The notes below the pieces were generated by a model. That model was given only the letters and a program-made list of their open reading frames with translations. It was not told the origin of the DNA and searched no databases. A stretch of DNA of 64,000 nt from an uncultured Oscillibacter sp. (lineage in GTDB: Bacteria; Bacillota; Clostridia; Oscillospirales; Oscillospiraceae). Made by a program: the position numbers and the translations under genes. The stretch lies in contig CANAWG010000010.1 of the NCBI GenBank assembly GCA_947365245.1, positions 1 through 64,000 on the forward strand, read 5' to 3'. Shown here piece after piece: positions 1 to 64,000 of the stretch (position 1 is its first letter; each line of letters begins with the position of its first letter).

Positions 1-55
<55 letters not shown>

Positions 56-129
56 GAGTTATCGGTAAAGCACCCCGCAATCGCATTTGATGGTACGGAT
101 CTCCGCCGTTTCGCGCTGAATGAGTCTGT

Positions 130-160
130 CCTGCCTCAACAGGCAAGGCTTTTTCTTTTT
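130..160 (+). terminator. hairpin followed by T-rich run
   Basis: A short imperfect hairpin (CCTGCCT with AGGCAAGG, one bulge) is followed by two runs of five T on the plus strand. It sits just inside the left end of the element, at the 3' end of the first recombinase gene. It would stop transcription entering from the left flank. Confidence 0.4.
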
Positions 161-1778
161 AAGCCAGATCTTCCACCTGGTACTCGTTGGGAATCTCCAG
201 TCCTAACTCGAACTGTGCGAAATTGATATCGAACTCGATGTGAAGCCGGTAGCCGGAATAGACGCTGATCTTTTTGATCAGATACCCGGCAATCATCTTT
301 TTGACCGCCATGTCGCTGCTGTCGAAGATCTCCGACCACTTCATGATATTCCGGTAATCCCTTCGAATCTCATCGGTGCGGCTGTTGCTCTGTTCCACCT
401 CTGCGTTCAGAGCGCTGACCTTTTCGCTGGCGGCCATCATCTGCCGTTTGGCATCCTCGGCCATCTCCGAGATTAAACTCTCCGGCAGGCTGCTCTCGCC
501 GCGAATGACGGCCATCAGCTTCGACTTCACAGCCTCGTACTCCTTAGTGGCTTTTGCGAACTCCCGCTTTGCCGCAGTGAGCTGGTTTTTCACATCTGCC
601 GTCACATTCATCTGGGTCCGGGAGACGATCTCGTCCTCACGGACGGCTTTCATCTTGTCAAAGATCTGGTGCAGCACCTCTGTCACCATGCCGTCCAGAA
701 TGTGCATTGTATACCCAGTCTGGCCGCTGCACTCAGCGCGGTGGCGGGTCTTGTTGTAGCAGACATAGCGAATCCGCCTGCGGGCCACCTGCACTCCATC
801 GGCGTTTTTCCGCACCGTGCCGTTGGTGGTCAGGGTGAGCCTGCCGCCGCAGTGGCCGCAGAACACGTTGCCGGAGAGCATGGACTGTCCGCTGGTGTTC
901 CTAGGCAGGGTACGCTGTTCGTTGAACTCGTTGATCCGTTCTGTCATCAGCTTCTGTGCCAGTTCAAATGTGGTGGGATCAATGATCTGCAGCTCAGGGA
1001 ACACTTCCGACTGGCTTTCTCCGCTTCTCAGGACGCCCATATAGGTGATGTTGTGCAGGATATGCCCCACAGTGGCCTCATGCCAGTTGCCGCCGGTTCT
1101 CGTCTGAATGCCCTGGCTGTTGATCAGGTTGGCAATTTTGCACCGGCCATAGCCGGAACCAACGCACAGGTTGAACATCATGCGTACCACACGGGCCTCA
1201 TCCTCATCAATTTCCAGCTTGTAGACCTCGTGCTTTCTCTTGTTGAAGATACCGCTGGGGGCCAGCCGGTAGCCGTAGGGGGCGCTGCCGCCCCGGAACC
1301 GGCCCTCCTGCACCATCTGACCCAGGGCCGTCTTGGTGCGGATGGAGGTTTTCTGGCTCTCGCCGTCCGCCTGCCAGTACCGGATGTAGTTGGTGAGCCG
1401 GTCTGTATGGGATTCAAACCGCTGCTCTCCTTCGTTGACGCTCCAGACCCGGATTCCGTGTTTTACAAACCACTCCACCACAAAGGGCGTCTCATCCGAT
1501 TTACGGCCCAGGCGGTCAAACATGAACACCAGCAGGATGTCGAACTTACCCTGCTCGGCCCTCTCTTTAAGAAGCTGCAGCTTGTCCCGGTCATTGGCGC
1601 TGACCTTGTAGCCGGACACGCCGTTCTCCTGCTCCTCATGCACGATGGTCCAGCCCATCTTCGTGGCAAACTCCCGGCAGGCTTTGCGCTGGACAGGGAT
1701 GTCCGCCTGATTCTGCTCATCGTGGTCAACCTGTTTGGTTGTGGAAACGCGATATAAACAATCGACTCGTTCAGCCAT
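159..1778 (-). CDS. large serine recombinase (left copy)
   Basis: A 539-aa site-specific recombinase of the large serine (resolvase/invertase N-terminal) family. The catalytic Ser is residue 12 in the motif YRVST, and the resolvase fold carries MFDRLGR near residue 85. The recombinase domain follows, with a zinc ribbon (Cys307, Cys310, Cys340, Cys350) and a predicted coiled coil at about 395-475 typical of the C-terminal DNA-binding/synapsis domain. The start ATG has a GAGGACGG site upstream. It is clearly related to the recombinase at 3302-4846: both share FMFDRLGR, DETPFVVEWFVK and SAPYGY/TAPYGY-type blocks. It is expected to cut and rejoin DNA at the element ends, but which of the two enzymes acts on the tRNA site is not shown by sequence. 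Confidence 0.9.
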   Translation of the reverse strand: MAERVDCLYRVSTTKQVDHDEQNQADIPVQRKACREFATKMGWTIVHEEQENGVSGYKVSANDRDKLQLLKERAEQGKFDILLVFMFDRLGRKSDETPFVVEWFVKHGIRVWSVNEGEQRFESHTDRLTNYIRYWQADGESQKTSIRTKTALGQMVQEGRFRGGSAPYGYRLAPSGIFNKRKHEVYKLEIDEDEARVVRMMFNLCVGSGYGRCKIANLINSQGIQTRTGGNWHEATVGHILHNITYMGVLRSGESQSEVFPELQIIDPTTFELAQKLMTERINEFNEQRTLPRNTSGQSMLSGNVFCGHCGGRLTLTTNGTVRKNADGVQVARRRIRYVCYNKTRHRAECSGQTGYTMHILDGMVTEVLHQIFDKMKAVREDEIVSRTQMNVTADVKNQLTAAKREFAKATKEYEAVKSKLMAVIRGESSLPESLISEMAEDAKRQMMAASEKVSALNAEVEQSNSRTDEIRRDYRNIMKWSEIFDSSDMAVKKMIAGYLIKKISVYSGYRLHIEFDINFAQFELGLEIPNEYQVEDLA

Positions 1779-1947
1779 TTGTATCCGTCCTCTCTAAAAA
1801 TCATGTTCCAGTTGTGTGAGAGAATCGGACACCTGTCAATATGAAATTTTCAAGGTGAGTCTGGCTTTCGCCAAGCGAATTATCTCACATTTTGTGCCTG
1901 ATATCCACTGGTTTTCCCGAACACTCTCAGCGCCCGGAAATATGGGA

Positions 1948-1981
1948 AGCGGGGCCGTCCATCTGCCTGGACGGCCCCGCT
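1948..1981. terminator. strong GC-rich hairpin between hipA-like gene and left recombinase gene
   Basis: A perfect 13-bp stem (1948-1960 with 1969-1981) has an 8-base loop. It lies seven bases beyond the hipA-like stop codon. The T run (TTTT) is on the plus-strand side; the minus side has only two T. It is therefore an attenuator-like hairpin for the minus-strand genes rather than a textbook terminator. Confidence 0.55.
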
Positions 1982-1988
1982 TTTCTGC

Positions 1989-3170
1989 TCACCACTCCTG
2001 TTCAGAGCGCTTTTTTCTGTTTTCCCTGACCGGCGCCAAATCCATCAGCTGGCGCACCCGTTTCTGCACATGGCGTTCCATTGCGGTTAGCCGTTCCTCC
2101 GGGAGATTCAGCTTGGGGTGACGCTGGAACGTGAAGCCGATCAGCCTGCGAAGCTGCTCCCTCTGGAACGGCCCCATGACCTCCCGGCAGACGCTCTCAA
2201 AGCTGACCCCGTAGGCCGTCCCCCTCGTCTTGGCGTAGCTGTCCAGGTCCTTCCAATCCTCCGGCATAGCGAAATTGAACAGCGACAACCCGTTGTCGAA
2301 TACTGGAGCCGCACCAATCAAATCCCCGCTGTGGTTGTCCCGCAGGACGCCGAAGTTACCGAAGTGGCGATCCTCATTGTAGATCACTGCATCGAACACC
2401 AGCATACTCTTGATCTCCTCGTATGCTTCCGGCCCCAGCTTCTTATAGTATTCCAGGCAGGCTTTCAGCCCGCCCTCCCGAACAATCCGGCCAATGGGGA
2501 TGTAGGCCGTGTCAATATCCGTGAACAGCTTGCAGCGGGAGGCTAGGATGCCCTTCCAGTTCTCCAGCTCGTAGCGTACTGCGTGGAGGCCCATGGCCTG
2601 TGCGATCTGGCTGGCGTAGAACTCGCTGTACGGCTCATTCCCCGTGTTGGCCGCGCCGGAGGTGCCGCCTTTGTACAAGTAGATGCCATCCCCCTCAATA
2701 AAGCGCCAGCCCTTGGGCAGCATCCCGTTGGTGGTCAGCTCCGGCGAGGTGGTAAAGGCGGCGTCACTCTGTCCGATTCCCGTATAGGCCACCAGGGACA
2801 GAATCTCTGAGAATCGATTTTCATACAGGTTGTACTGCGCGAAAGTTCCCTCAAAACCCCGAGGGACCACCCAGAAACTGTCGTTCAGGGACAGGCCCTT
2901 GCACACATCAATGATCCCCTTGGTGTCATTGACGCTCAGGCCGAAGGTCTTGAGGATCTCGGCAACATAGGCGCGGTTTTTGGGAATTACACGCCGCTGC
3001 AGCCACTTCAGCAGGCCCTCATTGCTCAGATCCATATCCAGAGGGAACCGGCTGCGTTCTGCCTGGTTGATCTCATGGATCTCGGCTTTCAGGCCCTCGA
3101 TACCATGCTCGGACAGGGAGAACGTCAGCAAGTCTGTATCATAGAGTCGAAGAATATATTCCTGCTCCAT
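1989..3170 (-). CDS. HipA-like serine/threonine kinase family protein
   Basis: A 393-aa protein with the kinase signature of the HipA family: a glycine-containing YKGGTSG loop near residue 166, NEDRHFGNFG at 265-274 (catalytic Asp267, Asn272), and VFDNG with the metal-binding Asp292. All key residues are present, so an active kinase is plausible. HipA proteins phosphorylate targets such as GltX and are usually paired with a small HTH antitoxin, HipB; none is encoded in this element. The start chosen is the ATG at 3170, which has AAGGAGG 8 bases upstream; an ATG six codons earlier overlaps that ribosome site. It lies between two recombinases and may act as a stability or defence cargo (inference). 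Confidence 0.8.
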   Translation of the reverse strand: MEQEYILRLYDTDLLTFSLSEHGIEGLKAEIHEINQAERSRFPLDMDLSNEGLLKWLQRRVIPKNRAYVAEILKTFGLSVNDTKGIIDVCKGLSLNDSFWVVPRGFEGTFAQYNLYENRFSEILSLVAYTGIGQSDAAFTTSPELTTNGMLPKGWRFIEGDGIYLYKGGTSGAANTGNEPYSEFYASQIAQAMGLHAVRYELENWKGILASRCKLFTDIDTAYIPIGRIVREGGLKACLEYYKKLGPEAYEEIKSMLVFDAVIYNEDRHFGNFGVLRDNHSGDLIGAAPVFDNGLSLFNFAMPEDWKDLDSYAKTRGTAYGVSFESVCREVMGPFQREQLRRLIGFTFQRHPKLNLPEERLTAMERHVQKRVRQLMDLAPVRENRKKRSEQEW

Positions 3171-3301
3171 ATTCCGTCCTCCTTGCATCGGTTTCTCTCA
3201 TTATAACGAATTTTTGGTGGAAAGTAAACGGAGATTTTACGCAGATACAATGTTGCCTTTTTCTCTTTTAGTACAATCGTGGAGAAAGGAGTGTGTGTCC
3301 C

Positions 3302-4846
3302 ATGAAACGAGTCTATTGTTTATACCGTGTTTCCACTATAGGCCAGGTGGATAAAAACGACATTCCTATGCAGCGGCAGGCTTGCCACACATTTGCCAAG
3401 GAAAAAGGCTGGCAGATCATTGAGGAGTTCTCCGAAAAGGGTGTTTCCGGATATAAAAAGTCTGCTGACCAGCGAGAAGCTCTGCAAGAATTGAAACAAG
3501 CTGCCCTTCAAAAACGATTTGACGTGCTATTGGTTTTCATGTTTGACCGTCTGGGCCGCAGGGATGACGAGACACCATTTGTGGTAGAGTGGTTTGTGAA
3601 AAATGGCATTGAGGTCTGGAGTGTGGCAGAGGGTGAGCAACGCTTTGAAGACCACATTGATAAACTTCTGAATTACATCCGTTTCTGGCAATCTTCTGGC
3701 GAAAGTCTCAAGACTTCTATCCGTACCAAGGCCAGGATGGAACAGCTATTTAGGGAGCATGGTTTTGTGGGCGGAACCGCGCCATACGGATATCAGCTGT
3801 GCCGTTTGGGGAGAACGAATAAACGCGGTCATGAACTTTATGATCTGACAGTTGATCCAACTGCATCACAGGTAATCAAAGAGATTTTTCACCTGTACTG
3901 TATAGAACAGGTGGGTACATATCGCATCGCCGTCCGCTTGAATTCTGCCGGCTGCCGTACCCAGCAGGGAGCAATGTGGAATTCCGCCAGTGTGCGGAGT
4001 GTACTGCAAAATCCAATCTATACCGGGGTTCGGCGGTATGGAGATGTAGAGACAGACCGTTTTGCGCATTTACAAATCATTGAGGACAAGCTATTTCTGT
4101 TAGCACAGAATCGGTTAGAAACGAGTAAGCTGGAATCTCCCAATATTGGCTATACGAAACATCGGGACGCTGTTTTGCTGTCAGAACAGGTCTTTTGTAT
4201 GCACTGCGGCAAACGGCTCACCGTAACCCTGAATAAAAAGACGCGAACCAGAAAGGATGGTTCAACCATTACCTACGAGCGATTGAAATATATTTGCATT
4301 AACAAAAGCTCATTACATCCCTGTGAAGGGCAGAGAAGTTATACAGCCAGCCGCATTGATACATCGGTGTTGAAACTGCTCCAGTCGGTGCTGTTTTCCG
4401 ATCATTCCTTTCTTCCGGAGCTTGATATCTCATCCGCCACATCCCGACAGGAAGAGCTGCAACACGCAATTGAGCAGGAACGCATTTCGCTTAACGCTTT
4501 GAAAGCTGAGGTGCTTCAGGTCCTCCAGGGCACCAGCGCATTTGGCTCTGCTTTGATTTCCGAACTTATTCAGCAATCGGAAAGCCGATTGATTGCTCTT
4601 GAACAGGAATTAGTCTCCGTCCAAGAAAACCTGCGCAGGCAGAAATCACAGCAGGCACGTTTTTTCGAACTGCGGAAAGCGCTGATTTCTTCCGGCACAA
4701 AAGACCTGAGTTCCCTGCCGTTCCATCAGCAGCAGGAGATCGCCCACGCGATGATTTCCCGCATAGAACTAGGGCGGGAGGGGGCAATCAAAATCGAATG
4801 GACTTTCGGGGGTATTGCTCATTCGAGTGCAGATGCAGGCGGTTGA
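3302..4846 (+). CDS. large serine recombinase (right copy)
   Basis: A 514-aa large serine recombinase. The catalytic Ser is residue 11 (YRVST), followed by a resolvase domain with FMFDRLGRR, a recombinase domain with APYGYQL, a zinc ribbon (VFCMHC ... YICINK ... C) and a C-terminal coiled-coil region. The start is the ATG at 3302, with AAAGGAG 10 bases upstream; a GTG nine bases earlier is too close to that site. It is a diverged paralogue of the enzyme at 159-1778 and points the opposite way, so the two genes face both element ends. Its codon use is AT-richer than the surrounding chromosome. Its stop codon overlaps an 11-base match to the tRNA-Ala anticodon arm. Confidence 0.9.
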   Translation: MKRVYCLYRVSTIGQVDKNDIPMQRQACHTFAKEKGWQIIEEFSEKGVSGYKKSADQREALQELKQAALQKRFDVLLVFMFDRLGRRDDETPFVVEWFVKNGIEVWSVAEGEQRFEDHIDKLLNYIRFWQSSGESLKTSIRTKARMEQLFREHGFVGGTAPYGYQLCRLGRTNKRGHELYDLTVDPTASQVIKEIFHLYCIEQVGTYRIAVRLNSAGCRTQQGAMWNSASVRSVLQNPIYTGVRRYGDVETDRFAHLQIIEDKLFLLAQNRLETSKLESPNIGYTKHRDAVLLSEQVFCMHCGKRLTVTLNKKTRTRKDGSTITYERLKYICINKSSLHPCEGQRSYTASRIDTSVLKLLQSVLFSDHSFLPELDISSATSRQEELQHAIEQERISLNALKAEVLQVLQGTSAFGSALISELIQQSESRLIALEQELVSVQENLRRQKSQQARFFELRKALISSGTKDLSSLPFHQQQEIAHAMISRIELGREGAIKIEWTFGGIAHSSADAGG

Positions 4847-4949
4847 ATGGCATGCAGAAATTTTGCTCTATTTTTGTCGACTTCATCATATTTTTGCCGT
4901 ATTTTTGCACAGCTTGGACAAAAAATTACAAAAAACTGGGGGTATAGCT
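4843..4949 (+). repeat. two short tRNA-Ala-like fragments in inverted orientation
   Basis: TTGAATGGCAT (4843-4853) matches the anticodon arm and GGGGGTATAGCT (4938-4949) matches the first 12 bases of the tRNA-Ala gene at 5039-5114. Both are on the opposite strand to the intact gene and in swapped order. They may be remnants of an attachment site of the right-hand recombinase, or an earlier rearrangement. Confidence 0.45.
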
Positions 4950-4999
4950 TCTTCGGGCGCAATCCGCCTATCAATTATCAACCATCAAAAAAGATAACG

Positions 5000-5035
5000 A
5001 AAAAGCCTTGAAAACGTAGGTTTTCAAGGCTTTTT
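5000..5035 (-). terminator. terminator downstream of tRNA-Ala
   Basis: A perfect 16-bp stem (5000-5015 with 5020-5035) has a 4-base loop and T5 on the minus side. It lies four bases beyond the encoded CCA end of the tRNA. By the integration model it came with the element. Confidence 0.9.
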
Positions 5036-5038
5036 GCT

Positions 5039-5114
<76 letters not shown>

Positions 5115-5154
5115 ATCTGCATTCCCGCGCTGCTTACTCGCCGGAACAGTTGAT

Positions 5155-5183
5155 AGTATACCAGCCGTTCGCCTGATTGTCAA
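5155..5183 (-). promoter_or_regulatory. sigma-A-type promoter of tRNA-Ala
   Basis: On the minus strand, TTGACA (5178-5183) and TATACT (5155-5160) are separated by exactly 17 bases. They sit about 40 bases upstream of the tRNA 5' end. Confidence 0.85.
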
Positions 5184-5230
5184 CAAAAATTTTTCGATTT
5201 CCCAAAAATTTTTCCCGCGGGGGGCGGCGG

Positions 5231-5269
5231 CAAGTTTATCTTGCAATCCAGGTGTAAACTTGCTAACAT
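5231..5269 (+). promoter_or_regulatory. promoter and inverted repeat upstream of dtxR-like gene
   Basis: TTGCAA (5241-5246), 17 bases, then TAACAT (5264-5269). An inverted repeat CAAGTTTA (5231-5238)/TAAACTTG (5255-5262) brackets the -35 box and could be the operator for autoregulation by the metal-dependent regulator encoded downstream. Confidence 0.5.
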
Positions 5270-5298
5270 AGTCGTAACGATGAAAGGGGGGACCGTCT

Positions 5299-5670
5299 GT
5301 GAATATCCACGAGTCCGCGGAGGACTACCTGGAGTCCATTCTGATCCTGCGGGAGCGGCGGGGCGCCGTGCGCTCCATTGACATTGTCAACGAGCTGGGC
5401 TACTCCAAGCCCAGCGTCAGCATCGCCATGAAAAAGCTGCGGGAGAACGGCTATATCTCCATGGCGGCGGACGGTCTCATCACCCTCAACGAGAGCGGTC
5501 TGGAGATTGCCAGCCGGATCTACCACCGTCACCGGACGCTGACGGAGCTCTTCCTCCAGCTGGGGGTCTCCCCGGAAAACGCGGCGGCGGACGCCTGCAA
5601 GGTGGAGCACGACCTCAGCGAGGAGACGTTCGCCCGCATCCACGACTTTGTGAAGCGGCAGAAAGAATAA
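5299..5670 (+). CDS. DtxR/MntR-family metal-dependent transcriptional regulator
   Basis: A 123-aa protein with an N-terminal winged helix and a metal-binding dimerisation domain; it lacks the SH3-like third domain, as MntR does. Metal ligands line up with the family: Asp9 and Glu12 in AEDYLES, a His in the YHRH segment, and a CKVEH motif. Where MntR has Glu99, this protein has Cys, as in DtxR/IdeR, so it may sense iron rather than manganese (inference). The start is GTG, with AAAGGGGGG upstream. It is a single-gene unit with a clear terminator after it. Confidence 0.85.
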   Translation: MNIHESAEDYLESILILRERRGAVRSIDIVNELGYSKPSVSIAMKKLRENGYISMAADGLITLNESGLEIASRIYHRHRTLTELFLQLGVSPENAAADACKVEHDLSEETFARIHDFVKRQKE

Positions 5671-5673
5671 GAG

Positions 5674-5702
5674 AAAAGCAGCCCCGAGGGGGCTGCTTTT
5701 TT
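5674..5702 (+). terminator. rho-independent terminator after dtxR-like gene
   Basis: A 12-bp stem (5674-5685 with 5689-5700) ends in T6. It also lies at the 3' end of the convergent deacetylase gene. Confidence 0.9.
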
Positions 5703-5708
5703 GTGCGT

Positions 5709-6533
5709 TTACGCGCCGCAGGGAGGCAGGTCCTCCAGGGAGGCGAACGTATAGCCCATCTCCTCCCACTTGGTCAGAAGGTCGTCCAAGATATCGGCGT
5801 TGGTCCTGGAGGTGGAGTGCAGCAGGACGATGGCCCCGTCGTGGATGCGGGGCAGGAGCTTGGCGTAGGCCTGCTGGGCCGTTGGCTGATTGTCCACGTA
5901 CCAGTCCACGTATGCCAGGCTCCAGAACACCGTCTTGTAGCCCAGGGCCTGGGCCTGCCGCAGGTTCTCCTCACTGTACTTCCCCTGGGGCGGGCGATAG
6001 TAGCGGGGCAGCTCCTGTCCCGTGGTCTCCCGGTACAGGGCGGCCAGATCATCCAGCTCCTTTTTAAAAGCCGTCTGGTCGGAGATCTTGGACATATCCG
6101 GGTGGTGGAACGTGTGGTTTCCCACGATGTGTCCCTCATCCGCCATGCGGCGGATGATGTCCGGCGCGGTCTCGATCATGTTGCCCACCACAAAGAAAGC
6201 GGCGGGGGCCTGGTGCTTTTTCAAGGCGTCCAGAATCTGCTCCGTGTACCCGTTTTCATAGCCGCAGTCAAAGGTCAGGTAGAGCACTTTTTTGGAGGTG
6301 TCGCCCACAAAGTAGGCGCCGTATTTCGCCAGCTGCTCCGCCGAGGCGTTGCCCACGGGGCACTGGCCCTCCGTCTGGAAAGACAGGCCCCAGTTGTCCA
6401 TGGATACCGGCACCGCGGCGGGGGAGGAGGCGGGCACGTAGCCGTTGGACGGCTGGAGGAAGAGCAGTGCCAGGGCGAACAGCGCCAAGGGCGTCAGCAC
6501 CGCGGCCCAGTAGCGGTTTGGTCGTTGTCTCAT
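5709..6533 (-). CDS. PdaA-like polysaccharide deacetylase
   Basis: A 274-aa protein. One N-terminal membrane segment or signal anchor (about residues 9-27) puts the catalytic domain outside the membrane. A NodB-type deacetylase domain follows, with TFDCGYENG (catalytic Asp), HTFHHP (metal His pair), RPPQGKYSE and a late LLHS motif. The TFDxGYENGYT form is that of PdaA, which deacetylates N-acetylmuramic acid on the way to muramic delta-lactam in spore cortex. A spore-cortex role fits a spore former but is inference. The start ATG has AGGAGG upstream. Confidence 0.82.
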   Translation of the reverse strand: MRQRPNRYWAAVLTPLALFALALLFLQPSNGYVPASSPAAVPVSMDNWGLSFQTEGQCPVGNASAEQLAKYGAYFVGDTSKKVLYLTFDCGYENGYTEQILDALKKHQAPAAFFVVGNMIETAPDIIRRMADEGHIVGNHTFHHPDMSKISDQTAFKKELDDLAALYRETTGQELPRYYRPPQGKYSEENLRQAQALGYKTVFWSLAYVDWYVDNQPTAQQAYAKLLPRIHDGAIVLLHSTSRTNADILDDLLTKWEEMGYTFASLEDLPPCGA

Positions 6534-6621
6534 AAGGACCTCCTGTCAATTTTGGATTCCGTCTCAGGTTGCGCAGTTGCCAGCAGGTTATGCGGATTTT
6601 CGACACTGCAAAAACTGTAAA

Positions 6622-6656
6622 AAACGGCGAAGCGGCTCAAGACCGCTTCGCCGTTT
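6622..6656 (-). terminator. terminator at the end of the phage-particle operon
   Basis: A 14-bp perfect stem (6622-6635 with 6643-6656) is followed on the minus strand by T6. It lies just after the last baseplate gene and closes the operon that starts near 19458. Confidence 0.9.
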
Positions 6657-6674
6657 GGCGGGCAGAAATTTTTG

Positions 6675-7247
6675 TCATTCCTCCGGAGGCACGGACAGCT
6701 GGAAGCTCTCCCAGGTGTGCTCCGCCGCCTCCACCGCCGCCCAGGTGTATCCGGCCCGTTCGCACTCCTCCCAGGTCAGATACCGGAAGTAGAACTCCAC
6801 CTCCAGGTGGCAGGGCAGGATGTCCAGGATAATTCTTTTGATCTGCTCAAACTCCGCCGGAATCCCCCCCACTCCCGGGAAGACAATCCGCAGGTGCCCG
6901 GTGTCGATCTCCAGGACCTTGGCCCGAATACCGCAGCCTTGAATGGCTCGGCCAATGGCGGCGGGGGTCAGGCTGTCGCCGTCGATTTGGAGCAGGGCCG
7001 CAATGGCGTCCCGCCGCTCCTGGGCGGTGACGGCGGCGGGACGGCGGGCAAAGAGCGCTTCCCGGCGGCGCAGGCCCTCGTCCTCCGCGGTAACGGTGAC
7101 GGCCTCCCGCTCCACGACCTCCAGCCGCTGCGCCGTCCGGTCCAGGGCCCGCCCCAGGGCGTACAGCTCCGCGCCGTTCACGGAGCCGGCGCCCAGGTCG
7201 TAGATCCCCAGGGGGGAGAGCAGCTGCCGCAGATAGGTCTCGTACAT
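6675..7247 (-). CDS. XkdU/YmfQ-like phage baseplate protein
   Basis: A 190-aa protein at the end of the tail operon, immediately after the baseplate J gene, as xkdU follows xkdT in PBSX. It shows the family layout: an N-terminal helical segment beginning with an RQLLSPLGIYDL-type motif, a middle helical region, and a C-terminal beta-rich domain. It probably caps or completes the baseplate wedge. The start ATG has GGAGGCGTG upstream and is 4 bases after the previous stop. No tail-fibre gene follows it. Confidence 0.72.
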   Translation of the reverse strand: MYETYLRQLLSPLGIYDLGAGSVNGAELYALGRALDRTAQRLEVVEREAVTVTAEDEGLRRREALFARRPAAVTAQERRDAIAALLQIDGDSLTPAAIGRAIQGCGIRAKVLEIDTGHLRIVFPGVGGIPAEFEQIKRIILDILPCHLEVEFYFRYLTWEECERAGYTWAAVEAAEHTWESFQLSVPPEE

Positions 7248-7250
7248 GGC

Positions 7251-8309
7251 TCACGCCTCCAGTTCCGTCACGTTCAGTGTCCCCAGTACCGGCAAAACCG
7301 TGCTGTCCGCCGCCAGGTCCGCCGTCGGCGCGGAGAAGCGGTAGTTCTCCACGCCTTCCAGGGCGTAGAGGCGGCTCCCCAGCTCCGCCAGATGCACCGG
7401 CCGGCCCAGCAGCTGTCCGGTAAAGAGGTTGGCGATGGCCAGCTCCGCCAGGGCCTTGACCTCCGCAAAGACGGCGTTCTTTGCCACGGCGATGGCCACG
7501 CTCACATTCACCGGCACGGTCTCCGGAGCCTTGACCAGCACATCCACGGCGATCTCCCGGCGCTCCTGGAGATCTGACTGGACCTCCTCCAGCAGCGCCG
7601 CGCTGGGCAGGCCGCTCTCTCCGGCGATGTACACATCCACGGTCCCGATGCCCCGAGCCCGGCCCACGGCCCGGGCCGACGCCACGCCGTCGTGGTTCAT
7701 GGCGGTCTGCTCATACCAGGCGGCGTTGGCGCCGTTGGGCAGCCGCCGGTAGCTGTCCAGAATGCGCCGGCGCAGGGCCTCGTCGTCCTCGGCGTCGCTG
7801 CCGCCGGAGAAAGCCGCGGGGTTGACGCAGGCCGTCACCGCCACAGGGCAGGCGGTGAGAAACCGCACCGCCCCCGCCACGGCGTTGCCGCCGCTGCCGC
7901 CCTCCAGGGCCTCCGCCGGAGCGTCCACGCAGGTCTCGCCCACAGCCAGCGTCACGCCGGCTGTGGTCTGGAACCGCCGCTCGTCCGCCGTCATGCACAC
8001 CGTCCCCGCCGGGATGTCCACCGGCAGCGCCGGGGGCGAGTCCACGGAGAAGCGCAGCGTGCCAACGGCTCTGGATGCCGGCAGGCGGCTCAGTCCCCGC
8101 ATATCCGCGTGCCGGTCCAGGTAGACGCCCTGAGCCGTCTGGGGAAAGCTCTGGTCCAGCACCCATTCCGCCTGGATGTCCAGGGCCTGGATCTGAGCCG
8201 CCGCGGCATACAGCCGCACCGCCAGGTCGCAGGCGTCCTCCGGCACGAATCCGGCCCGCTGGGCAAAGGCGTCCAGCAGCTCCCGGTAGATCTCATCAAC
8301 GCTTTTCAC
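7251..8309 (-). CDS. baseplate J-like protein (XkdT-like)
   Basis: A 352-aa protein with the baseplate J architecture: an N-terminal helix with YLDRHADMRGLSR, a central beta domain with the SGGSDAEDDEALRRRI motif diagnostic of the family, and a C-terminal domain. It forms the wedge of contractile tail baseplates (gpJ of P2, Gp6 of T4). The start is GTG, with AGGAGA upstream. It is translationally coupled to its neighbours. Confidence 0.85.
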   Translation of the reverse strand: MKSVDEIYRELLDAFAQRAGFVPEDACDLAVRLYAAAAQIQALDIQAEWVLDQSFPQTAQGVYLDRHADMRGLSRLPASRAVGTLRFSVDSPPALPVDIPAGTVCMTADERRFQTTAGVTLAVGETCVDAPAEALEGGSGGNAVAGAVRFLTACPVAVTACVNPAAFSGGSDAEDDEALRRRILDSYRRLPNGANAAWYEQTAMNHDGVASARAVGRARGIGTVDVYIAGESGLPSAALLEEVQSDLQERREIAVDVLVKAPETVPVNVSVAIAVAKNAVFAEVKALAELAIANLFTGQLLGRPVHLAELGSRLYALEGVENYRFSAPTADLAADSTVLPVLGTLNVTELEA

Positions 8310-8323
8310 CCGATGTCTCCTCT

Positions 8324-8671
8324 CTATATGATCTCAACCGTCACCGGCAGGGACTCTCCCTGCCAGAGACAGTGTACCGTCAGGTCCATGGCGCCCTCCG
8401 CCCCGGCCGTCAGTTCCACGGATTCCACCGCCAGGGCCTCTTGCTCCAGAGCCTCCGCCGCGTATTGGGCCGCCGCGGCCTGCCGCTGGGCGGGGGGGAC
8501 CGCGCCCAGCTGTCCCAGGCGGCTTCCCAGCTCCGGAAGAAAGGGGAAAGTCCCCCGTCGGGCCGTCAGCCGGAACAGAGCCCTCTGCAAGAGGGCCTCC
8601 CGGCCCCCCGCCCGTATGAGTCCCCCCACGCCGTCGGGCACGTAGTCCCCGCTTTGCAGTTTCAGCGCCAT
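8324..8671 (-). CDS. XkdS-like baseplate protein (DUF2634/gp25 position)
   Basis: A 115-aa protein starting at the ATG at 8671, one base after the upstream stop. It occupies the XkdS position, between the spike and baseplate J genes. The sequence PFLPELGSRLGQL in the middle matches the gp25/W-like pattern of a small wedge protein. The assignment rests mainly on gene order. Confidence 0.65.
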   Translation of the reverse strand: MALKLQSGDYVPDGVGGLIRAGGREALLQRALFRLTARRGTFPFLPELGSRLGQLGAVPPAQRQAAAAQYAAEALEQEALAVESVELTAGAEGAMDLTVHCLWQGESLPVTVEII

Positions 8672-8672
8672 G

Positions 8673-9080
8673 TCACACCAGCCCCTCTCCGCAGTGGCAG
8701 GGGGAGCAGGCCTCGCCGTTGATCCACAGCATTCCCTCCACGGACACCTCACCCCGCAGCACGATGCTGCCGTCCTTTTTCAGGTAGATGGAGTTCTCGC
8801 CGGGGCCCTGCACCAGCACCTCGCCTGGCTCCATCCCCGCAGGCGGGGCGAGCTGCTTCATGCCGCAGACGCACTGCTCCTCGCCCCCGGGGCCGCCTTT
8901 GACCACCAGCACCGCACCGCCGTTCTCCGGCATCCAAATATAGCCGCCGGGGCCGTAGATGGGCACCGTCCGCACCTCGCCCCGGGTCATCACGCCCACC
9001 TGGTCTCCGGCGATGGTGGTGACGCCCAGATCGGCGTCCGCCGTGGCTGGGGCGGGCCGCATTTTACTGGAAAGCCACAT
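8673..9080 (-). CDS. baseplate spike / gpV-like protein
   Basis: A 135-aa protein. The N-terminal half looks like an OB-fold with the glycine-rich turns typical of gpV (GPGGYIWMPENGG). It is followed by a short repetitive beta stretch around ENSIYLKKDGSIVLRG that resembles the triple-stranded beta-helix of tail spikes. The tail end is CSPCHCGEG, three Cys and one His close together, which could bind a metal at the tip; P2/phi92-type spikes hold iron at the apex through His residues (known family fact). RBS AAAGGAGA precedes the ATG. Confidence 0.7.
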   Translation of the reverse strand: MWLSSKMRPAPATADADLGVTTIAGDQVGVMTRGEVRTVPIYGPGGYIWMPENGGAVLVVKGGPGGEEQCVCGMKQLAPPAGMEPGEVLVQGPGENSIYLKKDGSIVLRGEVSVEGMLWINGEACSPCHCGEGLV

Positions 9081-9084
9081 CCGT

Positions 9085-10029
9085 TCATTCTCCTTTCAAT
9101 GTCAGCGCCGCCGTGGCGCCCCGCTCCGCCGAGAAAGCGCTGGCCGCCTCCGCCACCCGGAAAGAGCCGGAGAGCCCCATCCGGTCCAGCCGGAGGTCCA
9201 CCCGGTCTCCGGGGAAAGCCAGAAAGCTTCCGGGCAGGCTCACCGTCACGATCCTCTGGTCCTCTTTGGACCGCCGGATTTGGTACTCTCCGGTGTAGCG
9301 CATGGCGTCCCAGGTGCTCTGGCCCGGGGTGTAGACCACCCGGCGGCACTGGCCGCCCCGGCGGATCATGTCCTCGTTTTTCACGCTGTAGCTGGTGTTT
9401 CGGGTCTTGTCGATCACCAGCACCTCCGTCAAAACGCCGTAGTGGTCCTCCCGCAGTGTACAGGAGAGCACCGGGTCCCCCTGGCCGATGGAGAGGCGTT
9501 TTCCGCCGCTTCTCTCCGGGGCGGCCAGCAGCCTTCCGTCCCGGGAGAACCGGGGGGAGAAGCCGCCGTAGGTCCGGCAGAAGCCCTCCAGGGCCCTCCA
9601 CTGGCTGACCCCCGCCGGCACGGTGTAGACGGAGCTGGCCCGCACGTCGGCCACCTCCCCGGCGGTGATGCCGTAGGGCGTCACATGGCACCGTACGATC
9701 TCCGCCAGGGTGGCCTCCTGGTAGGTCAGGGGCCGGGACTCGTTGTCCAGCAGACGGGCGGCGTAGCCCCGCCCGGCGACGGTGGCCGTCAGCCCGCCGC
9801 TCCCCAGCTCCACGCTGTACTCGTCCACAATGGCCCGCAGCACCGTCTTCCCCTGGTGGATGGCGGCGAAGCCCGCCGCCAGGCGCAGAACCTCCGCCAT
9901 GCCCTTGTCGTAGAGGAACGTCACGGAGTAGCTGTCGCAGGGCACCGTCCCGGTGTGAACCACCTCCCACTCCATCAGCTCCGGCAGGTCATAGACCCGG
10001 TGGTCGCAGGTGAAGATGCGTCCCGTCAC
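9085..10029 (-). CDS. XkdQ-like tail hub protein
   Basis: A 314-aa beta-rich protein, in the position of XkdQ (gpD-like hub that joins tube to spike). Visible features include the opening TCDHRVYDLP and VSQWRALEGFCRTYGGFSP, matching the late-control-D/hub pattern. The start is GTG in a GTGA overlap with the LysM protein gene. The function as the central hub is from family and order. Confidence 0.75.
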   Translation of the reverse strand: MTGRIFTCDHRVYDLPELMEWEVVHTGTVPCDSYSVTFLYDKGMAEVLRLAAGFAAIHQGKTVLRAIVDEYSVELGSGGLTATVAGRGYAARLLDNESRPLTYQEATLAEIVRCHVTPYGITAGEVADVRASSVYTVPAGVSQWRALEGFCRTYGGFSPRFSRDGRLLAAPERSGGKRLSIGQGDPVLSCTLREDHYGVLTEVLVIDKTRNTSYSVKNEDMIRRGGQCRRVVYTPGQSTWDAMRYTGEYQIRRSKEDQRIVTVSLPGSFLAFPGDRVDLRLDRMGLSGSFRVAEAASAFSAERGATAALTLKGE

Positions 10030-10595
10030 GGCAAAATCACCTCGTTTCCCGGATAGATCAGATTGGGATTTTTGATCTGGGGATTGGCCGCGATCAGTTC
10101 CGTCAGCGCCGCGCCGTACTGGCGGGCGATGCCCCAGAGGGTGTCCCCCTTTTTCACAATGTGCACGGCCCGGTTCCCGCCGCCGGCGCCGGCAGTGGGA
10201 GCTTCCGGGCGGAACAGGGCCCCGCCGTCGTCGCTCTCCGTCAGGCCGCCGTCATAGCCGCCCGGGTCCTCCCAGAACTCGAAGCTGTAGCGCACATAGT
10301 CCGGCAGGGGCCGCTCCGTGACGTTCAGGGAGACGAAGTAGGCCCGCTGGACGTTCCAGACCGGATGCACCAGCTGCCCCGGACCGCCCTCCTGAAACAC
10401 AGCCTCCAGCTGCCGAAACTGGTCGTAGGCCTCCGGCCCGGAGAACTCCCCCTCGCCCCGCAGGACGCGGTAGGTGCCTCCCAGCTCCTGAAAGACGCAG
10501 CCCCCAAAGGGGACCTTGTACACCGCTACCCGGCGGCGGTTTTCCACTGTGTAGATCTCCGGGTTGTACGGCCAGGTGTAATCCTTGTACCGCAT
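10026..10595 (-). CDS. XkdP-like LysM tail protein
   Basis: The C-terminal 50 residues form a LysM domain (KKGDTLWGIARQYG, then NPNLIYPGNEVILP). The N-terminal part begins YKDYTWPYNPE, a common opening for XkdP/gp53-type proteins. LysM may anchor the baseplate or bind peptidoglycan. The start is uncertain: the ATG at 10595 gives 189 aa and a family-like N-terminus but has a weak ribosome site; an upstream TTG at 10631 is possible. Confidence 0.75.
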   Translation of the reverse strand: MRYKDYTWPYNPEIYTVENRRRVAVYKVPFGGCVFQELGGTYRVLRGEGEFSGPEAYDQFRQLEAVFQEGGPGQLVHPVWNVQRAYFVSLNVTERPLPDYVRYSFEFWEDPGGYDGGLTESDDGGALFRPEAPTAGAGGGNRAVHIVKKGDTLWGIARQYGAALTELIAANPQIKNPNLIYPGNEVILP

Positions 10596-10652
10596 GGATG
10601 TCAGACGCGTAACGCATCCCCCTCTCCGCAAACTGGCGTCCCAGGACGGGAC

Positions 10653-11273
10653 TCAATACGGGGTAAAGCCCCCGTCGTATCGCCGGGCGTCCCGCTGAAA
10701 GGCCCGGGACAGCGCCTCCGCCGTCACGGCGTCCCCGCCGCCCGTCGGGTAGACGAGCTCCGTCACCGTCCGCTCTGCCGCCGGAGTGCCCCGGCTCCGC
10801 CGCGCCGTTGGGGAGTCGGGCTCCGCAGCGGCCCACCTGCCTCCGAGAGCCTCCGTCTCCGCGGGGGAGAGGGCCTCCCGGTCCCGCTTCCACCGCGCCG
10901 CCGAACTGGCCCCGCCGCTCTCCACCGTTAAGGCGGTGGCCTCCTCTCCGGGAATTACCGCTCCGGCCCCGGGAAGACCACCGCCCGGGGCCGTCGGAGC
11001 ACTGGCCTCCGCAGAAATACCGTACTCCCCGGCGACACCGCCCTCCGCCGCAAAGCGGGGACGCCGCGCAATCGCAAAACCGGGGGCCGTTTCCGCCGCC
11101 GTCTGCCCCGCCGCTGTCCGATCCGCCGCTGCGGAACGGACGGCTGAGAGCGCGCCGGCAAAGAGGCGGACCGCCTCCCGGCCATCCTCCGGGGCCTGCC
11201 GGGCCCCGCCGCCCAGCAGCACCGCCGCCAGGGCCTCCCGCTGCCGCCGGAGCTCCTCCTGGATGTAGTCCAT
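10653..11273 (-). CDS. 206-aa Ala/Gly-rich protein in the tape-measure position
   Basis: I do not recognise this protein. It lies exactly where PBSX-like tails carry the tape measure, between the tail chaperone and the LysM protein. It is only 206 aa, rich in Ala, Gly, Arg and Glu, and shows no long helical repeats or transmembrane segment. The N-terminus (DYIQEELRRQREALAAVLLG) looks helical; the C-terminus ends SRAFQRDARRYDGGFTPY. If it were a tape measure at the usual ~0.15 nm per residue, the tail would be ~30 nm, very short. It may instead be an unrelated tail protein. Start ATG, 3 bases after the chaperone stop. Confidence 0.6.
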   Translation of the reverse strand: MDYIQEELRRQREALAAVLLGGGARQAPEDGREAVRLFAGALSAVRSAAADRTAAGQTAAETAPGFAIARRPRFAAEGGVAGEYGISAEASAPTAPGGGLPGAGAVIPGEEATALTVESGGASSAARWKRDREALSPAETEALGGRWAAAEPDSPTARRSRGTPAAERTVTELVYPTGGGDAVTAEALSRAFQRDARRYDGGFTPY

Positions 11274-11276
11274 GGC

Positions 11277-11582
11277 TCACTCCTCTCGCAGCGCCGTGAA
11301 GCGGCTTTCGTCAAAGGCGGGATTTCTCTCCTCACCCGGGGCTGGAGCCCCCTCCGAGAGCCGCCGCAGCAGCCCCTCCAGCTGGCGGCCCGTCAGGGCC
11401 GCCAGCACCTCCTGTTCGTCTGTAAAGACCGGCTCCCCCCGGCAAAAGCAGCACTCCGCCGCGATCCGGGCGTTGCAGAGGACGGTCCGCTCCAGCGGGT
11501 CCTCCGAGATTCCGCGTACCTCCCGCCACAGCGTCAGCAGCTGTCCCGCCGTCAGGGGCCGCAGCTCGTCGATCTCCCTCAC
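11277..11582 (-). CDS. tail assembly chaperone (XkdN-like)
   Basis: A 101-aa acidic, helical protein starting at GTG 11582 in a GTGA overlap with the tube gene. Its place after the tube gene and before the tape-measure position is that of XkdN/gpG chaperones. These often make a frameshift product; no obvious slippery heptamer with a long downstream overlapping frame was seen. A cluster of cysteines (AAECCFCRG) is unusual. Confidence 0.6.
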   Translation of the reverse strand: MREIDELRPLTAGQLLTLWREVRGISEDPLERTVLCNARIAAECCFCRGEPVFTDEQEVLAALTGRQLEGLLRRLSEGAPAPGEERNPAFDESRFTALREE

Positions 11583-11968
11583 GCCGTGGTCTCGATCCGC
11601 TTGGAGGCCACCAACGTCACTTTCTCCGCCACCATGGCGTTCAGCTGGCCCTCCTCCTGGATACCGCTCCACTGGCAGCCGCTGTAGATGACTTTCCGGT
11701 CCGGCTTGCAGATTACCAGGGAGAAGTCCTCCAGGTCGTAGAAGCTGATGCCGTCGGACACGGCGTCGTCCGTGGCATACAGCCGCGTCAGCTCCAGGGT
11801 GTACTTGCGCTGGCCGTCGATGGTGGCCACCGGTTCGCTCTCGCCAAAGGCCTCCACAAACCGGGAGGACTTGGACGCCTTGGCGGTGTACCCCTGTACC
11901 ACCGCCACTTTCCTGCCGTCCAGCTCCAGATAGATGTCCGCGCTGGTGGGAAAACCCCTTGTCTCCAT
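11579..11968 (-). CDS. phage tail tube protein (XkdM-like)
   Basis: A 129-aa beta-rich protein following the sheath gene. It shows the XkdM pattern: a FPTSADIYLELDGRKVAVVQGYTAK opening region (residues 6-30), then RKYTLELTRLY and a FSLVICKPDRKVIYSG strand pair. It forms the inner tube of the contractile tail. RBS AAGGAGGG lies before the ATG. Confidence 0.85.
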   Translation of the reverse strand: METRGFPTSADIYLELDGRKVAVVQGYTAKASKSSRFVEAFGESEPVATIDGQRKYTLELTRLYATDDAVSDGISFYDLEDFSLVICKPDRKVIYSGCQWSGIQEEGQLNAMVAEKVTLVASKRIETTA

Positions 11969-11980
11969 CTCTCGCCCTCC

Positions 11981-13042
11981 TTATACCGTGATGTGTACCG
12001 TCAGATAGATCTGGTTCAACCCGTGGGCCACGGCAAAGCCGAACTCCACCAGGCACACCGTGGGGTCGTCGGGGGAGGCGGACACCGTCACGTCCCCGTA
12101 GCCGTCGATGATCTCCGCCGCCGCTTTCTTCTCCAGCTCCACGATCACCTGGGAGCGGATGGCCCCCCGGCTCCGGGCAGTGTTCTTGGCCCGGGAGAAC
12201 TTGCTGCGCAGCGCGTCGCGAATGGCGGGAATCACGTCGTCCGCAATGAGGACGGTGGTCAGCTCCCGCCAGGTGGCGTCCGCCGCGCCGCCGGTGGTGG
12301 TGCGGGTGGTGATGCCCCGCACTGGGGAGATGACCCCCGCTGCGCTCTCCAGGGGCGTCACGCCGCCCCGAACCAGCAGGTCGATCTCGCTGTCGCTGTA
12401 ATCGGCGGCGAGACCCCCCAGCCCCCGCAGGGCCGCACCGTTGAGGGGGGCCGCCGGGTCCCGGCCCGCGGCCACGGCCCCCGCCACGGCCGCCGCGGCA
12501 AACACGGCGGGGAGGGCCTGCCCCTGGCTGTCCAGGGCGTCGGGCCCCACCAGCACCATGCGCTCGCTGTTCAGCGCCGATGCGTGGCTCACCAGGGCGG
12601 ACACCGTCTCCTCGCTGCCGCCCACCACGGCAATGCGCTCCTGTCGGGCGGCGGAGGCCTCCTCCACCGCGTCCCGCAGTGCCTGCTGCACCGTCTGGTC
12701 GGCGCTGTCGCACACCACCACCTGCACGTCCTGCCGGCTCAGCGCAGCGAAAGCCGCCTTGTAGTCCTCCAGCGTTCCGGTGTCCGCCACCCGCACCGCC
12801 GTCACGCTGGACGCGCCGTTGAGAAACAGCAGCCGCAGCAGCGTGCTCATCCCCGGCGCGGCGTCCTCGCCGAAGGCCTCCGCCCCGGCGGCGTAGCCTG
12901 TCACCGTCACCGCCTCGCCCGCGGTGCCCTTGACGGCCTTGGCGGCCACGCCCACGGCCTTGGGCGCCTGTCCGGCGGATACCACCGCCGACGTGTCGTA
13001 GACCGAGTAGACCCCCGGCCGCTCATGTACGATCCCGCTCAA
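11981..13042 (-). CDS. phage tail sheath protein (XkdK-like)
   Basis: A 353-aa sheath protein. The N-terminus HERPGVYSVYDTS is the typical sheath start. The C-terminal half carries the conserved core with PVRGITTRT, DVIPAIRDALRSKF and a final beta strand LNQIYLTVHITV. It polymerises around the tube and contracts. The start is a TTG at 13042 overlapping the previous TGA (TTGA), with GAAAGGGG about 10 bases upstream. It is shorter than typical 440-490 aa PBSX sheaths, so it may lack an insertion domain. Confidence 0.85.
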   Translation of the reverse strand: MSGIVHERPGVYSVYDTSAVVSAGQAPKAVGVAAKAVKGTAGEAVTVTGYAAGAEAFGEDAAPGMSTLLRLLFLNGASSVTAVRVADTGTLEDYKAAFAALSRQDVQVVVCDSADQTVQQALRDAVEEASAARQERIAVVGGSEETVSALVSHASALNSERMVLVGPDALDSQGQALPAVFAAAAVAGAVAAGRDPAAPLNGAALRGLGGLAADYSDSEIDLLVRGGVTPLESAAGVISPVRGITTRTTTGGAADATWRELTTVLIADDVIPAIRDALRSKFSRAKNTARSRGAIRSQVIVELEKKAAAEIIDGYGDVTVSASPDDPTVCLVEFGFAVAHGLNQIYLTVHITV

Positions 13043-13533
13043 TTGGTCATTACCCCTTTCAAAATAAAGTCCAGGAATTCCACTCCGTCCTCCCGGCTCT
13101 CCGCCAGGAAGCAGGCCCTGCACTGGAGACGCCCCCGCCGCAGGAACATCCCCGTCTCCCGCTCCCAGGCCAGGGCCTCCCAGCAGAGCTCCCCGGGCCG
13201 GATGCCGGAGGGCAGCTTCCCCAGCAGCGCCTCCGCCGCGGTTTCGCAGCCCGCCTCGCAGTCCGCGGCCCGGCGGCCCCGGACGTCCACGGTTATCACG
13301 CCCTCCAGCTGCTTTCCGTACAGCTCCTTTGTCTCGCCGCCGTCCTCGCTGCGCACCTCGCCCAGATAGTTGCAAAACCCCATGGCCCGCCCCTGGACGG
13401 TGCCCACCGCCACGGCGGCCACCGTAGTCTCATAAGCCTTGGCCCGCTCCGCCGGAAAGGCGGCCAGGGCCGTCAGTCCCGCGCTTTGGAGGGCGGAGAT
13501 CACCGCATCCCGCACCTGTGTCAGCTCTTTCAC
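13039..13533 (-). CDS. tail terminator/completion-like protein
   Basis: A 164-aa protein between head-closure and sheath genes, the slot of the tail terminator (XkdJ-like). It starts at a GTG in a GTGA overlap with the upstream gene. Visible: an amphipathic N-terminal helix (VRDAVISALQSAG) and an alpha/beta body. The role is from position; sequence support is weak. Confidence 0.55.
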   Translation of the reverse strand: MKELTQVRDAVISALQSAGLTALAAFPAERAKAYETTVAAVAVGTVQGRAMGFCNYLGEVRSEDGGETKELYGKQLEGVITVDVRGRRAADCEAGCETAAEALLGKLPSGIRPGELCWEALAWERETGMFLRRGRLQCRACFLAESREDGVEFLDFILKGVMTN

Positions 13534-13850
13534 TCCGCCGCCTCCCATCTTCGCTCCAAAGACGCCCACCAGTGGCTCAGCGCGCCGCCGATGTAGTAGG
13601 GCCGGCTGCTGCGCACCCGGAGCGCCATGCCGTTCCAGTGCACCGTGTCCCCGGGTGCCAGCGGCTCTTGTCCCAGATACAGCCACAGCCGCCCGTCCAC
13701 CCAGCCCAGCTCCGTGGCCGCGGTGGGGAGCTGCTCCTGCCGCTCCTGCACCGGCTGCAAAAAGGCCCGGGCCTCCGTCTCCCCCTCCGCTGTCTCCAGG
13801 GTCACTGTCTGGCCGTATCGCTCCAGGATCTCCCGCACCCAGGCTGTCAT
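13530..13850 (-). CDS. head-closure / head-tail joining protein
   Basis: A 106-aa small beta-rich protein (RYGQTVTLETAEGE opening, PGDTVHWNGMALRV middle) of the head-tail stopper type. It overlaps the connector gene by ATGA and the next gene by GTGA. It would close the capsid after DNA packaging. Confidence 0.6.
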   Translation of the reverse strand: MTAWVREILERYGQTVTLETAEGETEARAFLQPVQERQEQLPTAATELGWVDGRLWLYLGQEPLAPGDTVHWNGMALRVRSSRPYYIGGALSHWWASLERRWEAAE

Positions 13851-14212
13851 CCCCGCACCCCCCGGAAGCAGAAGCTCTCCTCACCGGCGTAGGGGGCCAT
13901 CAGCCTCTCCGCCGTCTCCCGGAGGCCCCGGGCCAGGGAGGCGCTCTCCGCGGCTCCCCGGCCCTTGATGGAGACCTCTCCCGCCGTAAAGGCGCTGACG
14001 GCGCCGCCTCCCCGGCCCGCCGCCAGGTCCGCCGCCGCCGTAAAGGCGGCGGCGCAGACGAAAGCCTCCCGGCAGTCCTCCGGGGTCAGACCCGGACGCA
14101 ACCGGCTCTCCCAGTGCCGCCGGGCCGCCTGGCACAGCGGCTCCAGCAGGGGGGACTCCGCGTCCCCCGCGCCGGAGACCGCCCGGGCCAGCATCAGGAT
14201 TTCCTCCGTCAT
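13847..14212 (-). CDS. head-tail connector (adaptor) protein
   Basis: A 121-aa, mainly helical protein directly after the major capsid gene, the location of the gp6/YqbG-type adaptor. Alanine-rich helices and an FTAGEVSIKGRG turn are visible; the latter resembles adaptor proteins of siphophages and myophages. The start ATG overlaps the capsid stop (ATGA). Confidence 0.6.
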   Translation of the reverse strand: MTEEILMLARAVSGAGDAESPLLEPLCQAARRHWESRLRPGLTPEDCREAFVCAAAFTAAADLAAGRGGGAVSAFTAGEVSIKGRGAAESASLARGLRETAERLMAPYAGEESFCFRGVRG

Positions 14213-15246
14213 CCCGCCACCGTCAAAACCTTGGCGGCGTCGGTGAAGAGCTTGGCGAAGCCGGAGATGGAGGTGATGGCCGCCCGCTCCATCTGGCGGT
14301 CGATGAGCTTGTCGTACTCCACCGTGATCTCGCTGCCGCAGATCTGCTCCAGGGCGTAGTTTTTGTCCAGGCCGATGATGGTCCCGGCGGGCATGGCGGA
14401 GGTCCGCAGGAGCTTGGCCCCCAGGGGGGAGGTCAGCGTGCCGGTGCCCTGGAAGTTCAGCCCCGTCAGGGGGTTCTGGAACTCCGTCAGCTTCAGCATG
14501 GCAAGCATCATATCATTGCTCACCAGCATGGTGTTCATGGTGTAGGGATCGAACTGGCTCCAGAAGTCCAGCAGCGCCCCGTAGGACAGGGTGGTCACGC
14601 CCTTGGTGATGGGCGCGGTGCCCACGGTAAAGGCCGGGGCGGGGTTCTGGTTGCCGTCGCCGTTTTTGAGGACCTCGATGGCGTCCTCCAGGTGCATCCG
14701 CCCGATGTAGGCGCCGATCTGCCGCAGCGTCACGGAGAAGAGGTCCAGCCGCTGGAAGCGGATGGCCTCGTAGGAGGCCACCAGCATCCGTCCCCGCTTG
14801 TGGAGGCGCACCAGGTTCTCCTGGGTGCGGATGGTGGTCTGGGGGATCTCCGCCCCCTCCTCCACCCGGCGCAGCTTCTTCTGCTCCTCCGTGGGCACGG
14901 AGGCGATGGAGCGGTAGTCCATTCCGTCAAACCGGGTCACCGTGGCGGTGATGGCGGGCAAAACACTCTCCTCCTCCAGCCCCTGGCGCACCACCCGGGA
15001 GACGAACTCCGGGAACAGCACGGCGGAGTCGGAGGTGTGGAAGAACTTCTCCACGCAGTCGGACCCCGCGCCCTTGACGTGGATGTCAAAGCGCTTGAGC
15101 TGCCGCTGGAAGGCGTCCAGCCCCTCCAGGGCGGTGCCGCGGTACTGCTCGCTGGGGTCCAGCTCCTCCAGCGTCTGGGCGAAAGTGCGGCCGCTGCGGC
15201 CGTACATCCCCTTCTCCAGCTTCACGTTCTCAAAATGATATGCCAT
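14209..15246 (-). CDS. major capsid protein (XkdG-like)
   Basis: A 345-aa HK97-fold major capsid protein of the PBSX XkdG type. Visible: an N-terminal arm, an E-loop-like region, LHKRGRMLVASYEAIRFQR in the middle, DFWSQFDPYTMNTMLVSND, and the C-terminal IIGLDKNYALEQI segment common to these capsids. It follows the protease and decoration genes in canonical order. It is full-length with no frame disruption, so heads could be made. Confidence 0.85.
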   Translation of the reverse strand: MAYHFENVKLEKGMYGRSGRTFAQTLEELDPSEQYRGTALEGLDAFQRQLKRFDIHVKGAGSDCVEKFFHTSDSAVLFPEFVSRVVRQGLEEESVLPAITATVTRFDGMDYRSIASVPTEEQKKLRRVEEGAEIPQTTIRTQENLVRLHKRGRMLVASYEAIRFQRLDLFSVTLRQIGAYIGRMHLEDAIEVLKNGDGNQNPAPAFTVGTAPITKGVTTLSYGALLDFWSQFDPYTMNTMLVSNDMMLAMLKLTEFQNPLTGLNFQGTGTLTSPLGAKLLRTSAMPAGTIIGLDKNYALEQICGSEITVEYDKLIDRQMERAAITSISGFAKLFTDAAKVLTVAG

Positions 15247-15270
15247 ACGCGCTCTCCTCCTTGTCCTGTC

Positions 15271-15621
15271 TTACAGTACGAAAGTGACGGTCTTGGCGGC
15301 GCTGTCCACGTCCACCGCCAGATAGCTCTGACCGCCGCTGGCGGGCACGGTCACGCCGCCGCTGCCGTCCGCCGTCAGATTGACCCAGCCCGCGGCGGGG
15401 GCGGTGTCGCCGGAGTACGGGACGGTCACCATGCCGCCCAGCACCACCGTGCAGGCGCCGCCGTCCCGGCTCACCGCCAGCGCCGTGCCGCAGAACCTCT
15501 CGCCGGCGGCGCAGGCGCCCACCGTGCCGCTGCCGCTGACCTTTACCACCTGGCCCTCGCCCACACCGCTGCAGGCAAAGGTGGCGGCCCACTGGCCGAT
15601 GCCCTCGTAAGAAACTTTCAT
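15271..15621 (-). CDS. head decoration-like protein
   Basis: A 116-aa Gly/Val-rich beta protein between protease and capsid genes, the slot of a decoration or head-fibre protein (DUF2190-like: CxGVGEGQVVKVSGSGTV pattern). The start is the ATG at 15621, with AGGAGG six bases upstream; the ATG two codons earlier abuts that site. Confidence 0.65.
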   Translation of the reverse strand: MKVSYEGIGQWAATFACSGVGEGQVVKVSGSGTVGACAAGERFCGTALAVSRDGGACTVVLGGMVTVPYSGDTAPAAGWVNLTADGSGGVTVPASGGQSYLAVDVDSAAKTVTFVL

Positions 15622-15706
15622 CGTCATCCTCCTGTCTTTCTTTTATAGCCACGGGATGGGGCGGCAGAAAGGGAGGAGCCCCTCTCCACCCGCCCTGCCC
15701 CGCCGC

Positions 15707-16585
15707 TCACACCTGAAACGCCCCCGCGTCCTCCCGTTCCTCCGCGGGACGGGGCCGCAGCTGGGGTGCCGCCGGGAACCGCTTTGCCGCCTGTGCGCCG
15801 TAGGAACTCTTCATGGCCAGCAGCTCCGGCTCCTCCATCCGCTCCGCGGCCCTGGCGAACACGCCGCCGTCCAGGTGGTCGTCCGCCAGCATAGCAAGAC
15901 GCACCACCTCCCGCCGCAGCTCCTTGAGGTACTTCCGCCCCAGGGCCGCCTCCTTGCGCAGCAGCGCCAGCTGCCCGTCCTCCTGGCCAAAGTGCTTCAG
16001 CACCCCGGCGCCCCGCTGGGCGGGCACCGCCACAAAGGACCACTCGTATGCGTCCGTGGGTTCCCGCAGCTCCGCAAAGCACAGTCTCCCGCCGTAGACC
16101 TGCCCTTTTACATGCTGACAGCCGTCCGAGCTGCCGCAGATAGAACACACCGTGCGCTTTACGCTGCACCCCACGCTGACCTCCTTTTTGATGCCGCCCT
16201 CGATCTCGGCGATGAGGTCCGCGTTCTTCTCCGTCCGCAGCAAATAGGCCCAGCCCTTGAGCCAGCGGTACTCGTCCCCCGCCGCCGTGGTCATGGAGGG
16301 CTCCCGCACCACCTGGGTCCGGTAGATGCGGGCGGTCTGCCCCTGGGCGGACCACTGGTGGTCAAAGATGCCGCTCTTTCCCAGAAACAGCTCTCCCAGC
16401 GCCTCCAGCGCGGCATCGTCGAACCGCTCAAAGTCCCGGTCCACCTCGTTGTCGCACAGCCGCAGGGTGAAAGTGTACACCTGCTCCGCCGCCAGCGGCG
16501 TCTTGGCAAGCCGGTTGATGGCCTCCAGCTCCTCCTGTCCCGGCAGCCCCGCCGCCGCCTCGCTCCGCTCCTTATGTACTTCCAT
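15707..16585 (-). CDS. XkdF-like prohead protease
   Basis: A 292-aa protein located between portal and capsid, the place of the capsid maturation protease. Features: DRDFERFDDAAL, then FDHQWSAQG with a candidate catalytic His, VSVGCSVKRTVCSICG with a candidate serine, and a Cys/His cluster (CSICGSSDGCQH) that looks like a metal site. The last ~80 residues are helical and could act as scaffold. The ATG at 16585 is preferred because AAAGGAGA precedes it; it overlaps the portal gene by 14 bases. Confidence 0.7.
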   Translation of the reverse strand: MEVHKERSEAAAGLPGQEELEAINRLAKTPLAAEQVYTFTLRLCDNEVDRDFERFDDAALEALGELFLGKSGIFDHQWSAQGQTARIYRTQVVREPSMTTAAGDEYRWLKGWAYLLRTEKNADLIAEIEGGIKKEVSVGCSVKRTVCSICGSSDGCQHVKGQVYGGRLCFAELREPTDAYEWSFVAVPAQRGAGVLKHFGQEDGQLALLRKEAALGRKYLKELRREVVRLAMLADDHLDGGVFARAAERMEEPELLAMKSSYGAQAAKRFPAAPQLRPRPAEEREDAGAFQV

Positions 16586-17747
16586 GCTTCTCTCCTTTCC
16601 CAGCGTCCTTTTCGTCGTTTTCAATCCTCAGCTTTCTGGCCTGCTCCCGGTAGAGCTCCGCCCGGGCCTCCTCCACCTGGTCCTGGAGGTTGATGTCGTC
16701 CCACTCCACCGTAAAGCCGCAGGTGTACCCGTGCATCCGCAGCCAAAGGCGGCAGATCCGCTCCACCACCGGGGTCAGCGTCCGCCGGATGGCGGTGATC
16801 TCCGTGGTCAGAAGGTCCGCTTGCTGGGAGCTCATGCGCTCCGTGGAGCTCCAGCTCAGTCCCAGCATAAAGGGCGGGATGCCGGTCTTGGCCACGATCT
16901 GCTCCAGGATCTGCCGCACCGGCACCTCGCTGTCCAGAATGGGCGCGTCGGCGCCGATGGCCTTGATCTCCACATCCCCCACGGCCACGAAGTCCCGCAC
17001 GCTGCCGCCGCGGCTTTCCTGCATGGCCCGGGACCATTCCTCCGCCAGCTGCCGCCCCCGTTCCGCGGCGGAGCCGCCCTCGCCGTTTTTGCAGGTGACG
17101 GAGAAGCGCACGTTGCCGCACCGCTCCCAGTTGACGCCGATGGTGTGGTAGATCCGAGTCAGGATCTCCGACAAAAAGGGCAGGGACCGCAGCAGCGATA
17201 CGCCGTAGGGGTTCCCGCTCTCCGGGTTCAGCGGCGTGAACAGCAGCAGGTCCTGGCAGGGGAGGGGGCCCATCCGCCCGTTTTCATCGGCCCCGCAGAT
17301 CTGAAACGCCAGCGGGTGCTCCCCCTCCTGAATTTCGATATCCTCCACCCGGCCGCACAGCAGCGCGGCGATGTCCCCGCCGCCCCCGGCGGGCACGATC
17401 TCGCCGATGGCCCGCCCGCAGGTCAAAAGGGTATCCAGGTAGCAGTCCAGAAAGGCGTTGACGCCGAACTGCCCCCGTCCCACGGGCACCGTCCGCAGAA
17501 ACTCCCCCAGGGCCCGCTCCGCCGCGGGATCGGCGCACCGGACCGTCACGCCCCCGGTCATGCGGATCAGCTTGTACACCGCCGCGTCCACCACCGGCAC
17601 GGCCTCCCGCACCGCCTGGTACAGCCGGACCTCTCCCCGGCGCAGGGGCACATAGTCCCCCAGCATCCCAAAGGGATGGTGCTGACCGCCGCGCAGCTGC
17701 ACCGGTGCCGGCGGCGCCGTTTCCCGCCGTTTTTTCAACCATCTCAA
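16572..17747 (-). CDS. phage portal protein
   Basis: A 391-aa portal of the PBSX XkdE/DUF935-like type. Recognisable segments are LLLFTPLNPESGNPYGVSLL, IPPFMLGLSWSSTERMSSQQAD and LWLRMHGY, the typical wing-stem pattern. It forms the 12-fold DNA gate and binds terminase. The start is TTG at 17747 with GAGGAGGG nine bases upstream. Confidence 0.82.
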   Translation of the reverse strand: MRWLKKRRETAPPAPVQLRGGQHHPFGMLGDYVPLRRGEVRLYQAVREAVPVVDAAVYKLIRMTGGVTVRCADPAAERALGEFLRTVPVGRGQFGVNAFLDCYLDTLLTCGRAIGEIVPAGGGGDIAALLCGRVEDIEIQEGEHPLAFQICGADENGRMGPLPCQDLLLFTPLNPESGNPYGVSLLRSLPFLSEILTRIYHTIGVNWERCGNVRFSVTCKNGEGGSAAERGRQLAEEWSRAMQESRGGSVRDFVAVGDVEIKAIGADAPILDSEVPVRQILEQIVAKTGIPPFMLGLSWSSTERMSSQQADLLTTEITAIRRTLTPVVERICRLWLRMHGYTCGFTVEWDDINLQDQVEEARAELYREQARKLRIENDEKDAGKGEKHGST

Positions 17748-17762
17748 AACTCTGATCCCTCC

Positions 17763-18965
17763 TCAAATTCTCCGCTCCACGCTCATGGCTGCAAAGCCGC
17801 CGCCGTCTCCCTCCGCAAGGTCCACGGCGAAGTAGCGCATCTCGTCCATGGCGTGGTCGTTCTCTTTCCTGGGCGCGTCCCGCCCGGTGCGCTCGTCCCA
17901 GCAGTAGAGCTCCATCTCCCGCAGGCAGTCCCGGCACTCCCGGCAGATGACGATCCGCCGCCGCTTCAGCAGGTCCGCCGTCACCCGGATGCCGTCGGAC
18001 ACGCTGTTGTCCGCCCGGACCACCCGGAATCCCCGCCGCCGCAGCGCCTCGATGAAGCTGGCCGCCGAGGGGTCCACGATCACCCGCTGGATCTCCCGCC
18101 CGTCCGCCAGGGCCGCCAGGTCCTCCGCGTACTCCGCGTCGGTCCGCTGCCGTCCGGTCTTTCGGGAGTTGTAGTAGAACTCCCGCACCCGGTACCACAC
18201 CCCGTCCTGCTCCCCCCACAGCCCGAAAGAGGCGGGGTTGGCGGTCCCGTAGTCCACGGAGATCCGCCACCGGGAAAAGGGCCCCGCCGGGGCCGCCGGG
18301 GCGTCCCGCTCCCGGTCGAAGAAGTCGTACACCAGCCCCTGGGCGGCGGTCCACTCCCCCAGCACGAACCGCCGGTAGAACACGCCCGAGTAGGCCCGCC
18401 GGTATCGCTCCCGGATGCGCCGGGACAGGGCGGGGTTGTCCTCCATGGTAAAGTGGAGGTACAGCGCCCTCCGCTCCCGGGCTCTGAGGATCCACTCCTG
18501 ATAGAACCAGTGCTGGGGCCCCTCCGGGTTGCAGTTGAACCACAGCCGGCTCCCGGGCACGCTGCACCGGGCGATGGCCTGCTCCACAAAGGACCGGGGC
18601 ATCAGCGCTGTCTCGTCCAGCAGCACGCCCGCCAGGGTGCTGCCCTGGATTAAAGCGGCGCTGGACTCGTCCCGCCCGCCGAAGAGCAGAAAGCGGTTCT
18701 CATGTCCCGCAAAGCGCACCACCAGCAGGTTCTCCGTTCGCCGCTCCCGGATGTTCATGCCCGCCCGCCGCAGGTAGGGCACCAGCTCCGAGAGCAGGTT
18801 CCGCCGCAGCGAGCCGATGGTCTTGCCGCAGAGGCCGAACTGCTTCCCGTCAAACTGCGCCTGGGCCCACAGGAAAAAGGACACCCCCATGGAAAAGGTC
18901 TTGCCGCTGCGCACGGCCCCGTCGCATATAAGGGCCTCCCACTGCTCCGAGCGCCACCAGGACAA
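17763..18965 (-). CDS. phage terminase large subunit
   Basis: A protein of at least 400 aa. The N-terminal ATPase has Walker A (GAVRSGKT near residue 17), a LLDETALM Walker B, and a coupling motif NCNPEGPQHW. The nuclease half has DYGTANPASF and a late DEMRYFAVD acidic site. The only canonical start in frame is TTG at 18965, but it has no ribosome site, and the frame is open for 19 codons upstream (…GEIASFSPKQRRV) after a TAG. The true start is probably a rare codon such as ATC or ACG coupled to the small-subunit stop. Confidence 0.85.
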   Translation of the reverse strand: MSWWRSEQWEALICDGAVRSGKTFSMGVSFFLWAQAQFDGKQFGLCGKTIGSLRRNLLSELVPYLRRAGMNIRERRTENLLVVRFAGHENRFLLFGGRDESSAALIQGSTLAGVLLDETALMPRSFVEQAIARCSVPGSRLWFNCNPEGPQHWFYQEWILRARERRALYLHFTMEDNPALSRRIRERYRRAYSGVFYRRFVLGEWTAAQGLVYDFFDRERDAPAAPAGPFSRWRISVDYGTANPASFGLWGEQDGVWYRVREFYYNSRKTGRQRTDAEYAEDLAALADGREIQRVIVDPSAASFIEALRRRGFRVVRADNSVSDGIRVTADLLKRRRIVICRECRDCLREMELYCWDERTGRDAPRKENDHAMDEMRYFAVDLAEGDGGGFAAMSVERRI

Positions 18966-18999
18966 AACCCGTCTTTGCTTGGGGGAAAAGCTTGCGATC

Positions 19000-19458
19000 T
19001 CACCCGTTGTCCCATCCCTCCTCTATTTCGCCGCAGCCCTCCGCCAGGGCCTGGTACAGCGCCTCGGCGCCGTCTCCGCCGCCGCTCTCCAGCAATGAGC
19101 ACAGCGTTTCCAGCGCCCGCACCCGATCCGCCAGCTTGATCTCCACGCCCTTGTCCGTCACCTTGAGCTCCGCCACGGCGGAGAGATCCAGGCTCTCCGG
19201 ATCCACCTCCCTGGGGTGCAGGGCCAGGCGCACCGCGTCGTTGGCCCGGCCGAAGGCCAGCTGCGCCAGCCGCCGCAGGACGTCCTCCTGCCGCAGCTGC
19301 GCCGCCGCGTCCGTCCGCATTTTCTCCAGCCGCGCCTGAACGGTCCGGGAGGCCAGCAGGGAAAACCCGTCCCGCTGTCCGCACTCCGCCGCCGCCCGCT
19401 CCGGATCCATGGTCCTGAGGTACGCCCGGCAGAACCGGCCGCTGTCCCGCCTTGCCAA
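19000..19458 (-). CDS. phage terminase small subunit
   Basis: A 152-aa protein and the first gene of the operon. The N-terminal HTH region (RFCRAYLRTMDPERAAAECG) is of the XtmA/terminase_2 type. The middle holds LRRLAQLAFGRANDAVRLAL, and the C-terminus is acidic. It recognises DNA for packaging. The start is TTG, with AGGAGG eight bases upstream. Confidence 0.78.
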   Translation of the reverse strand: MARRDSGRFCRAYLRTMDPERAAAECGQRDGFSLLASRTVQARLEKMRTDAAAQLRQEDVLRRLAQLAFGRANDAVRLALHPREVDPESLDLSAVAELKVTDKGVEIKLADRVRALETLCSLLESGGGDGAEALYQALAEGCGEIEEGWDNG

Positions 19459-19550
19459 ACTGTCCGCCTCCTCTCATTACTTCACACGAAAGGGCCCGCA
19501 CGCCGAAAAGTTGTACGCCGCCGTGCCCTGCTATATGAAAAAATGTGCGA

Positions 19551-19583
19551 AAAAAAGACCCGCGGAGCAATGCTCCGCGGGTC
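19551..19583 (-). terminator. terminator after putP-like gene
   Basis: A 12-bp perfect stem (19557-19568 with 19572-19583) has a 3-base loop and T7 on the minus strand. It separates the symporter gene from the phage operon, so that operon needs its own promoter in 19459-19550; none is obvious there. Confidence 0.9.
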
Positions 19584-19615
19584 GTACCGGGTGCTCTATG
19601 AGATTTGCCTTTTGC

Positions 19616-21148
19616 TTACTTCGTGCTCATCTCGTCAAAGATCCGCTGGATCTCACCCTCCGGCTTCGGTGTGGCCAGGGAGACCACGACGATTACCACG
19701 CAGGCCACCAGGAAAGCCGGCAGCAGCTCGTAGATGTTCCATATACCGCCCAGGGGCTTCACCAGGAACTTCCAGATAAAGATCATGGCGCCGCCGGCCA
19801 CAAGACCGGCCATGATCCCAAAGCGGTTGCTGCGCTTCCAGAACAGGGCGCACAAAATGGCGGGGCCGAACGTGGCGCCGAAGCCCGCCCAGGCAAAGGA
19901 GACAATCTGGAAGACGTTGCTGTCGGGATCGGAGGCCAGGAACAGAGCGATGACGGCGATGACCACCACGGTGAGCCGGGCGATGAGCATGGTCTGCTTC
20001 TCCGTCAGCTTCACGCCGAACACGTCCTGCATCATGTTCTCCGAGAACGCGGAGGAGGCGGCCAGCAGCTGGCTGTCGGCGGTGGACATGGTGGCGGCCA
20101 GAATGCCGGCCAGGATGCACCCGGCCACGATGGCCGGCAGGATGCCGTAGCTGGACAGCAGGTCGGAAAGGCGGACGATGACTGTCTCCGTGGCGCTGCC
20201 CTCCAGCAGGGGAATGCGGCCGGCGGCGGATACCGCGTGGCCCACAATGCCGATGAACACGGCCACGCCCATGGAGATCACCACCCAGGTGGCGGCGATG
20301 CGGCGGGAGAGCTTCAGCTCGTTCTCGTCCCGGATGGCCATGAAGCGCACCAGGATGTGGGGCATCCCGAAGTAGCCCAGGCCCCAGGCCATCATGGAGA
20401 TGATGCGGATAAAGCCGTAGGGCTCGGCGCTGCCGGTGGAAACGTTGTAGGTCTCTGTAAAGGTGAGGAACCCGGGCAGGCTCCGGGCGTGGGTCAGCAC
20501 GGCGTCCATGCCCCCGGCCTGCACCACGCCGAAGACCACGATGACGCACAAGGCGGCGGTCATGATGATGGACTGGATGAGGTCCATGGTGGCCACGGCG
20601 GTGAATCCGCCGATGGAGGTGTAGCTGATGATGACCACGGCGCCGATGATGACGGCCGCCATGTAGTTCCAGCCGAAAAGGCTGTTGAAGAGCTTTCCGA
20701 TGGCCGCGAGGCCGGAGGCCACATAGGGCACGAAGAAGATGAGGATAATCAGGGCGGAGATGCACATGATGACGGGCTTCTTCTCGCCGTAGCGCTTGGA
20801 GATGAAGCTGGGGATGGTGATGGCGTCCAGCTTCACGCTGTAGCGGCGCAGGCGCTTCGCCACCAGCAGGAAGTTTAAGTAGGTGCCCGCGGCCAGGCCG
20901 ATGGCGGTCCAGCTGGCGTCCGCCACGCCGGAGAGGTAGGCAAGACCGGGAATGCCCATCAGCAGATAGCTGCTCATGTCGCTGGCCTCGGCGCTCATGG
21001 CGGTGACCAAGGGGCCGATGCCCCGCCCGCCCAGGTAGAAGCCCTCGGCGCTCTTCTTGGACCGGCGGCCGATCATCACGCCGGTGAAGATGACAAAACA
21101 GAGGTACAGGATGATGGTGCCCATAATACAGATTTGTGCGGTAGTCAT
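19616..21148 (-). CDS. putP: sodium/proline symporter (SSS family)
   Basis: A 510-aa membrane protein with about 13 transmembrane segments and the SSS signature region. LGGRGIGPLVTAMSAEASDMSSYLL near residue 40 is the PutP hallmark that includes the sodium site. It imports proline with Na+. RBS AAGGAGAGA precedes the ATG. It is a single-gene unit with its own terminator. A different SSS substrate cannot be ruled out, but the length and motif fit PutP well. Confidence 0.85.
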   Translation of the reverse strand: MTTAQICIMGTIILYLCFVIFTGVMIGRRSKKSAEGFYLGGRGIGPLVTAMSAEASDMSSYLLMGIPGLAYLSGVADASWTAIGLAAGTYLNFLLVAKRLRRYSVKLDAITIPSFISKRYGEKKPVIMCISALIILIFFVPYVASGLAAIGKLFNSLFGWNYMAAVIIGAVVIISYTSIGGFTAVATMDLIQSIIMTAALCVIVVFGVVQAGGMDAVLTHARSLPGFLTFTETYNVSTGSAEPYGFIRIISMMAWGLGYFGMPHILVRFMAIRDENELKLSRRIAATWVVISMGVAVFIGIVGHAVSAAGRIPLLEGSATETVIVRLSDLLSSYGILPAIVAGCILAGILAATMSTADSQLLAASSAFSENMMQDVFGVKLTEKQTMLIARLTVVVIAVIALFLASDPDSNVFQIVSFAWAGFGATFGPAILCALFWKRSNRFGIMAGLVAGGAMIFIWKFLVKPLGGIWNIYELLPAFLVACVVIVVVSLATPKPEGEIQRIFDEMSTK

Positions 21149-21225
21149 ATTCTCTCTCCTTAAATTGTGGATTCAACGAGAGACATCATACCATACTTTT
21201 TACAAGAATGAAATACAGAATGAAT

Positions 21226-21243
21226 TATAGAATTTATTCTATA
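21226..21243. promoter_or_regulatory. palindrome in the AT-rich region upstream of putP
   Basis: TATAGAAT-TT-ATTCTATA is a perfect inverted repeat in an otherwise AT-rich block (about 21180-21310) upstream of the symporter gene. On the minus strand a TATGAT lies closer to the gene. It is a possible operator; the regulator is unknown. Confidence 0.4.
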
Positions 21244-21406
21244 CAATTTTTTTGTACTTTTTACAAACTCGGTTGATATCAATGCTTTGTAACAATACAA
21301 ATTTTAGTACAAATAAAAATCGAAAAAAGAAATGTTCGGTTTGCCCCGCGGTTCCGCCCGGAGAACCCGTCCGCCCCCGGCGGACGCGCCGCCTCCCGGT
21401 ACGCCC

Positions 21407-21432
21407 GCGGGCCGCCCCGGAGGGCGGCCCGC
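21407..21432 (-). terminator. GC-rich hairpin after spoVAD
   Basis: An 11-bp stem (21407-21417 with 21422-21432) begins six bases beyond the spoVAD stop codon. There is no clear T run, so it is an atypical terminator. Other hairpins lie at 21369-21387. Confidence 0.5.
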
Positions 21433-21438
21433 GAAACC

Positions 21439-21836
21439 TCACCCGCGCTCCGCGGAGATGCACACCGCGTGGCAGATGCCGGGGATGGACTCCCCCTGAA
21501 AGCTGGAGGTGGGGGAGAGCAGGGCGCCGGTGGGGGCGAAGACGATCTTCTTCCACCTGCCCCGCTGCATCTCCGTGAGAAGGTATCCGTTGAGCACGGA
21601 GGCGGAGCAGCCGCAGCCGGAGGCCCCGGCGTGCATATCCTGGCCGTCCCGGTCGTAGAGCAGCAGCCCGCAGTCTTGAAAGTTCTCCCCCAGCTCCACG
21701 CCATCCCGGGAGAAGAAATCCCGGACAATGCCGTGGCCCAGCTCCCCCAGGTCGCCGGTGATGACGAGGTCGTAGTCCTTGGGGCTGGTCCCGGTGTCCC
21801 GGAAAAAGGCGGAGAGGGTGTCGTAGGCGGCGGGGG
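21439..21836 (-). CDS. spoVAD: SpoVAD, C-terminal part of an interrupted gene
   Basis: Encodes the last ~130 residues of the stage V sporulation protein SpoVAD, which binds dipicolinic acid during spore maturation. Landmarks shared with the family: DYDLVITGDL, DCGLLLYDRDGQD, the AGASGCGCSA motif and GALLSPTSSFQGESIPGICHAV. The segment has no start of its own; upstream of the core at 21830-21836 the frame reads into element DNA. It lines up with the family exactly where the N-terminal part at 41288-41916 stops (…AMAPA | AYDT…). Joining the two at the shared 7-bp core gives 1020 bp, 339 aa, against 338 aa for Bacillus subtilis SpoVAD. Confidence 0.92.
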
Positions 21837-21852
21837 AAGAAAGGCGATTAGG
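21830..21852. other. left junction of the spoVAD element (core plus inverted arm)
   Basis: Core GCGGGGG (21830-21836), a 9-base spacer, then arm GATTAGG (21846-21852) inside the element. The same core recurs at 41288, and the arm is inverted at 41273. Confidence 0.8.
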
Positions 21853-21995
21853 CCCATAGGACCTCTTGCGCTCCGCCTCGCTGTGAAAAGGGGACACGCC
21901 TTTGCGCATGAGGCTTTTGCACGTTGCTGCCGGCTGCCCCGAAGAAGCGGGAAAACAGCGTGTTCAGAAGCGGGCTGCGTGTTTGCGCCGCAGGC

Positions 21996-23684
21996 TCAGC
22001 CCGCTCTGGAGGGCTTTTTCCGCTCCTCCAGCAGATCCAGCAGACGCTGGTATTCATCCTGATATTTAAACTCGATGGTGATGCTGCCGCCCTCGTGAAC
22101 GTAGATCATCTCCACCAGCTCAACGATGACCTCCCGCGTCAGCTCCGTGATGTTGCGGTGCTTTGTAAAATGGGTGATGAATTGGTTTTCGCCGTCTGCC
22201 GTGTCCTTGTATTGCCTGATCTCCTCTTTGATGCTGGCGATGGAATGCTCAATCTGCGCCAGCTGGCCGTCAAATCGTTCTTTCAGCGCAAGGTATTCAC
22301 CCTTGGAGATCACGCCGGATTTCCAGTCTGGATAGAGGTCGATCTTCAGCTGGGAGATTTTCGCGTGTTCTTTCTCCCGCGCCTCCAGCATTGCCTCCAG
22401 GCGGGAGGATCTGCGGGCCCTGACGTGTTTCCGCCTGAGGTCCTGCAGCAGCTCGTCCATGGAGACGGCCAGCCGGATCTGGGCCTGTATGGTTGCGAGG
22501 ACGGCCTGGTACAGCTTTTCCTCCCGGATGGTGTGCTTTGTGCAGGCGGCCCGGTCGCCCTTGCGAAACGTCTGACAGACGTAATAGTAATATTTTTTGC
22601 GGGGCTGAACGACCGTCTTTTTCGCCATGGCGCGCCGGCAGTCCGCACAGCGAAGATAGCCCCCGAACATGCTGACATGATTCACGCCCGGAGAGGTCCG
22701 CGTGTCGCGCCGGAGAAGCTGCTGCGCCGTCTCGAACTGTTCCCGGGAGACGATGGCCTCGTGGGTATCCGGGACGATTACCCAATCCTCCTCCGGGACA
22801 TTGACGCAGACATGGACCTTGTAGCTTTTGATCTTTGTCTTGTTTTGAACCATGTCCCCCGTGTAAACGCGGTTTTTCAGGATTCGCTTTACAGAGGAGT
22901 CGGGCCAGAGGCCGTCACAGAGTTCGCCGGCGGGATGCCGGTAGTCGAATCCCAGCTGTTTTTTGTACATGGACGGACTCGGGATGCCCAGCTGATTCAG
23001 CCTTTTCGCGATGCCGATGATGCTCATTCCGCCCAGGAACCACTGGAAAATGTCCCGGACAACCTCGGCCGCCGCCGGATCGACCACCAGGTGGTGATGG
23101 TCCTCCGGGTCCTTGAGATACCCGTAGGATGCGAAAGAGCCGATGAATTCTCCCTTGCTTCGCTTCCGGTCCAGAGAGGACCGGACCTTGTTGGAGATGT
23201 CCCGGCAGTACTCGTCGTTCATCACGTTTTTGAAAGAGACCAGGGCGTTGTTGATGGAGGCCGGGTCCTTTACGCTGTCGATGTGATCCACAACGGAAAT
23301 AAAGCGGATATTCAGCAGCGGGAAGATCATCTCCAGATACTGTCCGACCAGGATGTAATTTCGCCCGAGCCGGGACAGGTCCTTTACAATGATGCAGTTT
23401 ACAGCGCCGGACTTCATATCGTCCATCATCCGCTCAAAATCCGGCCGCGCGAAATTTGTTCCGGTCCAGCCGTCGTCAATATACTCGCCGGCGAAGACGA
23501 TATCTTCGTTCTGCTCCACATATTCGTGGGTGATGTCTTTCTGTGTGCCGATGCTGTCGCTCTCCTCTTTGTCACCATCCTCTCTTGAGATCCGCAGGTA
23601 TTCGGCGGCCCTCCATTGGACGGAAGTCCGGGCGGCGCCCTGCCTGCGTTCTAAATATTCGTCATACCGGTTTCTTGGAGCCAT
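21996..23684 (-). CDS. large serine recombinase of the spoVAD element
   Basis: A 562-aa large serine recombinase. The resolvase domain has catalytic Ser33 (YLRISRE) and VKDLSRLGRNYI near residue 100. It is followed by the recombinase domain (GSFASYGYLKD), a zinc ribbon (Cys346, Cys349, Cys370, Cys381) and a long C-terminal coiled-coil region. The layout is that of TnpX and the skin-element enzymes. It lies next to one end of the interrupted gene and reads toward it, the usual place for the enzyme that integrates and excises. RBS GGGAGG precedes the ATG. It is not closely similar to the two recombinases at the tRNA element. Confidence 0.92.
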   Translation of the reverse strand: MAPRNRYDEYLERRQGAARTSVQWRAAEYLRISREDGDKEESDSIGTQKDITHEYVEQNEDIVFAGEYIDDGWTGTNFARPDFERMMDDMKSGAVNCIIVKDLSRLGRNYILVGQYLEMIFPLLNIRFISVVDHIDSVKDPASINNALVSFKNVMNDEYCRDISNKVRSSLDRKRSKGEFIGSFASYGYLKDPEDHHHLVVDPAAAEVVRDIFQWFLGGMSIIGIAKRLNQLGIPSPSMYKKQLGFDYRHPAGELCDGLWPDSSVKRILKNRVYTGDMVQNKTKIKSYKVHVCVNVPEEDWVIVPDTHEAIVSREQFETAQQLLRRDTRTSPGVNHVSMFGGYLRCADCRRAMAKKTVVQPRKKYYYYVCQTFRKGDRAACTKHTIREEKLYQAVLATIQAQIRLAVSMDELLQDLRRKHVRARRSSRLEAMLEAREKEHAKISQLKIDLYPDWKSGVISKGEYLALKERFDGQLAQIEHSIASIKEEIRQYKDTADGENQFITHFTKHRNITELTREVIVELVEMIYVHEGGSITIEFKYQDEYQRLLDLLEERKKPSRAG

Positions 23685-23732
23685 ACAATACCTCCCTGAT
23701 GGCTGTATGATACGGCTGCATTACACGAACCC

Positions 23733-23760
23733 ATTATAGCATACGGCCGGGCTGAATCAA
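23733..23760 (-). promoter_or_regulatory. sigma-A-type promoter of the recombinase gene
   Basis: On the minus strand TTGATT (23755-23760), 16 bases, then TATAAT (23733-23738), about 50 bases upstream of the recombinase start. A CATACAG closer to the gene (23703-23709) vaguely resembles a sporulation sigma-E -10 box, but no matching -35 is convincing. Confidence 0.65.
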
Positions 23761-24005
23761 ACGAATTTCGATAACAAACGGCAGATTCTCTGCTGTAAAG
23801 AATCCCCTGCGGTGCCGGAAAATACCACGTGAACGCCGACGTCGCCCACGCGGAAGAGGTACGGATTCCCAACGGCGTTCAAAAAGCTCTCCATCCTCGC
23901 CTGCGCGTCTGGGCCGGAGATAGAGACGCCGGAAATGTCCGGCAGAAGACTTTTGTCGAAAGAGGCGGAGTGAAAGTGCGCCTCGGCCTGCGCTTTGTAA
24001 TCCAA
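23757..24005 (-). CDS. DUF6870-like small protein of recombinase-type elements
   Basis: An 82-aa protein. The pattern DISGVSISGPDAQARMESFL, then GNPYLFRVGDVGVHVVFSG resembles the DUF6870 small proteins I know from clostridial mobile elements with large serine recombinases (recall, not searched). Function unknown. The start is TTG with AAGGGGG eight bases upstream. It lies just upstream of the recombinase gene on the same strand, and its 3' end overlaps the recombinase promoter. That makes it a candidate directionality factor for excision, by position only. Confidence 0.6.
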   Translation of the reverse strand: MDYKAQAEAHFHSASFDKSLLPDISGVSISGPDAQARMESFLNAVGNPYLFRVGDVGVHVVFSGTAGDSLQQRICRLLSKFV

Positions 24006-24073
24006 GGTTCATCCCCCTTAAAGGTTTACTCTATCGTACCCGCAATATCCGCATTTCATCCGAATTTTTCCTC

Positions 24074-24239
24074 TTAGGCCCTGTTTGAAAAATGCCAAAA
24101 TACCCAAGCGGCAGCTCTTTTTCCGCCCCTCTGCGTTAGATTTTCTTGCCGGGCGACAGCCCGCCTGCGAAAATTCGCCTGGATTGGCGAAAAAATCTTT
24201 CGCCGCCGGGTGCTCCGCCAATTTTCAAACAAGGCCTAA
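24074..24239. repeat. 166-bp MITE-like repeat with 18-bp terminal inverted repeats
   Basis: The ends (24074-24091 and 24222-24239) are inverted copies matching at 17 of 18 positions and starting TTAGGCC. The interior can fold further (for example GCGAAAATTCGC). It has no coding capacity. It looks like a non-autonomous transposable element. It has no sequence relation to the two repeats at 57.3 and 59.5 kb. Confidence 0.7.
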
Positions 24240-24388
24240 TCTTTACCACGGTGATGCGTTGAGCTAAAACGCGGAGCCGCGGCATATATCGCGCCCGCCG
24301 GAGCGCCGCCCGTGATCGCCTCCGGACATTTGAACGCGGATGGGGACGGAGCGGATTTCCGGGACGGGGTAGTATATTTGCGGGCGGC

Positions 24389-24437
24389 AAAAGCAAGGCG
24401 CCGGACAGCTGTAATACCTGTCCGGCGCCTTGCTTTT
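24389..24437. terminator. isolated strong hairpin in a gene-free stretch
   Basis: A perfect 20-bp stem (24389-24408 with 24418-24437) has a 9-base loop; six T (24434-24439) close the right arm on the plus side. No gene ends near it on the plus strand. The alpha-amylase gene ends 260 bp away on the other strand. The remainder of 24240-24696 holds nothing I can identify. Confidence 0.6.
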
Positions 24438-24696
24438 TTATATTTTGTTTGGCTGCCATCGGCTGGCGGGGGAAGCGCGTCCGGCGTCTCCTGTGAAGCC
24501 CGCCGCGTAGCCGTTTCTTTTCAACCGCGGCGACCGTCACGCGCTTTCCCGCTCTGAGCGCCTCCGCTGGGAACAGAAGATCCTTTTGCCGCCTGCCCGC
24601 GATTGTGGATCCGGAGGCGGCGTGTATGTACGCAGAGAACCCGTGCCGCGGTGAAAGGGTGAGCTTGTCCGCAGGGAGATGCGCTCAGGGCGCGGG

Positions 24697-26172
24697 TCAC
24701 TGGCCGGCGGTCCCGGACTTCAGTTCCCCGTCAATACGCCGCGCCGTGTCCTCCGGGACCCACACCGCCGCGGAGCCGCCGCTGACCGGGAAGCTCTCCG
24801 TGCCGTTTTCGGGGATGAGGATTCGCTCCCCCCGGCCTCCCAAAAGATCCACGAAAGTGGTTCCGGCCATCCCTGTCCCCACGCACATCCGCTTGCCGCC
24901 GCCGGGGCCGTCGGTGAGGACCACCGCCATGGCGGAGCCCTCTCCCAGCCTCGTCCAGCCGATGATGTCCGGGTCGTCCAGATAGTCGGTCTGCTGGCCG
25001 TGGGCGCAGTATTTTCGGGCCAAAAGCAGCTTCGGCAGCGCCTCCACCGGCTGGATGCGGTCATGGGGAATCCCGTAGAGGTCCCCGTAGAACACGCAGG
25101 GAACCCCCTCCTGCCGCAGGAGGATGCAGGCGTAGGCCAGAGGCTTGCACCACGGGGAAACCCAGGACTGGAGAGCCTGGCCGGGCTGTGTGTCGTGGTT
25201 GTCCACAAAGGTGACCGCCTGATGGGGGCGGACGCCTGTCAGCGTCCCCTGAAACAGATTCCGCAGGTCCATGGCGCCCCCGGCGCCGGAGAGCTGGTGA
25301 AACTTGAAGTGGAGGGGGACGTCCAGGAGGCGCATCACCTGTCCGCTCTGGTCCAGATAGGAGGTGAGGGACTGGAGGTCCCCGTTCCAGTACTCCCCGA
25401 AGGCCGGGAGAGGCTTGCCGGACGACCGGCGAAGGGCTTGAAGCCAGTGGGTGAAATAGGAGGCGCGGATGTGCTTTACCGCGTCCAGCCGAAAGCCGTC
25501 CACGCCGGTGGTCTCCAGATACCACTTCCCCCAGCGGTCCAGCTCTTCGATTACCTTGGGGGCGCTCATGTCCAGGTCCGCCCCCATCAGGTAATCGTAG
25601 TTGCCGAACTCCCGGTCCACCTGGCTGTCCCAGTCCTTGCCCTCAAACCGGTAGACGGCGGAGGAATTCCGCTTGCTGTCCCAGTCCACGCCGTCAAAGC
25701 AGGTCCAGTCCCATTGGAAGTCGGAGTATTTTCCCCCGCGGCCGGGGAAGGTGAATTTGGTCCAGGCGGTGATGGGCACGGCGGGGGCGCCGCTCTGATT
25801 CCGGTCATCTCCGGCAGAGGCCCGGGCCCGGACCTCCTCGCACGCATCCGCCCCCATGCGGTGGTTGAGAACGATGTCCGCGTAGACCTTCACGCCGCTT
25901 TTGTGGAGGGCCCGGATGGCGGACAGGTACTCCTCCCGGGAGCCGTATTTGGTGGCGACGCTTCCTTTCTGGTCGAACTCTCCCAGGTCATACAGGTCGT
26001 AGACGCCGTAGCCGACGTCCTCCCGGCCCCGATACCCCTTGTAGGCGGGGGGAAGCCAAACGCCGGTAAAGCCCAGAGCGGCCAGATGGGGGGCGTCCGC
26101 CGCCGCCCGCCGCCAGTGCCCGCCGTCGGCGGGGAGGTACCATTCAAAATACTGCAGCAGTGTCTCTTCCAT
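24697..26172 (-). CDS. cytoplasmic alpha-amylase (GH13, AmyA-like)
   Basis: A 491-aa GH13 alpha-amylase without signal peptide, so probably intracellular. It has the catalytic triad: nucleophile Asp230 in GFRLDAVKH, acid/base Glu260 in FGEYWNGD, and transition-state Asp327 in FVDNHDTQ, plus YADIVLNHRMGAD in the N-terminal barrel. The opening LLQYFEWYLPADGGHW is that of AmyA-type enzymes that cut maltodextrin or glycogen. The start is the ATG at 26172, with GGAGAAA upstream. It lies 41 bp after a small membrane-protein gene, with one likely promoter at 26521-26548. Its neighbour glgA makes glycogen, so the pair may manage internal glucan. Confidence 0.9.
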   Translation of the reverse strand: MEETLLQYFEWYLPADGGHWRRAAADAPHLAALGFTGVWLPPAYKGYRGREDVGYGVYDLYDLGEFDQKGSVATKYGSREEYLSAIRALHKSGVKVYADIVLNHRMGADACEEVRARASAGDDRNQSGAPAVPITAWTKFTFPGRGGKYSDFQWDWTCFDGVDWDSKRNSSAVYRFEGKDWDSQVDREFGNYDYLMGADLDMSAPKVIEELDRWGKWYLETTGVDGFRLDAVKHIRASYFTHWLQALRRSSGKPLPAFGEYWNGDLQSLTSYLDQSGQVMRLLDVPLHFKFHQLSGAGGAMDLRNLFQGTLTGVRPHQAVTFVDNHDTQPGQALQSWVSPWCKPLAYACILLRQEGVPCVFYGDLYGIPHDRIQPVEALPKLLLARKYCAHGQQTDYLDDPDIIGWTRLGEGSAMAVVLTDGPGGGKRMCVGTGMAGTTFVDLLGGRGERILIPENGTESFPVSGGSAAVWVPEDTARRIDGELKSGTAGQ

Positions 26173-26213
26173 GTCTCTTTTTCTCCGTGCCTGAATTTCC
26201 CTGCCGGCGCCGG

Positions 26214-26453
26214 TTATGCGTCGGTGAAAGCGCGGCCTCTGCCGGCCGCGATACGGAAAAACTTCGCCATCAGCGGCAAGTATGTTGCCGCGAACACGCC
26301 GCCGGCGATCCACAACGCGGTTTTTCTGTGCTTCTTCGGCAGGGAGACCCCGATCAGGACGCCCATTGCCGCAAGGCAGAATTTGATCATGGCGAGGTCT
26401 TTCCAGTCGCTTTGCTGAATGTATTGGTCCGCATACTCAAATAACTTCTTCAT
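26214..26453 (-). CDS. small two-helix membrane protein
   Basis: A 79-aa protein. A charged N-terminus (MKKLFEYADQYIQQSDWKDL) is followed by two hydrophobic segments of about 15-18 residues around residues 22-37 and 45-62. The family is common in gut Firmicutes and often mislabelled as a phosphate permease; function unknown. RBS GGAGG precedes the ATG. It is first in a two-gene unit with the amylase gene. Confidence 0.7.
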   Translation of the reverse strand: MKKLFEYADQYIQQSDWKDLAMIKFCLAAMGVLIGVSLPKKHRKTALWIAGGVFAATYLPLMAKFFRIAAGRGRAFTDA

Positions 26454-26520
26454 TGTGCTTGCCTCCTCCAATCTGACGCGGTTCGTGTGGGTTCTCGTCT
26501 GAACGTCCGTGACTGCTTTG

Positions 26521-26548
26521 ATTATACCACAGGCGAAACGCTTGTCAA
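26521..26548 (-). promoter_or_regulatory. sigma-A-type promoter of the membrane protein-amylase unit
   Basis: On the minus strand TTGACA (26543-26548), 16 bases, then TATAAT (26521-26526), about 70 bases upstream of the small membrane-protein gene. Confidence 0.8.
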
Positions 26549-26794
26549 ACGGACCGGATGCGGAGACGGAGACGGCGCGGCGGCCGTGGGACACGCGCTT
26601 CTCGTACAAGCTGCGCCCCGCGGCCCCCAATGGGACCTTATCCTGCTGTGAACGGCGGTCTGCGCCCGCGCCGGGGGGGGAGCGGGCCCCTCCGGCGGAC
26701 GTTCACCGCCTTCGGCCGGGGGCCGGAATGGATCCTGAAGATCGGCTGGAGGCAGATAAAACCGCGGGCCGGCAAAAAGGGTCAGATGTTTTTG

Positions 26795-26823
26795 TTGTTT
26801 CATTTTGACACATGGTGTATAAT
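26795..26823 (+). promoter_or_regulatory. sigma-A-type promoter of glgA
   Basis: TTGTTT (26795-26800), 17 bases, then TATAAT (26818-26823). It lies 80 bases upstream of the glycogen synthase start. The rest of the divergent 26454-26902 region shows no gene. Confidence 0.65.
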
Positions 26824-26902
26824 GCAAAATGGAAAATGGTTCCACCCCCATCAACATGCGGAAATAGGAGATGGAGTCGATCATTCATTCAGGAGGTACC
26901 AC

Positions 26903-28789
26903 ATGGCGAAAACGAAAGACACGGGGGCCGGCAAAAAGAGGGCGGTTCCCCTGGAAAAAACTACGGTGAAGCACAGGGCGCAGACTGACGGGGCGGGCAG
27001 GGAAAAAACGCCGCCGGAAGAGCTGAAAACAAAGGCGGCCGTGAAAGCGGCGGAGCTCCCCGTGGAAGCGCCGCCGGTGCCGCAGCCCGCGGCTGCCCCG
27101 GAGAGGCCCTCGGCGGCAAAAGCCTCCGCGGCGGAGCCCGAGGCGTCCGCGGCGAAGGCCAAGGGACCCGCCGCGAAAGCCCCCGCGGCAAAGACCAAGG
27201 CTTCTGCGGCAAAGGCCCCCGCGGAAAAAGTTCCCGCGGGGAAAACCCCCGCGGCGGAAATCGGCGAGCCCGCCGCCGAGGAGCCGCCGGTGAAAGAGCC
27301 CGCGGAACCGGCCGCGCCGGAGGCGGTCAGCGCCTCCCCCAGAAGAAGCGTCGCCTTCATCGGCTCGGAGTGCTATCCGTTTGTCAAGACCGGGGGCTTG
27401 GGCGACGTGATGTACGCCCTCCCCAAGGCGCTGGTGAAGCAGAACTGCGACGTCAAGGTCATCCTTCCCCGGTACAAGTGCATCCCCTGGGAATATCAGG
27501 AGAAGATGATCTACCGGGGCGCTTTCAACATGAATCTCTGCGCCGACGGCCGGTCCTATTACGTGGGCATCATGGAGTATGTCTGGGACGGCGTGGTATA
27601 CGATTTCATCGACAACGAGGAGTTCTTCAACAGTGGAAACCCGTATACCAATCTGGTGGACGATATCCCCAAGTACTGCTATTTTGCCAAGGCGGCCCTG
27701 GCGGCGCTGAACTACATGGATTGGATCCCCGACGTCATCCACTGCCACGACTGGCAGGCGGCGCTGGTGCCCGTTTTCCTGCGGACGCTGTTTGCCGGCA
27801 CGAAGCTCACCAGGGCGGAGACTGTTTTGACCATCCACAACCTCCGGTTCCAGGGGATCTACAACATTCCCACCATTCGCTATTGGACCGGTCTGCCGGA
27901 TTACGTCTTTAACAAGGACGCACTAAAGACAGGGTATCAGGACGCCAACATGCTCAAGGGCGGCCTGGCCTACGCCAACATGATCACCACGGTGAGTCCC
28001 ACCTACGCCGGCGAGATTCAGACCGCTTTCTACGGGGAGACGCTGGACGCCCACCTGCGCTATCACGCCGGGAAGCTGCGGGGCATCATCAACGGCATTG
28101 ACTACGACATCTGGAACTCCAGCACCGACCAGCGGCTCCACGCGGGCTACGACGTCTCCAGCGTCCTGGAGAAAAAGAAAGAGAACAAGGTCAAGCTCCA
28201 GGAGGAGCTGGGCCTGGAGCGGGACGAGGGCAAGTTTGTCATCGGCCTCATCTCCCGGCTGACGGATCAAAAAGGCCTGGATCTGATCAACGCCATTCTC
28301 CCCCGGGTGATGGACGGGAACACCCAGGTGGTGGTCCTGGGTACGGGAGACCGGGTCTACGAGGACTCTTTTCGGTACTACGAGAACGCGTACAAGGGGA
28401 GCGTTTGCTCCAGCATCATGTACGACGAGACCCGGGCCCACAGGATCTACGCCGGAGCCGACGCCCTGCTGGTCCCGTCCCGGTTTGAGCCCTGCGGCCT
28501 GACCCAGCTGATCGCCATGCACTACGGCACGGTGCCCATCGTCCGGGAGACCGGCGGGCTGAAGGACACGGTGGAGCCCTACAACATGTTCTCCGACAGC
28601 GGCAACGGCTTCACCTTTGACCGCTACGAGCAGGGCCTCCTGCTGGACGCCGTCAACCGGGCCAAGACGCTGTACTTCGAGCACCGGAACTGCTGGGACA
28701 AGATGGTGCGGCGGGATATGGAAAAAGACCTCTCCTGGGAGAACTCCGCGAAGCAGTATAAGGAGCTGTATCTGGAGCTGACCAGGTAG
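26903..28789 (+). CDS. glgA: glycogen synthase with a long Ala/Lys/Pro-rich N-terminal extension
   Basis: A 628-aa protein. Residues from about 147 onward form a complete GT5 glycogen synthase: YPFVKTGGLGDV (ADP-glucose binding), HCHDWQAAL, GLISRLTDQKGLD and SRFEPCGLTQL with the catalytic Glu. It adds glucose from ADP-glucose to alpha-1,4-glucan. The first ~145 residues are unlike normal GlgA, a low-complexity tail of Ala, Lys, Pro and Glu with repeats such as AAKAPA and EKVPAGK, like a histone-H1-type or surface tether tail. The start ATG at 26903 has AGGAGG; the frame gives no later start before the enzyme domain with a comparable site. No glgB/C/D neighbours occur here. Confidence 0.9.
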   Translation: MAKTKDTGAGKKRAVPLEKTTVKHRAQTDGAGREKTPPEELKTKAAVKAAELPVEAPPVPQPAAAPERPSAAKASAAEPEASAAKAKGPAAKAPAAKTKASAAKAPAEKVPAGKTPAAEIGEPAAEEPPVKEPAEPAAPEAVSASPRRSVAFIGSECYPFVKTGGLGDVMYALPKALVKQNCDVKVILPRYKCIPWEYQEKMIYRGAFNMNLCADGRSYYVGIMEYVWDGVVYDFIDNEEFFNSGNPYTNLVDDIPKYCYFAKAALAALNYMDWIPDVIHCHDWQAALVPVFLRTLFAGTKLTRAETVLTIHNLRFQGIYNIPTIRYWTGLPDYVFNKDALKTGYQDANMLKGGLAYANMITTVSPTYAGEIQTAFYGETLDAHLRYHAGKLRGIINGIDYDIWNSSTDQRLHAGYDVSSVLEKKKENKVKLQEELGLERDEGKFVIGLISRLTDQKGLDLINAILPRVMDGNTQVVVLGTGDRVYEDSFRYYENAYKGSVCSSIMYDETRAHRIYAGADALLVPSRFEPCGLTQLIAMHYGTVPIVRETGGLKDTVEPYNMFSDSGNGFTFDRYEQGLLLDAVNRAKTLYFEHRNCWDKMVRRDMEKDLSWENSAKQYKELYLELTR

Positions 28790-28816
28790 AATGCGGCGCC
28801 AGAGAACCCAAAACCC

Positions 28817-28851
28817 AAAAGGCCCCCCGGCCCAGCCGGGGGGTCCTTTTT
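28817..28851 (+). terminator. terminator after glgA
   Basis: A stem of about 15 bp around GGCCCCCCGGC/GCCGGGGGGTC has flanking A4 and T5. It also serves the convergent hypothetical gene. Confidence 0.88.
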
Positions 28852-28905
28852 CGCGGCCAGGGAGGGCGGCGCTGTTGACGCTTCAAAACCGCCGCCCTGC
28901 GGGAA

Positions 28906-29439
28906 TCAGGAGAGCCGCGTAACCGAGGCGTGCTGCCTGCGGTAGGTGTCGTTGTCCTTTTGCCGCAGCTCCCGCTCCACCTGGCGCAGCTGGCGCTCCA
29001 GCTCTTTGATCCCGGCCTCGTCTTTCTCGGTACGGAGCCGCTGCTCCAGCTCCTGCCGCCGCTTTTTCAGCGCTTCGATCTCGCGGTCCACTTTGCCGGT
29101 ATCGCAGACGTATCGCTCCTCCTTTTCGCCCTCCTTTCCCTCCGGCCCTTTGCCCCTCTGGGCGGGTTCTTCCGCCCGGGGGGCGTCCGGCTGCCCGGGC
29201 GGAAGAACCCGCTCCGGATCGTCGAAATAAATTCTGGGCCGGCCGTCCTCACCTCTGCCCATCCAGTAGCGGCCGGACGGCTCCCGCGGCTCCGCCTGGA
29301 CGTATTCGTCCATCACGGGCCTCAACGGGCGGCTTTGCGCCTCCTCCCCGGGCCTCCGGCTCCCGGACGCTCCCGGCGCTTTCCCGGCGGCTGCCGGGGA
29401 CTGGACCGCGCCGGCGTTCACACTGGAAACAGGCGTCAT
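28906..29439 (-). CDS. hypothetical protein with C-terminal coiled coil
   Basis: A 177-aa protein. The N-terminal 110 residues are Pro/Gly/Arg-rich and probably disordered, and contain a YWMGRGEDGRPRIYFDDPER segment. Residues ~115-165 form a strong predicted coiled coil with Lys/Glu/Arg heptads. RBS GGAGGG precedes the ATG. I do not recognise a family with a known role. It is separated from the downstream kinase gene by 95 bp. Confidence 0.6.
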   Translation of the reverse strand: MTPVSSVNAGAVQSPAAAGKAPGASGSRRPGEEAQSRPLRPVMDEYVQAEPREPSGRYWMGRGEDGRPRIYFDDPERVLPPGQPDAPRAEEPAQRGKGPEGKEGEKEERYVCDTGKVDREIEALKKRRQELEQRLRTEKDEAGIKELERQLRQVERELRQKDNDTYRRQHASVTRLS

Positions 29440-29534
29440 AGATCATCCCTCCTTTTTCTTTGTCCTGCCGCTTATCACTTTACCGGGCGGGAGAATCGGT
29501 TTCAAGGTCTTTGCCGTGAGATGCGCGCCGGACG

Positions 29535-30803
29535 TCATGAGATGTTCAGCAGCACATTCAGGGAAAATCTCCCCCCGCTCTTTTCCGTCAGCACCGCCCC
29601 GTGATACTTCTCCGCCACCGCCTTGATACTGGAAAGCCCGGTCCCGGCAGGCGGCAGAGGGGTGTCCGGGCAGGTGTTCTCAAAGGTCAGCATACAGAAA
29701 TCCCCCTGCCGCTTTCCGCTGATGCGGAGAGACTTTGCCCCGCCGCCGGACTGGCAGGCCGCGATGGCGTTGTCCAGGGCGTTGGCGAAGACGACGCACA
29801 GGTCCAGATCGTCGATCCCGCAGGGCCTGGGCAGAACCAGGGACACCTCCGCCGCGATTCCCTCCGCCAGTCCCAGCTTCTCCCCCAGCAGGATATCCAC
29901 CACCGGATTGCCGGTCCGGTAAGGGAAAGACAGCGCCTGCGAGGCGGCCTCCAATTTTTTCAGATACGCCCGGCCCTCCTCCGGTTTCCCGCTCCGGAGC
30001 AGACCGTCCAGAACGGACAGGTGGTTTTTGATGTCGTGGCGAAAGGCCGTTGTCTGCTGGCAGCGGGCCTGGGCCTCGGCGATATAGACTTTCTGCGCCT
30101 GGGCCGCCTGGGTCAAAGCGCGCAGCTCCGCCTGGGCCTGGAAGCCCTGACAGAGCTGGCGGTATGCGTACAGGGTGCAGAGCAGCGCCGCCAGTCCCAT
30201 CCCTTGCAGAATCAGCAGAGTGCCGTGCCTGCCCGCCTCCTCCAGGGAGATGGAGGGGGACAAAAAGCTGTAGGCGGTGCGGAGAATATACAGTTCCGCC
30301 GCGAAGAAAAACACGCTGGGAAGCAGCAGCAGCCCCACGCGGGGCGTTTGGCCGTCCTCCGCCCGGGCCAGGAGCTTCCGCACCCCGCGGCAGCAGCAGA
30401 CGCACAGCCCAAAGTAGAGAGCCTGCGCCGCCAGAAGCAGCGGATATAACAGCGGACTTCCAATAAAACGGGGGAAGAGCGCCGCCTCCAGAGAGTTGAC
30501 GATCCCGAAGGAGAGCTGCGAGACATAGAAGGCCAGCAGGGCGGCCAGCCAGGACACGGACCGCTGATTTCCCATCCCGAGCCGGCTGACGGCGTACAGC
30601 GCCAGCACTCCCGCGCCGATGGAGAGAATCTCGCTCAGAGCGAGGCGCAGAGAGATCAGCTGGATGGCGCCGAGGAGCAGGCAGTAGACCGCAAAGTGCC
30701 GGGGCTTTCGCTCTTTTCCGGTGAGGCGGCTGACGAAGAAAAAGTGCATCACGGCCTGTCCCGCCAGAGTCAGGCCGTCCAGAAACAGACTGAAAAGCTC
30801 CAT
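29535..30803 (-). CDS. AgrC-like GHKL sensor histidine kinase
   Basis: A 422-aa sensor. The N-terminal ~190 residues carry six or so hydrophobic helices. A linker and the dimerisation segment FRHDIKNHLSVLDGL follow, with the phospho-accepting His. The GHKL ATPase domain has NALDNAIAAC and GTGLSSIKAVAEKY boxes. Such kinases usually sense a peptide signal. The start is the ATG at 30803, nine bases after GAGAGGG; the ATG three codons earlier is too close to that site. It forms a pair with the LytTR regulator whose stop is 1 base upstream. No AgrD-like peptide gene was seen nearby. Confidence 0.85.
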   Translation of the reverse strand: MELFSLFLDGLTLAGQAVMHFFFVSRLTGKERKPRHFAVYCLLLGAIQLISLRLALSEILSIGAGVLALYAVSRLGMGNQRSVSWLAALLAFYVSQLSFGIVNSLEAALFPRFIGSPLLYPLLLAAQALYFGLCVCCCRGVRKLLARAEDGQTPRVGLLLLPSVFFFAAELYILRTAYSFLSPSISLEEAGRHGTLLILQGMGLAALLCTLYAYRQLCQGFQAQAELRALTQAAQAQKVYIAEAQARCQQTTAFRHDIKNHLSVLDGLLRSGKPEEGRAYLKKLEAASQALSFPYRTGNPVVDILLGEKLGLAEGIAAEVSLVLPRPCGIDDLDLCVVFANALDNAIAACQSGGGAKSLRISGKRQGDFCMLTFENTCPDTPLPPAGTGLSSIKAVAEKYHGAVLTEKSGGRFSLNVLLNIS

Positions 30804-30804
30804 A

Positions 30805-31518
30805 TCAGGCATCCCTCTCTCTCATGTGCCGCAGGAGGGCCTGGGTCAGCTCCCGCTCCCGCAGCCGGGAGACGGGAATCCGCTCCCCCTGGGACAGCAG
30901 GACCTGCCCGCCCTGACATCCGCGGACGTGATCCAGATTGACAAGATAGCTCCGGTGGCACTTGAAAAAGCGCCCGTCCACGCGGCGCTCCAGGCTCTCC
31001 AGCCTGTCATAGTAGCCCAGCACGGTTCCGTCCTGCTGGTGGAGATAGACTTTCCGGCCCAGCACCTCACAGTATACGACACGGCCCAGGGGGACGACCT
31101 GGCAGCCGCCCTCCCGCCGGATTACGATGTTCTCCGGCCGCCGCCGCTCCAGCGTATGAAGCACCCGGTCCATCGTCCGGGTGAAACAGGCGCGGTCCAG
31201 GGGCTTGAGCAGATAGTCGTACGCCTCCACCTGGAAGGCGTCGAACACCAGCTCTTTCAGCACCGTCACAAAGACCAGCAGACTGCGGTCGCCCCGCCGG
31301 CGGAGCAGCCGGGCAGTCTCCATCCCGTCCGGCTCCGCCATCTGAATGTCCAGGAAGATCACGTCAAAGCGGTCGCCGCATTCCAGAAGAGCCCGCCCGC
31401 TCGAAAAGCCGCTGACAGAGTAGGCGGCGGGGGAGCGCTCCCCCATATAGTCCGCCAGATGGCCGGAGAGCTCCTGAACCATCATCGGTTCGTCGTCGCA
31501 GATCGCGAATTTTATCAT
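30805..31518 (-). CDS. LytTR-family response regulator (AgrA-like)
   Basis: A 237-aa protein. The receiver domain has the acidic pair CDDEP, phospho-Asp in FLDIQMAEPDG, and a Lys in the YLLKPLD segment. The C-terminal LytTR DNA-binding domain is visible from FFKCHRSYLVNLDHV. It would bind direct repeats upstream of its targets. It is coupled to the histidine kinase gene. The ATG at 31518 is chosen over a TTG 21 bases earlier because it begins the usual IKFAICDDE core. Confidence 0.88.
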   Translation of the reverse strand: MIKFAICDDEPMMVQELSGHLADYMGERSPAAYSVSGFSSGRALLECGDRFDVIFLDIQMAEPDGMETARLLRRRGDRSLLVFVTVLKELVFDAFQVEAYDYLLKPLDRACFTRTMDRVLHTLERRRPENIVIRREGGCQVVPLGRVVYCEVLGRKVYLHQQDGTVLGYYDRLESLERRVDGRFFKCHRSYLVNLDHVRGCQGGQVLLSQGERIPVSRLRERELTQALLRHMRERDA

Positions 31519-31666
31519 GTTCACCACCACGTTTTTCAATTAGAGTAGCGGAAGCGGGGCGGAGCGGCAAGGGCCGCTGTATCAGAATGCCGGAAATCTG
31601 TCACGAAATGAGCTCCGCTCCTCTCAGAGGAGCGGAGGGGCTTGCGGAACGCCGGCCTCATGCGAT

Positions 31667-32329
31667 TTAAGGCCCCGCCCTTAGATTTTTCAGGGAGATG
31701 AGGTTCCCGCTGTATGCGATAAGGCCGTCTCTTTGCATTTTTGAGAGCTCATTGCAAAGAGAGCTGCGGTCCACGCCGAGATAATTCGCCAGCTGCTGGC
31801 GGTTGTAGGGGATCAGGAAGGAGCTGCGTCCACTGTGCTTGGCGCACTCCGAGAAATAGGACATCAGCCGCCCGCGGATCGTCTTGGAGCTGGTGTGCTG
31901 AATTCTTTTGGAGAGCTGGAGATTTTTTTCGGCGCATACGGACAGCAGGTTTTGCATGAGCCTTGCGTGGAACGGGCAGGCGCCGGCGCAGGAGGTCGTA
32001 ATGCGCCTGATATTCAAAAACAGTACGGCGGTGTCCTCCGCGGCCACCACCGAGACCGACAGGGGCTGCCCCGGCATACAGGCGTACGCCTCCGCGAAAG
32101 TGGACCCCGGGGAGATGCTCCCCAGGATGCTGGTGTTTCCCCAGACGTCGTCATAGGAGATCATGGCCATGCCGTCCAATACGATCCCAACGTGTTCCGT
32201 GGCTTTCCCCTCGGATAGAATGACCGCTCCTTTTTGATAGCTTCGCTTTTGCGCGTTCAGGCAGTCCAAAAGCGAGGCGGTCTCCTGCTCGCCGATCCCT
32301 TGAAACAGCGGTATGTCGGACAATTTCAT
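31667..32329 (-). CDS. Crp/Fnr-family transcriptional regulator
   Basis: A 220-aa protein with an N-terminal cyclic-nucleotide-like sensor barrel (GAVILSEGKATEHVGIVLDG) and a C-terminal winged helix (SRQQLANYLGVDRSSLCNELSKMQ-type). Both are typical of the Crp/Fnr family. A Cys pair at SCAGACPF could ligate a redox cofactor, though it does not match the Fnr four-Cys pattern. It is divergent from a redox operon, with two TTGT-N4-ACAA boxes between them, so it probably controls itself and that operon. Confidence 0.87.
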   Translation of the reverse strand: MKLSDIPLFQGIGEQETASLLDCLNAQKRSYQKGAVILSEGKATEHVGIVLDGMAMISYDDVWGNTSILGSISPGSTFAEAYACMPGQPLSVSVVAAEDTAVLFLNIRRITTSCAGACPFHARLMQNLLSVCAEKNLQLSKRIQHTSSKTIRGRLMSYFSECAKHSGRSSFLIPYNRQQLANYLGVDRSSLCNELSKMQRDGLIAYSGNLISLKNLRAGP

Positions 32330-32344
32330 GCCGCACCCTCTTTC

Positions 32345-32405
32345 GTTGTTTTAACAACAGACTTTCGCTTCAAATGATACTATACTGCGCTTGTAAAGAC
32401 AAGCG
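32345..32405 (+). promoter_or_regulatory. two TTGT-N4-ACAA boxes and promoter between crp-like gene and redox operon
   Basis: GTTGTTTTAACAAC (32345-32358) and CGCTTGT-AAAG-ACAAGCG (32388-32405) share the form TTGT-N4-ACAA. A plus-strand TATACT at 32381-32386 predicts a start near 32393. That puts the first box at about -41.5, the class II activator position, and the second over the start, a repressing position. No good -35 box is present, as expected for an activated promoter. Confidence 0.65.
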
Positions 32406-32446
32406 AAACGGCTTGCTTTTCTCATTCAGAATATTGGAGGTGCGGC

Positions 32447-32944
32447 ATGAGACGGAAAGACCGGGAGATGGACGAGGCCTTTGCCCTGGGAATCGCGGAC
32501 AAATGTGAATACGCCGTTTTGTCGATGACAGACGGCGGCGGCGCGCCATACTGTGTGCCGATTAGTATTGTCCGGGATGGGCGTGATGTGTTCTTCCACT
32601 GTGCCAGAGAGGGGAAGAAGGTCGACGCCATGCGGGGGAAAGCGGAGGTGTGCATTGCCTGTGTGGGCAGCGTCCGCCCCGCGGCGGACAAGTTTACGAC
32701 GGAATTTGAGTCCGCCATTATCCGGGGCAGGGCGGAGGAGGTCCTGGAGGATGCGGAAAAGATCCGCGCGCTGCGGCTGCTGTGTCAGCGGTACACGCCG
32801 GCGAATATGCACAATTTTGACGCGGCGGTAAGCAAGAGCCTCGCCCGCCCCGCGGTATGGAAGGTCGCGATCCGCGAGATCACAGGGAAGCGGAAGAAGT
32901 ACGACGGCGAGGGAAGAGAAATGAAGTTCGGGAGGACACAATAA
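32447..32944 (+). CDS. pyridoxamine 5'-phosphate oxidase-like flavin protein (NimA-like)
   Basis: A 165-aa protein of the split-barrel FMN family. MSMTDGGGAPYCVPIS-like and VFFHCAREGKKVDAMRG segments line up with NimA/nitroimidazole-resistance-type proteins. The fold binds FMN (or heme) and reduces small molecules. It is the first gene of a three-gene redox operon with a ferredoxin-like protein (start 1 base after its stop) and a cupin. The exact substrate is unknown. Confidence 0.78.
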   Translation: MRRKDREMDEAFALGIADKCEYAVLSMTDGGGAPYCVPISIVRDGRDVFFHCAREGKKVDAMRGKAEVCIACVGSVRPAADKFTTEFESAIIRGRAEEVLEDAEKIRALRLLCQRYTPANMHNFDAAVSKSLARPAVWKVAIREITGKRKKYDGEGREMKFGRTQ

Positions 32945-33637
32945 ATGATTCGGAAAATTATCAGGATTGACGGGGAGAAATGCAATGGCTGCGGAGCTTG
33001 CGCGGCGGCCTGCCACGAGGGCGCCATCGGCATGGTGGACGGAAAGGCAAAGCTCCTGCGGGATGACTACTGCGACGGGCTGGGGGACTGCCTGCCGGCC
33101 TGCCCCACGGGCGCGATCACCTTTGAGGAGCGGGAGGCGGCGGCCTACGACGAGAACGCCGTTTTGGAGAATAAGAAGAGATCGGAGGCGGCCCGCGGCG
33201 GCTGCCCCGGAAGCCGGCTCCGCCGGATGGAGCGCCGCCCGGAGTGCGAAGCCGCCGGGCCGGAAAAGGCGGCCTCCCAGCTGGGGCAGTGGCCCTGCCA
33301 GCTCAAGCTTGTGCCGGTCAACGCCCCCTATTTTGAGGGCGCCAGGCTGCTGGTCGCGGCGGACTGCACGGCCTTTGCCTGCGCGAGCCTGCACCGGGAG
33401 TTTATGAAGGGCAGGATTACGCTGATCGGGTGCCCCAAGCTGGACGATGTGGACTACAGCGAAAAGCTGACGGAGATCATCCGGAACAACGACATCCAAA
33501 GCGTCACGGTCGTCCGCATGGAGGTCCCCTGCTGCGGCGGGTTGGAGCTGGCCGTGAAGAAGGCGCTCCAGGCCAGCGGCAAGTTCATTCCCTGGCAGGT
33601 GGTGACCATTTCCGTGGATGGGAACATTTTGGCCTAA
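32945..33637 (+). CDS. two-cluster 4Fe-4S ferredoxin-domain protein
   Basis: A 230-aa protein. The N-terminal ferredoxin domain has KCNGCGACAAACHEGAI and YCDGLGDCLPACPTGAI, ligands for two [4Fe-4S] clusters. The C-terminal ~130 residues contain CTAFACA, GCPKLDD and PCCGG, more Cys residues that may hold a third cluster. The family occurs with the PNPOx-like protein next to it. It probably passes electrons in an oxygen-sensitive pathway. RBS GGGAGG precedes the ATG. Confidence 0.82.
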   Translation: MIRKIIRIDGEKCNGCGACAAACHEGAIGMVDGKAKLLRDDYCDGLGDCLPACPTGAITFEEREAAAYDENAVLENKKRSEAARGGCPGSRLRRMERRPECEAAGPEKAASQLGQWPCQLKLVPVNAPYFEGARLLVAADCTAFACASLHREFMKGRITLIGCPKLDDVDYSEKLTEIIRNNDIQSVTVVRMEVPCCGGLELAVKKALQASGKFIPWQVVTISVDGNILA

Positions 33638-33668
33638 GAGGTCGAATCAGAAGTGAGGCGGTACGGGT

Positions 33669-34010
33669 ATGAACGATATGAGCGGGAAGATGAAGAATAT
33701 CAGCAAGGCGGAGGTCCTGGTTTTGAAGGACCAGATCGCCTGTCAGGAGGGCCAGGTGGTCAGCAGGACGCTGGCGCAGAACAAGGCCCTGAGCGTCACG
33801 CTGTTCTCCTTTGCCAAGGGCGAGGAGATCAGCGCCCACGAATCCGGCGGAGACGCCTTTGTTATATGCCTGGAGGGGGTCGGCAGAATCACCATTGACG
33901 GCGCGGATTACTTTCTTCACGAAGGAGAGTCCATTGTCATGCCCGCGGGGCATCCCCACGCGGTTTACGGCGAGGAGGCGTTTAAGATGCTGCTGGTCGT
34001 GGTGTTTTGA
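33669..34010 (+). CDS. small cupin protein
   Basis: A 113-aa single cupin. Motif 1 (SAHESGGDAFVICLEG) and motif 2 (GESIVMPAGHPHAVYG) supply His and Glu metal ligands. It is the last gene of the redox operon. Role unknown; such proteins often bind a small metabolite or metal. Confidence 0.82.
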   Translation: MNDMSGKMKNISKAEVLVLKDQIACQEGQVVSRTLAQNKALSVTLFSFAKGEEISAHESGGDAFVICLEGVGRITIDGADYFLHEGESIVMPAGHPHAVYGEEAFKMLLVVVF

Positions 34011-34045
34011 CGGCGGCATATAGCCCGTGCGGGTTTGGCGCTGCG

Positions 34046-34085
34046 GCGAAAGCGGGCCGGAGAAATTTCTCCGGCCCGCTTTCGC
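34046..34085. terminator. perfect 40-bp palindrome, bidirectional terminator
   Basis: A 20-bp perfect stem without spacer, between the convergent cupin and cyuA genes. It is GC-rich in the middle, with AAA/TTT at centre and ends. Confidence 0.85.
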
Positions 34086-34131
34086 TGTGATGATATGCGG
34101 CTGTTTTGGAACCTCGCGCAGCGATCCATGC

Positions 34132-35424
34132 TCAGGCCTCCTTTTCCATCATGATCTCCAGGATGGTCCGGTCCGTCTGCACCATGCCCGGCGTGCTGAC
34201 CCGGCCCATGTTGCGGATGGCCGCCTCAGGCGTTGCGCCGCAGATGCCGTCCGTGGCCTGGAGCACCACGTTGTCCATGGCGAGATACGCGCACATCAGC
34301 GCGGCGTTGGAGGCCGTGGCCAGCTTCAGGGCGCAGCCGATCTTGCCGCCGTCGCAGATCATGCCGGTGAGGTTTCCGCTCATGTTGATGATGCCCCAGC
34401 CAATCTGCTCATCCGTGCCGCCCATCAGCCAGATCATGGCGGCGCAGGCGGCCGTGGCCGCGGAGACGCCGCAGCCGCAGGTGGCGGACAGCTTCCCGGT
34501 GTAGAGCTTGATGTAGACGTTCAGAGCGTGGGAGAAGGCCAGGGCCCTGACCAGCTGCTCCTGGGAGGCCCCCAGGTGGCGGCCCATCTCCGCCACGGGG
34601 ATGACGGCGGTCAGGCCGTGGTTTCCGCTGCCGGCGCTGCTCATGACGGCGTAGGGGCAGCCGCTCATCCGCCCCTCGGCGCTGCTGGCCACCCGGGCCA
34701 TGGTGCGGCTGAACAGATTGTCCCCCATGCTGCCGGACTCGATCTGGTGCTTCAGCGCGCCGGCGATGCCCACGCCGGGGTTGTTGGCCAGGCCGAAGTC
34801 CGCCAGGCGCTGGTTCATCTCCACGCCCTCCAGCATGAAAGAGAGCTCCTCCGGAGAGCACTGCTCCACAACGCCCTTGATCTCCGCCACGGTCATGGTT
34901 TTCAAGCGGTCGTGGATCTCGTCCTCCCCGGCGGCGGACCAGGGCTTCTCCAGCAGGACCTCGTGGTTCCGCTTCGTCAGGATGATGTTGGAGTGGGTCC
35001 CCCGGATCTCGCTGATGCCGATGCCGGCGGTGGTGATGATCTCCGCCCGGGCGTAGAGCTGGGTCTCGTCGTGCTTGATCATCACCACCACGTGCCGGTC
35101 CTCCACCATCTGAACGGCCCGGGCGGTCACCTCGTCGTTGATGTCCTCCAGCAGCTGCAGCCCCTTTTCTGGGTTGCGGAGGCTGGCCCCCAGGGCGGCG
35201 GCGTACTTCAGCCCCACCCGGGGAAAACCGGGGATGCCCACGCTCATGCCGTTTTTGTAGATGCCGGGGTTGACCTCCATCTTCACGGAGACCACGTCTC
35301 CGCCGATGGCACGGCAGGCGTCGGCGGCGGCCAGGGCCACGCAGACCGGCTCCGTGCAGCCCAGCGCCGGGACCACCTCCTGGTGCAGCAGTTTCAGCAG
35401 CTCTTCTTTCGTGATCATATCCAT
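34132..35424 (-). CDS. L-cysteine desulfidase family protein (CyuA/YhaM-like)
   Basis: A 430-aa protein of the UPF0597/CyuA family. It shows the N-terminal [15 protein letters not shown] and the Cys-rich [17 protein letters not shown], plus [17 protein letters not shown] at the end, which supply Fe-S ligands. CyuA breaks cysteine to pyruvate, ammonia and sulfide under anaerobic conditions. A serine dehydratase-like substrate is possible. A sigma-54 promoter lies 58 bases upstream, and the divergent gene encodes a sigma-54 activator; with PatB and RidA nearby it fits cysteine catabolism. Confidence 0.82.
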
Positions 35425-35481
35425 GCTCCTCCTTTGATGATTCGGTTTCTGGCGTCTATTGTACTGTTATTCGGATAATAA

Positions 35482-35497
35482 AGCAAATTTTATGCCA
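35482..35497 (-). promoter_or_regulatory. sigma-54 promoter of cyuA-like gene
   Basis: On the minus strand TGGCAT-N5-TTGCT matches the -24/-12 consensus (TGGCAC-N5-TTGCW) except one base. It is in the right orientation and 58 bases from the start codon. A near-identical site lies before patB at 37835. Confidence 0.85.
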
Positions 35498-35551
35498 AAT
35501 AATTTCCGCCCGATTTTCCGGAAATCCCTTGCAAACGGCTGCGGTCTGTGA

Positions 35552-35563
35552 TTAACTGGTTAA
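35552..35563. promoter_or_regulatory. TTAAC-TG-GTTAA palindrome near the activator start
   Basis: It lies about 25 bp before the activator gene and about 60 bp upstream of the cyuA -24/-12 site. It shares TTAACC/GGTTAA-like half sites with the palindrome at 37658. A possible activator site. Confidence 0.4.
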
Positions 35564-35588
35564 AGAAAATGGTCAAAGGAGTGAGCTT

Positions 35589-37649
35589 GTGCCCGCCAAA
35601 AAGAAGATCTCCGTCATCGCCCTGGATCCCAGGGCGGGGGCGTCCTACTGTTCCGACATCGCAAGGCTCTTCGGAGGGGCGGCGGACATCTCCGTGTTCT
35701 CCGTGCTGGACGGCAGCGCCGCCGGGGTGCTGGACCGGGCGGATCTGTTTGTGGCCTCCACCGACGCCTACGGCTCCCCGGAGGAGTTGGTGCGCCACAT
35801 CCCCATCGACAGCCAGACCATGGCGGTGGAGGTCTCTTTCCGTTGGAGCGACCTCCGCAAGCTCAAGGAGATACCCGCCGGGAGCCGGGTGCTGTTTGTC
35901 AACATGACCCAGACCATGGCCCGGGAGGCCATTGCCCAGCTGGAGCAGTTCGGCATCACCCACATCCACTGGATCCCCTTCTACCCCGGCGCGGAGGAGG
36001 TGCCGGATGTCCATATCGCCGTCACGCCGGACGAGCGGCGCTATGTCCCGCCCTCCGTGGAGACGGTCATCGACCTGGGGCAGCGGGTCTGCACCTCCGG
36101 CATGATGATCGAGATCGCCCTGCGGCTGGGTCTGGAGTCCCTGCTGGAGGGAGAGCCGTTTCAGGAGTACGCCCGGGAGGTGGCTACCAGCAACTACAGC
36201 TTTGATCGGATGTTTGCCCGGTCCATCCGCCTGGAGAGCCAGTTTCATATTTTAATGGAGAGTCTGGAGGACGGCGTGGTGGGCGTCAACGAGAGGGGAG
36301 AGGTCTTCGCCTGCAGCCGCCGGGCGGAGGAGATGGCCTGCGTCAGCGCGCCGCTGGTCCTGGGGAAGCGGTGCGAGGAGGTCTTCCCCTTCATTCCCTT
36401 TGTCCAGTGCCTTCAAAGCCGCCAGACCTTGCCCGCCAAGGCCGTCCGGGTGGGCGGCGTCAACCTCAGCGTGGAGGTGGTGCCGGTGATCCGGCAGAGC
36501 GCCTGCATCGGCGCGTTCGCCCTGCTCCAGCGGTTCAACGACGTGGAGGCCCGGCAGAGCGAGCTGCGGGGCCAGCTTTTCCACAAGGGCCTGTGTGCCA
36601 AGTACAGCTTTGACGACGTCACGGGACAGTCGGAGGCCATCCAAAAGACCAAGGAGACCCTGAGGCGCATGGCCCGCAGTGAGAGCCCTGTCCTGCTCAT
36701 CGGCGAGACTGGCACCGGAAAGGAGCTGTTTGCCCACGCCGTCCACCAGGCGTCCCGCCGGGCAAAGGGGCCCTTTGTGGCCATCAACGTGGCGGCGTTC
36801 CCGGAGAACCTGCTGGAGAGCGAGCTGTTCGGCTATGAGGAGGGGGCTTTCACCGGGGCGAAGAAGGGCGGGCGGCCCGGCCTCTTCGAGCTGGCCCACC
36901 GGGGGACCCTCTTTTTGGATGAGGTGGAGGGCATGAGCCCCGTCCTCCAGATCAAGCTCCTCCGGGCCCTCCAGGAGCGGGAGGTCATGCGGGTGGGGGG
37001 CAATCGGATCATCCATGTGGACGTGCGCATCGTGGCCGCCACCAACGAGGCCCTGGAGCGGAAAGTCCGGGACGGGACTTTCCGCCGGGACCTCTACTAC
37101 CGCCTGAACACCCTCCCCGCCATCATTCCGCCGCTGACGGAGCGGGGGGACGACATCTTCCTTCTCGCCGAGCAGTTCCGCCGGGAGCTGGGCGGGACCT
37201 TCCAGCTGACGGAGCCGGTGCGGGACTTCTTCCGCCGCCACGCCTGGCCGGGGAATATCCGGGAGCTGCGGAACGCGGTGGAGTATTTCATCTACACCGG
37301 CCACGACCGCATCACCATGGAGGATCTGCCTCCCACGCTGTTTCTCTCCCAGGAGGCGCCCCGGCCCGCCGCCGTTCCCGCCGCGCCGAAACGGGAGGCG
37401 GCGGCTGCCTCCGACGGGTTTCAGTTCGTCCTGGGCCAGCTCTATGAGGCCTCCCAGTCCCAGAGCCCCATGGGGCGGGAAAAGCTGCTGCAGCGGGCCC
37501 GGGAGGCGCACATCCCCCTCTCCCAGCACGAGATCCGGACCATTCTCTCCGACATGGCGGAGAGGGGACTGGCCCGGGTCAGCCGGGGAAGAGGCGGCAG
37601 CCAGCTGACGCCCAAGGGGCGGGCGCTCTGGGAAAATGGACGGGAATGA
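35589..37649 (+). CDS. sigma-54-dependent transcriptional activator with PrpR-N-like sensor
   Basis: A 686-aa protein. The N-terminal ~200 residues resemble the PrpR-N sensor; a PAS-like region follows ([21 protein letters not shown]). The AAA+ domain has Walker A GETGTGKE (about 372), the sigma-54-contact motif GAFTGA (about 419) and FLDEVEG. The C-terminus is not the usual Fis-type HTH. Residues ~630-680 look like a winged helix ([21 protein letters not shown]). The start is GTG, with AAAGGAG seven bases upstream. The gene sits between two sigma-54 promoters, so it most likely activates cyuA and the patB operon. Confidence 0.88.
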
Positions 37650-37657
37650 ACTGTTTT

Positions 37658-37674
37658 AACCAATTTAATTGGTT
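37658..37674. promoter_or_regulatory. AACCAATT-T-AATTGGTT palindrome, candidate enhancer
   Basis: A perfect 8-bp inverted repeat around one base, followed at once by further GGTT and ACCAAT half-sites to 37689. It is ~170 bp upstream of the sigma-54 promoter at 37835, a normal enhancer distance. Confidence 0.5.
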
Positions 37675-37722
37675 TGACCAATAACCAATGGATGGACCGG
37701 CCGTCGCCGCGGCGGGTCTCTC

Positions 37723-37778
37723 ACAAAATCAGCAGGATGGGTCTCGGCAATCTGCCAAACCCATCCGGCTGATTTTGT
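37723..37778 (+). terminator. 20-bp inverted repeat after the activator gene
   Basis: Arms 37723-37742 and 37759-37778 match at 19 of 20 positions; the right arm ends GATTTTGT. It is a likely terminator for the activator gene, or part of the regulatory region. Confidence 0.6.
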
Positions 37779-37834
37779 CTGTTCTCACCAAATGCCAGGG
37801 ATTCTCTTCCGGAAAGCAGCGTGTGCGCCATTTT

Positions 37835-37850
37835 TGGCATAATTTTTGCT
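37835..37850 (+). promoter_or_regulatory. sigma-54 promoter of the patB operon
   Basis: TGGCAT-N5-TTGCT, 63 bases before the patB start. It differs from the cyuA site only in the spacer. Confidence 0.85.
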
Positions 37851-37912
37851 TTAATTTCCTGGCAGACGCGCACAGGCGGCTTCCAAATCTACGGAGAAAG
37901 GAATCCAAAGCG

Positions 37913-39082
37913 ATGAAATACGACTTCGACCAGATAGTGGACCGGTCTAAAAACCTCTCCGCCAAGTACGACGAGCGGGAGAAGAAGTTCGGGACCGGCG
38001 ACGTGATCCCTTTGTGGATCGCGGACATGGACTTCAGAACCGCCCAGCCCATCATTGACGCCCTGAAGCGGCGGGCGGAGGAGGGGATCTGGGGCTACAC
38101 CGCCCGTCCGGCCAGCTATTTTGAGGCGATCCGGGACTGGCAGAAGCGCCGCAACGGCTGGGAGATCGACGTCTCCCGTATGAGCTTCTGCCTGGGCGTG
38201 GTCCAGACCCTCTCCGCCATGGTCCAGCTCTACACGCCCCAGGGCGGGAACGTGCTGATCCAGACCCCGGTGTACGGCGAGTTCTACGACATGACGGAGT
38301 TCGCCGGGCGGAACGTCATCGAAAACCAGCTGGTGGAGCGGGACGGCCGCTGGACGGTGGACTGGGAGGACTTTGAGGACAAGCTCCGCGCCGCGGACCT
38401 CTTTTTGCTGTGCAGCCCCCACAATCCCCTGGGGATCGTCTGGACGGAGGAGGAACTCCGGCGGATGATGGAGCTGTGTCTCAAATACCGCGTGCTGGTG
38501 GTCAGCGACGAGATCCACTCGGACCTGGTCTTCCACGGAAAGAGGCACATCCCCACCGCGTCCCTCTCCGCCGAGATCGCAGCCAACGTGGTCACCGGCA
38601 TCTCCGGCACCAAGACCTTCAATTTGGCGGGGCTCCAGGCCAGCGCCGTGGTGTTCCCCGACCGGCATACAAAGGAGGTCTTCGACCGCTTCTGGATGAA
38701 CATGGACATCCACCGCAACAACGCCTTCTCCGTCACCGCCATGGAGGCGGCTTTCCGGGAGGGCGAGGAGTGGCTGGACCAGCTGCTGCCGTATCTCTCC
38801 GACAATTTTGACTTCGTGGTGGACTACTGCGAAAAGCGCATTCCCAAGATCCGCACCTTTGCCCCGGACGCCACGTATCTCATGTGGCTGGACTGCCGGG
38901 CGCTGGGACTGAGCAATGAACAGCTTCACGACTTCATGATTCAAAAGGCCGGCCTGGGCCTCAACGACGGCTGCGCCTTTGGCCGTCAGCTCAGCGGCTT
39001 CATGCGGCTCAACGCCGCCTGTCCCCGCAGCGTGCTGGAGCGGGCCATGCGCCAGCTGGAGGCCGCCGTCAGCGGTCTTTGA
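37913..39082 (+). CDS. PatB/MalY-like PLP-dependent cystathionine beta-lyase/aminotransferase
   Basis: A 389-aa fold-type I PLP enzyme. Markers: DVIPLWIADMDF at the N-terminus, LLCSPHNPLGIVW, VVSDEIHSDLVF and GTKTFNLAGLQAS with the PLP Lys. These are typical of MalY/PatB C-S lyases, which release sulfide or a thiol, pyruvate and ammonia from cysteine or cystathionine. The start ATG at 37913 has GGAGAAAGGA upstream. It is first in an operon with a transporter, RidA and a glutaredoxin-like protein, under a sigma-54 promoter. Confidence 0.88.
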   Translation: MKYDFDQIVDRSKNLSAKYDEREKKFGTGDVIPLWIADMDFRTAQPIIDALKRRAEEGIWGYTARPASYFEAIRDWQKRRNGWEIDVSRMSFCLGVVQTLSAMVQLYTPQGGNVLIQTPVYGEFYDMTEFAGRNVIENQLVERDGRWTVDWEDFEDKLRAADLFLLCSPHNPLGIVWTEEELRRMMELCLKYRVLVVSDEIHSDLVFHGKRHIPTASLSAEIAANVVTGISGTKTFNLAGLQASAVVFPDRHTKEVFDRFWMNMDIHRNNAFSVTAMEAAFREGEEWLDQLLPYLSDNFDFVVDYCEKRIPKIRTFAPDATYLMWLDCRALGLSNEQLHDFMIQKAGLGLNDGCAFGRQLSGFMRLNAACPRSVLERAMRQLEAAVSGL

Positions 39083-39154
39083 GAAGTCCGCGGTGAGATC
39101 CCTCCGCCGGAGGCGGAACACGATAGAGTACAAATGAGAAATGGAGATGTTATC

Positions 39155-40414
39155 ATGGCTACGCAAAACGGAAAGCAGTCTCTCTGGCAGCAGTATAAGA
39201 CCCCCATTCTCCTCCTGGGCGGCATCGCCGTCGGCTCCCTCATCGGCGTGATCGCCCCCAGCGCGGGGCAGTTCCTCAAGCCCGCCGGCGATATCTTTTT
39301 GAATCTGCTGTTCACCATCGTGGTCCCGCTGGTGTTTGTGTCCATCGCCTGCGCCGTGGGCAGTATGGCCAACATGAAGCGGCTGGGCAAAATTCTGGGG
39401 GGCACGGTGGCCGCGTTCCTGGCCACAGGCGCCATCGCCGCCGCCTGCGTCCTGACCTGGGTGAACCTGTTCAGCCCCTCCGCCGGGACCAATATCCAGC
39501 TGGCCGCCGCGGAGGTGGGAGAGCCCCAGACCGCCGCGGAGATGATCGTGGGCTCGCTGACCGTCAGCGATTTTCCGGACCTGTGGAGCAAGTCCCACAT
39601 GCTGCCCCTCATCATCTTCGCCATCATCACCGGCTTCTGTGTGGCCTCCTGCGGCGGGGAGAACAGCCCGGTGGGAAAGCTGCTGGCCAACCTCAACGAC
39701 ATCATCATGAAGTTCGTGGGCGTCATCATGACCATCGCCCCGGTGGGCCTGGGCGCCTACTTCGCCAACCTCATCGGCGAGTTCGGCCCCCAGCTGCTGG
39801 GGGACTACGGCCGGTCCATGGTGGTGTACTACCCCCTGTGCCTGCTGTACGTGGTGATTTTCTTCCCTCTGTACGCCTTTTTCTCCGGCGGAAAGCTGGG
39901 GGTCCGGCGGATGCTGAAGTACATCCTCACTCCCGCCGTCACGGCCTTTGCCACCCAGAGCTCCGCCGCCACGCTGCCGGTGAACAAGGAGGCCTGCGAC
40001 AGCATCGGCGTGCCCAAGGATGTCAGCGACCTGGTGCTGCCCATGGGCTGCACCATGCACATGGACGGCTCCGTCCTCAGCTCCATCGTGAAGATCGCGT
40101 TCCTCTTCGGCGTGTTCGACCTTCCTTTCTCCGGCGCGGGCACCTACGCCATGGCCATCGCCGTGGCCATCCTCAGCGCCTTCGTCCTCTCCGGCGCGCC
40201 CGGCGGCGGCCTGGTGGGCGAGATGTTGATCGTCAGCATGTTCGGCTTCCCCGCGGAGGCGTTTCCCCTCATCGCCACCCTGGGATTCCTGTTTGACCCC
40301 GCCGCCACCTGCCTCAACGCCGCCGGCGACACCATTGCCTCCATGATGGTCACCCGTCTGGTGGAGGGCAGGGACTGGCTTGCCAAAACGATGTCCGCCG
40401 GAGAGCGGAGCTGA
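39155..40414 (+). CDS. dicarboxylate/amino acid:cation symporter (DAACS family)
   Basis: A 419-aa membrane protein with the DAACS fold: eight transmembrane helices and two hairpin loops. Markers: ATQSSAATLPVNKEA (serine-rich HP1) and LPMGCTMHMDGSV, then GAPGGGLVGEM. Members import glutamate, dicarboxylates or cystine (TcyP). The operon context of C-S lyase and RidA suggests a sulfur amino acid. The start is the ATG at 39155, nine bases after GGAG. Confidence 0.87.
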   Translation: MATQNGKQSLWQQYKTPILLLGGIAVGSLIGVIAPSAGQFLKPAGDIFLNLLFTIVVPLVFVSIACAVGSMANMKRLGKILGGTVAAFLATGAIAAACVLTWVNLFSPSAGTNIQLAAAEVGEPQTAAEMIVGSLTVSDFPDLWSKSHMLPLIIFAIITGFCVASCGGENSPVGKLLANLNDIIMKFVGVIMTIAPVGLGAYFANLIGEFGPQLLGDYGRSMVVYYPLCLLYVVIFFPLYAFFSGGKLGVRRMLKYILTPAVTAFATQSSAATLPVNKEACDSIGVPKDVSDLVLPMGCTMHMDGSVLSSIVKIAFLFGVFDLPFSGAGTYAMAIAVAILSAFVLSGAPGGGLVGEMLIVSMFGFPAEAFPLIATLGFLFDPAATCLNAAGDTIASMMVTRLVEGRDWLAKTMSAGERS

Positions 40415-40448
40415 CCCTGCGATCATTTTTTGAAAAGGAGATATTGAC

Positions 40449-40817
40449 ATGAACGTATTGGAAACCAGCAAGGCCCCCGGGGCCATCGGCCCCTATTCCC
40501 AGGGCTATGAGGTGAACGGCCTTGTCTTCACCTCCGGCCAGATTCCCGTGAATCCCGCCGACGGCACGGTTCCCGCGGGCATCGCCGCCCAGGCGGAGCA
40601 GAGCTGCAAAAACGTGGGCGCGATTCTGGAAGCCGCCGGCGCCGGCTTCGACCGCGTCTTCAAGACCACCTGCTTCCTGGCGGACATGGGGGACTTCGCC
40701 GCGTTCAACGAGGTCTACGCCAGGTATTTCACCTCCAGGCCGGCCCGCTCCTGCGTGGCGGTGAGGGAGCTGCCCAAGGGCGTCCTGTGCGAGATTGAGG
40801 CCATCGCCGTTAAATAA
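40449..40817 (+). CDS. ridA: RidA-family enamine/imine deaminase
   Basis: A 122-aa RidA (YjgF) protein: KAPGAIGPYSQGYEVNG at the N-terminus, the catalytic Arg in RPARSCVAVRELPKG and the final CEIEAIAVK. RidA hydrolyses the 2-aminoacrylate released by PLP lyases such as PatB and by cysteine desulfidases. That reaction explains its place in this operon. RBS AAAGGAG precedes the ATG. Confidence 0.93.
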   Translation: MNVLETSKAPGAIGPYSQGYEVNGLVFTSGQIPVNPADGTVPAGIAAQAEQSCKNVGAILEAAGAGFDRVFKTTCFLADMGDFAAFNEVYARYFTSRPARSCVAVRELPKGVLCEIEAIAVK

Positions 40818-40854
40818 ACCGTGAATTAATTGGAGCTTGAAAGGAGATATACCC

Positions 40855-41106
40855 ATGAAAGTCACTGTCATTGGAAGCCACCTCTGCCCCGACACCCTGT
40901 ATGCCCTGAACCGCCTCAGCGAGGCGAAAGCGGAGATCGAGTTCAAGAACCTCTCCGCCAGCCTGCCGGATCTGAAAGTGTATTTGGCGCTGCGTCAGGA
41001 CAGCCCCGCCTATGCCGATATCCGGGCCGGCGGCGGCATCGGCATTCCCTGCTTCATTCTGGAGGACGGCACGGCCACCCGGGACCTGGATGCGGTCCTG
41101 AAATAA
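40855..41106 (+). CDS. glutaredoxin-like small protein
   Basis: An 83-aa protein with a thioredoxin-like fold: KVTVIGSHLCPDTLYALNRL (one Cys where glutaredoxins have CPYC), and GIGIPCFILEDG with the cis-Pro region. One catalytic Cys is present, so it would be a monothiol type. It is last in the patB operon; it may reduce mixed disulfides. RBS AAGGAGATATACCC precedes the ATG. Confidence 0.75.
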   Translation: MKVTVIGSHLCPDTLYALNRLSEAKAEIEFKNLSASLPDLKVYLALRQDSPAYADIRAGGGIGIPCFILEDGTATRDLDAVLK

Positions 41107-41114
41107 TCCGACAA

Positions 41115-41158
41115 ACGCCCCCGCTTTTCAGGCAGCACCTGCCGAAAAGCGGGGGCGT
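41115..41158 (+). terminator. terminator at the end of the patB operon
   Basis: A 15-bp stem (41115-41129 with 41144-41158) has an inner GGCAG/CTGCC hairpin. It closes transcription before the right junction of the spoVAD element. Confidence 0.85.
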
Positions 41159-41272
41159 GTTATACGGCGGCGGTCTTTCCGGACTTTGAGGGCGGAGCCG
41201 CGTGCAAGGACCCAAAATGAGGCTGGCGGTTCGATGTGTGTAATGCGCCATATCGGCTTTGAAATAAATTGT

Positions 41273-41294
41273 CCTAATCAAACATTCGCGGGGG
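41273..41294. other. right junction of the spoVAD element (inverted arm plus core)
   Basis: Arm CCTAATC (41273-41279), 8 bases, then core GCGGGGG (41288-41294). The arm is the inverse of that at 21846, and the core is identical to 21830. The element side is to the left. Confidence 0.8.
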
Positions 41295-41916
41295 CCATGG
41301 CGGCGCCCATGTTGTTGGGGTCGGTGATCCCCTTGTCCACGATTTTGCCGCAGGTGACGTGGGTGATATAGGGCCCCGGTCCCTCCCGGCCCAGGACGGT
41401 ACAGCCGGCGGCGGTGGCGGTCCACTGGGCGGTGGGGGTCCGCTGGCTGCCGTAGGGCACCGGCATCCGGTACTGCCGCTCGGCGGTGCAGAAGTGGGAG
41501 GAGGTGACGGCGGCGGCGCGCTGGGCAAAGCCCCCGTCAATGAGCATGGCCGCCAGGGACAGTGACTCCCCCATGGTGGAGCAGGCGCCGTAGAGCCCGT
41601 AGAAAGGAATGCCCAGCTCCCGCAGGCCGAAAGAGGAACCGATGCACTGGTTCAAAAGGTCCCCCGCCAGGATATAGTCGATGTCCTTGGGCTTCAGCCG
41701 GGCCTGGTCCAGCGCCCGCTGGACCGCCTTTTTCTGCATGGTGGACTCCGCCTTCTCCCATGTCTTCTCCCCGAAGAAGGAGTCCTGGCTCAGCTCGTCA
41801 AAATACCCGGACAGCGGCCCCTGGGCCTCGAACTTGCCGCCGATGTTGGCGAAAGAGAGCACGGAGGGCGGGTCCTTCAGGGCGATGGTCCGCTGGCCGA
41901 TTCGTTTTTCCTGCAT
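41278..41916 (-). CDS. spoVAD: SpoVAD, N-terminal part of an interrupted gene
   Basis: Encodes the first 210 residues of SpoVAD, then two element-derived codons (NV) and a stop. Family landmarks: SVLSFANIGGKFEAQGPL, DYILAGDLLNQCIGSSF, LYGACSTMGESL, DGGFAQRAAAVTSSHF and GKIVDKGITDPNNMGAAMAPA. The thiolase-like protein binds dipicolinic acid and moves it into the spore core with other SpoVA proteins. The break lies at AMAPA, and the missing third starts at 21836. The start ATG has GAGGTGG upstream. No spoVAC or spoVAE gene is adjacent, unlike the usual spoVA operon. Confidence 0.92.
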   Translation of the reverse strand: MQEKRIGQRTIALKDPPSVLSFANIGGKFEAQGPLSGYFDELSQDSFFGEKTWEKAESTMQKKAVQRALDQARLKPKDIDYILAGDLLNQCIGSSFGLRELGIPFYGLYGACSTMGESLSLAAMLIDGGFAQRAAAVTSSHFCTAERQYRMPVPYGSQRTPTAQWTATAAGCTVLGREGPGPYITHVTCGKIVDKGITDPNNMGAAMAPANV

Positions 41917-41970
41917 GGAAAGCCACCTCGTTTTGATGGATTTTCCATAGGGTGCCCGAAACGGGGAAAA

Positions 41971-42132
41971 TTAGTCATCCGCCGGCGGCTCTGGCGGCGG
42001 AAGGACCCGCAGGGGAGGACCGCCCTCTCTGATGTACATTTCCTCACATTCCCGCTGGGCCTCGATTAAGATCCGCAGGGCTTTTTCCACCTCCCGCGTG
42101 AGATGCAGATACATTTCCTGATAGTCTGTCAT
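41971..42132 (-). CDS. small acidic helical protein upstream of spoVAD
   Basis: A 53-aa protein: an amphipathic helix (EMYLHLTREVEKALRILIEA) then a Pro-rich tail (PPLRVLPPPEPPADD). The start is the ATG at 42132, with GGAGGCG upstream. It is on the same strand as spoVAD, 54 bp upstream, so it is probably cotranscribed. Function unknown. Confidence 0.6.
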   Translation of the reverse strand: MTDYQEMYLHLTREVEKALRILIEAQRECEEMYIREGGPPLRVLPPPEPPADD

Positions 42133-42161
42133 TGCCGCGCCTCCCTTTTTCTTCTGGTATA

Positions 42162-42175
42162 GCCGAATATTCGGC
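42162..42175. promoter_or_regulatory. GCCGAATATTCGGC palindromic operator
   Basis: A perfect 14-bp palindrome between the divergent small protein/spoVAD unit (minus) and HTH gene (plus). It sits just downstream of a minus-strand TATAAT, ideal for repression. The HTH protein encoded at 42228 is the natural candidate to bind it. Confidence 0.55.
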
Positions 42176-42227
42176 ATTATACAAGAAAAAGTTTTCGTCT
42201 ATGCTAAAAGCGAGGCAGGTGCGGACG

Positions 42228-42434
42228 ATGATTACTTTTGACCCATTATGGGAGACTTTAAAGCGAAAAGGGATTTCCCAGTATATCCTGATAAAAGAAT
42301 ATGGTGTCAGCACCGGGACCTTGGATGCCCTGCGGAAGAACCGCAGCATCACGCTAAACACCCTGAATGACCTCTGCGGTCTGCTGGACTGCGGCATTTC
42401 CGACATCATCCAATACACACCGGACAAAAACTGA
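42228..42434 (+). CDS. small Cro/CI-type HTH regulator
   Basis: A 68-aa protein that is almost only a helix-turn-helix: FDPLWETLKRKGISQYILIKE, then GVSTGTLDALRKN (recognition helix) and LNDLCGLLDCGISDIIQY. The start ATG at 42228 matches the family's usual MITFDPLW opening, though its ribosome site (GGTGCGG) is weak; an ATG at 42201 is possible. Divergent from the spoVAD unit across a palindrome. Confidence 0.8.
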   Translation: MITFDPLWETLKRKGISQYILIKEYGVSTGTLDALRKNRSITLNTLNDLCGLLDCGISDIIQYTPDKN

Positions 42435-42459
42435 CACGGGCGGCTATGCCGCCCGTGTC
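42433..42459. terminator. terminator between HTH gene and CDF gene
   Basis: A 12-bp stem (42433-42444 with 42448-42459) followed by TTT on the plus side. It serves both convergent genes. Confidence 0.8.
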
Positions 42460-42466
42460 TTTGCAG

Positions 42467-43630
42467 TCATGTATAGGACCGCTCCACCTGGACCACGGCG
42501 TAATAGCTGCCGTCCAGGGCCCGCACGGCGTCCCGGATCTTCTGGGCCACCTGCTGGTCGCTGAGACGGAAGTGGTAGGGCACCACCGCGTCGAAGATCA
42601 CATTGGTGTGGGTGGGTCCGGAGACCATGCGGAAGTCGTGGATGGAGATGTCGTCGTCGATGCAGCGGACCAGCTCCGCCACCCGGCGGCGGGTCTCCGC
42701 CGTCACGCCGTCGTCGGTGACCACCGGGTCCATGTGGATGACCGCCTCGCAGCCCAGCTGCTCCCGCAGCTCCTTTTCCACGTTGTCGATCTCGTCGTGG
42801 AGGGCCAGCACGTCCTGGCCGGCGGGCACCTCGGCGTGGAGGGAGATCATCACCCGCCCGGGGCCGTAGTCGTGGACGATCAGATCGTGGATGCCGATGA
42901 TCCCCGGGTGGGCCATTACCAGCTCCCGGATGCGGGAGACGAACTCGCGGGTGGGGGGCGTGCCCAGCAGGGGGTCCGCCGTCTCCTTGGCGGCCTTGGC
43001 GCCGGACCAGAGGATGAACGCCGCCACCAGCAGTCCCGCCCAGCCGTCGATCATCTTCCCGGTGAAGTGGCCGATGAGGGTGGCGGCCAGCACCGCGGAG
43101 GTGGCGATGCTGTCGCAGAGGGAGTCCGTGGCGGTGGCCCGCATGGCAGCGGAGTCCAGCCGCTTTCCCAGCCGCCAGTTGTAAAAGGCCATGTACAGCT
43201 TTACTCCCACAGAGGCGCACAGGATGGCGATCACCAGGGGAGAGGCCGTCACCGGCGCGGGGTGCAGGATCTTGGTGAGGGAGGACTGCAGCAGCTCCCA
43301 GCCCATCAGCAGGATCAGCACCGCCACCCCCAGGCCGGAGAGATATTCGATCCGCCCGTGGCCAAAGGGATGGTGGGCGTCGGCTTTCTGCCCCGCCAGG
43401 TGGAAGCCCAGCAGGGTGATGGCGGAGGAGGCGGCGTCGGAGAGGTTGTTGAAGGCGTCGGCGGTGATGGCCACGGAGCCGGCCAGGGTGCCCGCCAGCA
43501 GCTTTCCGGCAAACAGCAGTGCGTTTAAGAAGATGCCCACCGCGCCGCAGAGGACGCCGTAGGCCTTGCGGAGGGCGGCACCGTCCCGCCCGTCGGGGCG
43601 GATCAGCAACCGGGAGAGCAGGGTAATCAT
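42467..43630 (-). CDS. cation diffusion facilitator family transporter
   Basis: A 387-aa CDF protein with six transmembrane helices. SVAITADAFNNLSDAASS and HHPFGHGRIEYLSGL supply the metal site (His/Asp pairs). A C-terminal cytoplasmic domain with EKELREQLGCEAVIHMDPV follows, longer than usual by an extra ~80 residues. It exports Zn, Mn or Fe against protons. RBS AAAGGACC precedes the ATG. Overlaps no gene; CpXC protein gene lies 4 bp upstream on the same strand. Confidence 0.9.
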   Translation of the reverse strand: MITLLSRLLIRPDGRDGAALRKAYGVLCGAVGIFLNALLFAGKLLAGTLAGSVAITADAFNNLSDAASSAITLLGFHLAGQKADAHHPFGHGRIEYLSGLGVAVLILLMGWELLQSSLTKILHPAPVTASPLVIAILCASVGVKLYMAFYNWRLGKRLDSAAMRATATDSLCDSIATSAVLAATLIGHFTGKMIDGWAGLLVAAFILWSGAKAAKETADPLLGTPPTREFVSRIRELVMAHPGIIGIHDLIVHDYGPGRVMISLHAEVPAGQDVLALHDEIDNVEKELREQLGCEAVIHMDPVVTDDGVTAETRRRVAELVRCIDDDISIHDFRMVSGPTHTNVIFDAVVPYHFRLSDQQVAQKIRDAVRALDGSYYAVVQVERSYT

Positions 43631-43634
43631 GGAA

Positions 43635-44267
43635 TCAGGTCCTTTCCAAAGTCGGTTCAGCGGGGTGTCCGGGGATGACCAGCTTTATATGGCAGCACAG
43701 GTCGTCCAGATCCCGGTCCGTGGCGGCGGGGACGCGCAGCTTGGCGCCGCAGCGGCGGCAGACGAGGTCCACGGCGGAGCGCCGAATCTCCATGCCGTAT
43801 TCTACGCTGCCGCAGCCGCAGGTGATGCCCTTTTCCCGGGCGGCAATCTCCTTGAGCTCGGAGAGGACCTCGTACATGATGACGTTGTCCACAAAGGCCT
43901 CGCCGCCCTCCGTCTCCTGCCGCTTCTCCTTTTCGGCCAGGATCTCCAGCTCCCGGAGGTTTCGCTCCACCGTGCCCTCCGGGCCGATAAAGCAGCAAAA
44001 CTGCTTCGTTTTGGCGCAGCCCAGGGCCGTGGCCCCCCGCAATACCCGCCCCGGCGGGCACACCGCCGTGTGGGTCTCCCCGCACAATCCGCAGGGGACG
44101 TAGAGCCGGTAGCACTCTCCGTCGAAGTCCGCCCGCAGGGCGGACTCCCCGCACCCGCACTCAATCTCCGCGTTGGAGGCCTCCAGCGCGAAGACGGACC
44201 GGGCCGCCATCACGGTTTTGCCGCACTTGGGACAGAGATAGCCGAATGTACGCATCTCGTCGCTCAT
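43635..44267 (-). CDS. CpXC-domain zinc-ribbon protein
   Basis: A 210-aa protein with three or four Cys pairs: YLCPKCGKT, ECGCGES, PCGLCGE, CGCGS and VCRRCGAK. The first part matches the CpXC domain (FGYLCPKCGKTVMAARSVF). It probably binds zinc. It is 4 bp upstream of the CDF exporter gene on the same strand, so it may share its regulation. Function unknown. Confidence 0.75.
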   Translation of the reverse strand: MSDEMRTFGYLCPKCGKTVMAARSVFALEASNAEIECGCGESALRADFDGECYRLYVPCGLCGETHTAVCPPGRVLRGATALGCAKTKQFCCFIGPEGTVERNLRELEILAEKEKRQETEGGEAFVDNVIMYEVLSELKEIAAREKGITCGCGSVEYGMEIRRSAVDLVCRRCGAKLRVPAATDRDLDDLCCHIKLVIPGHPAEPTLERT

Positions 44268-44309
44268 GGTGTCTCCCCTATCTTCAAAAGATTTATCATT
44301 TACCGGTCT

Positions 44310-44330
44310 GCCCGGGCTGAAAGCCCGGGC
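44310..44330. other. hairpin in the leader of the CpXC-CDF unit
   Basis: GCCCGGGCT-GAA-AGCCCGGGC, a 9-bp stem with a 3-base loop, without a T run. It lies in the 318-bp gene-free stretch 44268-44585, which also holds the palindrome at 44370 and a promoter. Confidence 0.4.
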
Positions 44331-44369
44331 GCTTGAAAAGAATCGAGGATTTTTTCAAGTCGTTTGATT

Positions 44370-44384
44370 ATAGCACAGTGCTAT
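44370..44384. promoter_or_regulatory. ATAGCAC-A-GTGCTAT palindrome
   Basis: A perfect inverted repeat between the CpXC-CDF unit and the GGDEF gene. On the minus strand it overlaps a TATAAT, so it may repress the metal-export unit. Confidence 0.5.
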
Positions 44385-44428
44385 GGGAAAGTACAGCCCC
44401 TTTCCTCCGCCGGGGAGAAAAGAAAGTG

Positions 44429-44457
44429 TTGTCAAACGGTGGGATCAGGTATATAAT
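44429..44457 (+). promoter_or_regulatory. sigma-A-type promoter of the GGDEF-PilZ unit
   Basis: TTGTCA (44429-44434), 17 bases, then TATAAT (44452-44457). Confidence 0.75.
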
Positions 44458-44585
44458 TTTCCTTGGACCGGAAGAAAAAGACGTTTTTGCGTTTGGGACG
44501 TACGCTTCCGTTTTCACGCCCGGCGGAGGCCCCCTGGTGTTCCGCGAGGGGGGAGACCCAAGTAATGACAGCGAGGAGTGCAGCC

Positions 44586-45503
44586 ATGGAGAAGATACTG
44601 ATTGTCGACGACAGCCTCTTGCAGGCCACGCAGCTCAAGTCCATTGTGGAGGACGAGTATGACGTCACCATCGCCCAGACGGCGGAGGAGGGGCTGCGCC
44701 TTGCCGCCGCCGGGGATTTCTCGCTGATTCTGCTGGACGTGGTGATGCCGGGGATGAACGGCTTCACGCTGCTGAAAAAGCTGCAGGAGGAGCTGGTCAC
44801 CCAGAGCGTCCCGGTGATTTTGATCACCAGCCTCTCCGACGTGGTCCACGAGCAGCACGGGCTGGTGCTGGGGGCGGTGGACTATATCGCAAAGCCCTTT
44901 AACGAGCTGATTGTAAAGGCCCGGGTCAACACCCACGTCAAGCTGTACCAGTACCGCAGGCAGGTGGAGGAGCAGTCCATGACCGACCAGCTCACCGGCG
45001 TCGCCAACCGCCGGCGGTACGACCAGCTCAGCAAGGAGAAGTGGAGCGAGGCGGCCCGGCTGAACGTTCCCATCTCCATCTGCATGTTCGACATCGACCG
45101 CTTCAAGGTGTACAACGACACATTCGGCCACCCGGCGGGGGACAGGGTCATCGCCGCCGTGGCCAGGACGGCGGCCGCCTGCCTGCGGCGGGGCACGGAT
45201 GTGTTCGCCCGCTACGGCGGAGAGGAATTTGTGGCCCTCCTCCTGGGAGACCCGGCGGAGAAGGCCTTTGCCCATATAAAGCAGATCCGAAAGGAGATCG
45301 AGGCGCTTCACATCCCCCACGACCCCTCCGTGTCCGAGTATGTCACGGTCAGCGTGGGCGGCGTCACCGCCAACCCCGCGGCGGGGGGCTCCTACGATTT
45401 CTTTTTGAAGATCGCCGACACCATGCTGTACGACGCCAAGCGGTTTGGCCGGAACGGCGTCGTCTGGGCGGACGAGAACATGACCCCGCTGCGGGAGCGC
45501 TGA
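44586..45503 (+). CDS. response regulator with GGDEF diguanylate cyclase domain
   Basis: A 305-aa protein. The receiver domain has the acidic pair VDDS, phospho-Asp in LLDVVMPGMNG, and Lys in AKPFNE. The output GGDEF domain has FDIDRFKVYND, the RYGGEEF active site and SVGGVT. It makes cyclic di-GMP from GTP when phosphorylated. The start ATG at 44586 has GAGGAG upstream. A PilZ protein, a c-di-GMP receptor, follows 35 bp downstream, so signal maker and reader are cotranscribed. No partner histidine kinase is adjacent. Confidence 0.92.
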   Translation: MEKILIVDDSLLQATQLKSIVEDEYDVTIAQTAEEGLRLAAAGDFSLILLDVVMPGMNGFTLLKKLQEELVTQSVPVILITSLSDVVHEQHGLVLGAVDYIAKPFNELIVKARVNTHVKLYQYRRQVEEQSMTDQLTGVANRRRYDQLSKEKWSEAARLNVPISICMFDIDRFKVYNDTFGHPAGDRVIAAVARTAAACLRRGTDVFARYGGEEFVALLLGDPAEKAFAHIKQIRKEIEALHIPHDPSVSEYVTVSVGGVTANPAAGGSYDFFLKIADTMLYDAKRFGRNGVVWADENMTPLRER

Positions 45504-45538
45504 TCCCGCGCCGCGGAGCTGTTTGACGGGGGGAGACT

Positions 45539-46219
45539 GTGGGACTTTTCAAATTTCGTAAAAAGGCGGAGCCTCCGAGGCCCGCTCCCCAGCCGGAGGA
45601 GATGGAGATCTACTCCGGGATGCGGGTGGAGGTGACGGCCTGCGACGGCCGGATGCTCTTTGTGGCCAAGCTGATGGGCCTCCACGGAGACCAGGCGGAA
45701 CTGCACCAGTATCTGGAGGCCGCGGCCTCCCCGCCGGAGGCGCCCTTTCCGGTCCGGATCCGCGGGTACAGCGACCGGGACAGGAAAGCGGTGTACATGG
45801 AGGGCGTCATCGCGCCGCTGCCGCAGAGCAAGTGGGCGGTCACGGAGCTGAAGCTCTGCCGCGTGGGAAATGACCGGGCCTTTTTCCGCCTCGCCACGGA
45901 TTTGCCGGCCACCGCCGCGGCTTTCACCGGCCTGATGAAAGGGGAGCGTCCCTGCCGGCTGCTGAACATCAGCGTGGGCGGGGCCGGGGTGAGCTCCGCG
46001 CACCGATACTATGAGGGGGACAAGTTCCTGCTGAAGGTCCGGCTGCTGGAGGACCGGCCGGAGTCGGTGATGTTCAGTGAGGTGGTGCGGGTCATCGAGA
46101 AAGAGGACGGGACGTTTGAGTACGGCTGCCGCTTCCTGGAGCTGACGGAGGACGATGAGAGCCAGATCACGCGGAACATCTTCGCCGCCCAGCGGGAGCG
46201 GCGCGGCCGCGGCCTCTGA
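45539..46219 (+). CDS. PilZ-domain c-di-GMP receptor (YcgR-like)
   Basis: A 226-aa protein with an N-terminal YcgR-like beta domain and a C-terminal PilZ domain. The c-di-GMP motifs RxxxR (RAFFR) and NxSxxG (NISVGG) are both present. It probably links the signal from the upstream cyclase to motility or surface traits. The start is GTG, with GGGGGG upstream. Confidence 0.85.
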   Translation: MGLFKFRKKAEPPRPAPQPEEMEIYSGMRVEVTACDGRMLFVAKLMGLHGDQAELHQYLEAAASPPEAPFPVRIRGYSDRDRKAVYMEGVIAPLPQSKWAVTELKLCRVGNDRAFFRLATDLPATAAAFTGLMKGERPCRLLNISVGGAGVSSAHRYYEGDKFLLKVRLLEDRPESVMFSEVVRVIEKEDGTFEYGCRFLELTEDDESQITRNIFAAQRERRGRGL

Positions 46220-46252
46220 GCCTGGGGGTTTTCAGGCCTCGAAAAATTTTTG

Positions 46253-46281
46253 TTGAAAATCCCGGGAAGATATAGTAGAAT
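46253..46281 (+). promoter_or_regulatory. sigma-A-type promoter of the SRP RNA
   Basis: TTGAAA (46253-46258), 17 bases, then TAGAAT (46276-46281), just upstream of the RNA 5' end. Confidence 0.75.
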
Positions 46282-46298
46282 GGACAAGCTATGAATAG

Positions 46299-46440
46299 AT
46301 CCTCCGCGCGCAGCTGCGGAGCCGGTCTCGCGCAATGAAGCCCTGCGAACCATGTCAGGCGGGGAACCGAGCAGCATTAAGCGGGATGTTTCATGTGCCG
46401 CGAGGGCGCCGGTTCCGCAGCTGCGTACGGAGGATTTTTT
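46299..46440 (+). ncRNA. ffs: signal recognition particle RNA, small bacterial type
   Basis: Ends pair in a long helix: ATCCTCCG and GCAGCTGCGGA at the 5' side with TCCGCAGCTGC and CGGAGGAT at the 3' side. The apical domain has the conserved CATGTCAGG and AGCAGCATTAAG that bind Ffh. It ends in T6. It lies directly upstream of dnaX, the arrangement known from Bacillus and relatives. Confidence 0.93.
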
Positions 46441-46464
46441 CTATCTCTCGTGGGGAGGCGCTCT

Positions 46465-48270
46465 ATGTATCAGGCCCTGTATCGCAAATGGCGTCCCAAG
46501 ACTTTCGCGGACGTTATCGGCCAGTCTCATATTACCGAGACGCTGCGCCGGCAGGTGGCGGAGGGGCGGACGTCCCACGCCTATCTCTTCACCGGCACCC
46601 GGGGCACCGGCAAGACCACCTGCGCCAAGATTCTGGCCCGGGCGGTCAACTGTGAGCACCCGGTGGACGGGGACCCCTGCAACCAGTGCGACGCCTGCCG
46701 GGGACTGGAGAGCGGCAGCTTTCTGGACGTGCTGGAGCTGGACGCCGCCTCCAACAACGGCGTGGACCAGGTGCGGGCGCTGCGGGACGAGGCCGTCTAC
46801 TCCCCGGCCCATGTGAAAAAGCGGGTGTACATCATCGACGAGGTGCACATGCTCTCCACCCCGGCGTTCAACGCGCTGCTGAAGATCCTGGAGGAGCCGC
46901 CGGAGCACCTGATGTTCATCTTGGCCACCACGGAGCTGCACAAGGTGCCCGCCACCATCCTCTCCCGGTGCCAGCGGTTCTCTTTCAAGCGCATCACCCC
47001 GGAGGACGTGGCCCGGCGTCTGCGCTATGTGGCGGAGCAGGAGGGCATCGAACTGACGGCGGACGGCGCGGAGATCCTGAGCCGTCTGGCGGACGGGGCG
47101 CTGCGGGACGGGCTGAGCCTTTTGGACCAGTGCGCCGCCGTCGGCGGTGTCATTGACAGCGCCGCGGTGCTGGAGGTGCTGGGCCTTGCGGGCAATCTCC
47201 GGACCGCCCAGCTGATGGAGCGCGTCCTGGCCCGGGACGCCAAGGCGTCGCTGCTGCTCTTAAACCAGCTCTACGGCGACGGCAAGGACGTGGGCGCGGT
47301 GCTGGGGGAGCTCTCCACGCTGAATCGGGACCTGCTTTTGCGAAAGACCGCCCCGGAGGGCGGCAGCGTGTTGCTCTCCGGCGGATACGATACCGCCGCC
47401 CTGGACGGTTTGAGCCGGGACGTGCCGGCCAGGCGCCTGCTCTACATGGCCTCCACGCTGCAAAAGGCGTCGGCGGACCTCTACTACAGCTCCAACCGCC
47501 GCACCGACGCGGAGCTCTGTCTCCTGCGCCTTTGCGACGAGTCCCTCTCCGGCGACCTGACGGCCCTGGACGCCCGCGTCCGGCGCCTGGAGGAGGCCGC
47601 GGCCAGGGGAGAGGTGATCCGCTCCGGCATGGCCCGGGCTGCCGCTCAGGCAGCGTCCCCGGCGCCGCCCGCCGCACCGGAGCCGCCCCCTGTACGGGAG
47701 ACCTCCCCGGCGGACCCGCCCCCCTGGGACGAGCCGCCCGCGCCGGACGAGCCGCCCGCGCCGGACGAGCCGCCCGCGCCGGACGAGCCGCCCGCGCCGG
47801 ACGAGCCGCCTCTTCCCGAGGAGCTGCCCCTGCCGGAGGAGCCCAGGGCGCGGGTGTTGGACGTTCCCGGGGAGATAGAGCCGTCCCGGGCGGCGGAACC
47901 TCCGCGGGCCGCGCCGCCTGCGGCCGCTCCATCCGCCCCCGCCGCCCCGGCGGCGGACGGAAGCTGGTGGCGGGCCCTGGCGGAGAGCTGCAAGGGCCGT
48001 CTGTCGCCCATGTACCGGGCCTTTTTGGATATGTGCGGCGGCGTGCTGGAGGGGGACCAGGTCACCGTCTATGCCCCGGACGAGATCACCCTGGGCCGGC
48101 TGGACAACGACCGGGTGCGGGGCGCTCTTTCCGAGGAGGCGGAGCGGGCCGCCGGCAAGGCGGTGCGCGTGGTGCTGCGGGTGGGGGAGCCCCCCAAGGC
48201 GTCCCCCCAGGAGAATTTGAAGAACCTGCTGAAATTCGGCAGTCAGTTCGATAACATCACCATCAAGTAA
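46465..48270 (+). CDS. dnaX: DNA polymerase III tau/gamma subunit
   Basis: A 601-aa clamp-loader ATPase. Walker A GTRGTGKT near residue 45, zinc site (CNQCDAC and an earlier Cys), sensor/Walker B IIDEVHML, and SRCQRFSFKRI. From about residue 405 there is a long Pro/Glu/Ala-rich linker with tandem PAPDEP units, then a C-terminal tau-like domain (residues ~500-601). It loads the sliding clamp and binds the polymerase. RBS GGGAGG. The gene follows the SRP RNA and precedes ybaB. Confidence 0.95.
   Translation: MYQALYRKWRPKTFADVIGQSHITETLRRQVAEGRTSHAYLFTGTRGTGKTTCAKILARAVNCEHPVDGDPCNQCDACRGLESGSFLDVLELDAASNNGVDQVRALRDEAVYSPAHVKKRVYIIDEVHMLSTPAFNALLKILEEPPEHLMFILATTELHKVPATILSRCQRFSFKRITPEDVARRLRYVAEQEGIELTADGAEILSRLADGALRDGLSLLDQCAAVGGVIDSAAVLEVLGLAGNLRTAQLMERVLARDAKASLLLLNQLYGDGKDVGAVLGELSTLNRDLLLRKTAPEGGSVLLSGGYDTAALDGLSRDVPARRLLYMASTLQKASADLYYSSNRRTDAELCLLRLCDESLSGDLTALDARVRRLEEAAARGEVIRSGMARAAAQAASPAPPAAPEPPPVRETSPADPPPWDEPPAPDEPPAPDEPPAPDEPPAPDEPPLPEELPLPEEPRARVLDVPGEIEPSRAAEPPRAAPPAAAPSAPAAPAADGSWWRALAESCKGRLSPMYRAFLDMCGGVLEGDQVTVYAPDEITLGRLDNDRVRGALSEEAERAAGKAVRVVLRVGEPPKASPQENLKNLLKFGSQFDNITIK
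47725..47817 (+). repeat. tandem repeat inside dnaX encoding APDEPP units
   Basis: An 18-bp unit (GACGAGCCGCCCGCGCCG-type) is repeated about five times almost without change, encoding a Pro/Asp/Glu linker. Such DNA can slip and vary in copy number. Confidence 0.8.
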
Positions 48271-48282
48271 AGGAGAACGACT

Positions 48283-48651
48283 ATGGGATACAGTGCGCGC
48301 CGCGGGTTTTCCAACGGCGGAATGAAGGTCACCGGCGCCCAGCGCCAGGCGGAGATGCAGCAGAAGATCGCCCAGATGCAGGAGGCCATGACCGCCGCCC
48401 AGGAGGCGGTGGAGGCCAGGACGTTCTCCGCCAGCGTGGGCGGCGGCGTGGTGGAGGCCAAGGTCAACGGCAAGAAAGAGGTCCTCTCCGTCTCCATCAA
48501 GCCCGAGGCGGTGGACCCGGAGGATGTGGAGATGCTCCAGGACCTGGTGGTCTCCGCCGTCAACGAGGCCCTGCGCCAGGCCGACGAGGCCATGGAGAGC
48601 AGCATGAGCAGCGTCACCGGGGGACTGAACCTGGGCGGCTTTGGGCTTTGA
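48283..48651 (+). CDS. YbaB/EbfC nucleoid-associated protein
   Basis: A 122-aa protein: QRQAEMQQKIAQMQEAM helix, then the beta region (SVGGGVVEAKVNGKKEVLSVSI) and a C-terminal helix. The family binds DNA as a dimer. Its place after dnaX is conserved; recR, which usually follows, is not in the window after it. The N-terminal 14 residues are an extra, basic stretch. Confidence 0.92.
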   Translation: MGYSARRGFSNGGMKVTGAQRQAEMQQKIAQMQEAMTAAQEAVEARTFSASVGGGVVEAKVNGKKEVLSVSIKPEAVDPEDVEMLQDLVVSAVNEALRQADEAMESSMSSVTGGLNLGGFGL

Positions 48652-48662
48652 TACAATAAGCG

Positions 48663-48691
48663 GGGGAGCGCTGCCGTTGGCCGCGCTCCCC
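48663..48691 (+). terminator. terminator after ybaB
   Basis: A 9-bp stem (48663-48671 with 48683-48691) and TTT. It ends the dnaX-ybaB unit where recR is normally found. Confidence 0.75.
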
Positions 48692-48720
48692 TTTGCGCTG
48701 TTATGAAGAGGAGTGCTGAG

Positions 48721-50529
48721 ATGAAGAACAAAAACCGCTTTCTGGCGGCGGCGCTGGCCTGCGCCCTGTGTCTGACGGGCTGTGGCCTCCGGACCACGGA
48801 GCCGGAGCCCGATCCGGAGCCCGCCGGGGCCGGGACGGCCAGGACCGTGGCCTATGTGCCCCTGGACGACCGGCCCGACAACGTGGAGCGGGTGGTGTAT
48901 CTGGCGGAGTCCCTGGGGTACGCCCTGGAGATGCCGGAGGCGGTGCTGTACCAGACTCGTCTGGACGGCCAGCCCAAGAATTTCGACGCCCTCCAGCGGG
49001 GGGAGCCCTGGTCGCTGTCCACCTGGGTGGCGGCCCAGGAGGCGGCGGGCTGCGACCGCTACATCCTCTCCCTGGACCAGCTCCACTCCGGGGGTCTGGT
49101 GAGCTCCCGCGCCCTGACGGGAGATGACATCGAGCTGCCGGGCGGGGGAACCGCCTCCGCCTCTGGGCTGCTGGAGAACCTGCTGGCGCTCCTGGCAGAG
49201 GACCCGGACAATGTGGTGTGGCTGCTGGACAGCGTCATGCGGCTGGCCCCCACCGTGGGGTACGAGGGGGGCACGCTGGAGGAATACAATGCGATCCGGG
49301 CTTTCGGGGCCCTGCCCCGGCGAACGCTGGAGGGAGAGGCGCTGAACCTGGAGGATCTGGACGAAAGCTATTGGTGGGGCCCCAATGGGGAGGACCTCCG
49401 CTCCCGAACGAAAGAAGAGGGCATCTATGAGACCGCCCTCCGGCACGTGCGGTCCCGGGGGCGGAAGATGATGCTCTCCTATGTAGTACAGGATACGCTG
49501 AGCGAAGCCGGCTATGAGAACTTTCACCTTTTGATCGGCATCGACGACTCCTCCCTGGAGGACTGCATCCAGAAAAACGAGATCGCCTACCTGCGGCAGG
49601 GCCTGCGGACGGACCGGGCGGGCAATCCCCTGGACTGGCTGCTGGCCGGGGTGGACGACCTGGCCTTCAAGGCCGTGGCCCGGATGTACCTGGACGAGAT
49701 CGGCTGGCAGGGGGGCACGGCGGCGGTGCGGTACTACGGCGGCACTGAACAGAGTCCCGCCTGCGAGTACGACTTCCAGCCCCTGACCACCGTGGTGGCG
49801 GAGCACCTGGAATTGTTCGGCCTGACGGAGAGCGCCAACCCCCGGGCGGCGGAATTACAGATCCTCGTCCTGACCCAGCCGGCGGAGGAGGCAAAGAGCG
49901 CCTATTGTGAGGCGCTGATGCGGGACCTGGAGGAGTGCCGGCGGGAGAATTGGCCCGTGGTCCTGATCGACGCGGGCAACGGGCGCTACGGCGCCGCTTT
50001 CCACCAGGCGCTGACAAAGGAGGCGGAGCTGGGGTGGCTTTTGAGCTACGCGGGCTTTCTGGACATGGCCATCGTCACCGGCACGGCCCTGAGCCACGGC
50101 GTGGCCCGGTACGCTTACCTCCAAAGCGGCGCGGAGAGCGAGGCGGCGGAGCGGGCCTTTGCCCGGACCCTGGCGGACAGTGTAATCAAGGACTTCTGCT
50201 ATAAAAACGTGGTGCGCAACGACCTGCTGGCCTACATCCGAAACGATCTGGGCGGCGACCCTAACAACTTTTGGACCCCGGAGATCGACCGAGAGGCCGT
50301 CCAGGCCCGGCTGGAGAGCGGCATGGAGGCCGCCGTGAAGGACGTAATCCAAAATTTCCAGCGCAGCAACTTCTTCGCCCTGAAGCCGGACCGGGAGAGA
50401 GGCTGGGGCGGCGTGGCCCTGGAGAACTACCGCTTCCCCTGGGACCGGGCCTTTGAGATCGGCATGGACATCCGCCTGGGGGCCTTTACGGAGCCCCATG
50501 AGGAGATCCTTGGAATCTACTATCGATAA
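48721..50529 (+). CDS. DUF4127-family lipoprotein
   Basis: A 602-aa protein. The signal peptide ends in a lipobox LTGC with Cys21, so it is anchored outside the membrane. The DUF4127 part starts at VAYVPLDDRPDNVERVVYLAES and has LDQLHSGGLVSSR, LIGIDDSSLEDCIQKNE and VLIDAGNGRYG. The enzymatic role is not established. The start is the ATG at 48721 with AGAGGAG upstream. It has its own terminator. Confidence 0.82.
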   Translation: MKNKNRFLAAALACALCLTGCGLRTTEPEPDPEPAGAGTARTVAYVPLDDRPDNVERVVYLAESLGYALEMPEAVLYQTRLDGQPKNFDALQRGEPWSLSTWVAAQEAAGCDRYILSLDQLHSGGLVSSRALTGDDIELPGGGTASASGLLENLLALLAEDPDNVVWLLDSVMRLAPTVGYEGGTLEEYNAIRAFGALPRRTLEGEALNLEDLDESYWWGPNGEDLRSRTKEEGIYETALRHVRSRGRKMMLSYVVQDTLSEAGYENFHLLIGIDDSSLEDCIQKNEIAYLRQGLRTDRAGNPLDWLLAGVDDLAFKAVARMYLDEIGWQGGTAAVRYYGGTEQSPACEYDFQPLTTVVAEHLELFGLTESANPRAAELQILVLTQPAEEAKSAYCEALMRDLEECRRENWPVVLIDAGNGRYGAAFHQALTKEAELGWLLSYAGFLDMAIVTGTALSHGVARYAYLQSGAESEAAERAFARTLADSVIKDFCYKNVVRNDLLAYIRNDLGGDPNNFWTPEIDREAVQARLESGMEAAVKDVIQNFQRSNFFALKPDRERGWGGVALENYRFPWDRAFEIGMDIRLGAFTEPHEEILGIYYR

Positions 50530-50570
50530 AAAAGCGCCCCGGACTGTAAAAAATGCTTTTTCGACAAATC

Positions 50571-50617
50571 AAGCGCCCCGTCTGGCGGACACGAGCGGTC
50601 CGCCAGACAGGGCGCTT
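50571..50617. terminator. long hairpin terminator between convergent genes
   Basis: A ~20-bp stem (50571-50590 with 50598-50617, one mismatch). It closes both the DUF4127 gene and the gene pair at 50640-51559. Confidence 0.8.
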
Positions 50618-50639
50618 GACTGTTGCATATAGTTGAGAC

Positions 50640-51011
50640 TTACGAATGGGACGGCTTTTCTGTCTCGCCGTCCTCCTGAAGCTGGTGCCACTGGGCGGCC
50701 ATCCGGGAGACGTCCGCCGCAAGGGCGCTCGCCGATGGGGCCTCTCCCTCCGCCGGGGCGGCGTCCGCGCCCTGGGGCTGGTAATTTTCCTGAAAGCTCC
50801 GCCAGCCCGCCTCCACGTCAAAATGGGGGACGCCGGGGTCCGCCGCCTCCCGGCGGGCGACCACCTCCGCCACGCAGGTGATGAACGTGTCGCTCTCCGG
50901 GGTGCTGGGCTCCTTGGACGCGAAGTCCTCCCGCAGGAGCTGCCGCAGCGTCCTGGTGCTGAATCGATTCAAAAACGGGTAGCCGTTCCTCTCGCCGACA
51001 GGGCCGGGCAT
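50640..51011 (-). CDS. hypothetical protein, possible partner of the sigma factor
   Basis: A 123-aa soluble, acidic protein. The N-terminal TLRQLLREDFASKEPSTPESDTF and VARREAADPGVPHFDVEAGW are helical; a low-complexity Ala/Glu region follows. No zinc motif or membrane helix. It follows a sigma-70-like gene by 66 bp. Position suggests an anti-sigma or regulator, without other evidence. Confidence 0.5.
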   Translation of the reverse strand: MPGPVGERNGYPFLNRFSTRTLRQLLREDFASKEPSTPESDTFITCVAEVVARREAADPGVPHFDVEAGWRSFQENYQPQGADAAPAEGEAPSASALAADVSRMAAQWHQLQEDGETEKPSHS

Positions 51012-51076
51012 AGAAAGACCTCCTCGCTGTGTGGGTGTGGGATTTGATCAGTGGTTCCTTAAAAATGGGCGGCGGT

Positions 51077-51559
51077 TCAATCCGCCAGCAGCTTTCGCAG
51101 CAGCTGCTTTGCCCGGGCGGCCCGCTTGCGGCAGGCCTCCGCCGTGGTGTGTAGCTCCTCCGCCGCCTCGGCGTAGGTACAGCCGTCCACCGCCAGGCGC
51201 TTGAGCAGGTACAGGTCCCGCCGGCTGACGAGGCCGTCGTACTCCACTTCCACGTCCACGGGGTCCCCGCCCGTTCCCAGGGCGGCCTCCGGCAGCTCCT
51301 CCGCGCTGACCAGCAGGCCCGCCTGCCGGCTCTGCCGGCGGAGCTGGTTGCGGAGGACGTTCTCCGTGATTTTTCTCAGCCACGTCTTGGGGTGCTGAAT
51401 GTCTTGGTGCTGGACGGCCTCCCAGGCGATCAGGAACGTCTCCTGGACGGCCTCCTCCGCCGAGGGGCGGTCTGTGAGCTGGCAGGCGTAGTGGAAGAGC
51501 AGGGGCGCGTACTGCCGGTACCACTGCTCCATCAGCGCGGCCCTCTCCTGACTGTCCAA
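51077..51559 (-). CDS. ECF-like sigma-70 factor
   Basis: A 160-aa protein. Region 2 (LLFHYACQLTDRPSAEEAVQETFL) contacts -10 DNA and core enzyme; region 4 (LKRLAVDGCTYAEAAEEL then AEACRKRAARAK) is the -35 HTH. The size and lack of region 3 fit an ECF sigma factor. It starts at TTG 51559 with GGAGGG upstream. Confidence 0.88.
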   Translation of the reverse strand: MDSQERAALMEQWYRQYAPLLFHYACQLTDRPSAEEAVQETFLIAWEAVQHQDIQHPKTWLRKITENVLRNQLRRQSRQAGLLVSAEELPEAALGTGGDPVDVEVEYDGLVSRRDLYLLKRLAVDGCTYAEAAEELHTTAEACRKRAARAKQLLRKLLAD

Positions 51560-51740
51560 GACGATCCCTCCGATCTGGCGGTTTCTCCTGCTATTTTATG
51601 ACGGTTTTCCGGCGAAATCAAGGCCCGCAAAAATCTTTTGAAAAATTTGTCCGGTTTTCCGCCTTTTGAGACACTATTTATCATAGAGGCGAAACCAAAT
51701 CAGCGGCGGCCCCGTGCCGCCGGGAAAGGAAGTTATCAAA

Positions 51741-52328
51741 ATGAGAGTGACAGGCAATTCCAGAGCATGGGCCTCCCCGTATTCCGCATCCAAAAGCCGC
51801 CGGACGGAGAGCGATGCGGGATGGGGGAAGTACCTGGACGTGGAGGTCCAAAAGCGGAAGATGGCGGCCCTGCCGGAGAGGGGGTCCCTGGGTTCTGTAT
51901 ACATGCAGTTCAAGGAGGATTACAGGGCCTGGAAGGCCGGGCAGCCGGAGCCGGCCCTGCCGGACTCCCAGGGCTGGACGGAGGAGAACCTGGCCTTTTT
52001 GAAGGAGCGCTTCGCCGGGGACCTGTCCGCCTTTGAAGTCTACGACGCCCTGGAGACCATGAGGCGCATGGGGGCCATCAGTCAGAAGGAGATGAATTAC
52101 GCCGCGGGCAGTGTGATGATCGCAATAGACGCAAAGAATCTTAGCGGCTTTGTCTCCTCCGGAATAGACCCGAATTCCAAAGAGGCGTGGCTCGGCGGGT
52201 TTGACAAGGCGCCCATGGTGGGCTTCCGCAGTCTGGACGACATCCTCTCCTGGGTGGAGAATTTCCGCACCGGGGACCACCCGGACGTGATCCCCCGCGC
52301 CGAGGCCGCGGCCCGGGGCTGGATCTGA
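51741..52328 (+). CDS. hypothetical protein, first of a related pair
   Basis: A 195-aa soluble protein. It has an AFEVYDALETMRRMGAISQKEMNYA helical segment that resembles the DYRAFIDDLCAYGVLDEADKNYI segment of the next gene, so the two are probably paralogues. The start is the ATG at 51741 with AAAGGAAG upstream. Not a family I recognise. Confidence 0.6.
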   Translation: MRVTGNSRAWASPYSASKSRRTESDAGWGKYLDVEVQKRKMAALPERGSLGSVYMQFKEDYRAWKAGQPEPALPDSQGWTEENLAFLKERFAGDLSAFEVYDALETMRRMGAISQKEMNYAAGSVMIAIDAKNLSGFVSSGIDPNSKEAWLGGFDKAPMVGFRSLDDILSWVENFRTGDHPDVIPRAEAAARGWI

Positions 52329-52362
52329 GAGGCCGGAGGAAAAGGAGGACAGGAGGATAAAT

Positions 52363-52935
52363 ATGATAGTAGGACGTACATCCGGGTGGGTTGACTCCAG
52401 CTGGTTCAACTACATCGAGATCCCCGGGATCGACCCCCAAAAGATGACTTATGGGGTGTTGAAGGACGAGTGCCGGGACCAGTTCCGGCAGGCCGTTCAG
52501 GCGAAGCGGGAGGAGCAGCGGCTGGCCTTTCAAACATTCAAGGAGGACGCCCGGAGGCGGGGATCGTCCGTCCGTCTGACGGACGCGCAGCTGAGGCACC
52601 TCTCCGCCTCTTATAACCCGAGGGAGATGACCCGGGAGGACTACCGGGCCTTTATTGACGACCTCTGCGCCTACGGCGTCCTGGACGAGGCGGACAAAAA
52701 CTACATCTCATACAGCGGCCTGACACCCATTGACTTCTCCGAACCGGCGTGTACCATCACCGCCGCACCCTATCAACCCTACAACAGGGATTTCTGGTCC
52801 AGCGGGGGCAACGTGCTGGACTGGTCGAAGTATCTCTCCACCTGGGAGTATTTCAATCCGGATACCAACCGGTTTGAGCCAACCCGGCGCGCCATCCTGT
52901 TCGACCGAATTCAGCAGGTGCTGGCAAAGATGTGA
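52363..52935 (+). CDS. hypothetical protein, second of a related pair
   Basis: A 190-aa protein, 34 bp after its partner. It has a helical region around residues 20-60 and the shared DYRAFIDDLCAYGVLDEADKN segment. The C-terminal part (VLDWSKYLSTWEYFNPDTNR) is tryptophan- and tyrosine-rich. Function unknown. RBS GGAGGATAA precedes the ATG. Confidence 0.6.
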   Translation: MIVGRTSGWVDSSWFNYIEIPGIDPQKMTYGVLKDECRDQFRQAVQAKREEQRLAFQTFKEDARRRGSSVRLTDAQLRHLSASYNPREMTREDYRAFIDDLCAYGVLDEADKNYISYSGLTPIDFSEPACTITAAPYQPYNRDFWSSGGNVLDWSKYLSTWEYFNPDTNRFEPTRRAILFDRIQQVLAKM

Positions 52936-52980
52936 ACGGGACTTCGCCCCGCCGCGGGCGGTAAAGAAGAGCAGAAAGGA

Positions 52981-53005
52981 GCGCCCCGCCGGTCCGGCGG
53001 GGCGC
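52981..53005. terminator. GC-rich hairpin between convergent genes
   Basis: GCGCCCCGCCGG-T-CCGGCGGGGCGC, a perfect 12-bp stem. It closes the pair and the convergent lipoprotein gene. Confidence 0.75.
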
Positions 53006-53012
53006 TTCCTCG

Positions 53013-53972
53013 CTATGAGATCATCTCGCTTCCGATTTTGTAGCCGTCCCAGGTTCCCATCTCCGGCCAGAGGGCGGAGCAGTCGTAGAGGCAGTAGGCC
53101 GCCAGAGGGGTGCGCCACTTCTCCACGTCGAAGAACAGGATGGGCAGGGAGTAGACCTCCCCCTGGTGGCCGCTGTTGGCGCGGATGGAGAAGAGACACC
53201 CGTCCTCCCAGCTGTACCACAGGGGGGAGTCCCCCTCCGCCGGTTCCGGGGTGCTGAGGGAGGAGGCGGTGAGATAGCCCTGTTCCCGCAGCTCCTCAAA
53301 GGTGAGGTCCAGCGCCTCCGCGCCGTGGAGCTCCCCAAAGCGCCACACCAGGGCGGCTTTCTCGCTCTCCAGCAGGCCGCCGGGGGCCTGGGAGAGGTCC
53401 AGCGAGATGAGGGAGATCTTCTCGTTCAGGGCCGGGTCCTTTTCCCACAGGTCCTCCAGGGCCTGGAGGTACAATCCACACAGGTCGTAGTACCCCCCGC
53501 CGGGGCACTGGGGCGTGCCGATGGAATACCCGGAGACGGAATACACCTCCCCCAGCTGGGCGGGAAAGCTCTCCAGCACCAGTCCGTTGAAGACGATCTC
53601 CAGGGGCATCCCGTCGGTCAGGTCCCCGGAGGAGGCGGGCCGGCCGTCCAGGTAGACGGGGGTGTCCTCCGTCACGGTCAGACGGTAGACGCCCTTTCCG
53701 TCATGGCGGCCGTCATGACCGCCGGACAGCGGCGCGTCCAGCTCCGCCAGCAGGAGATTCCCCTCTTCTGCGCCGTCCACGACGCGGCAGGTGAGGTAGG
53801 CGGGGGTCTCGTCCTCCGCCAGGGAGGGGACGCCGTCAGGTTCCACCGGCTGGGTTTGACCGGCGGCGGCTCCGCCGCTGTCCGACGGAGAAGAGGACAC
53901 GGCGGGAGCGGGTCCGCCGCAGGCGATGAGAAGCCCCAGGCACAGGAGCAGGGACAGCAGACACTTTTTCAT
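53013..53972 (-). CDS. hypothetical lipoprotein
   Basis: A 319-aa protein with an N-terminal signal peptide and lipobox LIAC (Cys18). A Ser/Gly/Ala linker follows, then a beta-rich domain (YRLTVTEDTPVYLDGRPAS), and a C-terminal domain with many aromatic residues (SPLWYSWEDGCLFSI). Such exported clostridial proteins have no known role. The start is the ATG at 53972, with AAAGGAGG upstream. Confidence 0.75.
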   Translation of the reverse strand: MKKCLLSLLLCLGLLIACGGPAPAVSSSPSDSGGAAAGQTQPVEPDGVPSLAEDETPAYLTCRVVDGAEEGNLLLAELDAPLSGGHDGRHDGKGVYRLTVTEDTPVYLDGRPASSGDLTDGMPLEIVFNGLVLESFPAQLGEVYSVSGYSIGTPQCPGGGYYDLCGLYLQALEDLWEKDPALNEKISLISLDLSQAPGGLLESEKAALVWRFGELHGAEALDLTFEELREQGYLTASSLSTPEPAEGDSPLWYSWEDGCLFSIRANSGHQGEVYSLPILFFDVEKWRTPLAAYCLYDCSALWPEMGTWDGYKIGSEMIS

Positions 53973-54072
53973 GGCACAGACCTCCTTTACCTGTTTAGTC
54001 GGGAGGAGAGGACATTTGGTTCCGCGAACAGGCAAAATTCTTTCGGCGGGGGGAGGAGAGCGGGGCAAACAG

Positions 54073-54101
54073 TTGACAATCCGGGCCGGAATGGATACAA
54101 T
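54073..54101 (+). promoter_or_regulatory. sigma-A-type promoter of proS
   Basis: TTGACA (54073-54078), exactly 17 bases, then TACAAT (54096-54101). No T-box sequence lies between it and proS. Confidence 0.8.
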
Positions 54102-54168
54102 AGGAAACCAGTGAGAACCGCGGAAAGCGATCCGTGATATATTTTATAGAGCAAAGGAATGTTAAGTT

Positions 54169-55608
54169 ATGGCACAGGATAAGAGACAGGTGGACGCCAT
54201 CACCGCCCGGGACGTGGACTTCGCCCAGTGGTATACCGACGTCTGCAAGAAGGCCGAGCTCATCGACTACACCTCCGTCAAGGGGATGTTCATCTACCGC
54301 CCCTATGGCTACGCTATATGGGAGAACATCCAGGCGGAGCTGGACCGGCGCTTCAAGGCCGCGGGCCACGAGAACGTGTACCTCCCGGTGCTGATGCCCG
54401 AGTCCCTGCTCCAAAAGGAGAAGGACCACGTGGAGGGCTTTGCCCCGGAGTGCGCCTGGGTGACCATGGGCGGCAGTGAAAAACTGGAGGACCGGCTGGC
54501 CATCCGCCCCACCAGCGAGACCCTCTTCTGCGAGCACTACGCCAATATCATCCACTCCTGGCGGGACCTGCCCAAGCTGTACAACCAGTGGTGCAGCGTT
54601 CTCCGGTGGGAGAAGACCAGCCGCCCGTTCCTGCGTCACCGGGAGTTTTTGTGGCAGGAGGGCCACACCATGCACGCCACGGCGGAAGAGGCCCGGGAAG
54701 AGACCATGCGGATGCTGAACATCTACGCCGACTTCATGGAGAACTATCTGGCCATGCCCGTGGTCCGGGGCCGCAAGACGGACAAGGAGAAGTTTAAGGG
54801 CGCGGAGGAGACCTACACCGTGGAGTGCATGATGCACGACCACAAGGCCCTCCAGGGCGGCACCAGCCACTACTTTGGAGACGGCTTCGCCAAGGCCTTT
54901 GACGTGACGTTCACCGGCAGGGACAACCAGCTCCACCACCCCCACCAGACCAGCTGGGGCGTCTCTACCCGGATGATCGGCGGCATCATCATGACCCACG
55001 GCGACGACAACGGCCTGGTCCTGCCCCCCCGGGTGGCCCCCATCCAGGCGGTGGTGATTCCCGTGGCGGCCCACAAGCCCGGCGTGCTGGACGCGGCGGC
55101 GGCCCTGCGGGACCGGCTGACGGCGGCGGGCCTGCGGGTGAAGATGGACGACAGCGACAACAGCCCCGGCTGGAAGTTCGCCGAATACGAGATGAAAGGC
55201 GTGCCCCTGCGCCTGGAGATCGGCCCCAAGGACATGGAGAAGGACCAGTGCGTCATCGCCCGCCGGGACACCGGGGAGAAGACCGCGGTCCCCCTGGACG
55301 CCCTGGAGGAGACGGTGAAGAAGCTCCTGGACGAGGTCCACGACAATATGTACGCCATGGCGGCGAAAAACCTCCGGGACAACACCTTTGACATCAGCTC
55401 CCCGGAGGAGGCCAAGGCCATCGCCGAGGGCAAGGGCGGCTTCCTCCGCTCCAAGTGGTGCGGCAGCCTGGAGTGCGAGATGGCCATGAAAGAGCGGGCC
55501 GGCGTCACCTCCCGGTGTATGCCCCTCCAGCAGAGCGGCACGGAGGGCGTCTGCCCGGTCTGCGGGAAGAAGTGCACCACCGACATCTACTGGGGCGTCG
55601 CCTACTGA
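54169..55608 (+). CDS. proS: prolyl-tRNA synthetase (short, archaeal/eukaryote-like type)
   Basis: A 479-aa class II tRNA synthetase. Motif 2 with YNQWCSVLRWEKTSRPFLRHREFLWQEGHT and motif 3 with TSWGVSTRMIGGIIMTHGD are clear. An anticodon-binding domain and a C-terminal zinc-like region (CPVCGKKCTTDIYWGVAY) follow; the final Tyr is typical of this ProRS type. It lacks the bacterial editing insertion. It charges tRNA-Pro. No T-box. Confidence 0.95.
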   Translation: MAQDKRQVDAITARDVDFAQWYTDVCKKAELIDYTSVKGMFIYRPYGYAIWENIQAELDRRFKAAGHENVYLPVLMPESLLQKEKDHVEGFAPECAWVTMGGSEKLEDRLAIRPTSETLFCEHYANIIHSWRDLPKLYNQWCSVLRWEKTSRPFLRHREFLWQEGHTMHATAEEAREETMRMLNIYADFMENYLAMPVVRGRKTDKEKFKGAEETYTVECMMHDHKALQGGTSHYFGDGFAKAFDVTFTGRDNQLHHPHQTSWGVSTRMIGGIIMTHGDDNGLVLPPRVAPIQAVVIPVAAHKPGVLDAAAALRDRLTAAGLRVKMDDSDNSPGWKFAEYEMKGVPLRLEIGPKDMEKDQCVIARRDTGEKTAVPLDALEETVKKLLDEVHDNMYAMAAKNLRDNTFDISSPEEAKAIAEGKGGFLRSKWCGSLECEMAMKERAGVTSRCMPLQQSGTEGVCPVCGKKCTTDIYWGVAY

Positions 55609-55617
55609 GAGAACAAA

Positions 55618-55650
55618 GCGGAGAGGCATGGACCTCTCCGCTTCTCTTTT
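55618..55650 (+). terminator. terminator after proS
   Basis: A 9-bp stem (55618-55626 with 55633-55641) followed by TTCTCTTTTT. Confidence 0.85.
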
Positions 55651-55685
55651 TCGCCTCGTCTTAAGCGCCACGCACCGCAGAACAA

Positions 55686-55722
55686 AACGCCCGCCGCCCC
55701 GGGAGGGCGGCGGGCGTTTTTC
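55686..55722. terminator. second GC-rich terminator, between convergent genes
   Basis: A 14-bp stem (55686-55699 with 55705-55718) ending TTTTT on plus and A4 on the other side. It probably ends the zinc-ribbon protein gene on the minus strand. Confidence 0.85.
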
Positions 55723-55739
55723 GTTTGGATGTACCGGAA

Positions 55740-56111
55740 TCACTCCATGGGCGCGCCGCAGTGGGGGCAGAACTTGCTGTCGCTGACGGCGCCGCAGATG
55801 GGGCACGCCCTCTCGCCCTCGGGGGTCTCCACGGGCTCCTCCCGCACGGGCTTGCTGGCCTCCAGCTCCGCGATCTTCGCCTTGGAGGCGCTGACGGCCT
55901 CCACCAGGTCCCGCACCGCGTCGGGGATCTCGCCCTCGTACTCGCTGACGAACCACTCGCCGATGGTGCGGTAGTTCTTGTCCATCTCCCGCTGCTCTCC
56001 GGCGATGGCCACGTTGACCTTTGCCAGCTCCGCGGCGTCTTTCGCCTTGTCCGCCGCCACGGCGGCCATGTCCTTTGCCTTTTTGGTCAGCTCGTCAAAA
56101 GAAAATGCCAT
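55740..56111 (-). CDS. zinc-ribbon protein with N-terminal helix
   Basis: A 123-aa protein. The N-terminal ~60 residues form an amphipathic helix (FDELTKKAKDMAAVAADKAKD) and the C-terminal end is a zinc ribbon: ACPICGAVSDSKFCPHCGAP. The family is common in gut Firmicutes, role unknown. RBS AAAGGGG. Confidence 0.8.
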   Translation of the reverse strand: MAFSFDELTKKAKDMAAVAADKAKDAAELAKVNVAIAGEQREMDKNYRTIGEWFVSEYEGEIPDAVRDLVEAVSASKAKIAELEASKPVREEPVETPEGERACPICGAVSDSKFCPHCGAPME

Positions 56112-56333
56112 ATTTCCAAACCCCTTTCTGTATCATCAGGCTCTTCCTGCGCTTATGTGATGGTCTCAGTATACTCCTGTGTCCCGTCAAAAGCAACAGA
56201 AATTCTATAAATTTACAGTTCGTTTTCATCCTGTTCACAGGCGGTATTTGGGAAAAGGGCAAAAGGGGGCTGGCGTTTTTCCGGGATATATGGTATGATT
56301 TTCATGACAATCTGATGCGAGGAGGTCCACCCC

Positions 56334-57293
56334 ATGGTGCGCAATGAGTTTACCTTCCCCTCCGCCGACGGGAAGACCGCCGTCCACGCGGTGGACTGGC
56401 TGCCGGAGGGGCGGCCCAGAGCGGTTTTGCAGATCTCCCACGGCGTGGCGGAGTACATTCTGCGGTACGAGCCCCTGGCGGAGTACCTCACGGCCCGGGG
56501 CTTTGCCGTGGGCGGCCACGACCACCTGGGCCACGGCGGCTCCGTGGCCCCCGGCGCCGCGCGGCTGTACTTCGGACCCAAGGGCAGCTGGAACTGGGTG
56601 GTGGACGACATCTACACCCGGTACGGCCTGCTGAAAAAACAGTTCCCGGACATCCCCCTCTTCCTGCTGGGCCACTCCATGGGCTCGTTTCTGGCCCGGA
56701 CGTACCTGATCCGCCGGCCCGGCACCGTGGACGGCTGCATCCTCATGGGCACCGGGCAGATGCCCGCCGCCGTTGTGGCCGGGGGCAGGGCCGTGGCCGC
56801 CCTGGAGCGCCGCCGGGTGGGGGCGGATCAGACCTCCCCCGTGGTGGACAAACTGGCCTTTGGGGCGTACAATAAACGCTTTGCCCCCAACCGCACCGCC
56901 TTTGACTGGCTGTCCCTGAACCCGGACAATGTGGACCGCTACATCGCCGACCCCCTCTGCGGCGGAAACGCCTCCATCGGCCTCTTCCGGGAGATGCTGT
57001 GGGGCCTGCGCTTCATCGCCAACCCCGCGAACCTGAAAAGGATGAACGCCAACACCCCCATCCTCTTCATCTCCGGAGCCATGGACCCGGTGGGGGACTG
57101 CGGCAGGGGCGTCCGGCGGGCCTACCGCAGCTTTTTGAAGGCCGGGGTCCGGGACGTGTCCATCCAACTCTACCCGGAGCTGCGCCACGAGATCTTAAAC
57201 GAGACCTGCCGGGAGGAGGTCTTCCGGGACCTGTACCTGTGGCTGACGGAAAAGGCCGGCCTGCCCCGGACGGCGCCGGCGGAGCTGGTCTAA
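56334..57293 (+). CDS. alpha/beta hydrolase, lysophospholipase/monoacylglycerol lipase-like
   Basis: A 319-aa hydrolase. Nucleophile elbow GHSMGS with catalytic Ser, ISHGVAEY oxyanion region, DHLGHGGS, and a late Asp/His (GAMDPVG and LRHEILNE). The fold fits MGL-type esterases acting on acylglycerols or lysolipids. RBS GGAGG. Its TAA stop is the first base pair of a MITE-like repeat. Confidence 0.88.
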   Translation: MVRNEFTFPSADGKTAVHAVDWLPEGRPRAVLQISHGVAEYILRYEPLAEYLTARGFAVGGHDHLGHGGSVAPGAARLYFGPKGSWNWVVDDIYTRYGLLKKQFPDIPLFLLGHSMGSFLARTYLIRRPGTVDGCILMGTGQMPAAVVAGGRAVAALERRRVGADQTSPVVDKLAFGAYNKRFAPNRTAFDWLSLNPDNVDRYIADPLCGGNASIGLFREMLWGLRFIANPANLKRMNANTPILFISGAMDPVGDCGRGVRRAYRSFLKAGVRDVSIQLYPELRHEILNETCREEVFRDLYLWLTEKAGLPRTAPAELV

Positions 57294-57454
57294 GAAGCTG
57301 TACCAATAGCCTCAACACAAATCTTTGCGGCCAAAATTGCTGCTGGCTGCGTTAAAAAAATTTGAAATACACAGAGTATTCCTGCGATTTTTTGCCTTGC
57401 CATCCACAATTTTGGCTCGCAAATCTGTATGCTTCAGCTAATGGTACAGCTTCT
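57293..57454. repeat. 162-bp MITE-like repeat, copy 1
   Basis: Inverted ends AGAAGCTGTACCA and TGGTACAGCTTCT; about 86% identical along its length to the copy at 59460-59621. TA flanks it on both sides, consistent with a TA target duplication. It begins at the stop of the hydrolase gene, and its right edge supplies part of the TAG stop of the convergent gene at 57453. No coding capacity. Confidence 0.85.
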
Positions 57455-57980
57455 AGAGGCTCCATCCGGTGATCCGCAGCTCCTCCACGTTGTGGGTCAC
57501 CTGGAGAAACCGGGCGGAGCACACCGCATCCACGGCGAATACCAGGGCAAAGACCAGCGTCCCCCAGGCCGGAATGGCCGCCGCCAGACCGGCCACCAGC
57601 GGGTGGACGTATTGGACGGCCAGCACCGTCAGCACGCCCCAGGCCAGGGTAAAGGGCAGGCAGACCCGCCCGCCCAGGCTGCCGGGCAAGTGGGAGTAGT
57701 CCCAGAACTTCACGCCCAGGAACGTCTCATAGGCCCAGTGGACGGCGTACTCCACCGCCGTGGCCGCCGCCGCGCCGGCAAGGATCAGCCACGGCCCCTG
57801 CCGCCAGGACGCCGGCAGGGCCAGCACCGCCAGCATCCCCAGGCCGTACACCGGGCACAGCGGCAGCAGCAAAAAGCACTTCCGCTCCCGGCGCTCCGCC
57901 CGGGTGAGCGCCGCGAACGCCCGCTCCAGCAGATATCCCCCAAAGCTGTAAATCCAAAAAAACCAGAGCAAATCTGTCAT
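57453..57980 (-). CDS. CmpB-type putative ABC transporter permease family membrane protein
   Basis: A 175-aa protein with five or so hydrophobic helices. It opens DLLWFFWIYSFGGYLLE and has LPLCPVYGLGM and KFWDYSHLPGSLGGRVCL, the typical signature of the family annotated as CmpB-like ABC permease; actual transport role unproven. The ATG at 57980 is preferred, with CTGGAGG eight bases before it. Its stop codon lies on the edge of the MITE-like repeat. Confidence 0.78.
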   Translation of the reverse strand: MTDLLWFFWIYSFGGYLLERAFAALTRAERRERKCFLLLPLCPVYGLGMLAVLALPASWRQGPWLILAGAAAATAVEYAVHWAYETFLGVKFWDYSHLPGSLGGRVCLPFTLAWGVLTVLAVQYVHPLVAGLAAAIPAWGTLVFALVFAVDAVCSARFLQVTHNVEELRITGWSL

Positions 57981-58195
57981 ACATTCAACCTCCAGCATCC
58001 ATTGTGTCCCCGGGAGTGGGAAACTATTACTTCTGAACGGCAGGAAGTAACAGCCGCCATATTTTGCGGTTGCCGCCGCTTTGCGGCGGCGGGCAAAATG
58101 GCGCAAATCAAATGTATTATTTTCAAATTTTTAATTCGAAAATAATATTCCGGCGGGACGCCGGCAGATTTTGCGGGAGAGAGAGGTCATCCATT

Positions 58196-58768
58196 ATGCC
58201 GGATACATGGGAATCCCTGAGACAGGAATGTCTCCAGTGCCGGGGCTGCGCCCTGGCGGAAACGCGCACCAACGTGGTCTTTGGCGACGGCTCCACAGAC
58301 GCGGAAATTCTCTTTGTGGGCGAGGGCCCCGGCCAGCACGAGGACGAGCAGGGCATCCCCTTTGTGGGCCGGGGCGGCCAGCTGCTGGACGAGATGCTGG
58401 AGATGGTATACCTGGACCGCACCAAGGTCTACATCGCCAACGTGGTCAAGTGCCGTCCGCCCCAGAACCGGGATCCTCTGAACGTGGAGGAGGACGCCTG
58501 CATCGGCTACCTCCAGCGCCAGATCGCCCTGCTGCGGCCCAAGATCCTGGTGTGCCTGGGGCGGATCGCCGCCAAGGCCATCATCAAGCAGGATTTCAAG
58601 ATCACCCAGGAGCACGGCCAGTGGTTTGAACGGGACGGTATCCAGATGACCGCCATCTACCACCCGGCGGCGCTGCTGCGGGACCCCCGGAAGCGGCCGG
58701 AGACCTTCGAGGACCTGAAGGCCATCCAGGCCAAGGCCCGGGAGCTGTGCACCCGCACAACAGTCTGA
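58196..58768 (+). CDS. type-4 uracil-DNA glycosylase (iron-sulfur)
   Basis: A 190-aa family-4 UDG. The catalytic motif GEGPGQHEDEQGIPFVGRGGQ is present, and four Cys residues ligate the [4Fe-4S] cluster: CLQCRGC at the N-terminus, CRPPQNR and CLG. The last motif, HPAALLRDP, is conserved. It removes uracil from DNA. The start is the ATG at 58196 with GAGAGG upstream. Confidence 0.93.
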   Translation: MPDTWESLRQECLQCRGCALAETRTNVVFGDGSTDAEILFVGEGPGQHEDEQGIPFVGRGGQLLDEMLEMVYLDRTKVYIANVVKCRPPQNRDPLNVEEDACIGYLQRQIALLRPKILVCLGRIAAKAIIKQDFKITQEHGQWFERDGIQMTAIYHPAALLRDPRKRPETFEDLKAIQAKARELCTRTTV

Positions 58769-58773
58769 GAGGG

Positions 58774-58800
58774 ACGGGAGGGCGCTGCCCTCCCGTTTTT
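58774..58800 (+). terminator. terminator after UDG gene
   Basis: A 10-bp stem (58774-58783 with 58787-58796) followed by T5. Confidence 0.85.
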
Positions 58801-58809
58801 GCGGCCTGA

Positions 58810-58863
58810 TTGTAAACCTATTTTAAATTTATAGTTGACAACTGAGGAAAAATCGGGTATGCT
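58810..58863 (+). promoter_or_regulatory. BirA operator overlapping the bioY promoter
   Basis: TTGTAAAC (58810-58817), 16 bases, GTTGACAA (58834-58841): close to the BirA box TTGTTAAC-N15/16-GTTAACAA. The right half contains the -35 TTGACA (58835-58840), with TATGCT at 58858-58863, 17 bases away. Biotin-loaded BirA would block transcription. Confidence 0.8.
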
Positions 58864-58893
58864 TCTCCCATAAGAAAAAAGGAGGACGCCCCC

Positions 58894-59460
58894 ATGGTTT
58901 CCAAAGACGCCGCCGCGCCCCGTTTTCGGACGCTGGACCTGACTTACATCGCGCTGTTCGCCGTGCTGATGGCCGTCTGCGCCTGGATCTCCACGCCCAA
59001 GACCCCCATTTCCGTGCCGTTCACACTCCAGACTTTCGCCGTGTTCGCGGCCCTCACCATCCTGGGGGGCCGGCGGGGGCTGTGGGCCGTGCTGGTGTAC
59101 CTGCTGATGGGCCTGGTGGGCCTGCCGGTGTTCACCGGCTTCCAGGGGGGGCCCGGGGTGCTGCTGGGCACCACCGGCGGCTACATCATCGGCTTTGCGG
59201 GCTCCGCCCTGGTGTACTGGCTGGTGACCGCGAAGCTTGGAAGAGGCCTGTCGGGCATGGTCTGCGGGTGTCTCCTGGGGCTTCTGGTGTGCTACGCTTT
59301 CGGCACCGCCTGGTTTTTGACCCTCTATACCAGCACCAAGGGGCCCATCAGTCTGGCGGCGGCCCTGATGGCCTGCGTGGTTCCTTTCATCGTGCCGGAC
59401 CTTTTGAAGATGGCCCTGGCGGTGCTGCTGGCCCGCCGGGTGGGGAAGTACCTGAGGTAA
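58894..59460 (+). CDS. bioY: biotin transporter BioY (ECF S component)
   Basis: A 188-aa membrane protein with six helices and the BioY signature: KTPISVPFTLQTFAVF, GLPVFTGFQGGPGVLLGTTGGYIIGF. It captures biotin, alone or with the ECF energy-coupling module, which is not encoded nearby. The upstream BirA box supports biotin control. RBS AAAGGAGG. Its stop abuts a MITE-like repeat. Confidence 0.94.
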   Translation: MVSKDAAAPRFRTLDLTYIALFAVLMAVCAWISTPKTPISVPFTLQTFAVFAALTILGGRRGLWAVLVYLLMGLVGLPVFTGFQGGPGVLLGTTGGYIIGFAGSALVYWLVTAKLGRGLSGMVCGCLLGLLVCYAFGTAWFLTLYTSTKGPISLAAALMACVVPFIVPDLLKMALAVLLARRVGKYLR

Positions 59461-59621
59461 GAAGCTGCACCAATAGCCTCAGCACAAATCTTTGCGGCCA
59501 AAATTGCCGCTGACTGCGTTAAAAAATCTTGAAATATACAAAGTATTCCTGCGATTTTTTGCCTTGCCATCGCCAATTTTGCCTCCCAAATCTGTATGCT
59601 TCGGCTAATGGTACAGCTTCT
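59460..59621. repeat. 162-bp MITE-like repeat, copy 2
   Basis: Same element as 57293-57454, same length and orientation, with inverted ends AGAAGCTGCACCA and TGGTACAGCTTCT. It begins at the stop codon of bioY (TAA shared) and has TA on its right flank. Confidence 0.85.
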
Positions 59622-59628
59622 AAAAGCG

Positions 59629-59655
59629 GCGGCCCCCGGCTTTGCCGGGGGCCGC
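59629..59655 (-). terminator. GC-rich terminator-like hairpin
   Basis: A 12-bp stem (59629-59640 with 59644-59655) with a TTT loop. It follows the 42-codon gene on the minus strand; the minus-side tail has A and T but no long T run. Confidence 0.65.
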
Positions 59656-59659
59656 TCTC

Positions 59660-59788
59660 TCACTTTTTCTGCTTTTTTCGCAGCTGCTCCTCCACCTTTT
59701 TCAGTCCCTTGACACAGAGGAAAACCGCCGCCGCCAGCAGGCCCAGCCCGCCGGCAAAGTGGTCGTCTCTCCGGTTCTGATTGGCCAT
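59660..59788 (-). CDS. small membrane-type protein, 42 aa
   Basis: A 42-aa peptide: polar N-terminus (ANQNRRDDH), a hydrophobic segment FAGGLGLLAAAVFLCVKGL, then a Lys/Glu-rich tail. The start ATG at 59788 has AGGAGG seven bases upstream. It lies 10 bp after the XRE-cupin gene on the same strand, so it is probably cotranscribed. Function unknown. Confidence 0.6.
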   Translation of the reverse strand: MANQNRRDDHFAGGLGLLAAAVFLCVKGLKKVEEQLRKKQKK

Positions 59789-59798
59789 GGCGCGCCTC

Positions 59799-60353
59799 CT
59801 ATTTCAAATACTGGTAGGCCAGCAGCAGCCGGGCGGTGCTGTTGGTCATGTTGACAAACGAGTAGGGCCGGTCGGCGGCAAAGCGCAGGGCGTCCCGCTC
59901 CATCAGCTGGAACTCCTGGTCCTCCGCCGTCAGGGCCACCGTGCCGGACATCACCGTGGCGTGGCACACGCACCCGGGCACCGACAGCTCCGGGCGGTAG
60001 TGGGCGCTGATGTACAGATCCAGAAAAAAGCTCTCCTGCCGGGTGACGCCGTCGTAGGGCATGGAGGGCCGCAGCAGCACCTTGCCTCCGTCCAGCCGCC
60101 TGGGGATGTTGTCCGGCTCCCGGCTCAGCAGCAGCGAGGCAAAATCGTCGTTTTCCAGCAGAATCTCCGCCGGGACCTTCAGCGCCTCCGCCAGCTTGCC
60201 CAGAATGGCCACGGAGGGGTTGGCCTCCCCCCGCTCGATCTGACTGAGCATACTGCGGGACACGCCGGACAGGGCCGCCGTCCGCTCCAGACTCAGTTTT
60301 TTACTCTTTCGGATGCGCTTGATATTCTCCGCCACAGCGCGGTTCAGCTCCAT
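59799..60353 (-). CDS. XRE-cupin transcriptional regulator
   Basis: A 184-aa protein. The N-terminal HTH (LERTAALSGVSRSMLSQIERGEANPS) is of the XRE type. The C-terminal cupin (VSGTVALTAEDQEFQLMERDAL) binds a ligand. The combination is typical of regulators of amino acid or polyamine metabolism. RBS AGGAGGA would be expected; upstream GGAATGC is weak. A sigma-A promoter lies 54 bp upstream. Confidence 0.88.
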   Translation of the reverse strand: MELNRAVAENIKRIRKSKKLSLERTAALSGVSRSMLSQIERGEANPSVAILGKLAEALKVPAEILLENDDFASLLLSREPDNIPRRLDGGKVLLRPSMPYDGVTRQESFFLDLYISAHYRPELSVPGCVCHATVMSGTVALTAEDQEFQLMERDALRFAADRPYSFVNMTNSTARLLLAYQYLK

Positions 60354-60406
60354 GGGAATGCCGTCCTCTCTGTGAGATTTCCAATATAATGGGCGATAGT
60401 CCTTTT

Positions 60407-60435
60407 ATAGTAACCGCTCTGTCGAATTTTGTCAA
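60407..60435 (-). promoter_or_regulatory. sigma-A-type promoter of the XRE-cupin gene
   Basis: On the minus strand TTGACA (60430-60435), 17 bases, TACTAT (60407-60412). Confidence 0.75.
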
Positions 60436-60502
60436 GGGAAAAAGTGCCGGCGCACCCTCCCCATGGAAATTGCGCCGTCGGAGACGGATTTTGCGCCGCC
60501 TC

Positions 60503-60531
60503 TTGACAAAACGGCAAACTCCCCGTAAAAT
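60503..60531 (+). promoter_or_regulatory. sigma-A-type promoter of the T-box-leuS operon
   Basis: TTGACA (60503-60508), exactly 17 bases, TAAAAT (60526-60531). It is just upstream of the T-box leader. Confidence 0.85.
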
Positions 60532-60537
60532 AGCGCT

Positions 60538-60786
60538 GGTAAATGATTCAGAAAGACTTGGATGGGAAGAAAGACGGGAACTCCCGCCTCCAGAGAGCCG
60601 GCGGACGCTGCGAGCCGGTGGGGGAGCCCCGTGGATGACTGCTCCCGGAGTCTCCCGCCTGAACGGATGAGTAGGGCGGGACGGCTTGGCCCCGTTACAG
60701 GCCCCGAGGGCCCCTCCGGGGCTGAACAGGGTGGTACCGCGTGATCTCACGCCCCTGGCCGTACGGGCTGGGGGCGATATTTTTTG
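60538..60786 (+). promoter_or_regulatory. T-box riboswitch (likely tRNA-Leu)
   Basis: The leader shows the AG-rich Stem I elements (AGAGAGCCGGCGG, GCTGCGAGCCGG), and the conserved T-box GGTGGTACCGCG at 60730-60741 with AACAGG before it. A CGCCCC/GGGGGCG terminator with TTTTTT ends at 60786. The codon CTC in ACTGCTCCCGG is a plausible specifier for leucine and fits leuS downstream. Uncharged tRNA-Leu would pair with the leader and allow antitermination. The specifier assignment is by eye. Confidence 0.88.
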
Positions 60787-60901
60787 CTTCATCTGCTCAA
60801 AAACCTGTATTGATAACCGGGGAATGCTGGATGGACGGGAAAGAGACTGGCCGGGCAGCGTTCAACAGTTTGAGAATACAGGTTCTAAGGGAGGCGTTGG
60901 A

Positions 60902-61234
60902 ATGAGCATTGTGGTCCATCTTTACTACACGGGCGCCGGCGGCGCCGCCCAGGCTTTCGTACGGGAGATGGAGGAGAGCGGCACGGCGGAGAAGATCCGC
61001 GCCGAGGCGGGAAATGAGCGCTACGCCTACTTTCAGCCCCTGGATGACCCGGAGACCGTGCTTTTGATTGACGCCTGGTCGGATCGGGCCGCCCTGGACC
61101 GGCATCACGCCTCCCCTATGATGGAGGACATCATCCGTCTGCGGGAGAGGTACGCCCTTCACATGCGGGCGGAGCGCTATGTGACGGATGCAGGGGGAAT
61201 CCCTGCCTCAGACGAGAAATTCATCATAAAATAG
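60902..61234 (+). CDS. antibiotic biosynthesis monooxygenase (ABM)-domain protein
   Basis: A 110-aa protein of the ABM/YgiN-like fold: EESGTAEKIRAEAGNERYAYFQPLDD, then ETVLLIDAWSDRAALDRHHAS, typical of putative quinol monooxygenases. It lies between the T-box and leuS, so it should be controlled by leucine tRNA charging. A reason for that linkage is not obvious. RBS GGGAGG. Confidence 0.82.
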   Translation: MSIVVHLYYTGAGGAAQAFVREMEESGTAEKIRAEAGNERYAYFQPLDDPETVLLIDAWSDRAALDRHHASPMMEDIIRLRERYALHMRAERYVTDAGGIPASDEKFIIK

Positions 61235-61270
61235 AAAGAAATGACAATATAATGGACAAAGGAGACGACT

Positions 61271-63694
61271 ATGAAGTACGATTTTACCGCCATTGAGAAG
61301 AAGTGGCAGCAGAGGTGGCTGGAGACCAAGCCCTTTGCCGCCGTCACCGGGGACCAGACGAGGGAGAAGTTCTTCGGCCTCATCGAGTTCCCCTATCCCT
61401 CCGGCCAGGGGCTCCACGTGGGCCACGCCCGGCCCTTTACCGCCATGGACATCATCTGCCGCAAAAAGCGGATGCAGGGTTACAACGTCCTCTTCCCCAT
61501 TGGCTACGATGCTTTCGGCCTGCCCACGGAGAACTACGCCGTCAAGAATCACATCCACCCCGCCAAGGTCACTCACGACAACATTGAAAATTTCCGCGCT
61601 CAGCTCCACATGCTGGGCTACTCTTTCGACTGGGACCGGGAGGTGAACACCACCGACCCCAGCTACTACAAGTGGACCCAGTGGATCTTCCTCCAGATGT
61701 TCAAAAAGGGCCTTGCGTACAAGGCCTCCATGCCGGTGAACTGGTGCACCAGCTGCAAGATCGTCCTGGCCAACGAGGAAGTGGTGGAGGGCGTGTGCGA
61801 GCGCTGCGGCGGCGAGGTCATCCGCAAGGAGAAGAGCCAGTGGATGCTGGCCATCACCAAGTACGCCGACCGCCTCATTGACGACCTGGAGGACGTGGAT
61901 TTCATCAACCGGGTGAAGATCCAGCAGCGCAACTGGATCGGCCGGTCCGAGGGCTGCGAGATCACCTTCAAGACCAACACGGACGACGACATCACCGTCT
62001 ACACCACCCGGGCGGACACCCTCTACGGCGTTTCCTACGTGGTCATCTCCCCGGAGCATCCCCTCCTTGATAAGTGGAAGGACCGCATCGCCAACTGGGG
62101 GGAAGTGGAGGCCTACCAGCAGGAGGCCGCCCGCAAGTCCGACTTTGAGCGGGGCGAGCTGAACAAGGACAAGACCGGCGTCCGGCTGGACGGCATCTCC
62201 GTCACCAACCCCGTCAATGGGGAGACCGTGCCCATGTTCGTCTCTGATTACGTCCTCATGGGCTACGGCACCGGCATCGTCATGGGCGTGCCGGGCCACG
62301 ACCAGCGGGACTGGGAGTTCGCCACCAAGTTCGGCCTGCCCATCATCCCCGTGGTGGAGGGGGGCGACGTCACCAAGTGCGCCTATACCGCCAAGGACGA
62401 CGGGATCATGATCAACTCCGGCTTCATGAACGGCATGACCGTGAAAGAGGCCATCCCCGCCATGAAAGAGTACGCCGTGGAGCACGGCTTCGGCGTGAAG
62501 AAGACCAACTTCAAGCTCCGGGACTGGGTGTTCTCCCGCCAGCGGTACTGGGGCGAGCCCATCCCCCTGGTGAACTGCCCCAAGTGCGGCTGGGTGCCCC
62601 TGCCGGAGGAGCAGCTCCCCCTGCTGCTGCCCGATGTGGAGAGCTACGAGGTGACGGACACCGGCGAGAGCCCCCTGGCGAAAATGACCGACTGGGTGAA
62701 CACCACCTGCCCCCAGTGCGGCGGCCCCGCCCAGCGGGAGACGGACACCATGCCCCAGTGGGCGGGCTCCTCCTGGTACTTCCTCCGGTATATGGACCCT
62801 CACAACGACAAGGCCCTGGCCAGCAAGGAGGCCCTGGACTACTGGTCTCCCGTGGACTGGTACAACGGCGGCATGGAGCACACCACCCTGCACCTGCTCT
62901 ACTCCCGCTTCTGGCATAAGTTCCTCTATGATATCGGCGTGGTGCCCTTCGCGGAGCCTTACCCCAAGCGCACCAGCCACGGCATGATCCTGGGCGAGGG
63001 CGGGGAGAAGATGTCCAAGTCCCGGGGAAACGTGGTGAACCCCAACGACATTGTGGCCCAGTACGGCGCGGACACCATGCGCCTGTATATCATGTTCGTG
63101 GGCGACTTCGAGCAGGCGGCCATCTGGTCCACCGAGGCGGTCAAGGGCTCCAAACGGTTCCTGGACCGGGTGTGGAACCTGGCGGAGAGCGCGAAAGACA
63201 GCTTTGACCTCACCCCCGCCAACGAGGCCGTCCTCCATAAGACCATTAAAAAGGTCACCGACGACATCGACAGCCTGAAGATGAACACCGCCATCGCCGC
63301 CATGATGACCGCCGTCAACGAGCTGACGGCCAACGGCGTGACAAAGGGCGACATGAAGATCCTGCTCCTCCTGCTGAATCCCTTTGCCCCCCACATCACC
63401 GAGGAGCTGTGGGAGACGCTGGGCTTCGCCGGGAAGACGGGCAAAATGTGCTGCCAGTCCGACTGGCCGGTCTACGACGAGAGCAAGACCGTGGCCGCCA
63501 CCGCGGACATGGCGGTGCAGGTGAACGGCAAGCTGAAGGGCACCATCACCGTGCCGGCGGACAGCGAGGAGAAGGCCGTGGTGGCCGCCGCCCTGGAGGT
63601 GGAGAAAGTGCAGAAAGCCACCGAGGGGATGCAGATCGTCAAGACCATCCTGGTAAAGAACCGTCTGGTGAACCTGATCGTCAAGCCCCAGTGA
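61271..63694 (+). CDS. leuS: leucyl-tRNA synthetase
   Basis: An 807-aa class I synthetase. HIGH-type motif in [15 protein letters not shown]; the CP1 editing domain around residues 220-400; KMSKS in [16 protein letters not shown]; anticodon-binding domain at the C-terminus. Zinc ligands CTSCK and CERCG, CPKCG and CPQCG are present. It charges tRNA-Leu and is under T-box control. RBS AAGGAGA precedes the ATG. Confidence 0.97.
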
Positions 63695-63709
63695 GGCGCC
63701 GCTGCCAAA

Positions 63710-63748
63710 AAAAGCGAGGCCCCGTCCATCGGACGGGGCCTCGCTTTT
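63710..63748 (+). terminator. terminator after leuS
   Basis: An 18-bp perfect stem (63710-63727 with 63731-63748) flanked by A and T runs. Confidence 0.9.
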
Positions 63749-63825
63749 CACCTCCCAAAACCGGCCAGTCCACATTTGATTTGTTGAAATGCACCATTCT
63801 ATACCAAAGTTTTTGTATATTTCCC

Positions 63826-63854
63826 TTGACAGTTGCCATGGAAGCGATTAAACT
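63826..63854 (+). promoter_or_regulatory. strong sigma-A-type promoter at the end of the window
   Basis: TTGACA (63826-63831), exactly 17 bases, TAAACT (63849-63854). Confidence 0.75.
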
Positions 63855-63860
63855 GATAAC

Positions 63861-64000
63861 GGATAATTATCGGCGGGCGATAGGGGTGCCCACCGGTCGT
63901 TTATTCGAGGACAGCCGGACGCACCTGGAAAGGGATTGGCTCCCATTCCGTCCGGCGGGCCGAAAGCCCGCTGGCTGTGCGGCCGCGGTACGCGGATGCG
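63861..64000 (+). ncRNA. structured RNA or leader, cut by the window end
   Basis: After the promoter there is no reading frame with a ribosome site, but there are nested stems: CGGGC/GCCC-ACCG near 63876-63896, ACAGCC...GGCTGT enclosing GGACG/CGTCC and GCGGGC-CGAAA-GCCCGC in a three-way-junction layout. I cannot name the class; it lacks motifs of RNase P (GAGGAAAGTCC), tmRNA, T-box, and TPP or cobalamin riboswitches in what is visible. A fluoride-type riboswitch was considered but does not fit well. Confidence 0.5.

Follow-up and report, generated by a model that had tools for sequence, protein, structure and literature searches.

The interrupted spoVAD locus

The window, by which we mean the whole 64,000-nucleotide stretch analysed here, carries a spoVAD gene interrupted by 19,451 bp of DNA at a 7-bp core, with both halves of the gene and both flanks on one contig. 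The 5' half (41288..41916, minus strand), which encodes the N-terminal part and ends ...ATGGCCCC, matches positions 1-206 of the Pfam SpoVAD profile (E 4e-89; 41281-41898, minus strand, in the profile search), and its frame meets a stop a few codons beyond the break. The 3' half (21439..21836, minus strand), encoding the C-terminal part, matches profile positions 202-328 (21457-21837, minus strand). The core, CCCCCGC, is found at both junctions (41288-41294 and 21830-21836), and when the halves are joined there the frame runs on as MAP/AAYDT, which bears out the initial annotation of two same-strand halves that rejoin in frame. A second intact spoVAD, named by that annotation as a refuting result, was not found in the window's genome (2.82 Mb, 95% complete), where neither an excised circle nor a rejoined gene was seen.

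The empty site is present in a close relative, G068, in which contig C19 bears an intact spoVAD whose two flanks are colinear with the window at 86-91% identity. Window positions 5090-21836 and 41288-44289 map to adjoining G068 DNA and overlap by exactly 7 bp, and the split in the window is therefore a clean insertion rather than an inversion or a misassembly. The flanks comprise a symporter-type ORF (19616..21148, minus strand), which adjoins the intact gene in G068, and a region conserved beside spoVAD in several relatives (42467..44267, minus strand). An inversion or a shuffled chromosome, considered because cargo of the insert was found elsewhere in relatives, is excluded because in G068 the two flanks enclose an intact gene.

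Recombinase, attachment sites and cargo

The large serine recombinase (LSR) reported 160 bp inside one junction is a 562-aa protein (21996..23684, minus strand) matching four Pfam families (Resolvase, Recombinase, Zn ribbon and DUF4368), and it belongs to a group of spoVAD-linked LSRs. It is preceded by a sigma-A-type promoter-like site (23733..23760, minus strand; TTGATT-16-TATAAT, with TG before). The adjacent 82-aa ORF with a TTG start (23757..24005, minus strand) belongs to DUF6870 (PF21757, E 2.7e-14; AlphaFold model pLDDT 80.9) and is a candidate recombination directionality factor (RDF). DUF6870 occupies the same position at 75 of 82 LSR loci and also accompanies LSRs located outside spoVAD; no mention of it was found in the literature searched, and NCBIfam searches placed three small ORFs in no family. 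We rejected a derivation of the LSR from phages or viruses, the best-covered phage matches being at most 43% identical and viral contigs at most 41%.

The element ends are defined by attL (41256..41310, minus strand; left arm GATTAGG) at the spoVAD/element junction and attR (21810..21860, minus strand; right arm CCTAATC) at the element/spoVAD junction, both placed by the comparison with the empty site in G068 and by the consensus. Across junctions the attP consensus has the arms TATGGT/ACCATA and CC in every case. The crossover dinucleotide is probably CC, and the break is in frame at every junction pair read, with the G110 junction (where a second ATGGC is present) and, for G087 and G000, the C side set by hand. 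These cognate sites give good support to the earlier view that the element is precisely excisable.

The insert has the LSR and DUF6870 ORF at one end, followed by metabolic genes, and is not prophage-like. The cargo consists of an alpha-amylase family gene (24697..26172, minus strand; PF00128), a glycogen/starch synthase (26903..28789, plus strand; PF08323), a GHKL sensor kinase with a LytTR response regulator (29535..31539, minus strand), a stretch encoding a Crp-type regulator, a pyridoxamine oxidase-like protein, a 4Fe-4S protein and a cupin (31667..34010, no strand assigned), and a 7-kb block with SDH_alpha, a sigma-54 activator, an aminotransferase, an SDF symporter, RidA and a small ORF (34112..41156, no strand assigned). 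Other genomes of the genus have the last block at different locations, and it is apparently imported; the left end of the element (41157..41287, no strand assigned) lies between it and attL. No relaxase or conjugation genes, which would mark an ICE or IME with a serine integrase, were found among the window's scanned cargo genes, and conjugation-type cargo is present in two relatives, G107 (relaxase) and G084 (TraG). The initial description of the element as skin-like is apt in part: its cargo is metabolic, and its target is a forespore (sigma-G) gene in the model species.

Recurrence and apparent inheritance among Clostridia

Across Clostridia, 45 genomes have spoVAD broken at the identical point, the window's included and gut and rumen genomes among them; this recurrence excludes chance. 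Both halves were found in 38 of the 45; the paired counts leave aside G087, G109, G113 and G117, with one half found, and G088 and G118, whose C half was not fetched. Insert sizes start at 4.7 kb, and all split genomes carry LSRs of one clade. One of them is the isolate Oscillibacter valericigenes An890 (G084), with an insert at the same site and an LSR 50% identical. Where an LSR is linked to spoVAD, 36 of 37 genomes hold broken pieces of spoVAD and no intact gene, and 39 additional genomes gave six more such cases. Other low-scoring genomes in the class survey (G245, G249, G426, G503, G304, G354 and G416) have the break elsewhere or at a contig edge, in an inspection that excluded G456 and G510. 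All 39 rows for spoVAD-linked LSRs belong to a single group of 56, and the remaining 24 rows hold none and come from genomes with intact spoVAD. On the LSR tree, from which L159 was left out for its short LSR, the spoVAD label needs 11 changes, and spoVAD targeting is therefore not a single clean clade.

The elements have spread horizontally: in five pairs the LSRs are 99-100% identical while the spoVAD halves are 50-81% identical, so many splits may be recent. In G100, G102 and G116, the cargo genes glmM and glmS and a polysaccharide gene have dS of 1.1-2.6, of the same order as host spoVAC/spoVAEb (0.8-1.8), and purifying selection on the spoVAD halves is strong (dN/dS 0.03-0.06). The split state in these three genomes looks to have been inherited over a dS of about 1 or more. 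The halves in the window evolve like intact ones (dN/dS 0.09-0.10 against G068). Selection as seen in the relatives speaks for a spoVAD that is rejoined and functional, and the earlier proposal of a developmental rearrangement is supported in part; the proposed excision during sporulation draws on this evolutionary evidence and on promoters. A split spoVAD kept under selection for so long implies either reversible excision in the germline or some other way of making SpoVAD.

Proposed excision in the forespore and competing explanations

The findings point to removal of the element by the cell at spore formation, and we infer a model in which an LSR element inserts at a single attB within the spoVAD codons for MAP/AA. 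The LSR would be made in growing cells from a housekeeping-type promoter and, without a directionality factor, would keep the element integrated. At sporulation the DUF6870 protein would be made in the forespore, in several lineages from a sigma-F promoter, and would turn the LSR to attL x attR excision, so that spoVAD (and spoVAEb, where the operon is contiguous) would be restored in frame ahead of transcription by sigma-G. After germination the circle would reintegrate. We place the probability of this model as a whole at roughly 0.72. If it is right, excision takes place in the germline and must therefore be reversed. More tentatively, and at somewhat less than even odds, the rearrangement may be a reversible and compartment-specific one in the germline, in which forespore sigma-F sets off excision by way of DUF6870, the rejoined spoVAD serves to load the spore with dipicolinic acid, the constitutive LSR reinserts the circle after germination and the element passes through every spore. 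Were this true, cargo with housekeeping-type genes, such as glmM and glmS in one clade, could punish failed reintegration.

Promoter-like signals support the excision model in part. Among 46 loci, in which An890 appears twice (as L122 and as G084) and L129 and L133 were admitted for LSR kinship alone, no spoVAD having been found in their genomes, sigma-A-like promoters lie upstream of the LSR in 36 (null 24%), with at least 10 matches in 15 (null 3.4%). With a relaxed sigma-F pattern, devised after some upstreams had been seen, perfect sites lie upstream of DUF6870 at 11 of the 46 loci, against 51 of 4,600 random windows, 1 of 335 other ORFs and 0 of 22 sister rows; an earlier strict test gave 2/46 (shuffle mean 0.1, maximum 1). 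When one mismatch is allowed, sites are enriched in the sister rows too (12/22, null 5). Perfect sites also occur in 2 of the 7 clade members whose spoVAD is intact or absent. The best such site at the window's DUF6870 has two mismatches. Scans for sigG, sigE, sigK and sigA sites upstream of DUF6870 gave no clear enrichment. As a positive control the N halves were scanned upstream for sigma-G sites, and no enrichment was seen; that scan is therefore insensitive, and sigma-G control of spoVAD here is extrapolated from papers on B. subtilis and C. difficile, species in which it is a forespore gene.

An ordinary mobile element might instead use a conserved stretch of spoVAD as its attachment site, with integrated cells lacking SpoVAD and making poor spores, intact genes persisting in cells that escaped infection or were cured spontaneously, and splits turning over without developmental control. 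Horizontal spread and varied cargo, including conjugative or mobilisable types, would fit, as would the window's insert, which is undatable and whose dN/dS is what a recent insert would give. We nonetheless consider this unlikely in view of the apparent vertical inheritance under strong constraint in G100, G102 and G116 and the sigma-F sites on the candidate RDF. It is further opposed by the element in G119, which seems to bring along an intact spoVAD of its own in which the site is recoded, implying a cost of losing SpoVAD. That sporulation has been lost in these lineages and spoVAD is decaying seems very improbable: SpoVAC/SpoVAEb family members are present in 46/46 genomes (45 split plus G068), the halves are open with dN/dS far below 1, and the best sigma-G-like match has E < 1e-102 in 42/46. 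Against this, G090, G093, G122 and G529, perhaps incomplete, show no strong sigma-G match, and a curated sigma-G cut-off is passed by only 2/46, with weaker sigma factors also registering in 10 of 14 control genomes.

We give still less credence to a split protein, whose halves would be expressed separately and then assemble with no DNA rejoining, although both reading frames are open in split genomes (two TAA codons in G110 lie past the break). The break falls within a strongly conserved motif, and the N-half frame ends at most 44 codons past it in 35/35, a count in which the G110 tail length is wrong, having been taken from a mis-set junction. In the 40 codons upstream of the C halves, 0/37 offer a start codon that is in frame and has a ribosome-binding site; this search was confined to upstream starts, and the window's C half likewise has none. 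Terminator-like hairpins precede attR in 11/37 (2/370 in shuffles), the window's attR side having none. Judged by these upstream expression signals, the halves appear to lack the marks of separate genes. An assembly artefact, suggested by draft genomes and by half pairs on different contigs, is negligible given the single contig in the window, the named strain An890 and matching att arms in dozens of separate assemblies.

The proposed excision of the spoVAD element has parallels in known systems. C. difficile skin, in sigK, also has an LSR, CD1231, made in all cells from a sigma-A promoter, and a small acidic RDF, CD1234, and its excision rebuilds a sporulation gene (PMC5025042), as we propose here. 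Unlike spoVAD, which belongs to the forespore in the model species, sigK is a gene of the mother cell, and sigma-E/SpoIIID controls CD1234 (PMC5025042), whereas the sites at our candidate RDF are of the sigma-F type. Pfam has DUF6870 as a named family, while known RDFs are said in PMC5025042 to share no significant similarity. The SPbeta prophage in B. subtilis spsM (SprA/SprB) likewise uses a site-specific recombinase, with precise rejoining in sporulation; unlike the spoVAD element, it is an active prophage, and being excised in the mother cell only it stays in the spore genome (PMC4191935). Other intervening elements in sporulation genes are gin in gerE, vfbin in spoVFB, vrin in spoVR and yin in yabG. 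The window's insert lacks the prophage-like content typical of most such members, as does gin. Expression of spoVFB and spoVR is assigned to the mother cell in PMC4191935; according to PMC10747680, gerE acts in the mother cell, yabG is under sigma-K, and some of these elements occur in multiple species or strains. In the literature searched we found no report of one that spans a class or lies in spoVAD. By comparison, spoVA2mob on Tn1546 also connects mobile DNA with spoVAD, but its cargo is an additional spoVA operon and the host gene is left uninterrupted.

The described rearrangements of this kind that we found concern the mother cell or mother-cell genes, and the mother cell dies, so that loss of the element there is free of cost. 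The forespore, in which spoVAD is read, is the cell that survives, and confinement of excision to the mother cell is therefore expected to differ here. The system recurs in many Clostridia and provides a group of LSRs with one shared att consensus together with a candidate RDF family, DUF6870. Finally, the contigs of G016 and G051 stop exactly at the core, a hint of mixed excised and integrated DNA.

The interrupted spoVAD and its recombination system

The spoVAD gene of the window is interrupted by a 19,451-bp insert. The initial annotation had described two halves on the same strand with a 7-bp core, and a profile search bears this out: the only SpoVAD matches anywhere in the window's genome are two partial ones on the minus strand, an N-terminal half (41281-41898, profile positions 1-206) and a C-terminal half (21457-21837, profile positions 202-328), with CCCCCGC present at both junctions. 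The junction reads ...ATGGCCCC|CGCGAATGTTTGATTAGG in the 5' half and CCTAATCGCCTTTCTTCC|CCCGCCGCCTAC in the 3' half. The same profile was used to look for a second, intact spoVAD, and none was found. The suggested comparison with a close relative likewise favors insertion, as spoVAD is intact in G068, the closest relative by flank identity among those compared, whose contig C19 follows the window colinearly on either side of the gene; segments 5090-21836 and 41288-44289 of the window are adjacent on that contig and overlap by 7 bp. The spoVAC and spoVAEb genes of the window's genome lie on another contig.

Among 86 genomes of the genus, 77 have a spoVAD match. In the isolate Oscillibacter valericigenes An890 (G084), the gene is split at the same site by an element of at least 58 kb (provided that both contig arms belong to it) with a GC content of 0.46-0.52 versus 0.63-0.65, which encodes TraG, RecD2, and actin-like families. 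Its large serine recombinase (LSR), 50% identical to that of the window, sits 160-180 bp in from the same junction, and the flanks of the element, compared by gene lengths, track the intact locus of G083. From G084, the window's organism is inferred to belong to GTDB Oscillibacter. Contigs ending exactly at the spoVAD core occur in G016 (L042 and L043) and G051 (L039 and L041). A second contig of G016 spans the core intact, with an overlap of ~141 bp, which is what integrated and excised DNA present together would give.

The LSRs of the window and An890 were used as queries against named genomes, and the best 80 loci were analyzed. Of these, 38 hold spoVAD: at 37 it is in pieces that break close to residue 213, and one (L156) has a piece in addition to an intact copy. 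When the An890 locus (L122) is set aside, intact spoVAD is absent from 36 of the genomes of the other 37 loci. The remaining 41 loci, from 39 genomes, comprise genomes with only broken spoVAD (6), intact spoVAD (29), or none found (4). Once the window's genome and An890 are added to those from these best 80 loci, 45 genomes have the break, 38 of them with both halves. Elements with both ends on one contig measure 4.7, 8.3, 11.8, 13.4, 13.5, 19.5, 25.2, 28.5, 34, and 53 kb, all with the halves in direct orientation. The one inverted pair, in G089 (L226, 2833-8800), has its N half on the strand opposite the C half, reflecting either inversion after insertion or misassembly. One assembly, G517 (L232, L233, and L234), has one N half, two C halves, and two related LSRs, pointing to a possible double element or to a mixture of strains. 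An even draw over Clostridia (393 genomes, 288 with spoVAD above the cut-off) showed the split in two, the window's genome and G384 (whose coordinates match G110). The split is thus rare in Clostridia (~1% or less) yet recurrent.

These elements share one family of recombinases and attachment sites. In a tree of 80 LSRs, a supported group of 56 takes in all 39 spoVAD-linked rows, while none of the other 24 rows is spoVAD-linked and spoVAD is intact in all their genomes. The spoVAD label needs 11 changes within the group, where some unlabelled rows stop at contig edges and turned out to be in split genomes. Six genomes of the group (G521, G522, G523, G526, G527, and G547) have intact spoVAD, and therefore not every member sits in this gene. 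The attachment site arms, with the consensus TATGGT.CT...TTGACA....CC / CC.G..AATG.TA.AATAG.ACCATA, are inverted about a CC that is present in all junctions (35 left and 37 right), and rejoining is in frame at the junction pairs read.

Probable use and inheritance of the split gene

The N-half frame stops no more than 44 codons past the junction in 35 of 35 cases (G110 is mis-anchored), start codons that are in frame and have a ribosome-binding site are absent (0 of 37) from the 40 codons upstream of the C half, and a terminator-like hairpin precedes attR in 11 of 37 (versus 2 of 370 shuffles), the window not being among the 11. By these features, the halves do not resemble independent genes. 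In many genomes, spoVAC directly precedes the N half and spoVAEb directly follows the C half; the element therefore cuts the operon as well. In G119, where the host halves are on two contigs, locus L156 (1376-6345) encodes two tandem LSRs and an intact spoVAD with a recoded site (MAPAA to MSPSS), followed by attR and the host C half. This extra copy beside attR, apparently within the element, suggests both a requirement for SpoVAD and protection of the copy from the recombinase.

The window's halves (dN/dS 0.09-0.10 versus G068; median 0.18 over 88 intact pairs) evolve like those of intact relatives, but the insert may be young. A longer history is suggested by G100, G102, and G116, whose elements have glmM, glmS, and one polysaccharide gene in common, in conserved order and with dS 1.1-2.6, which is of the same order as that of the host spoVAC/spoVAEb (0.8-1.8), and whose spoVAD halves have dN/dS 0.03-0.06. 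The split state has therefore probably been inherited over that span while spoVAD was in use; a series of insertions by related elements is less likely. Outside this case, transfer of the element is plain from G111 and G112, which have identical LSRs and SpoVAD only 62-65% identical. The cargo genes of G100, G102, and G116 (L214, L217-L218, and L213) were called glmM- and glmS-like from our own reading of their sequences; glmM and glmS are normally housekeeping genes. In G086 (L109, 1700-4850), ORFs that we read from their translations as rimM-, trmD-, and spoVT-like immediately precede the DUF6870/LSR pair, and that insert therefore looks chromosomal too.

Promoters and the forespore

Promoters were counted at 46 loci, with An890 counted twice and L129 and L133 included by LSR kinship alone. 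A sigma-A-type site lies 42-101 bp upstream of the LSR at 36 of 46 loci (null 24%), with at least 10 of 12 matches at 15 (null 3.4%). Before DUF6870, the candidate recombination directionality factor (RDF), such sites show no clear enrichment (17/46 and, at ≥10 of 12, 3/46; null 25% and 4.5%). A perfect sigma-F-type site precedes DUF6870 at 11 of 46 loci, against a shuffle mean of 0.54 (maximum 4). The pattern follows the Bacillus subtilis consensus and was loosened after part of the upstream regions had been viewed; its strict earlier form matches 2 of 46 (shuffle mean 0.1). By our reading of the tree, the 11 fall in about six separate lineages. Perfect sites occur in 51 of 4,600 random windows, before 1 of 335 other ORFs, in 0 of 22 sister rows, and in 2 of 7 clade rows without the split. 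With one mismatch allowed, split loci (27/46, null 10) and the sister rows (12/22, null 5) are both enriched, and therefore only perfect sites discriminate. The region upstream of the window's own DUF6870 does not match the pattern (two mismatches). For Clostridioides difficile, one paper reports that the sigma-F consensus closely resembles the B. subtilis one, a G ahead of the -10 being conserved. In the C. difficile skin element, the LSR is made constitutively, and it is the RDF that sets the compartment (PMC5025042). The spoVAD elements mirror this promoter layout, except that the forespore would replace the mother cell.

This difference matters. In B. subtilis and C. difficile, spoVA is expressed in the forespore and controlled by sigma-G (our sigma-G scan of these split genomes was blank), and a functional split spoVAD would therefore need excision in the surviving cell followed by reintegration, or else the element would be lost at each sporulation. 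For SPbeta, the spore genome is stated to retain the element because excision is restricted to the mother cell (PMC4191935). In the literature searched, which left aside bioRxiv and most subscription papers, we found no mention of DUF6870 and no intervening element in spoVAD, passages of PMC6907783, PMC10747680, PMC4191935, PMC10083194, PMC5629000, PMC3789822, PMC7438776, and PMC5025042 included.

Cargo and neighborhood of the window's element

By family matches, the LSR (21996-23684, minus strand) and the 82-aa DUF6870 ORF occupy the C-half end of the insert. The remaining cargo comprises an alpha-amylase, a glycogen synthase, a sensor kinase with a LytTR regulator, a Crp-type regulator, and a 7-kb block with amino-acid genes; the cargo genes scanned gave no match to relaxase, capsid, or tail families. 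Among the 86 genomes of the genus, at least 16 contain the 7-kb block as a single match of at least 4.9 kb, either distant from the spoVAD match or on a different contig. It is nearer to G077 (86.1% identity) than to G068 (83.5%) despite flanks 86-91% identical to G068, and was therefore probably imported.

The best NCBIfam match of the window's LSR is XisF, the fdxN-element recombinase, far below the family cut-off. A second LSR (159-1778), near the contig start, shares 29% identity with the first across 106 aa. Adjoining the spoVAD locus in both the window (5700-19400) and G068 is a phage-type cluster with capsid, sheath, and portal families, with long matches listed for dozens of genomes in the genus; it is perhaps a domesticated tail or tailocin locus.
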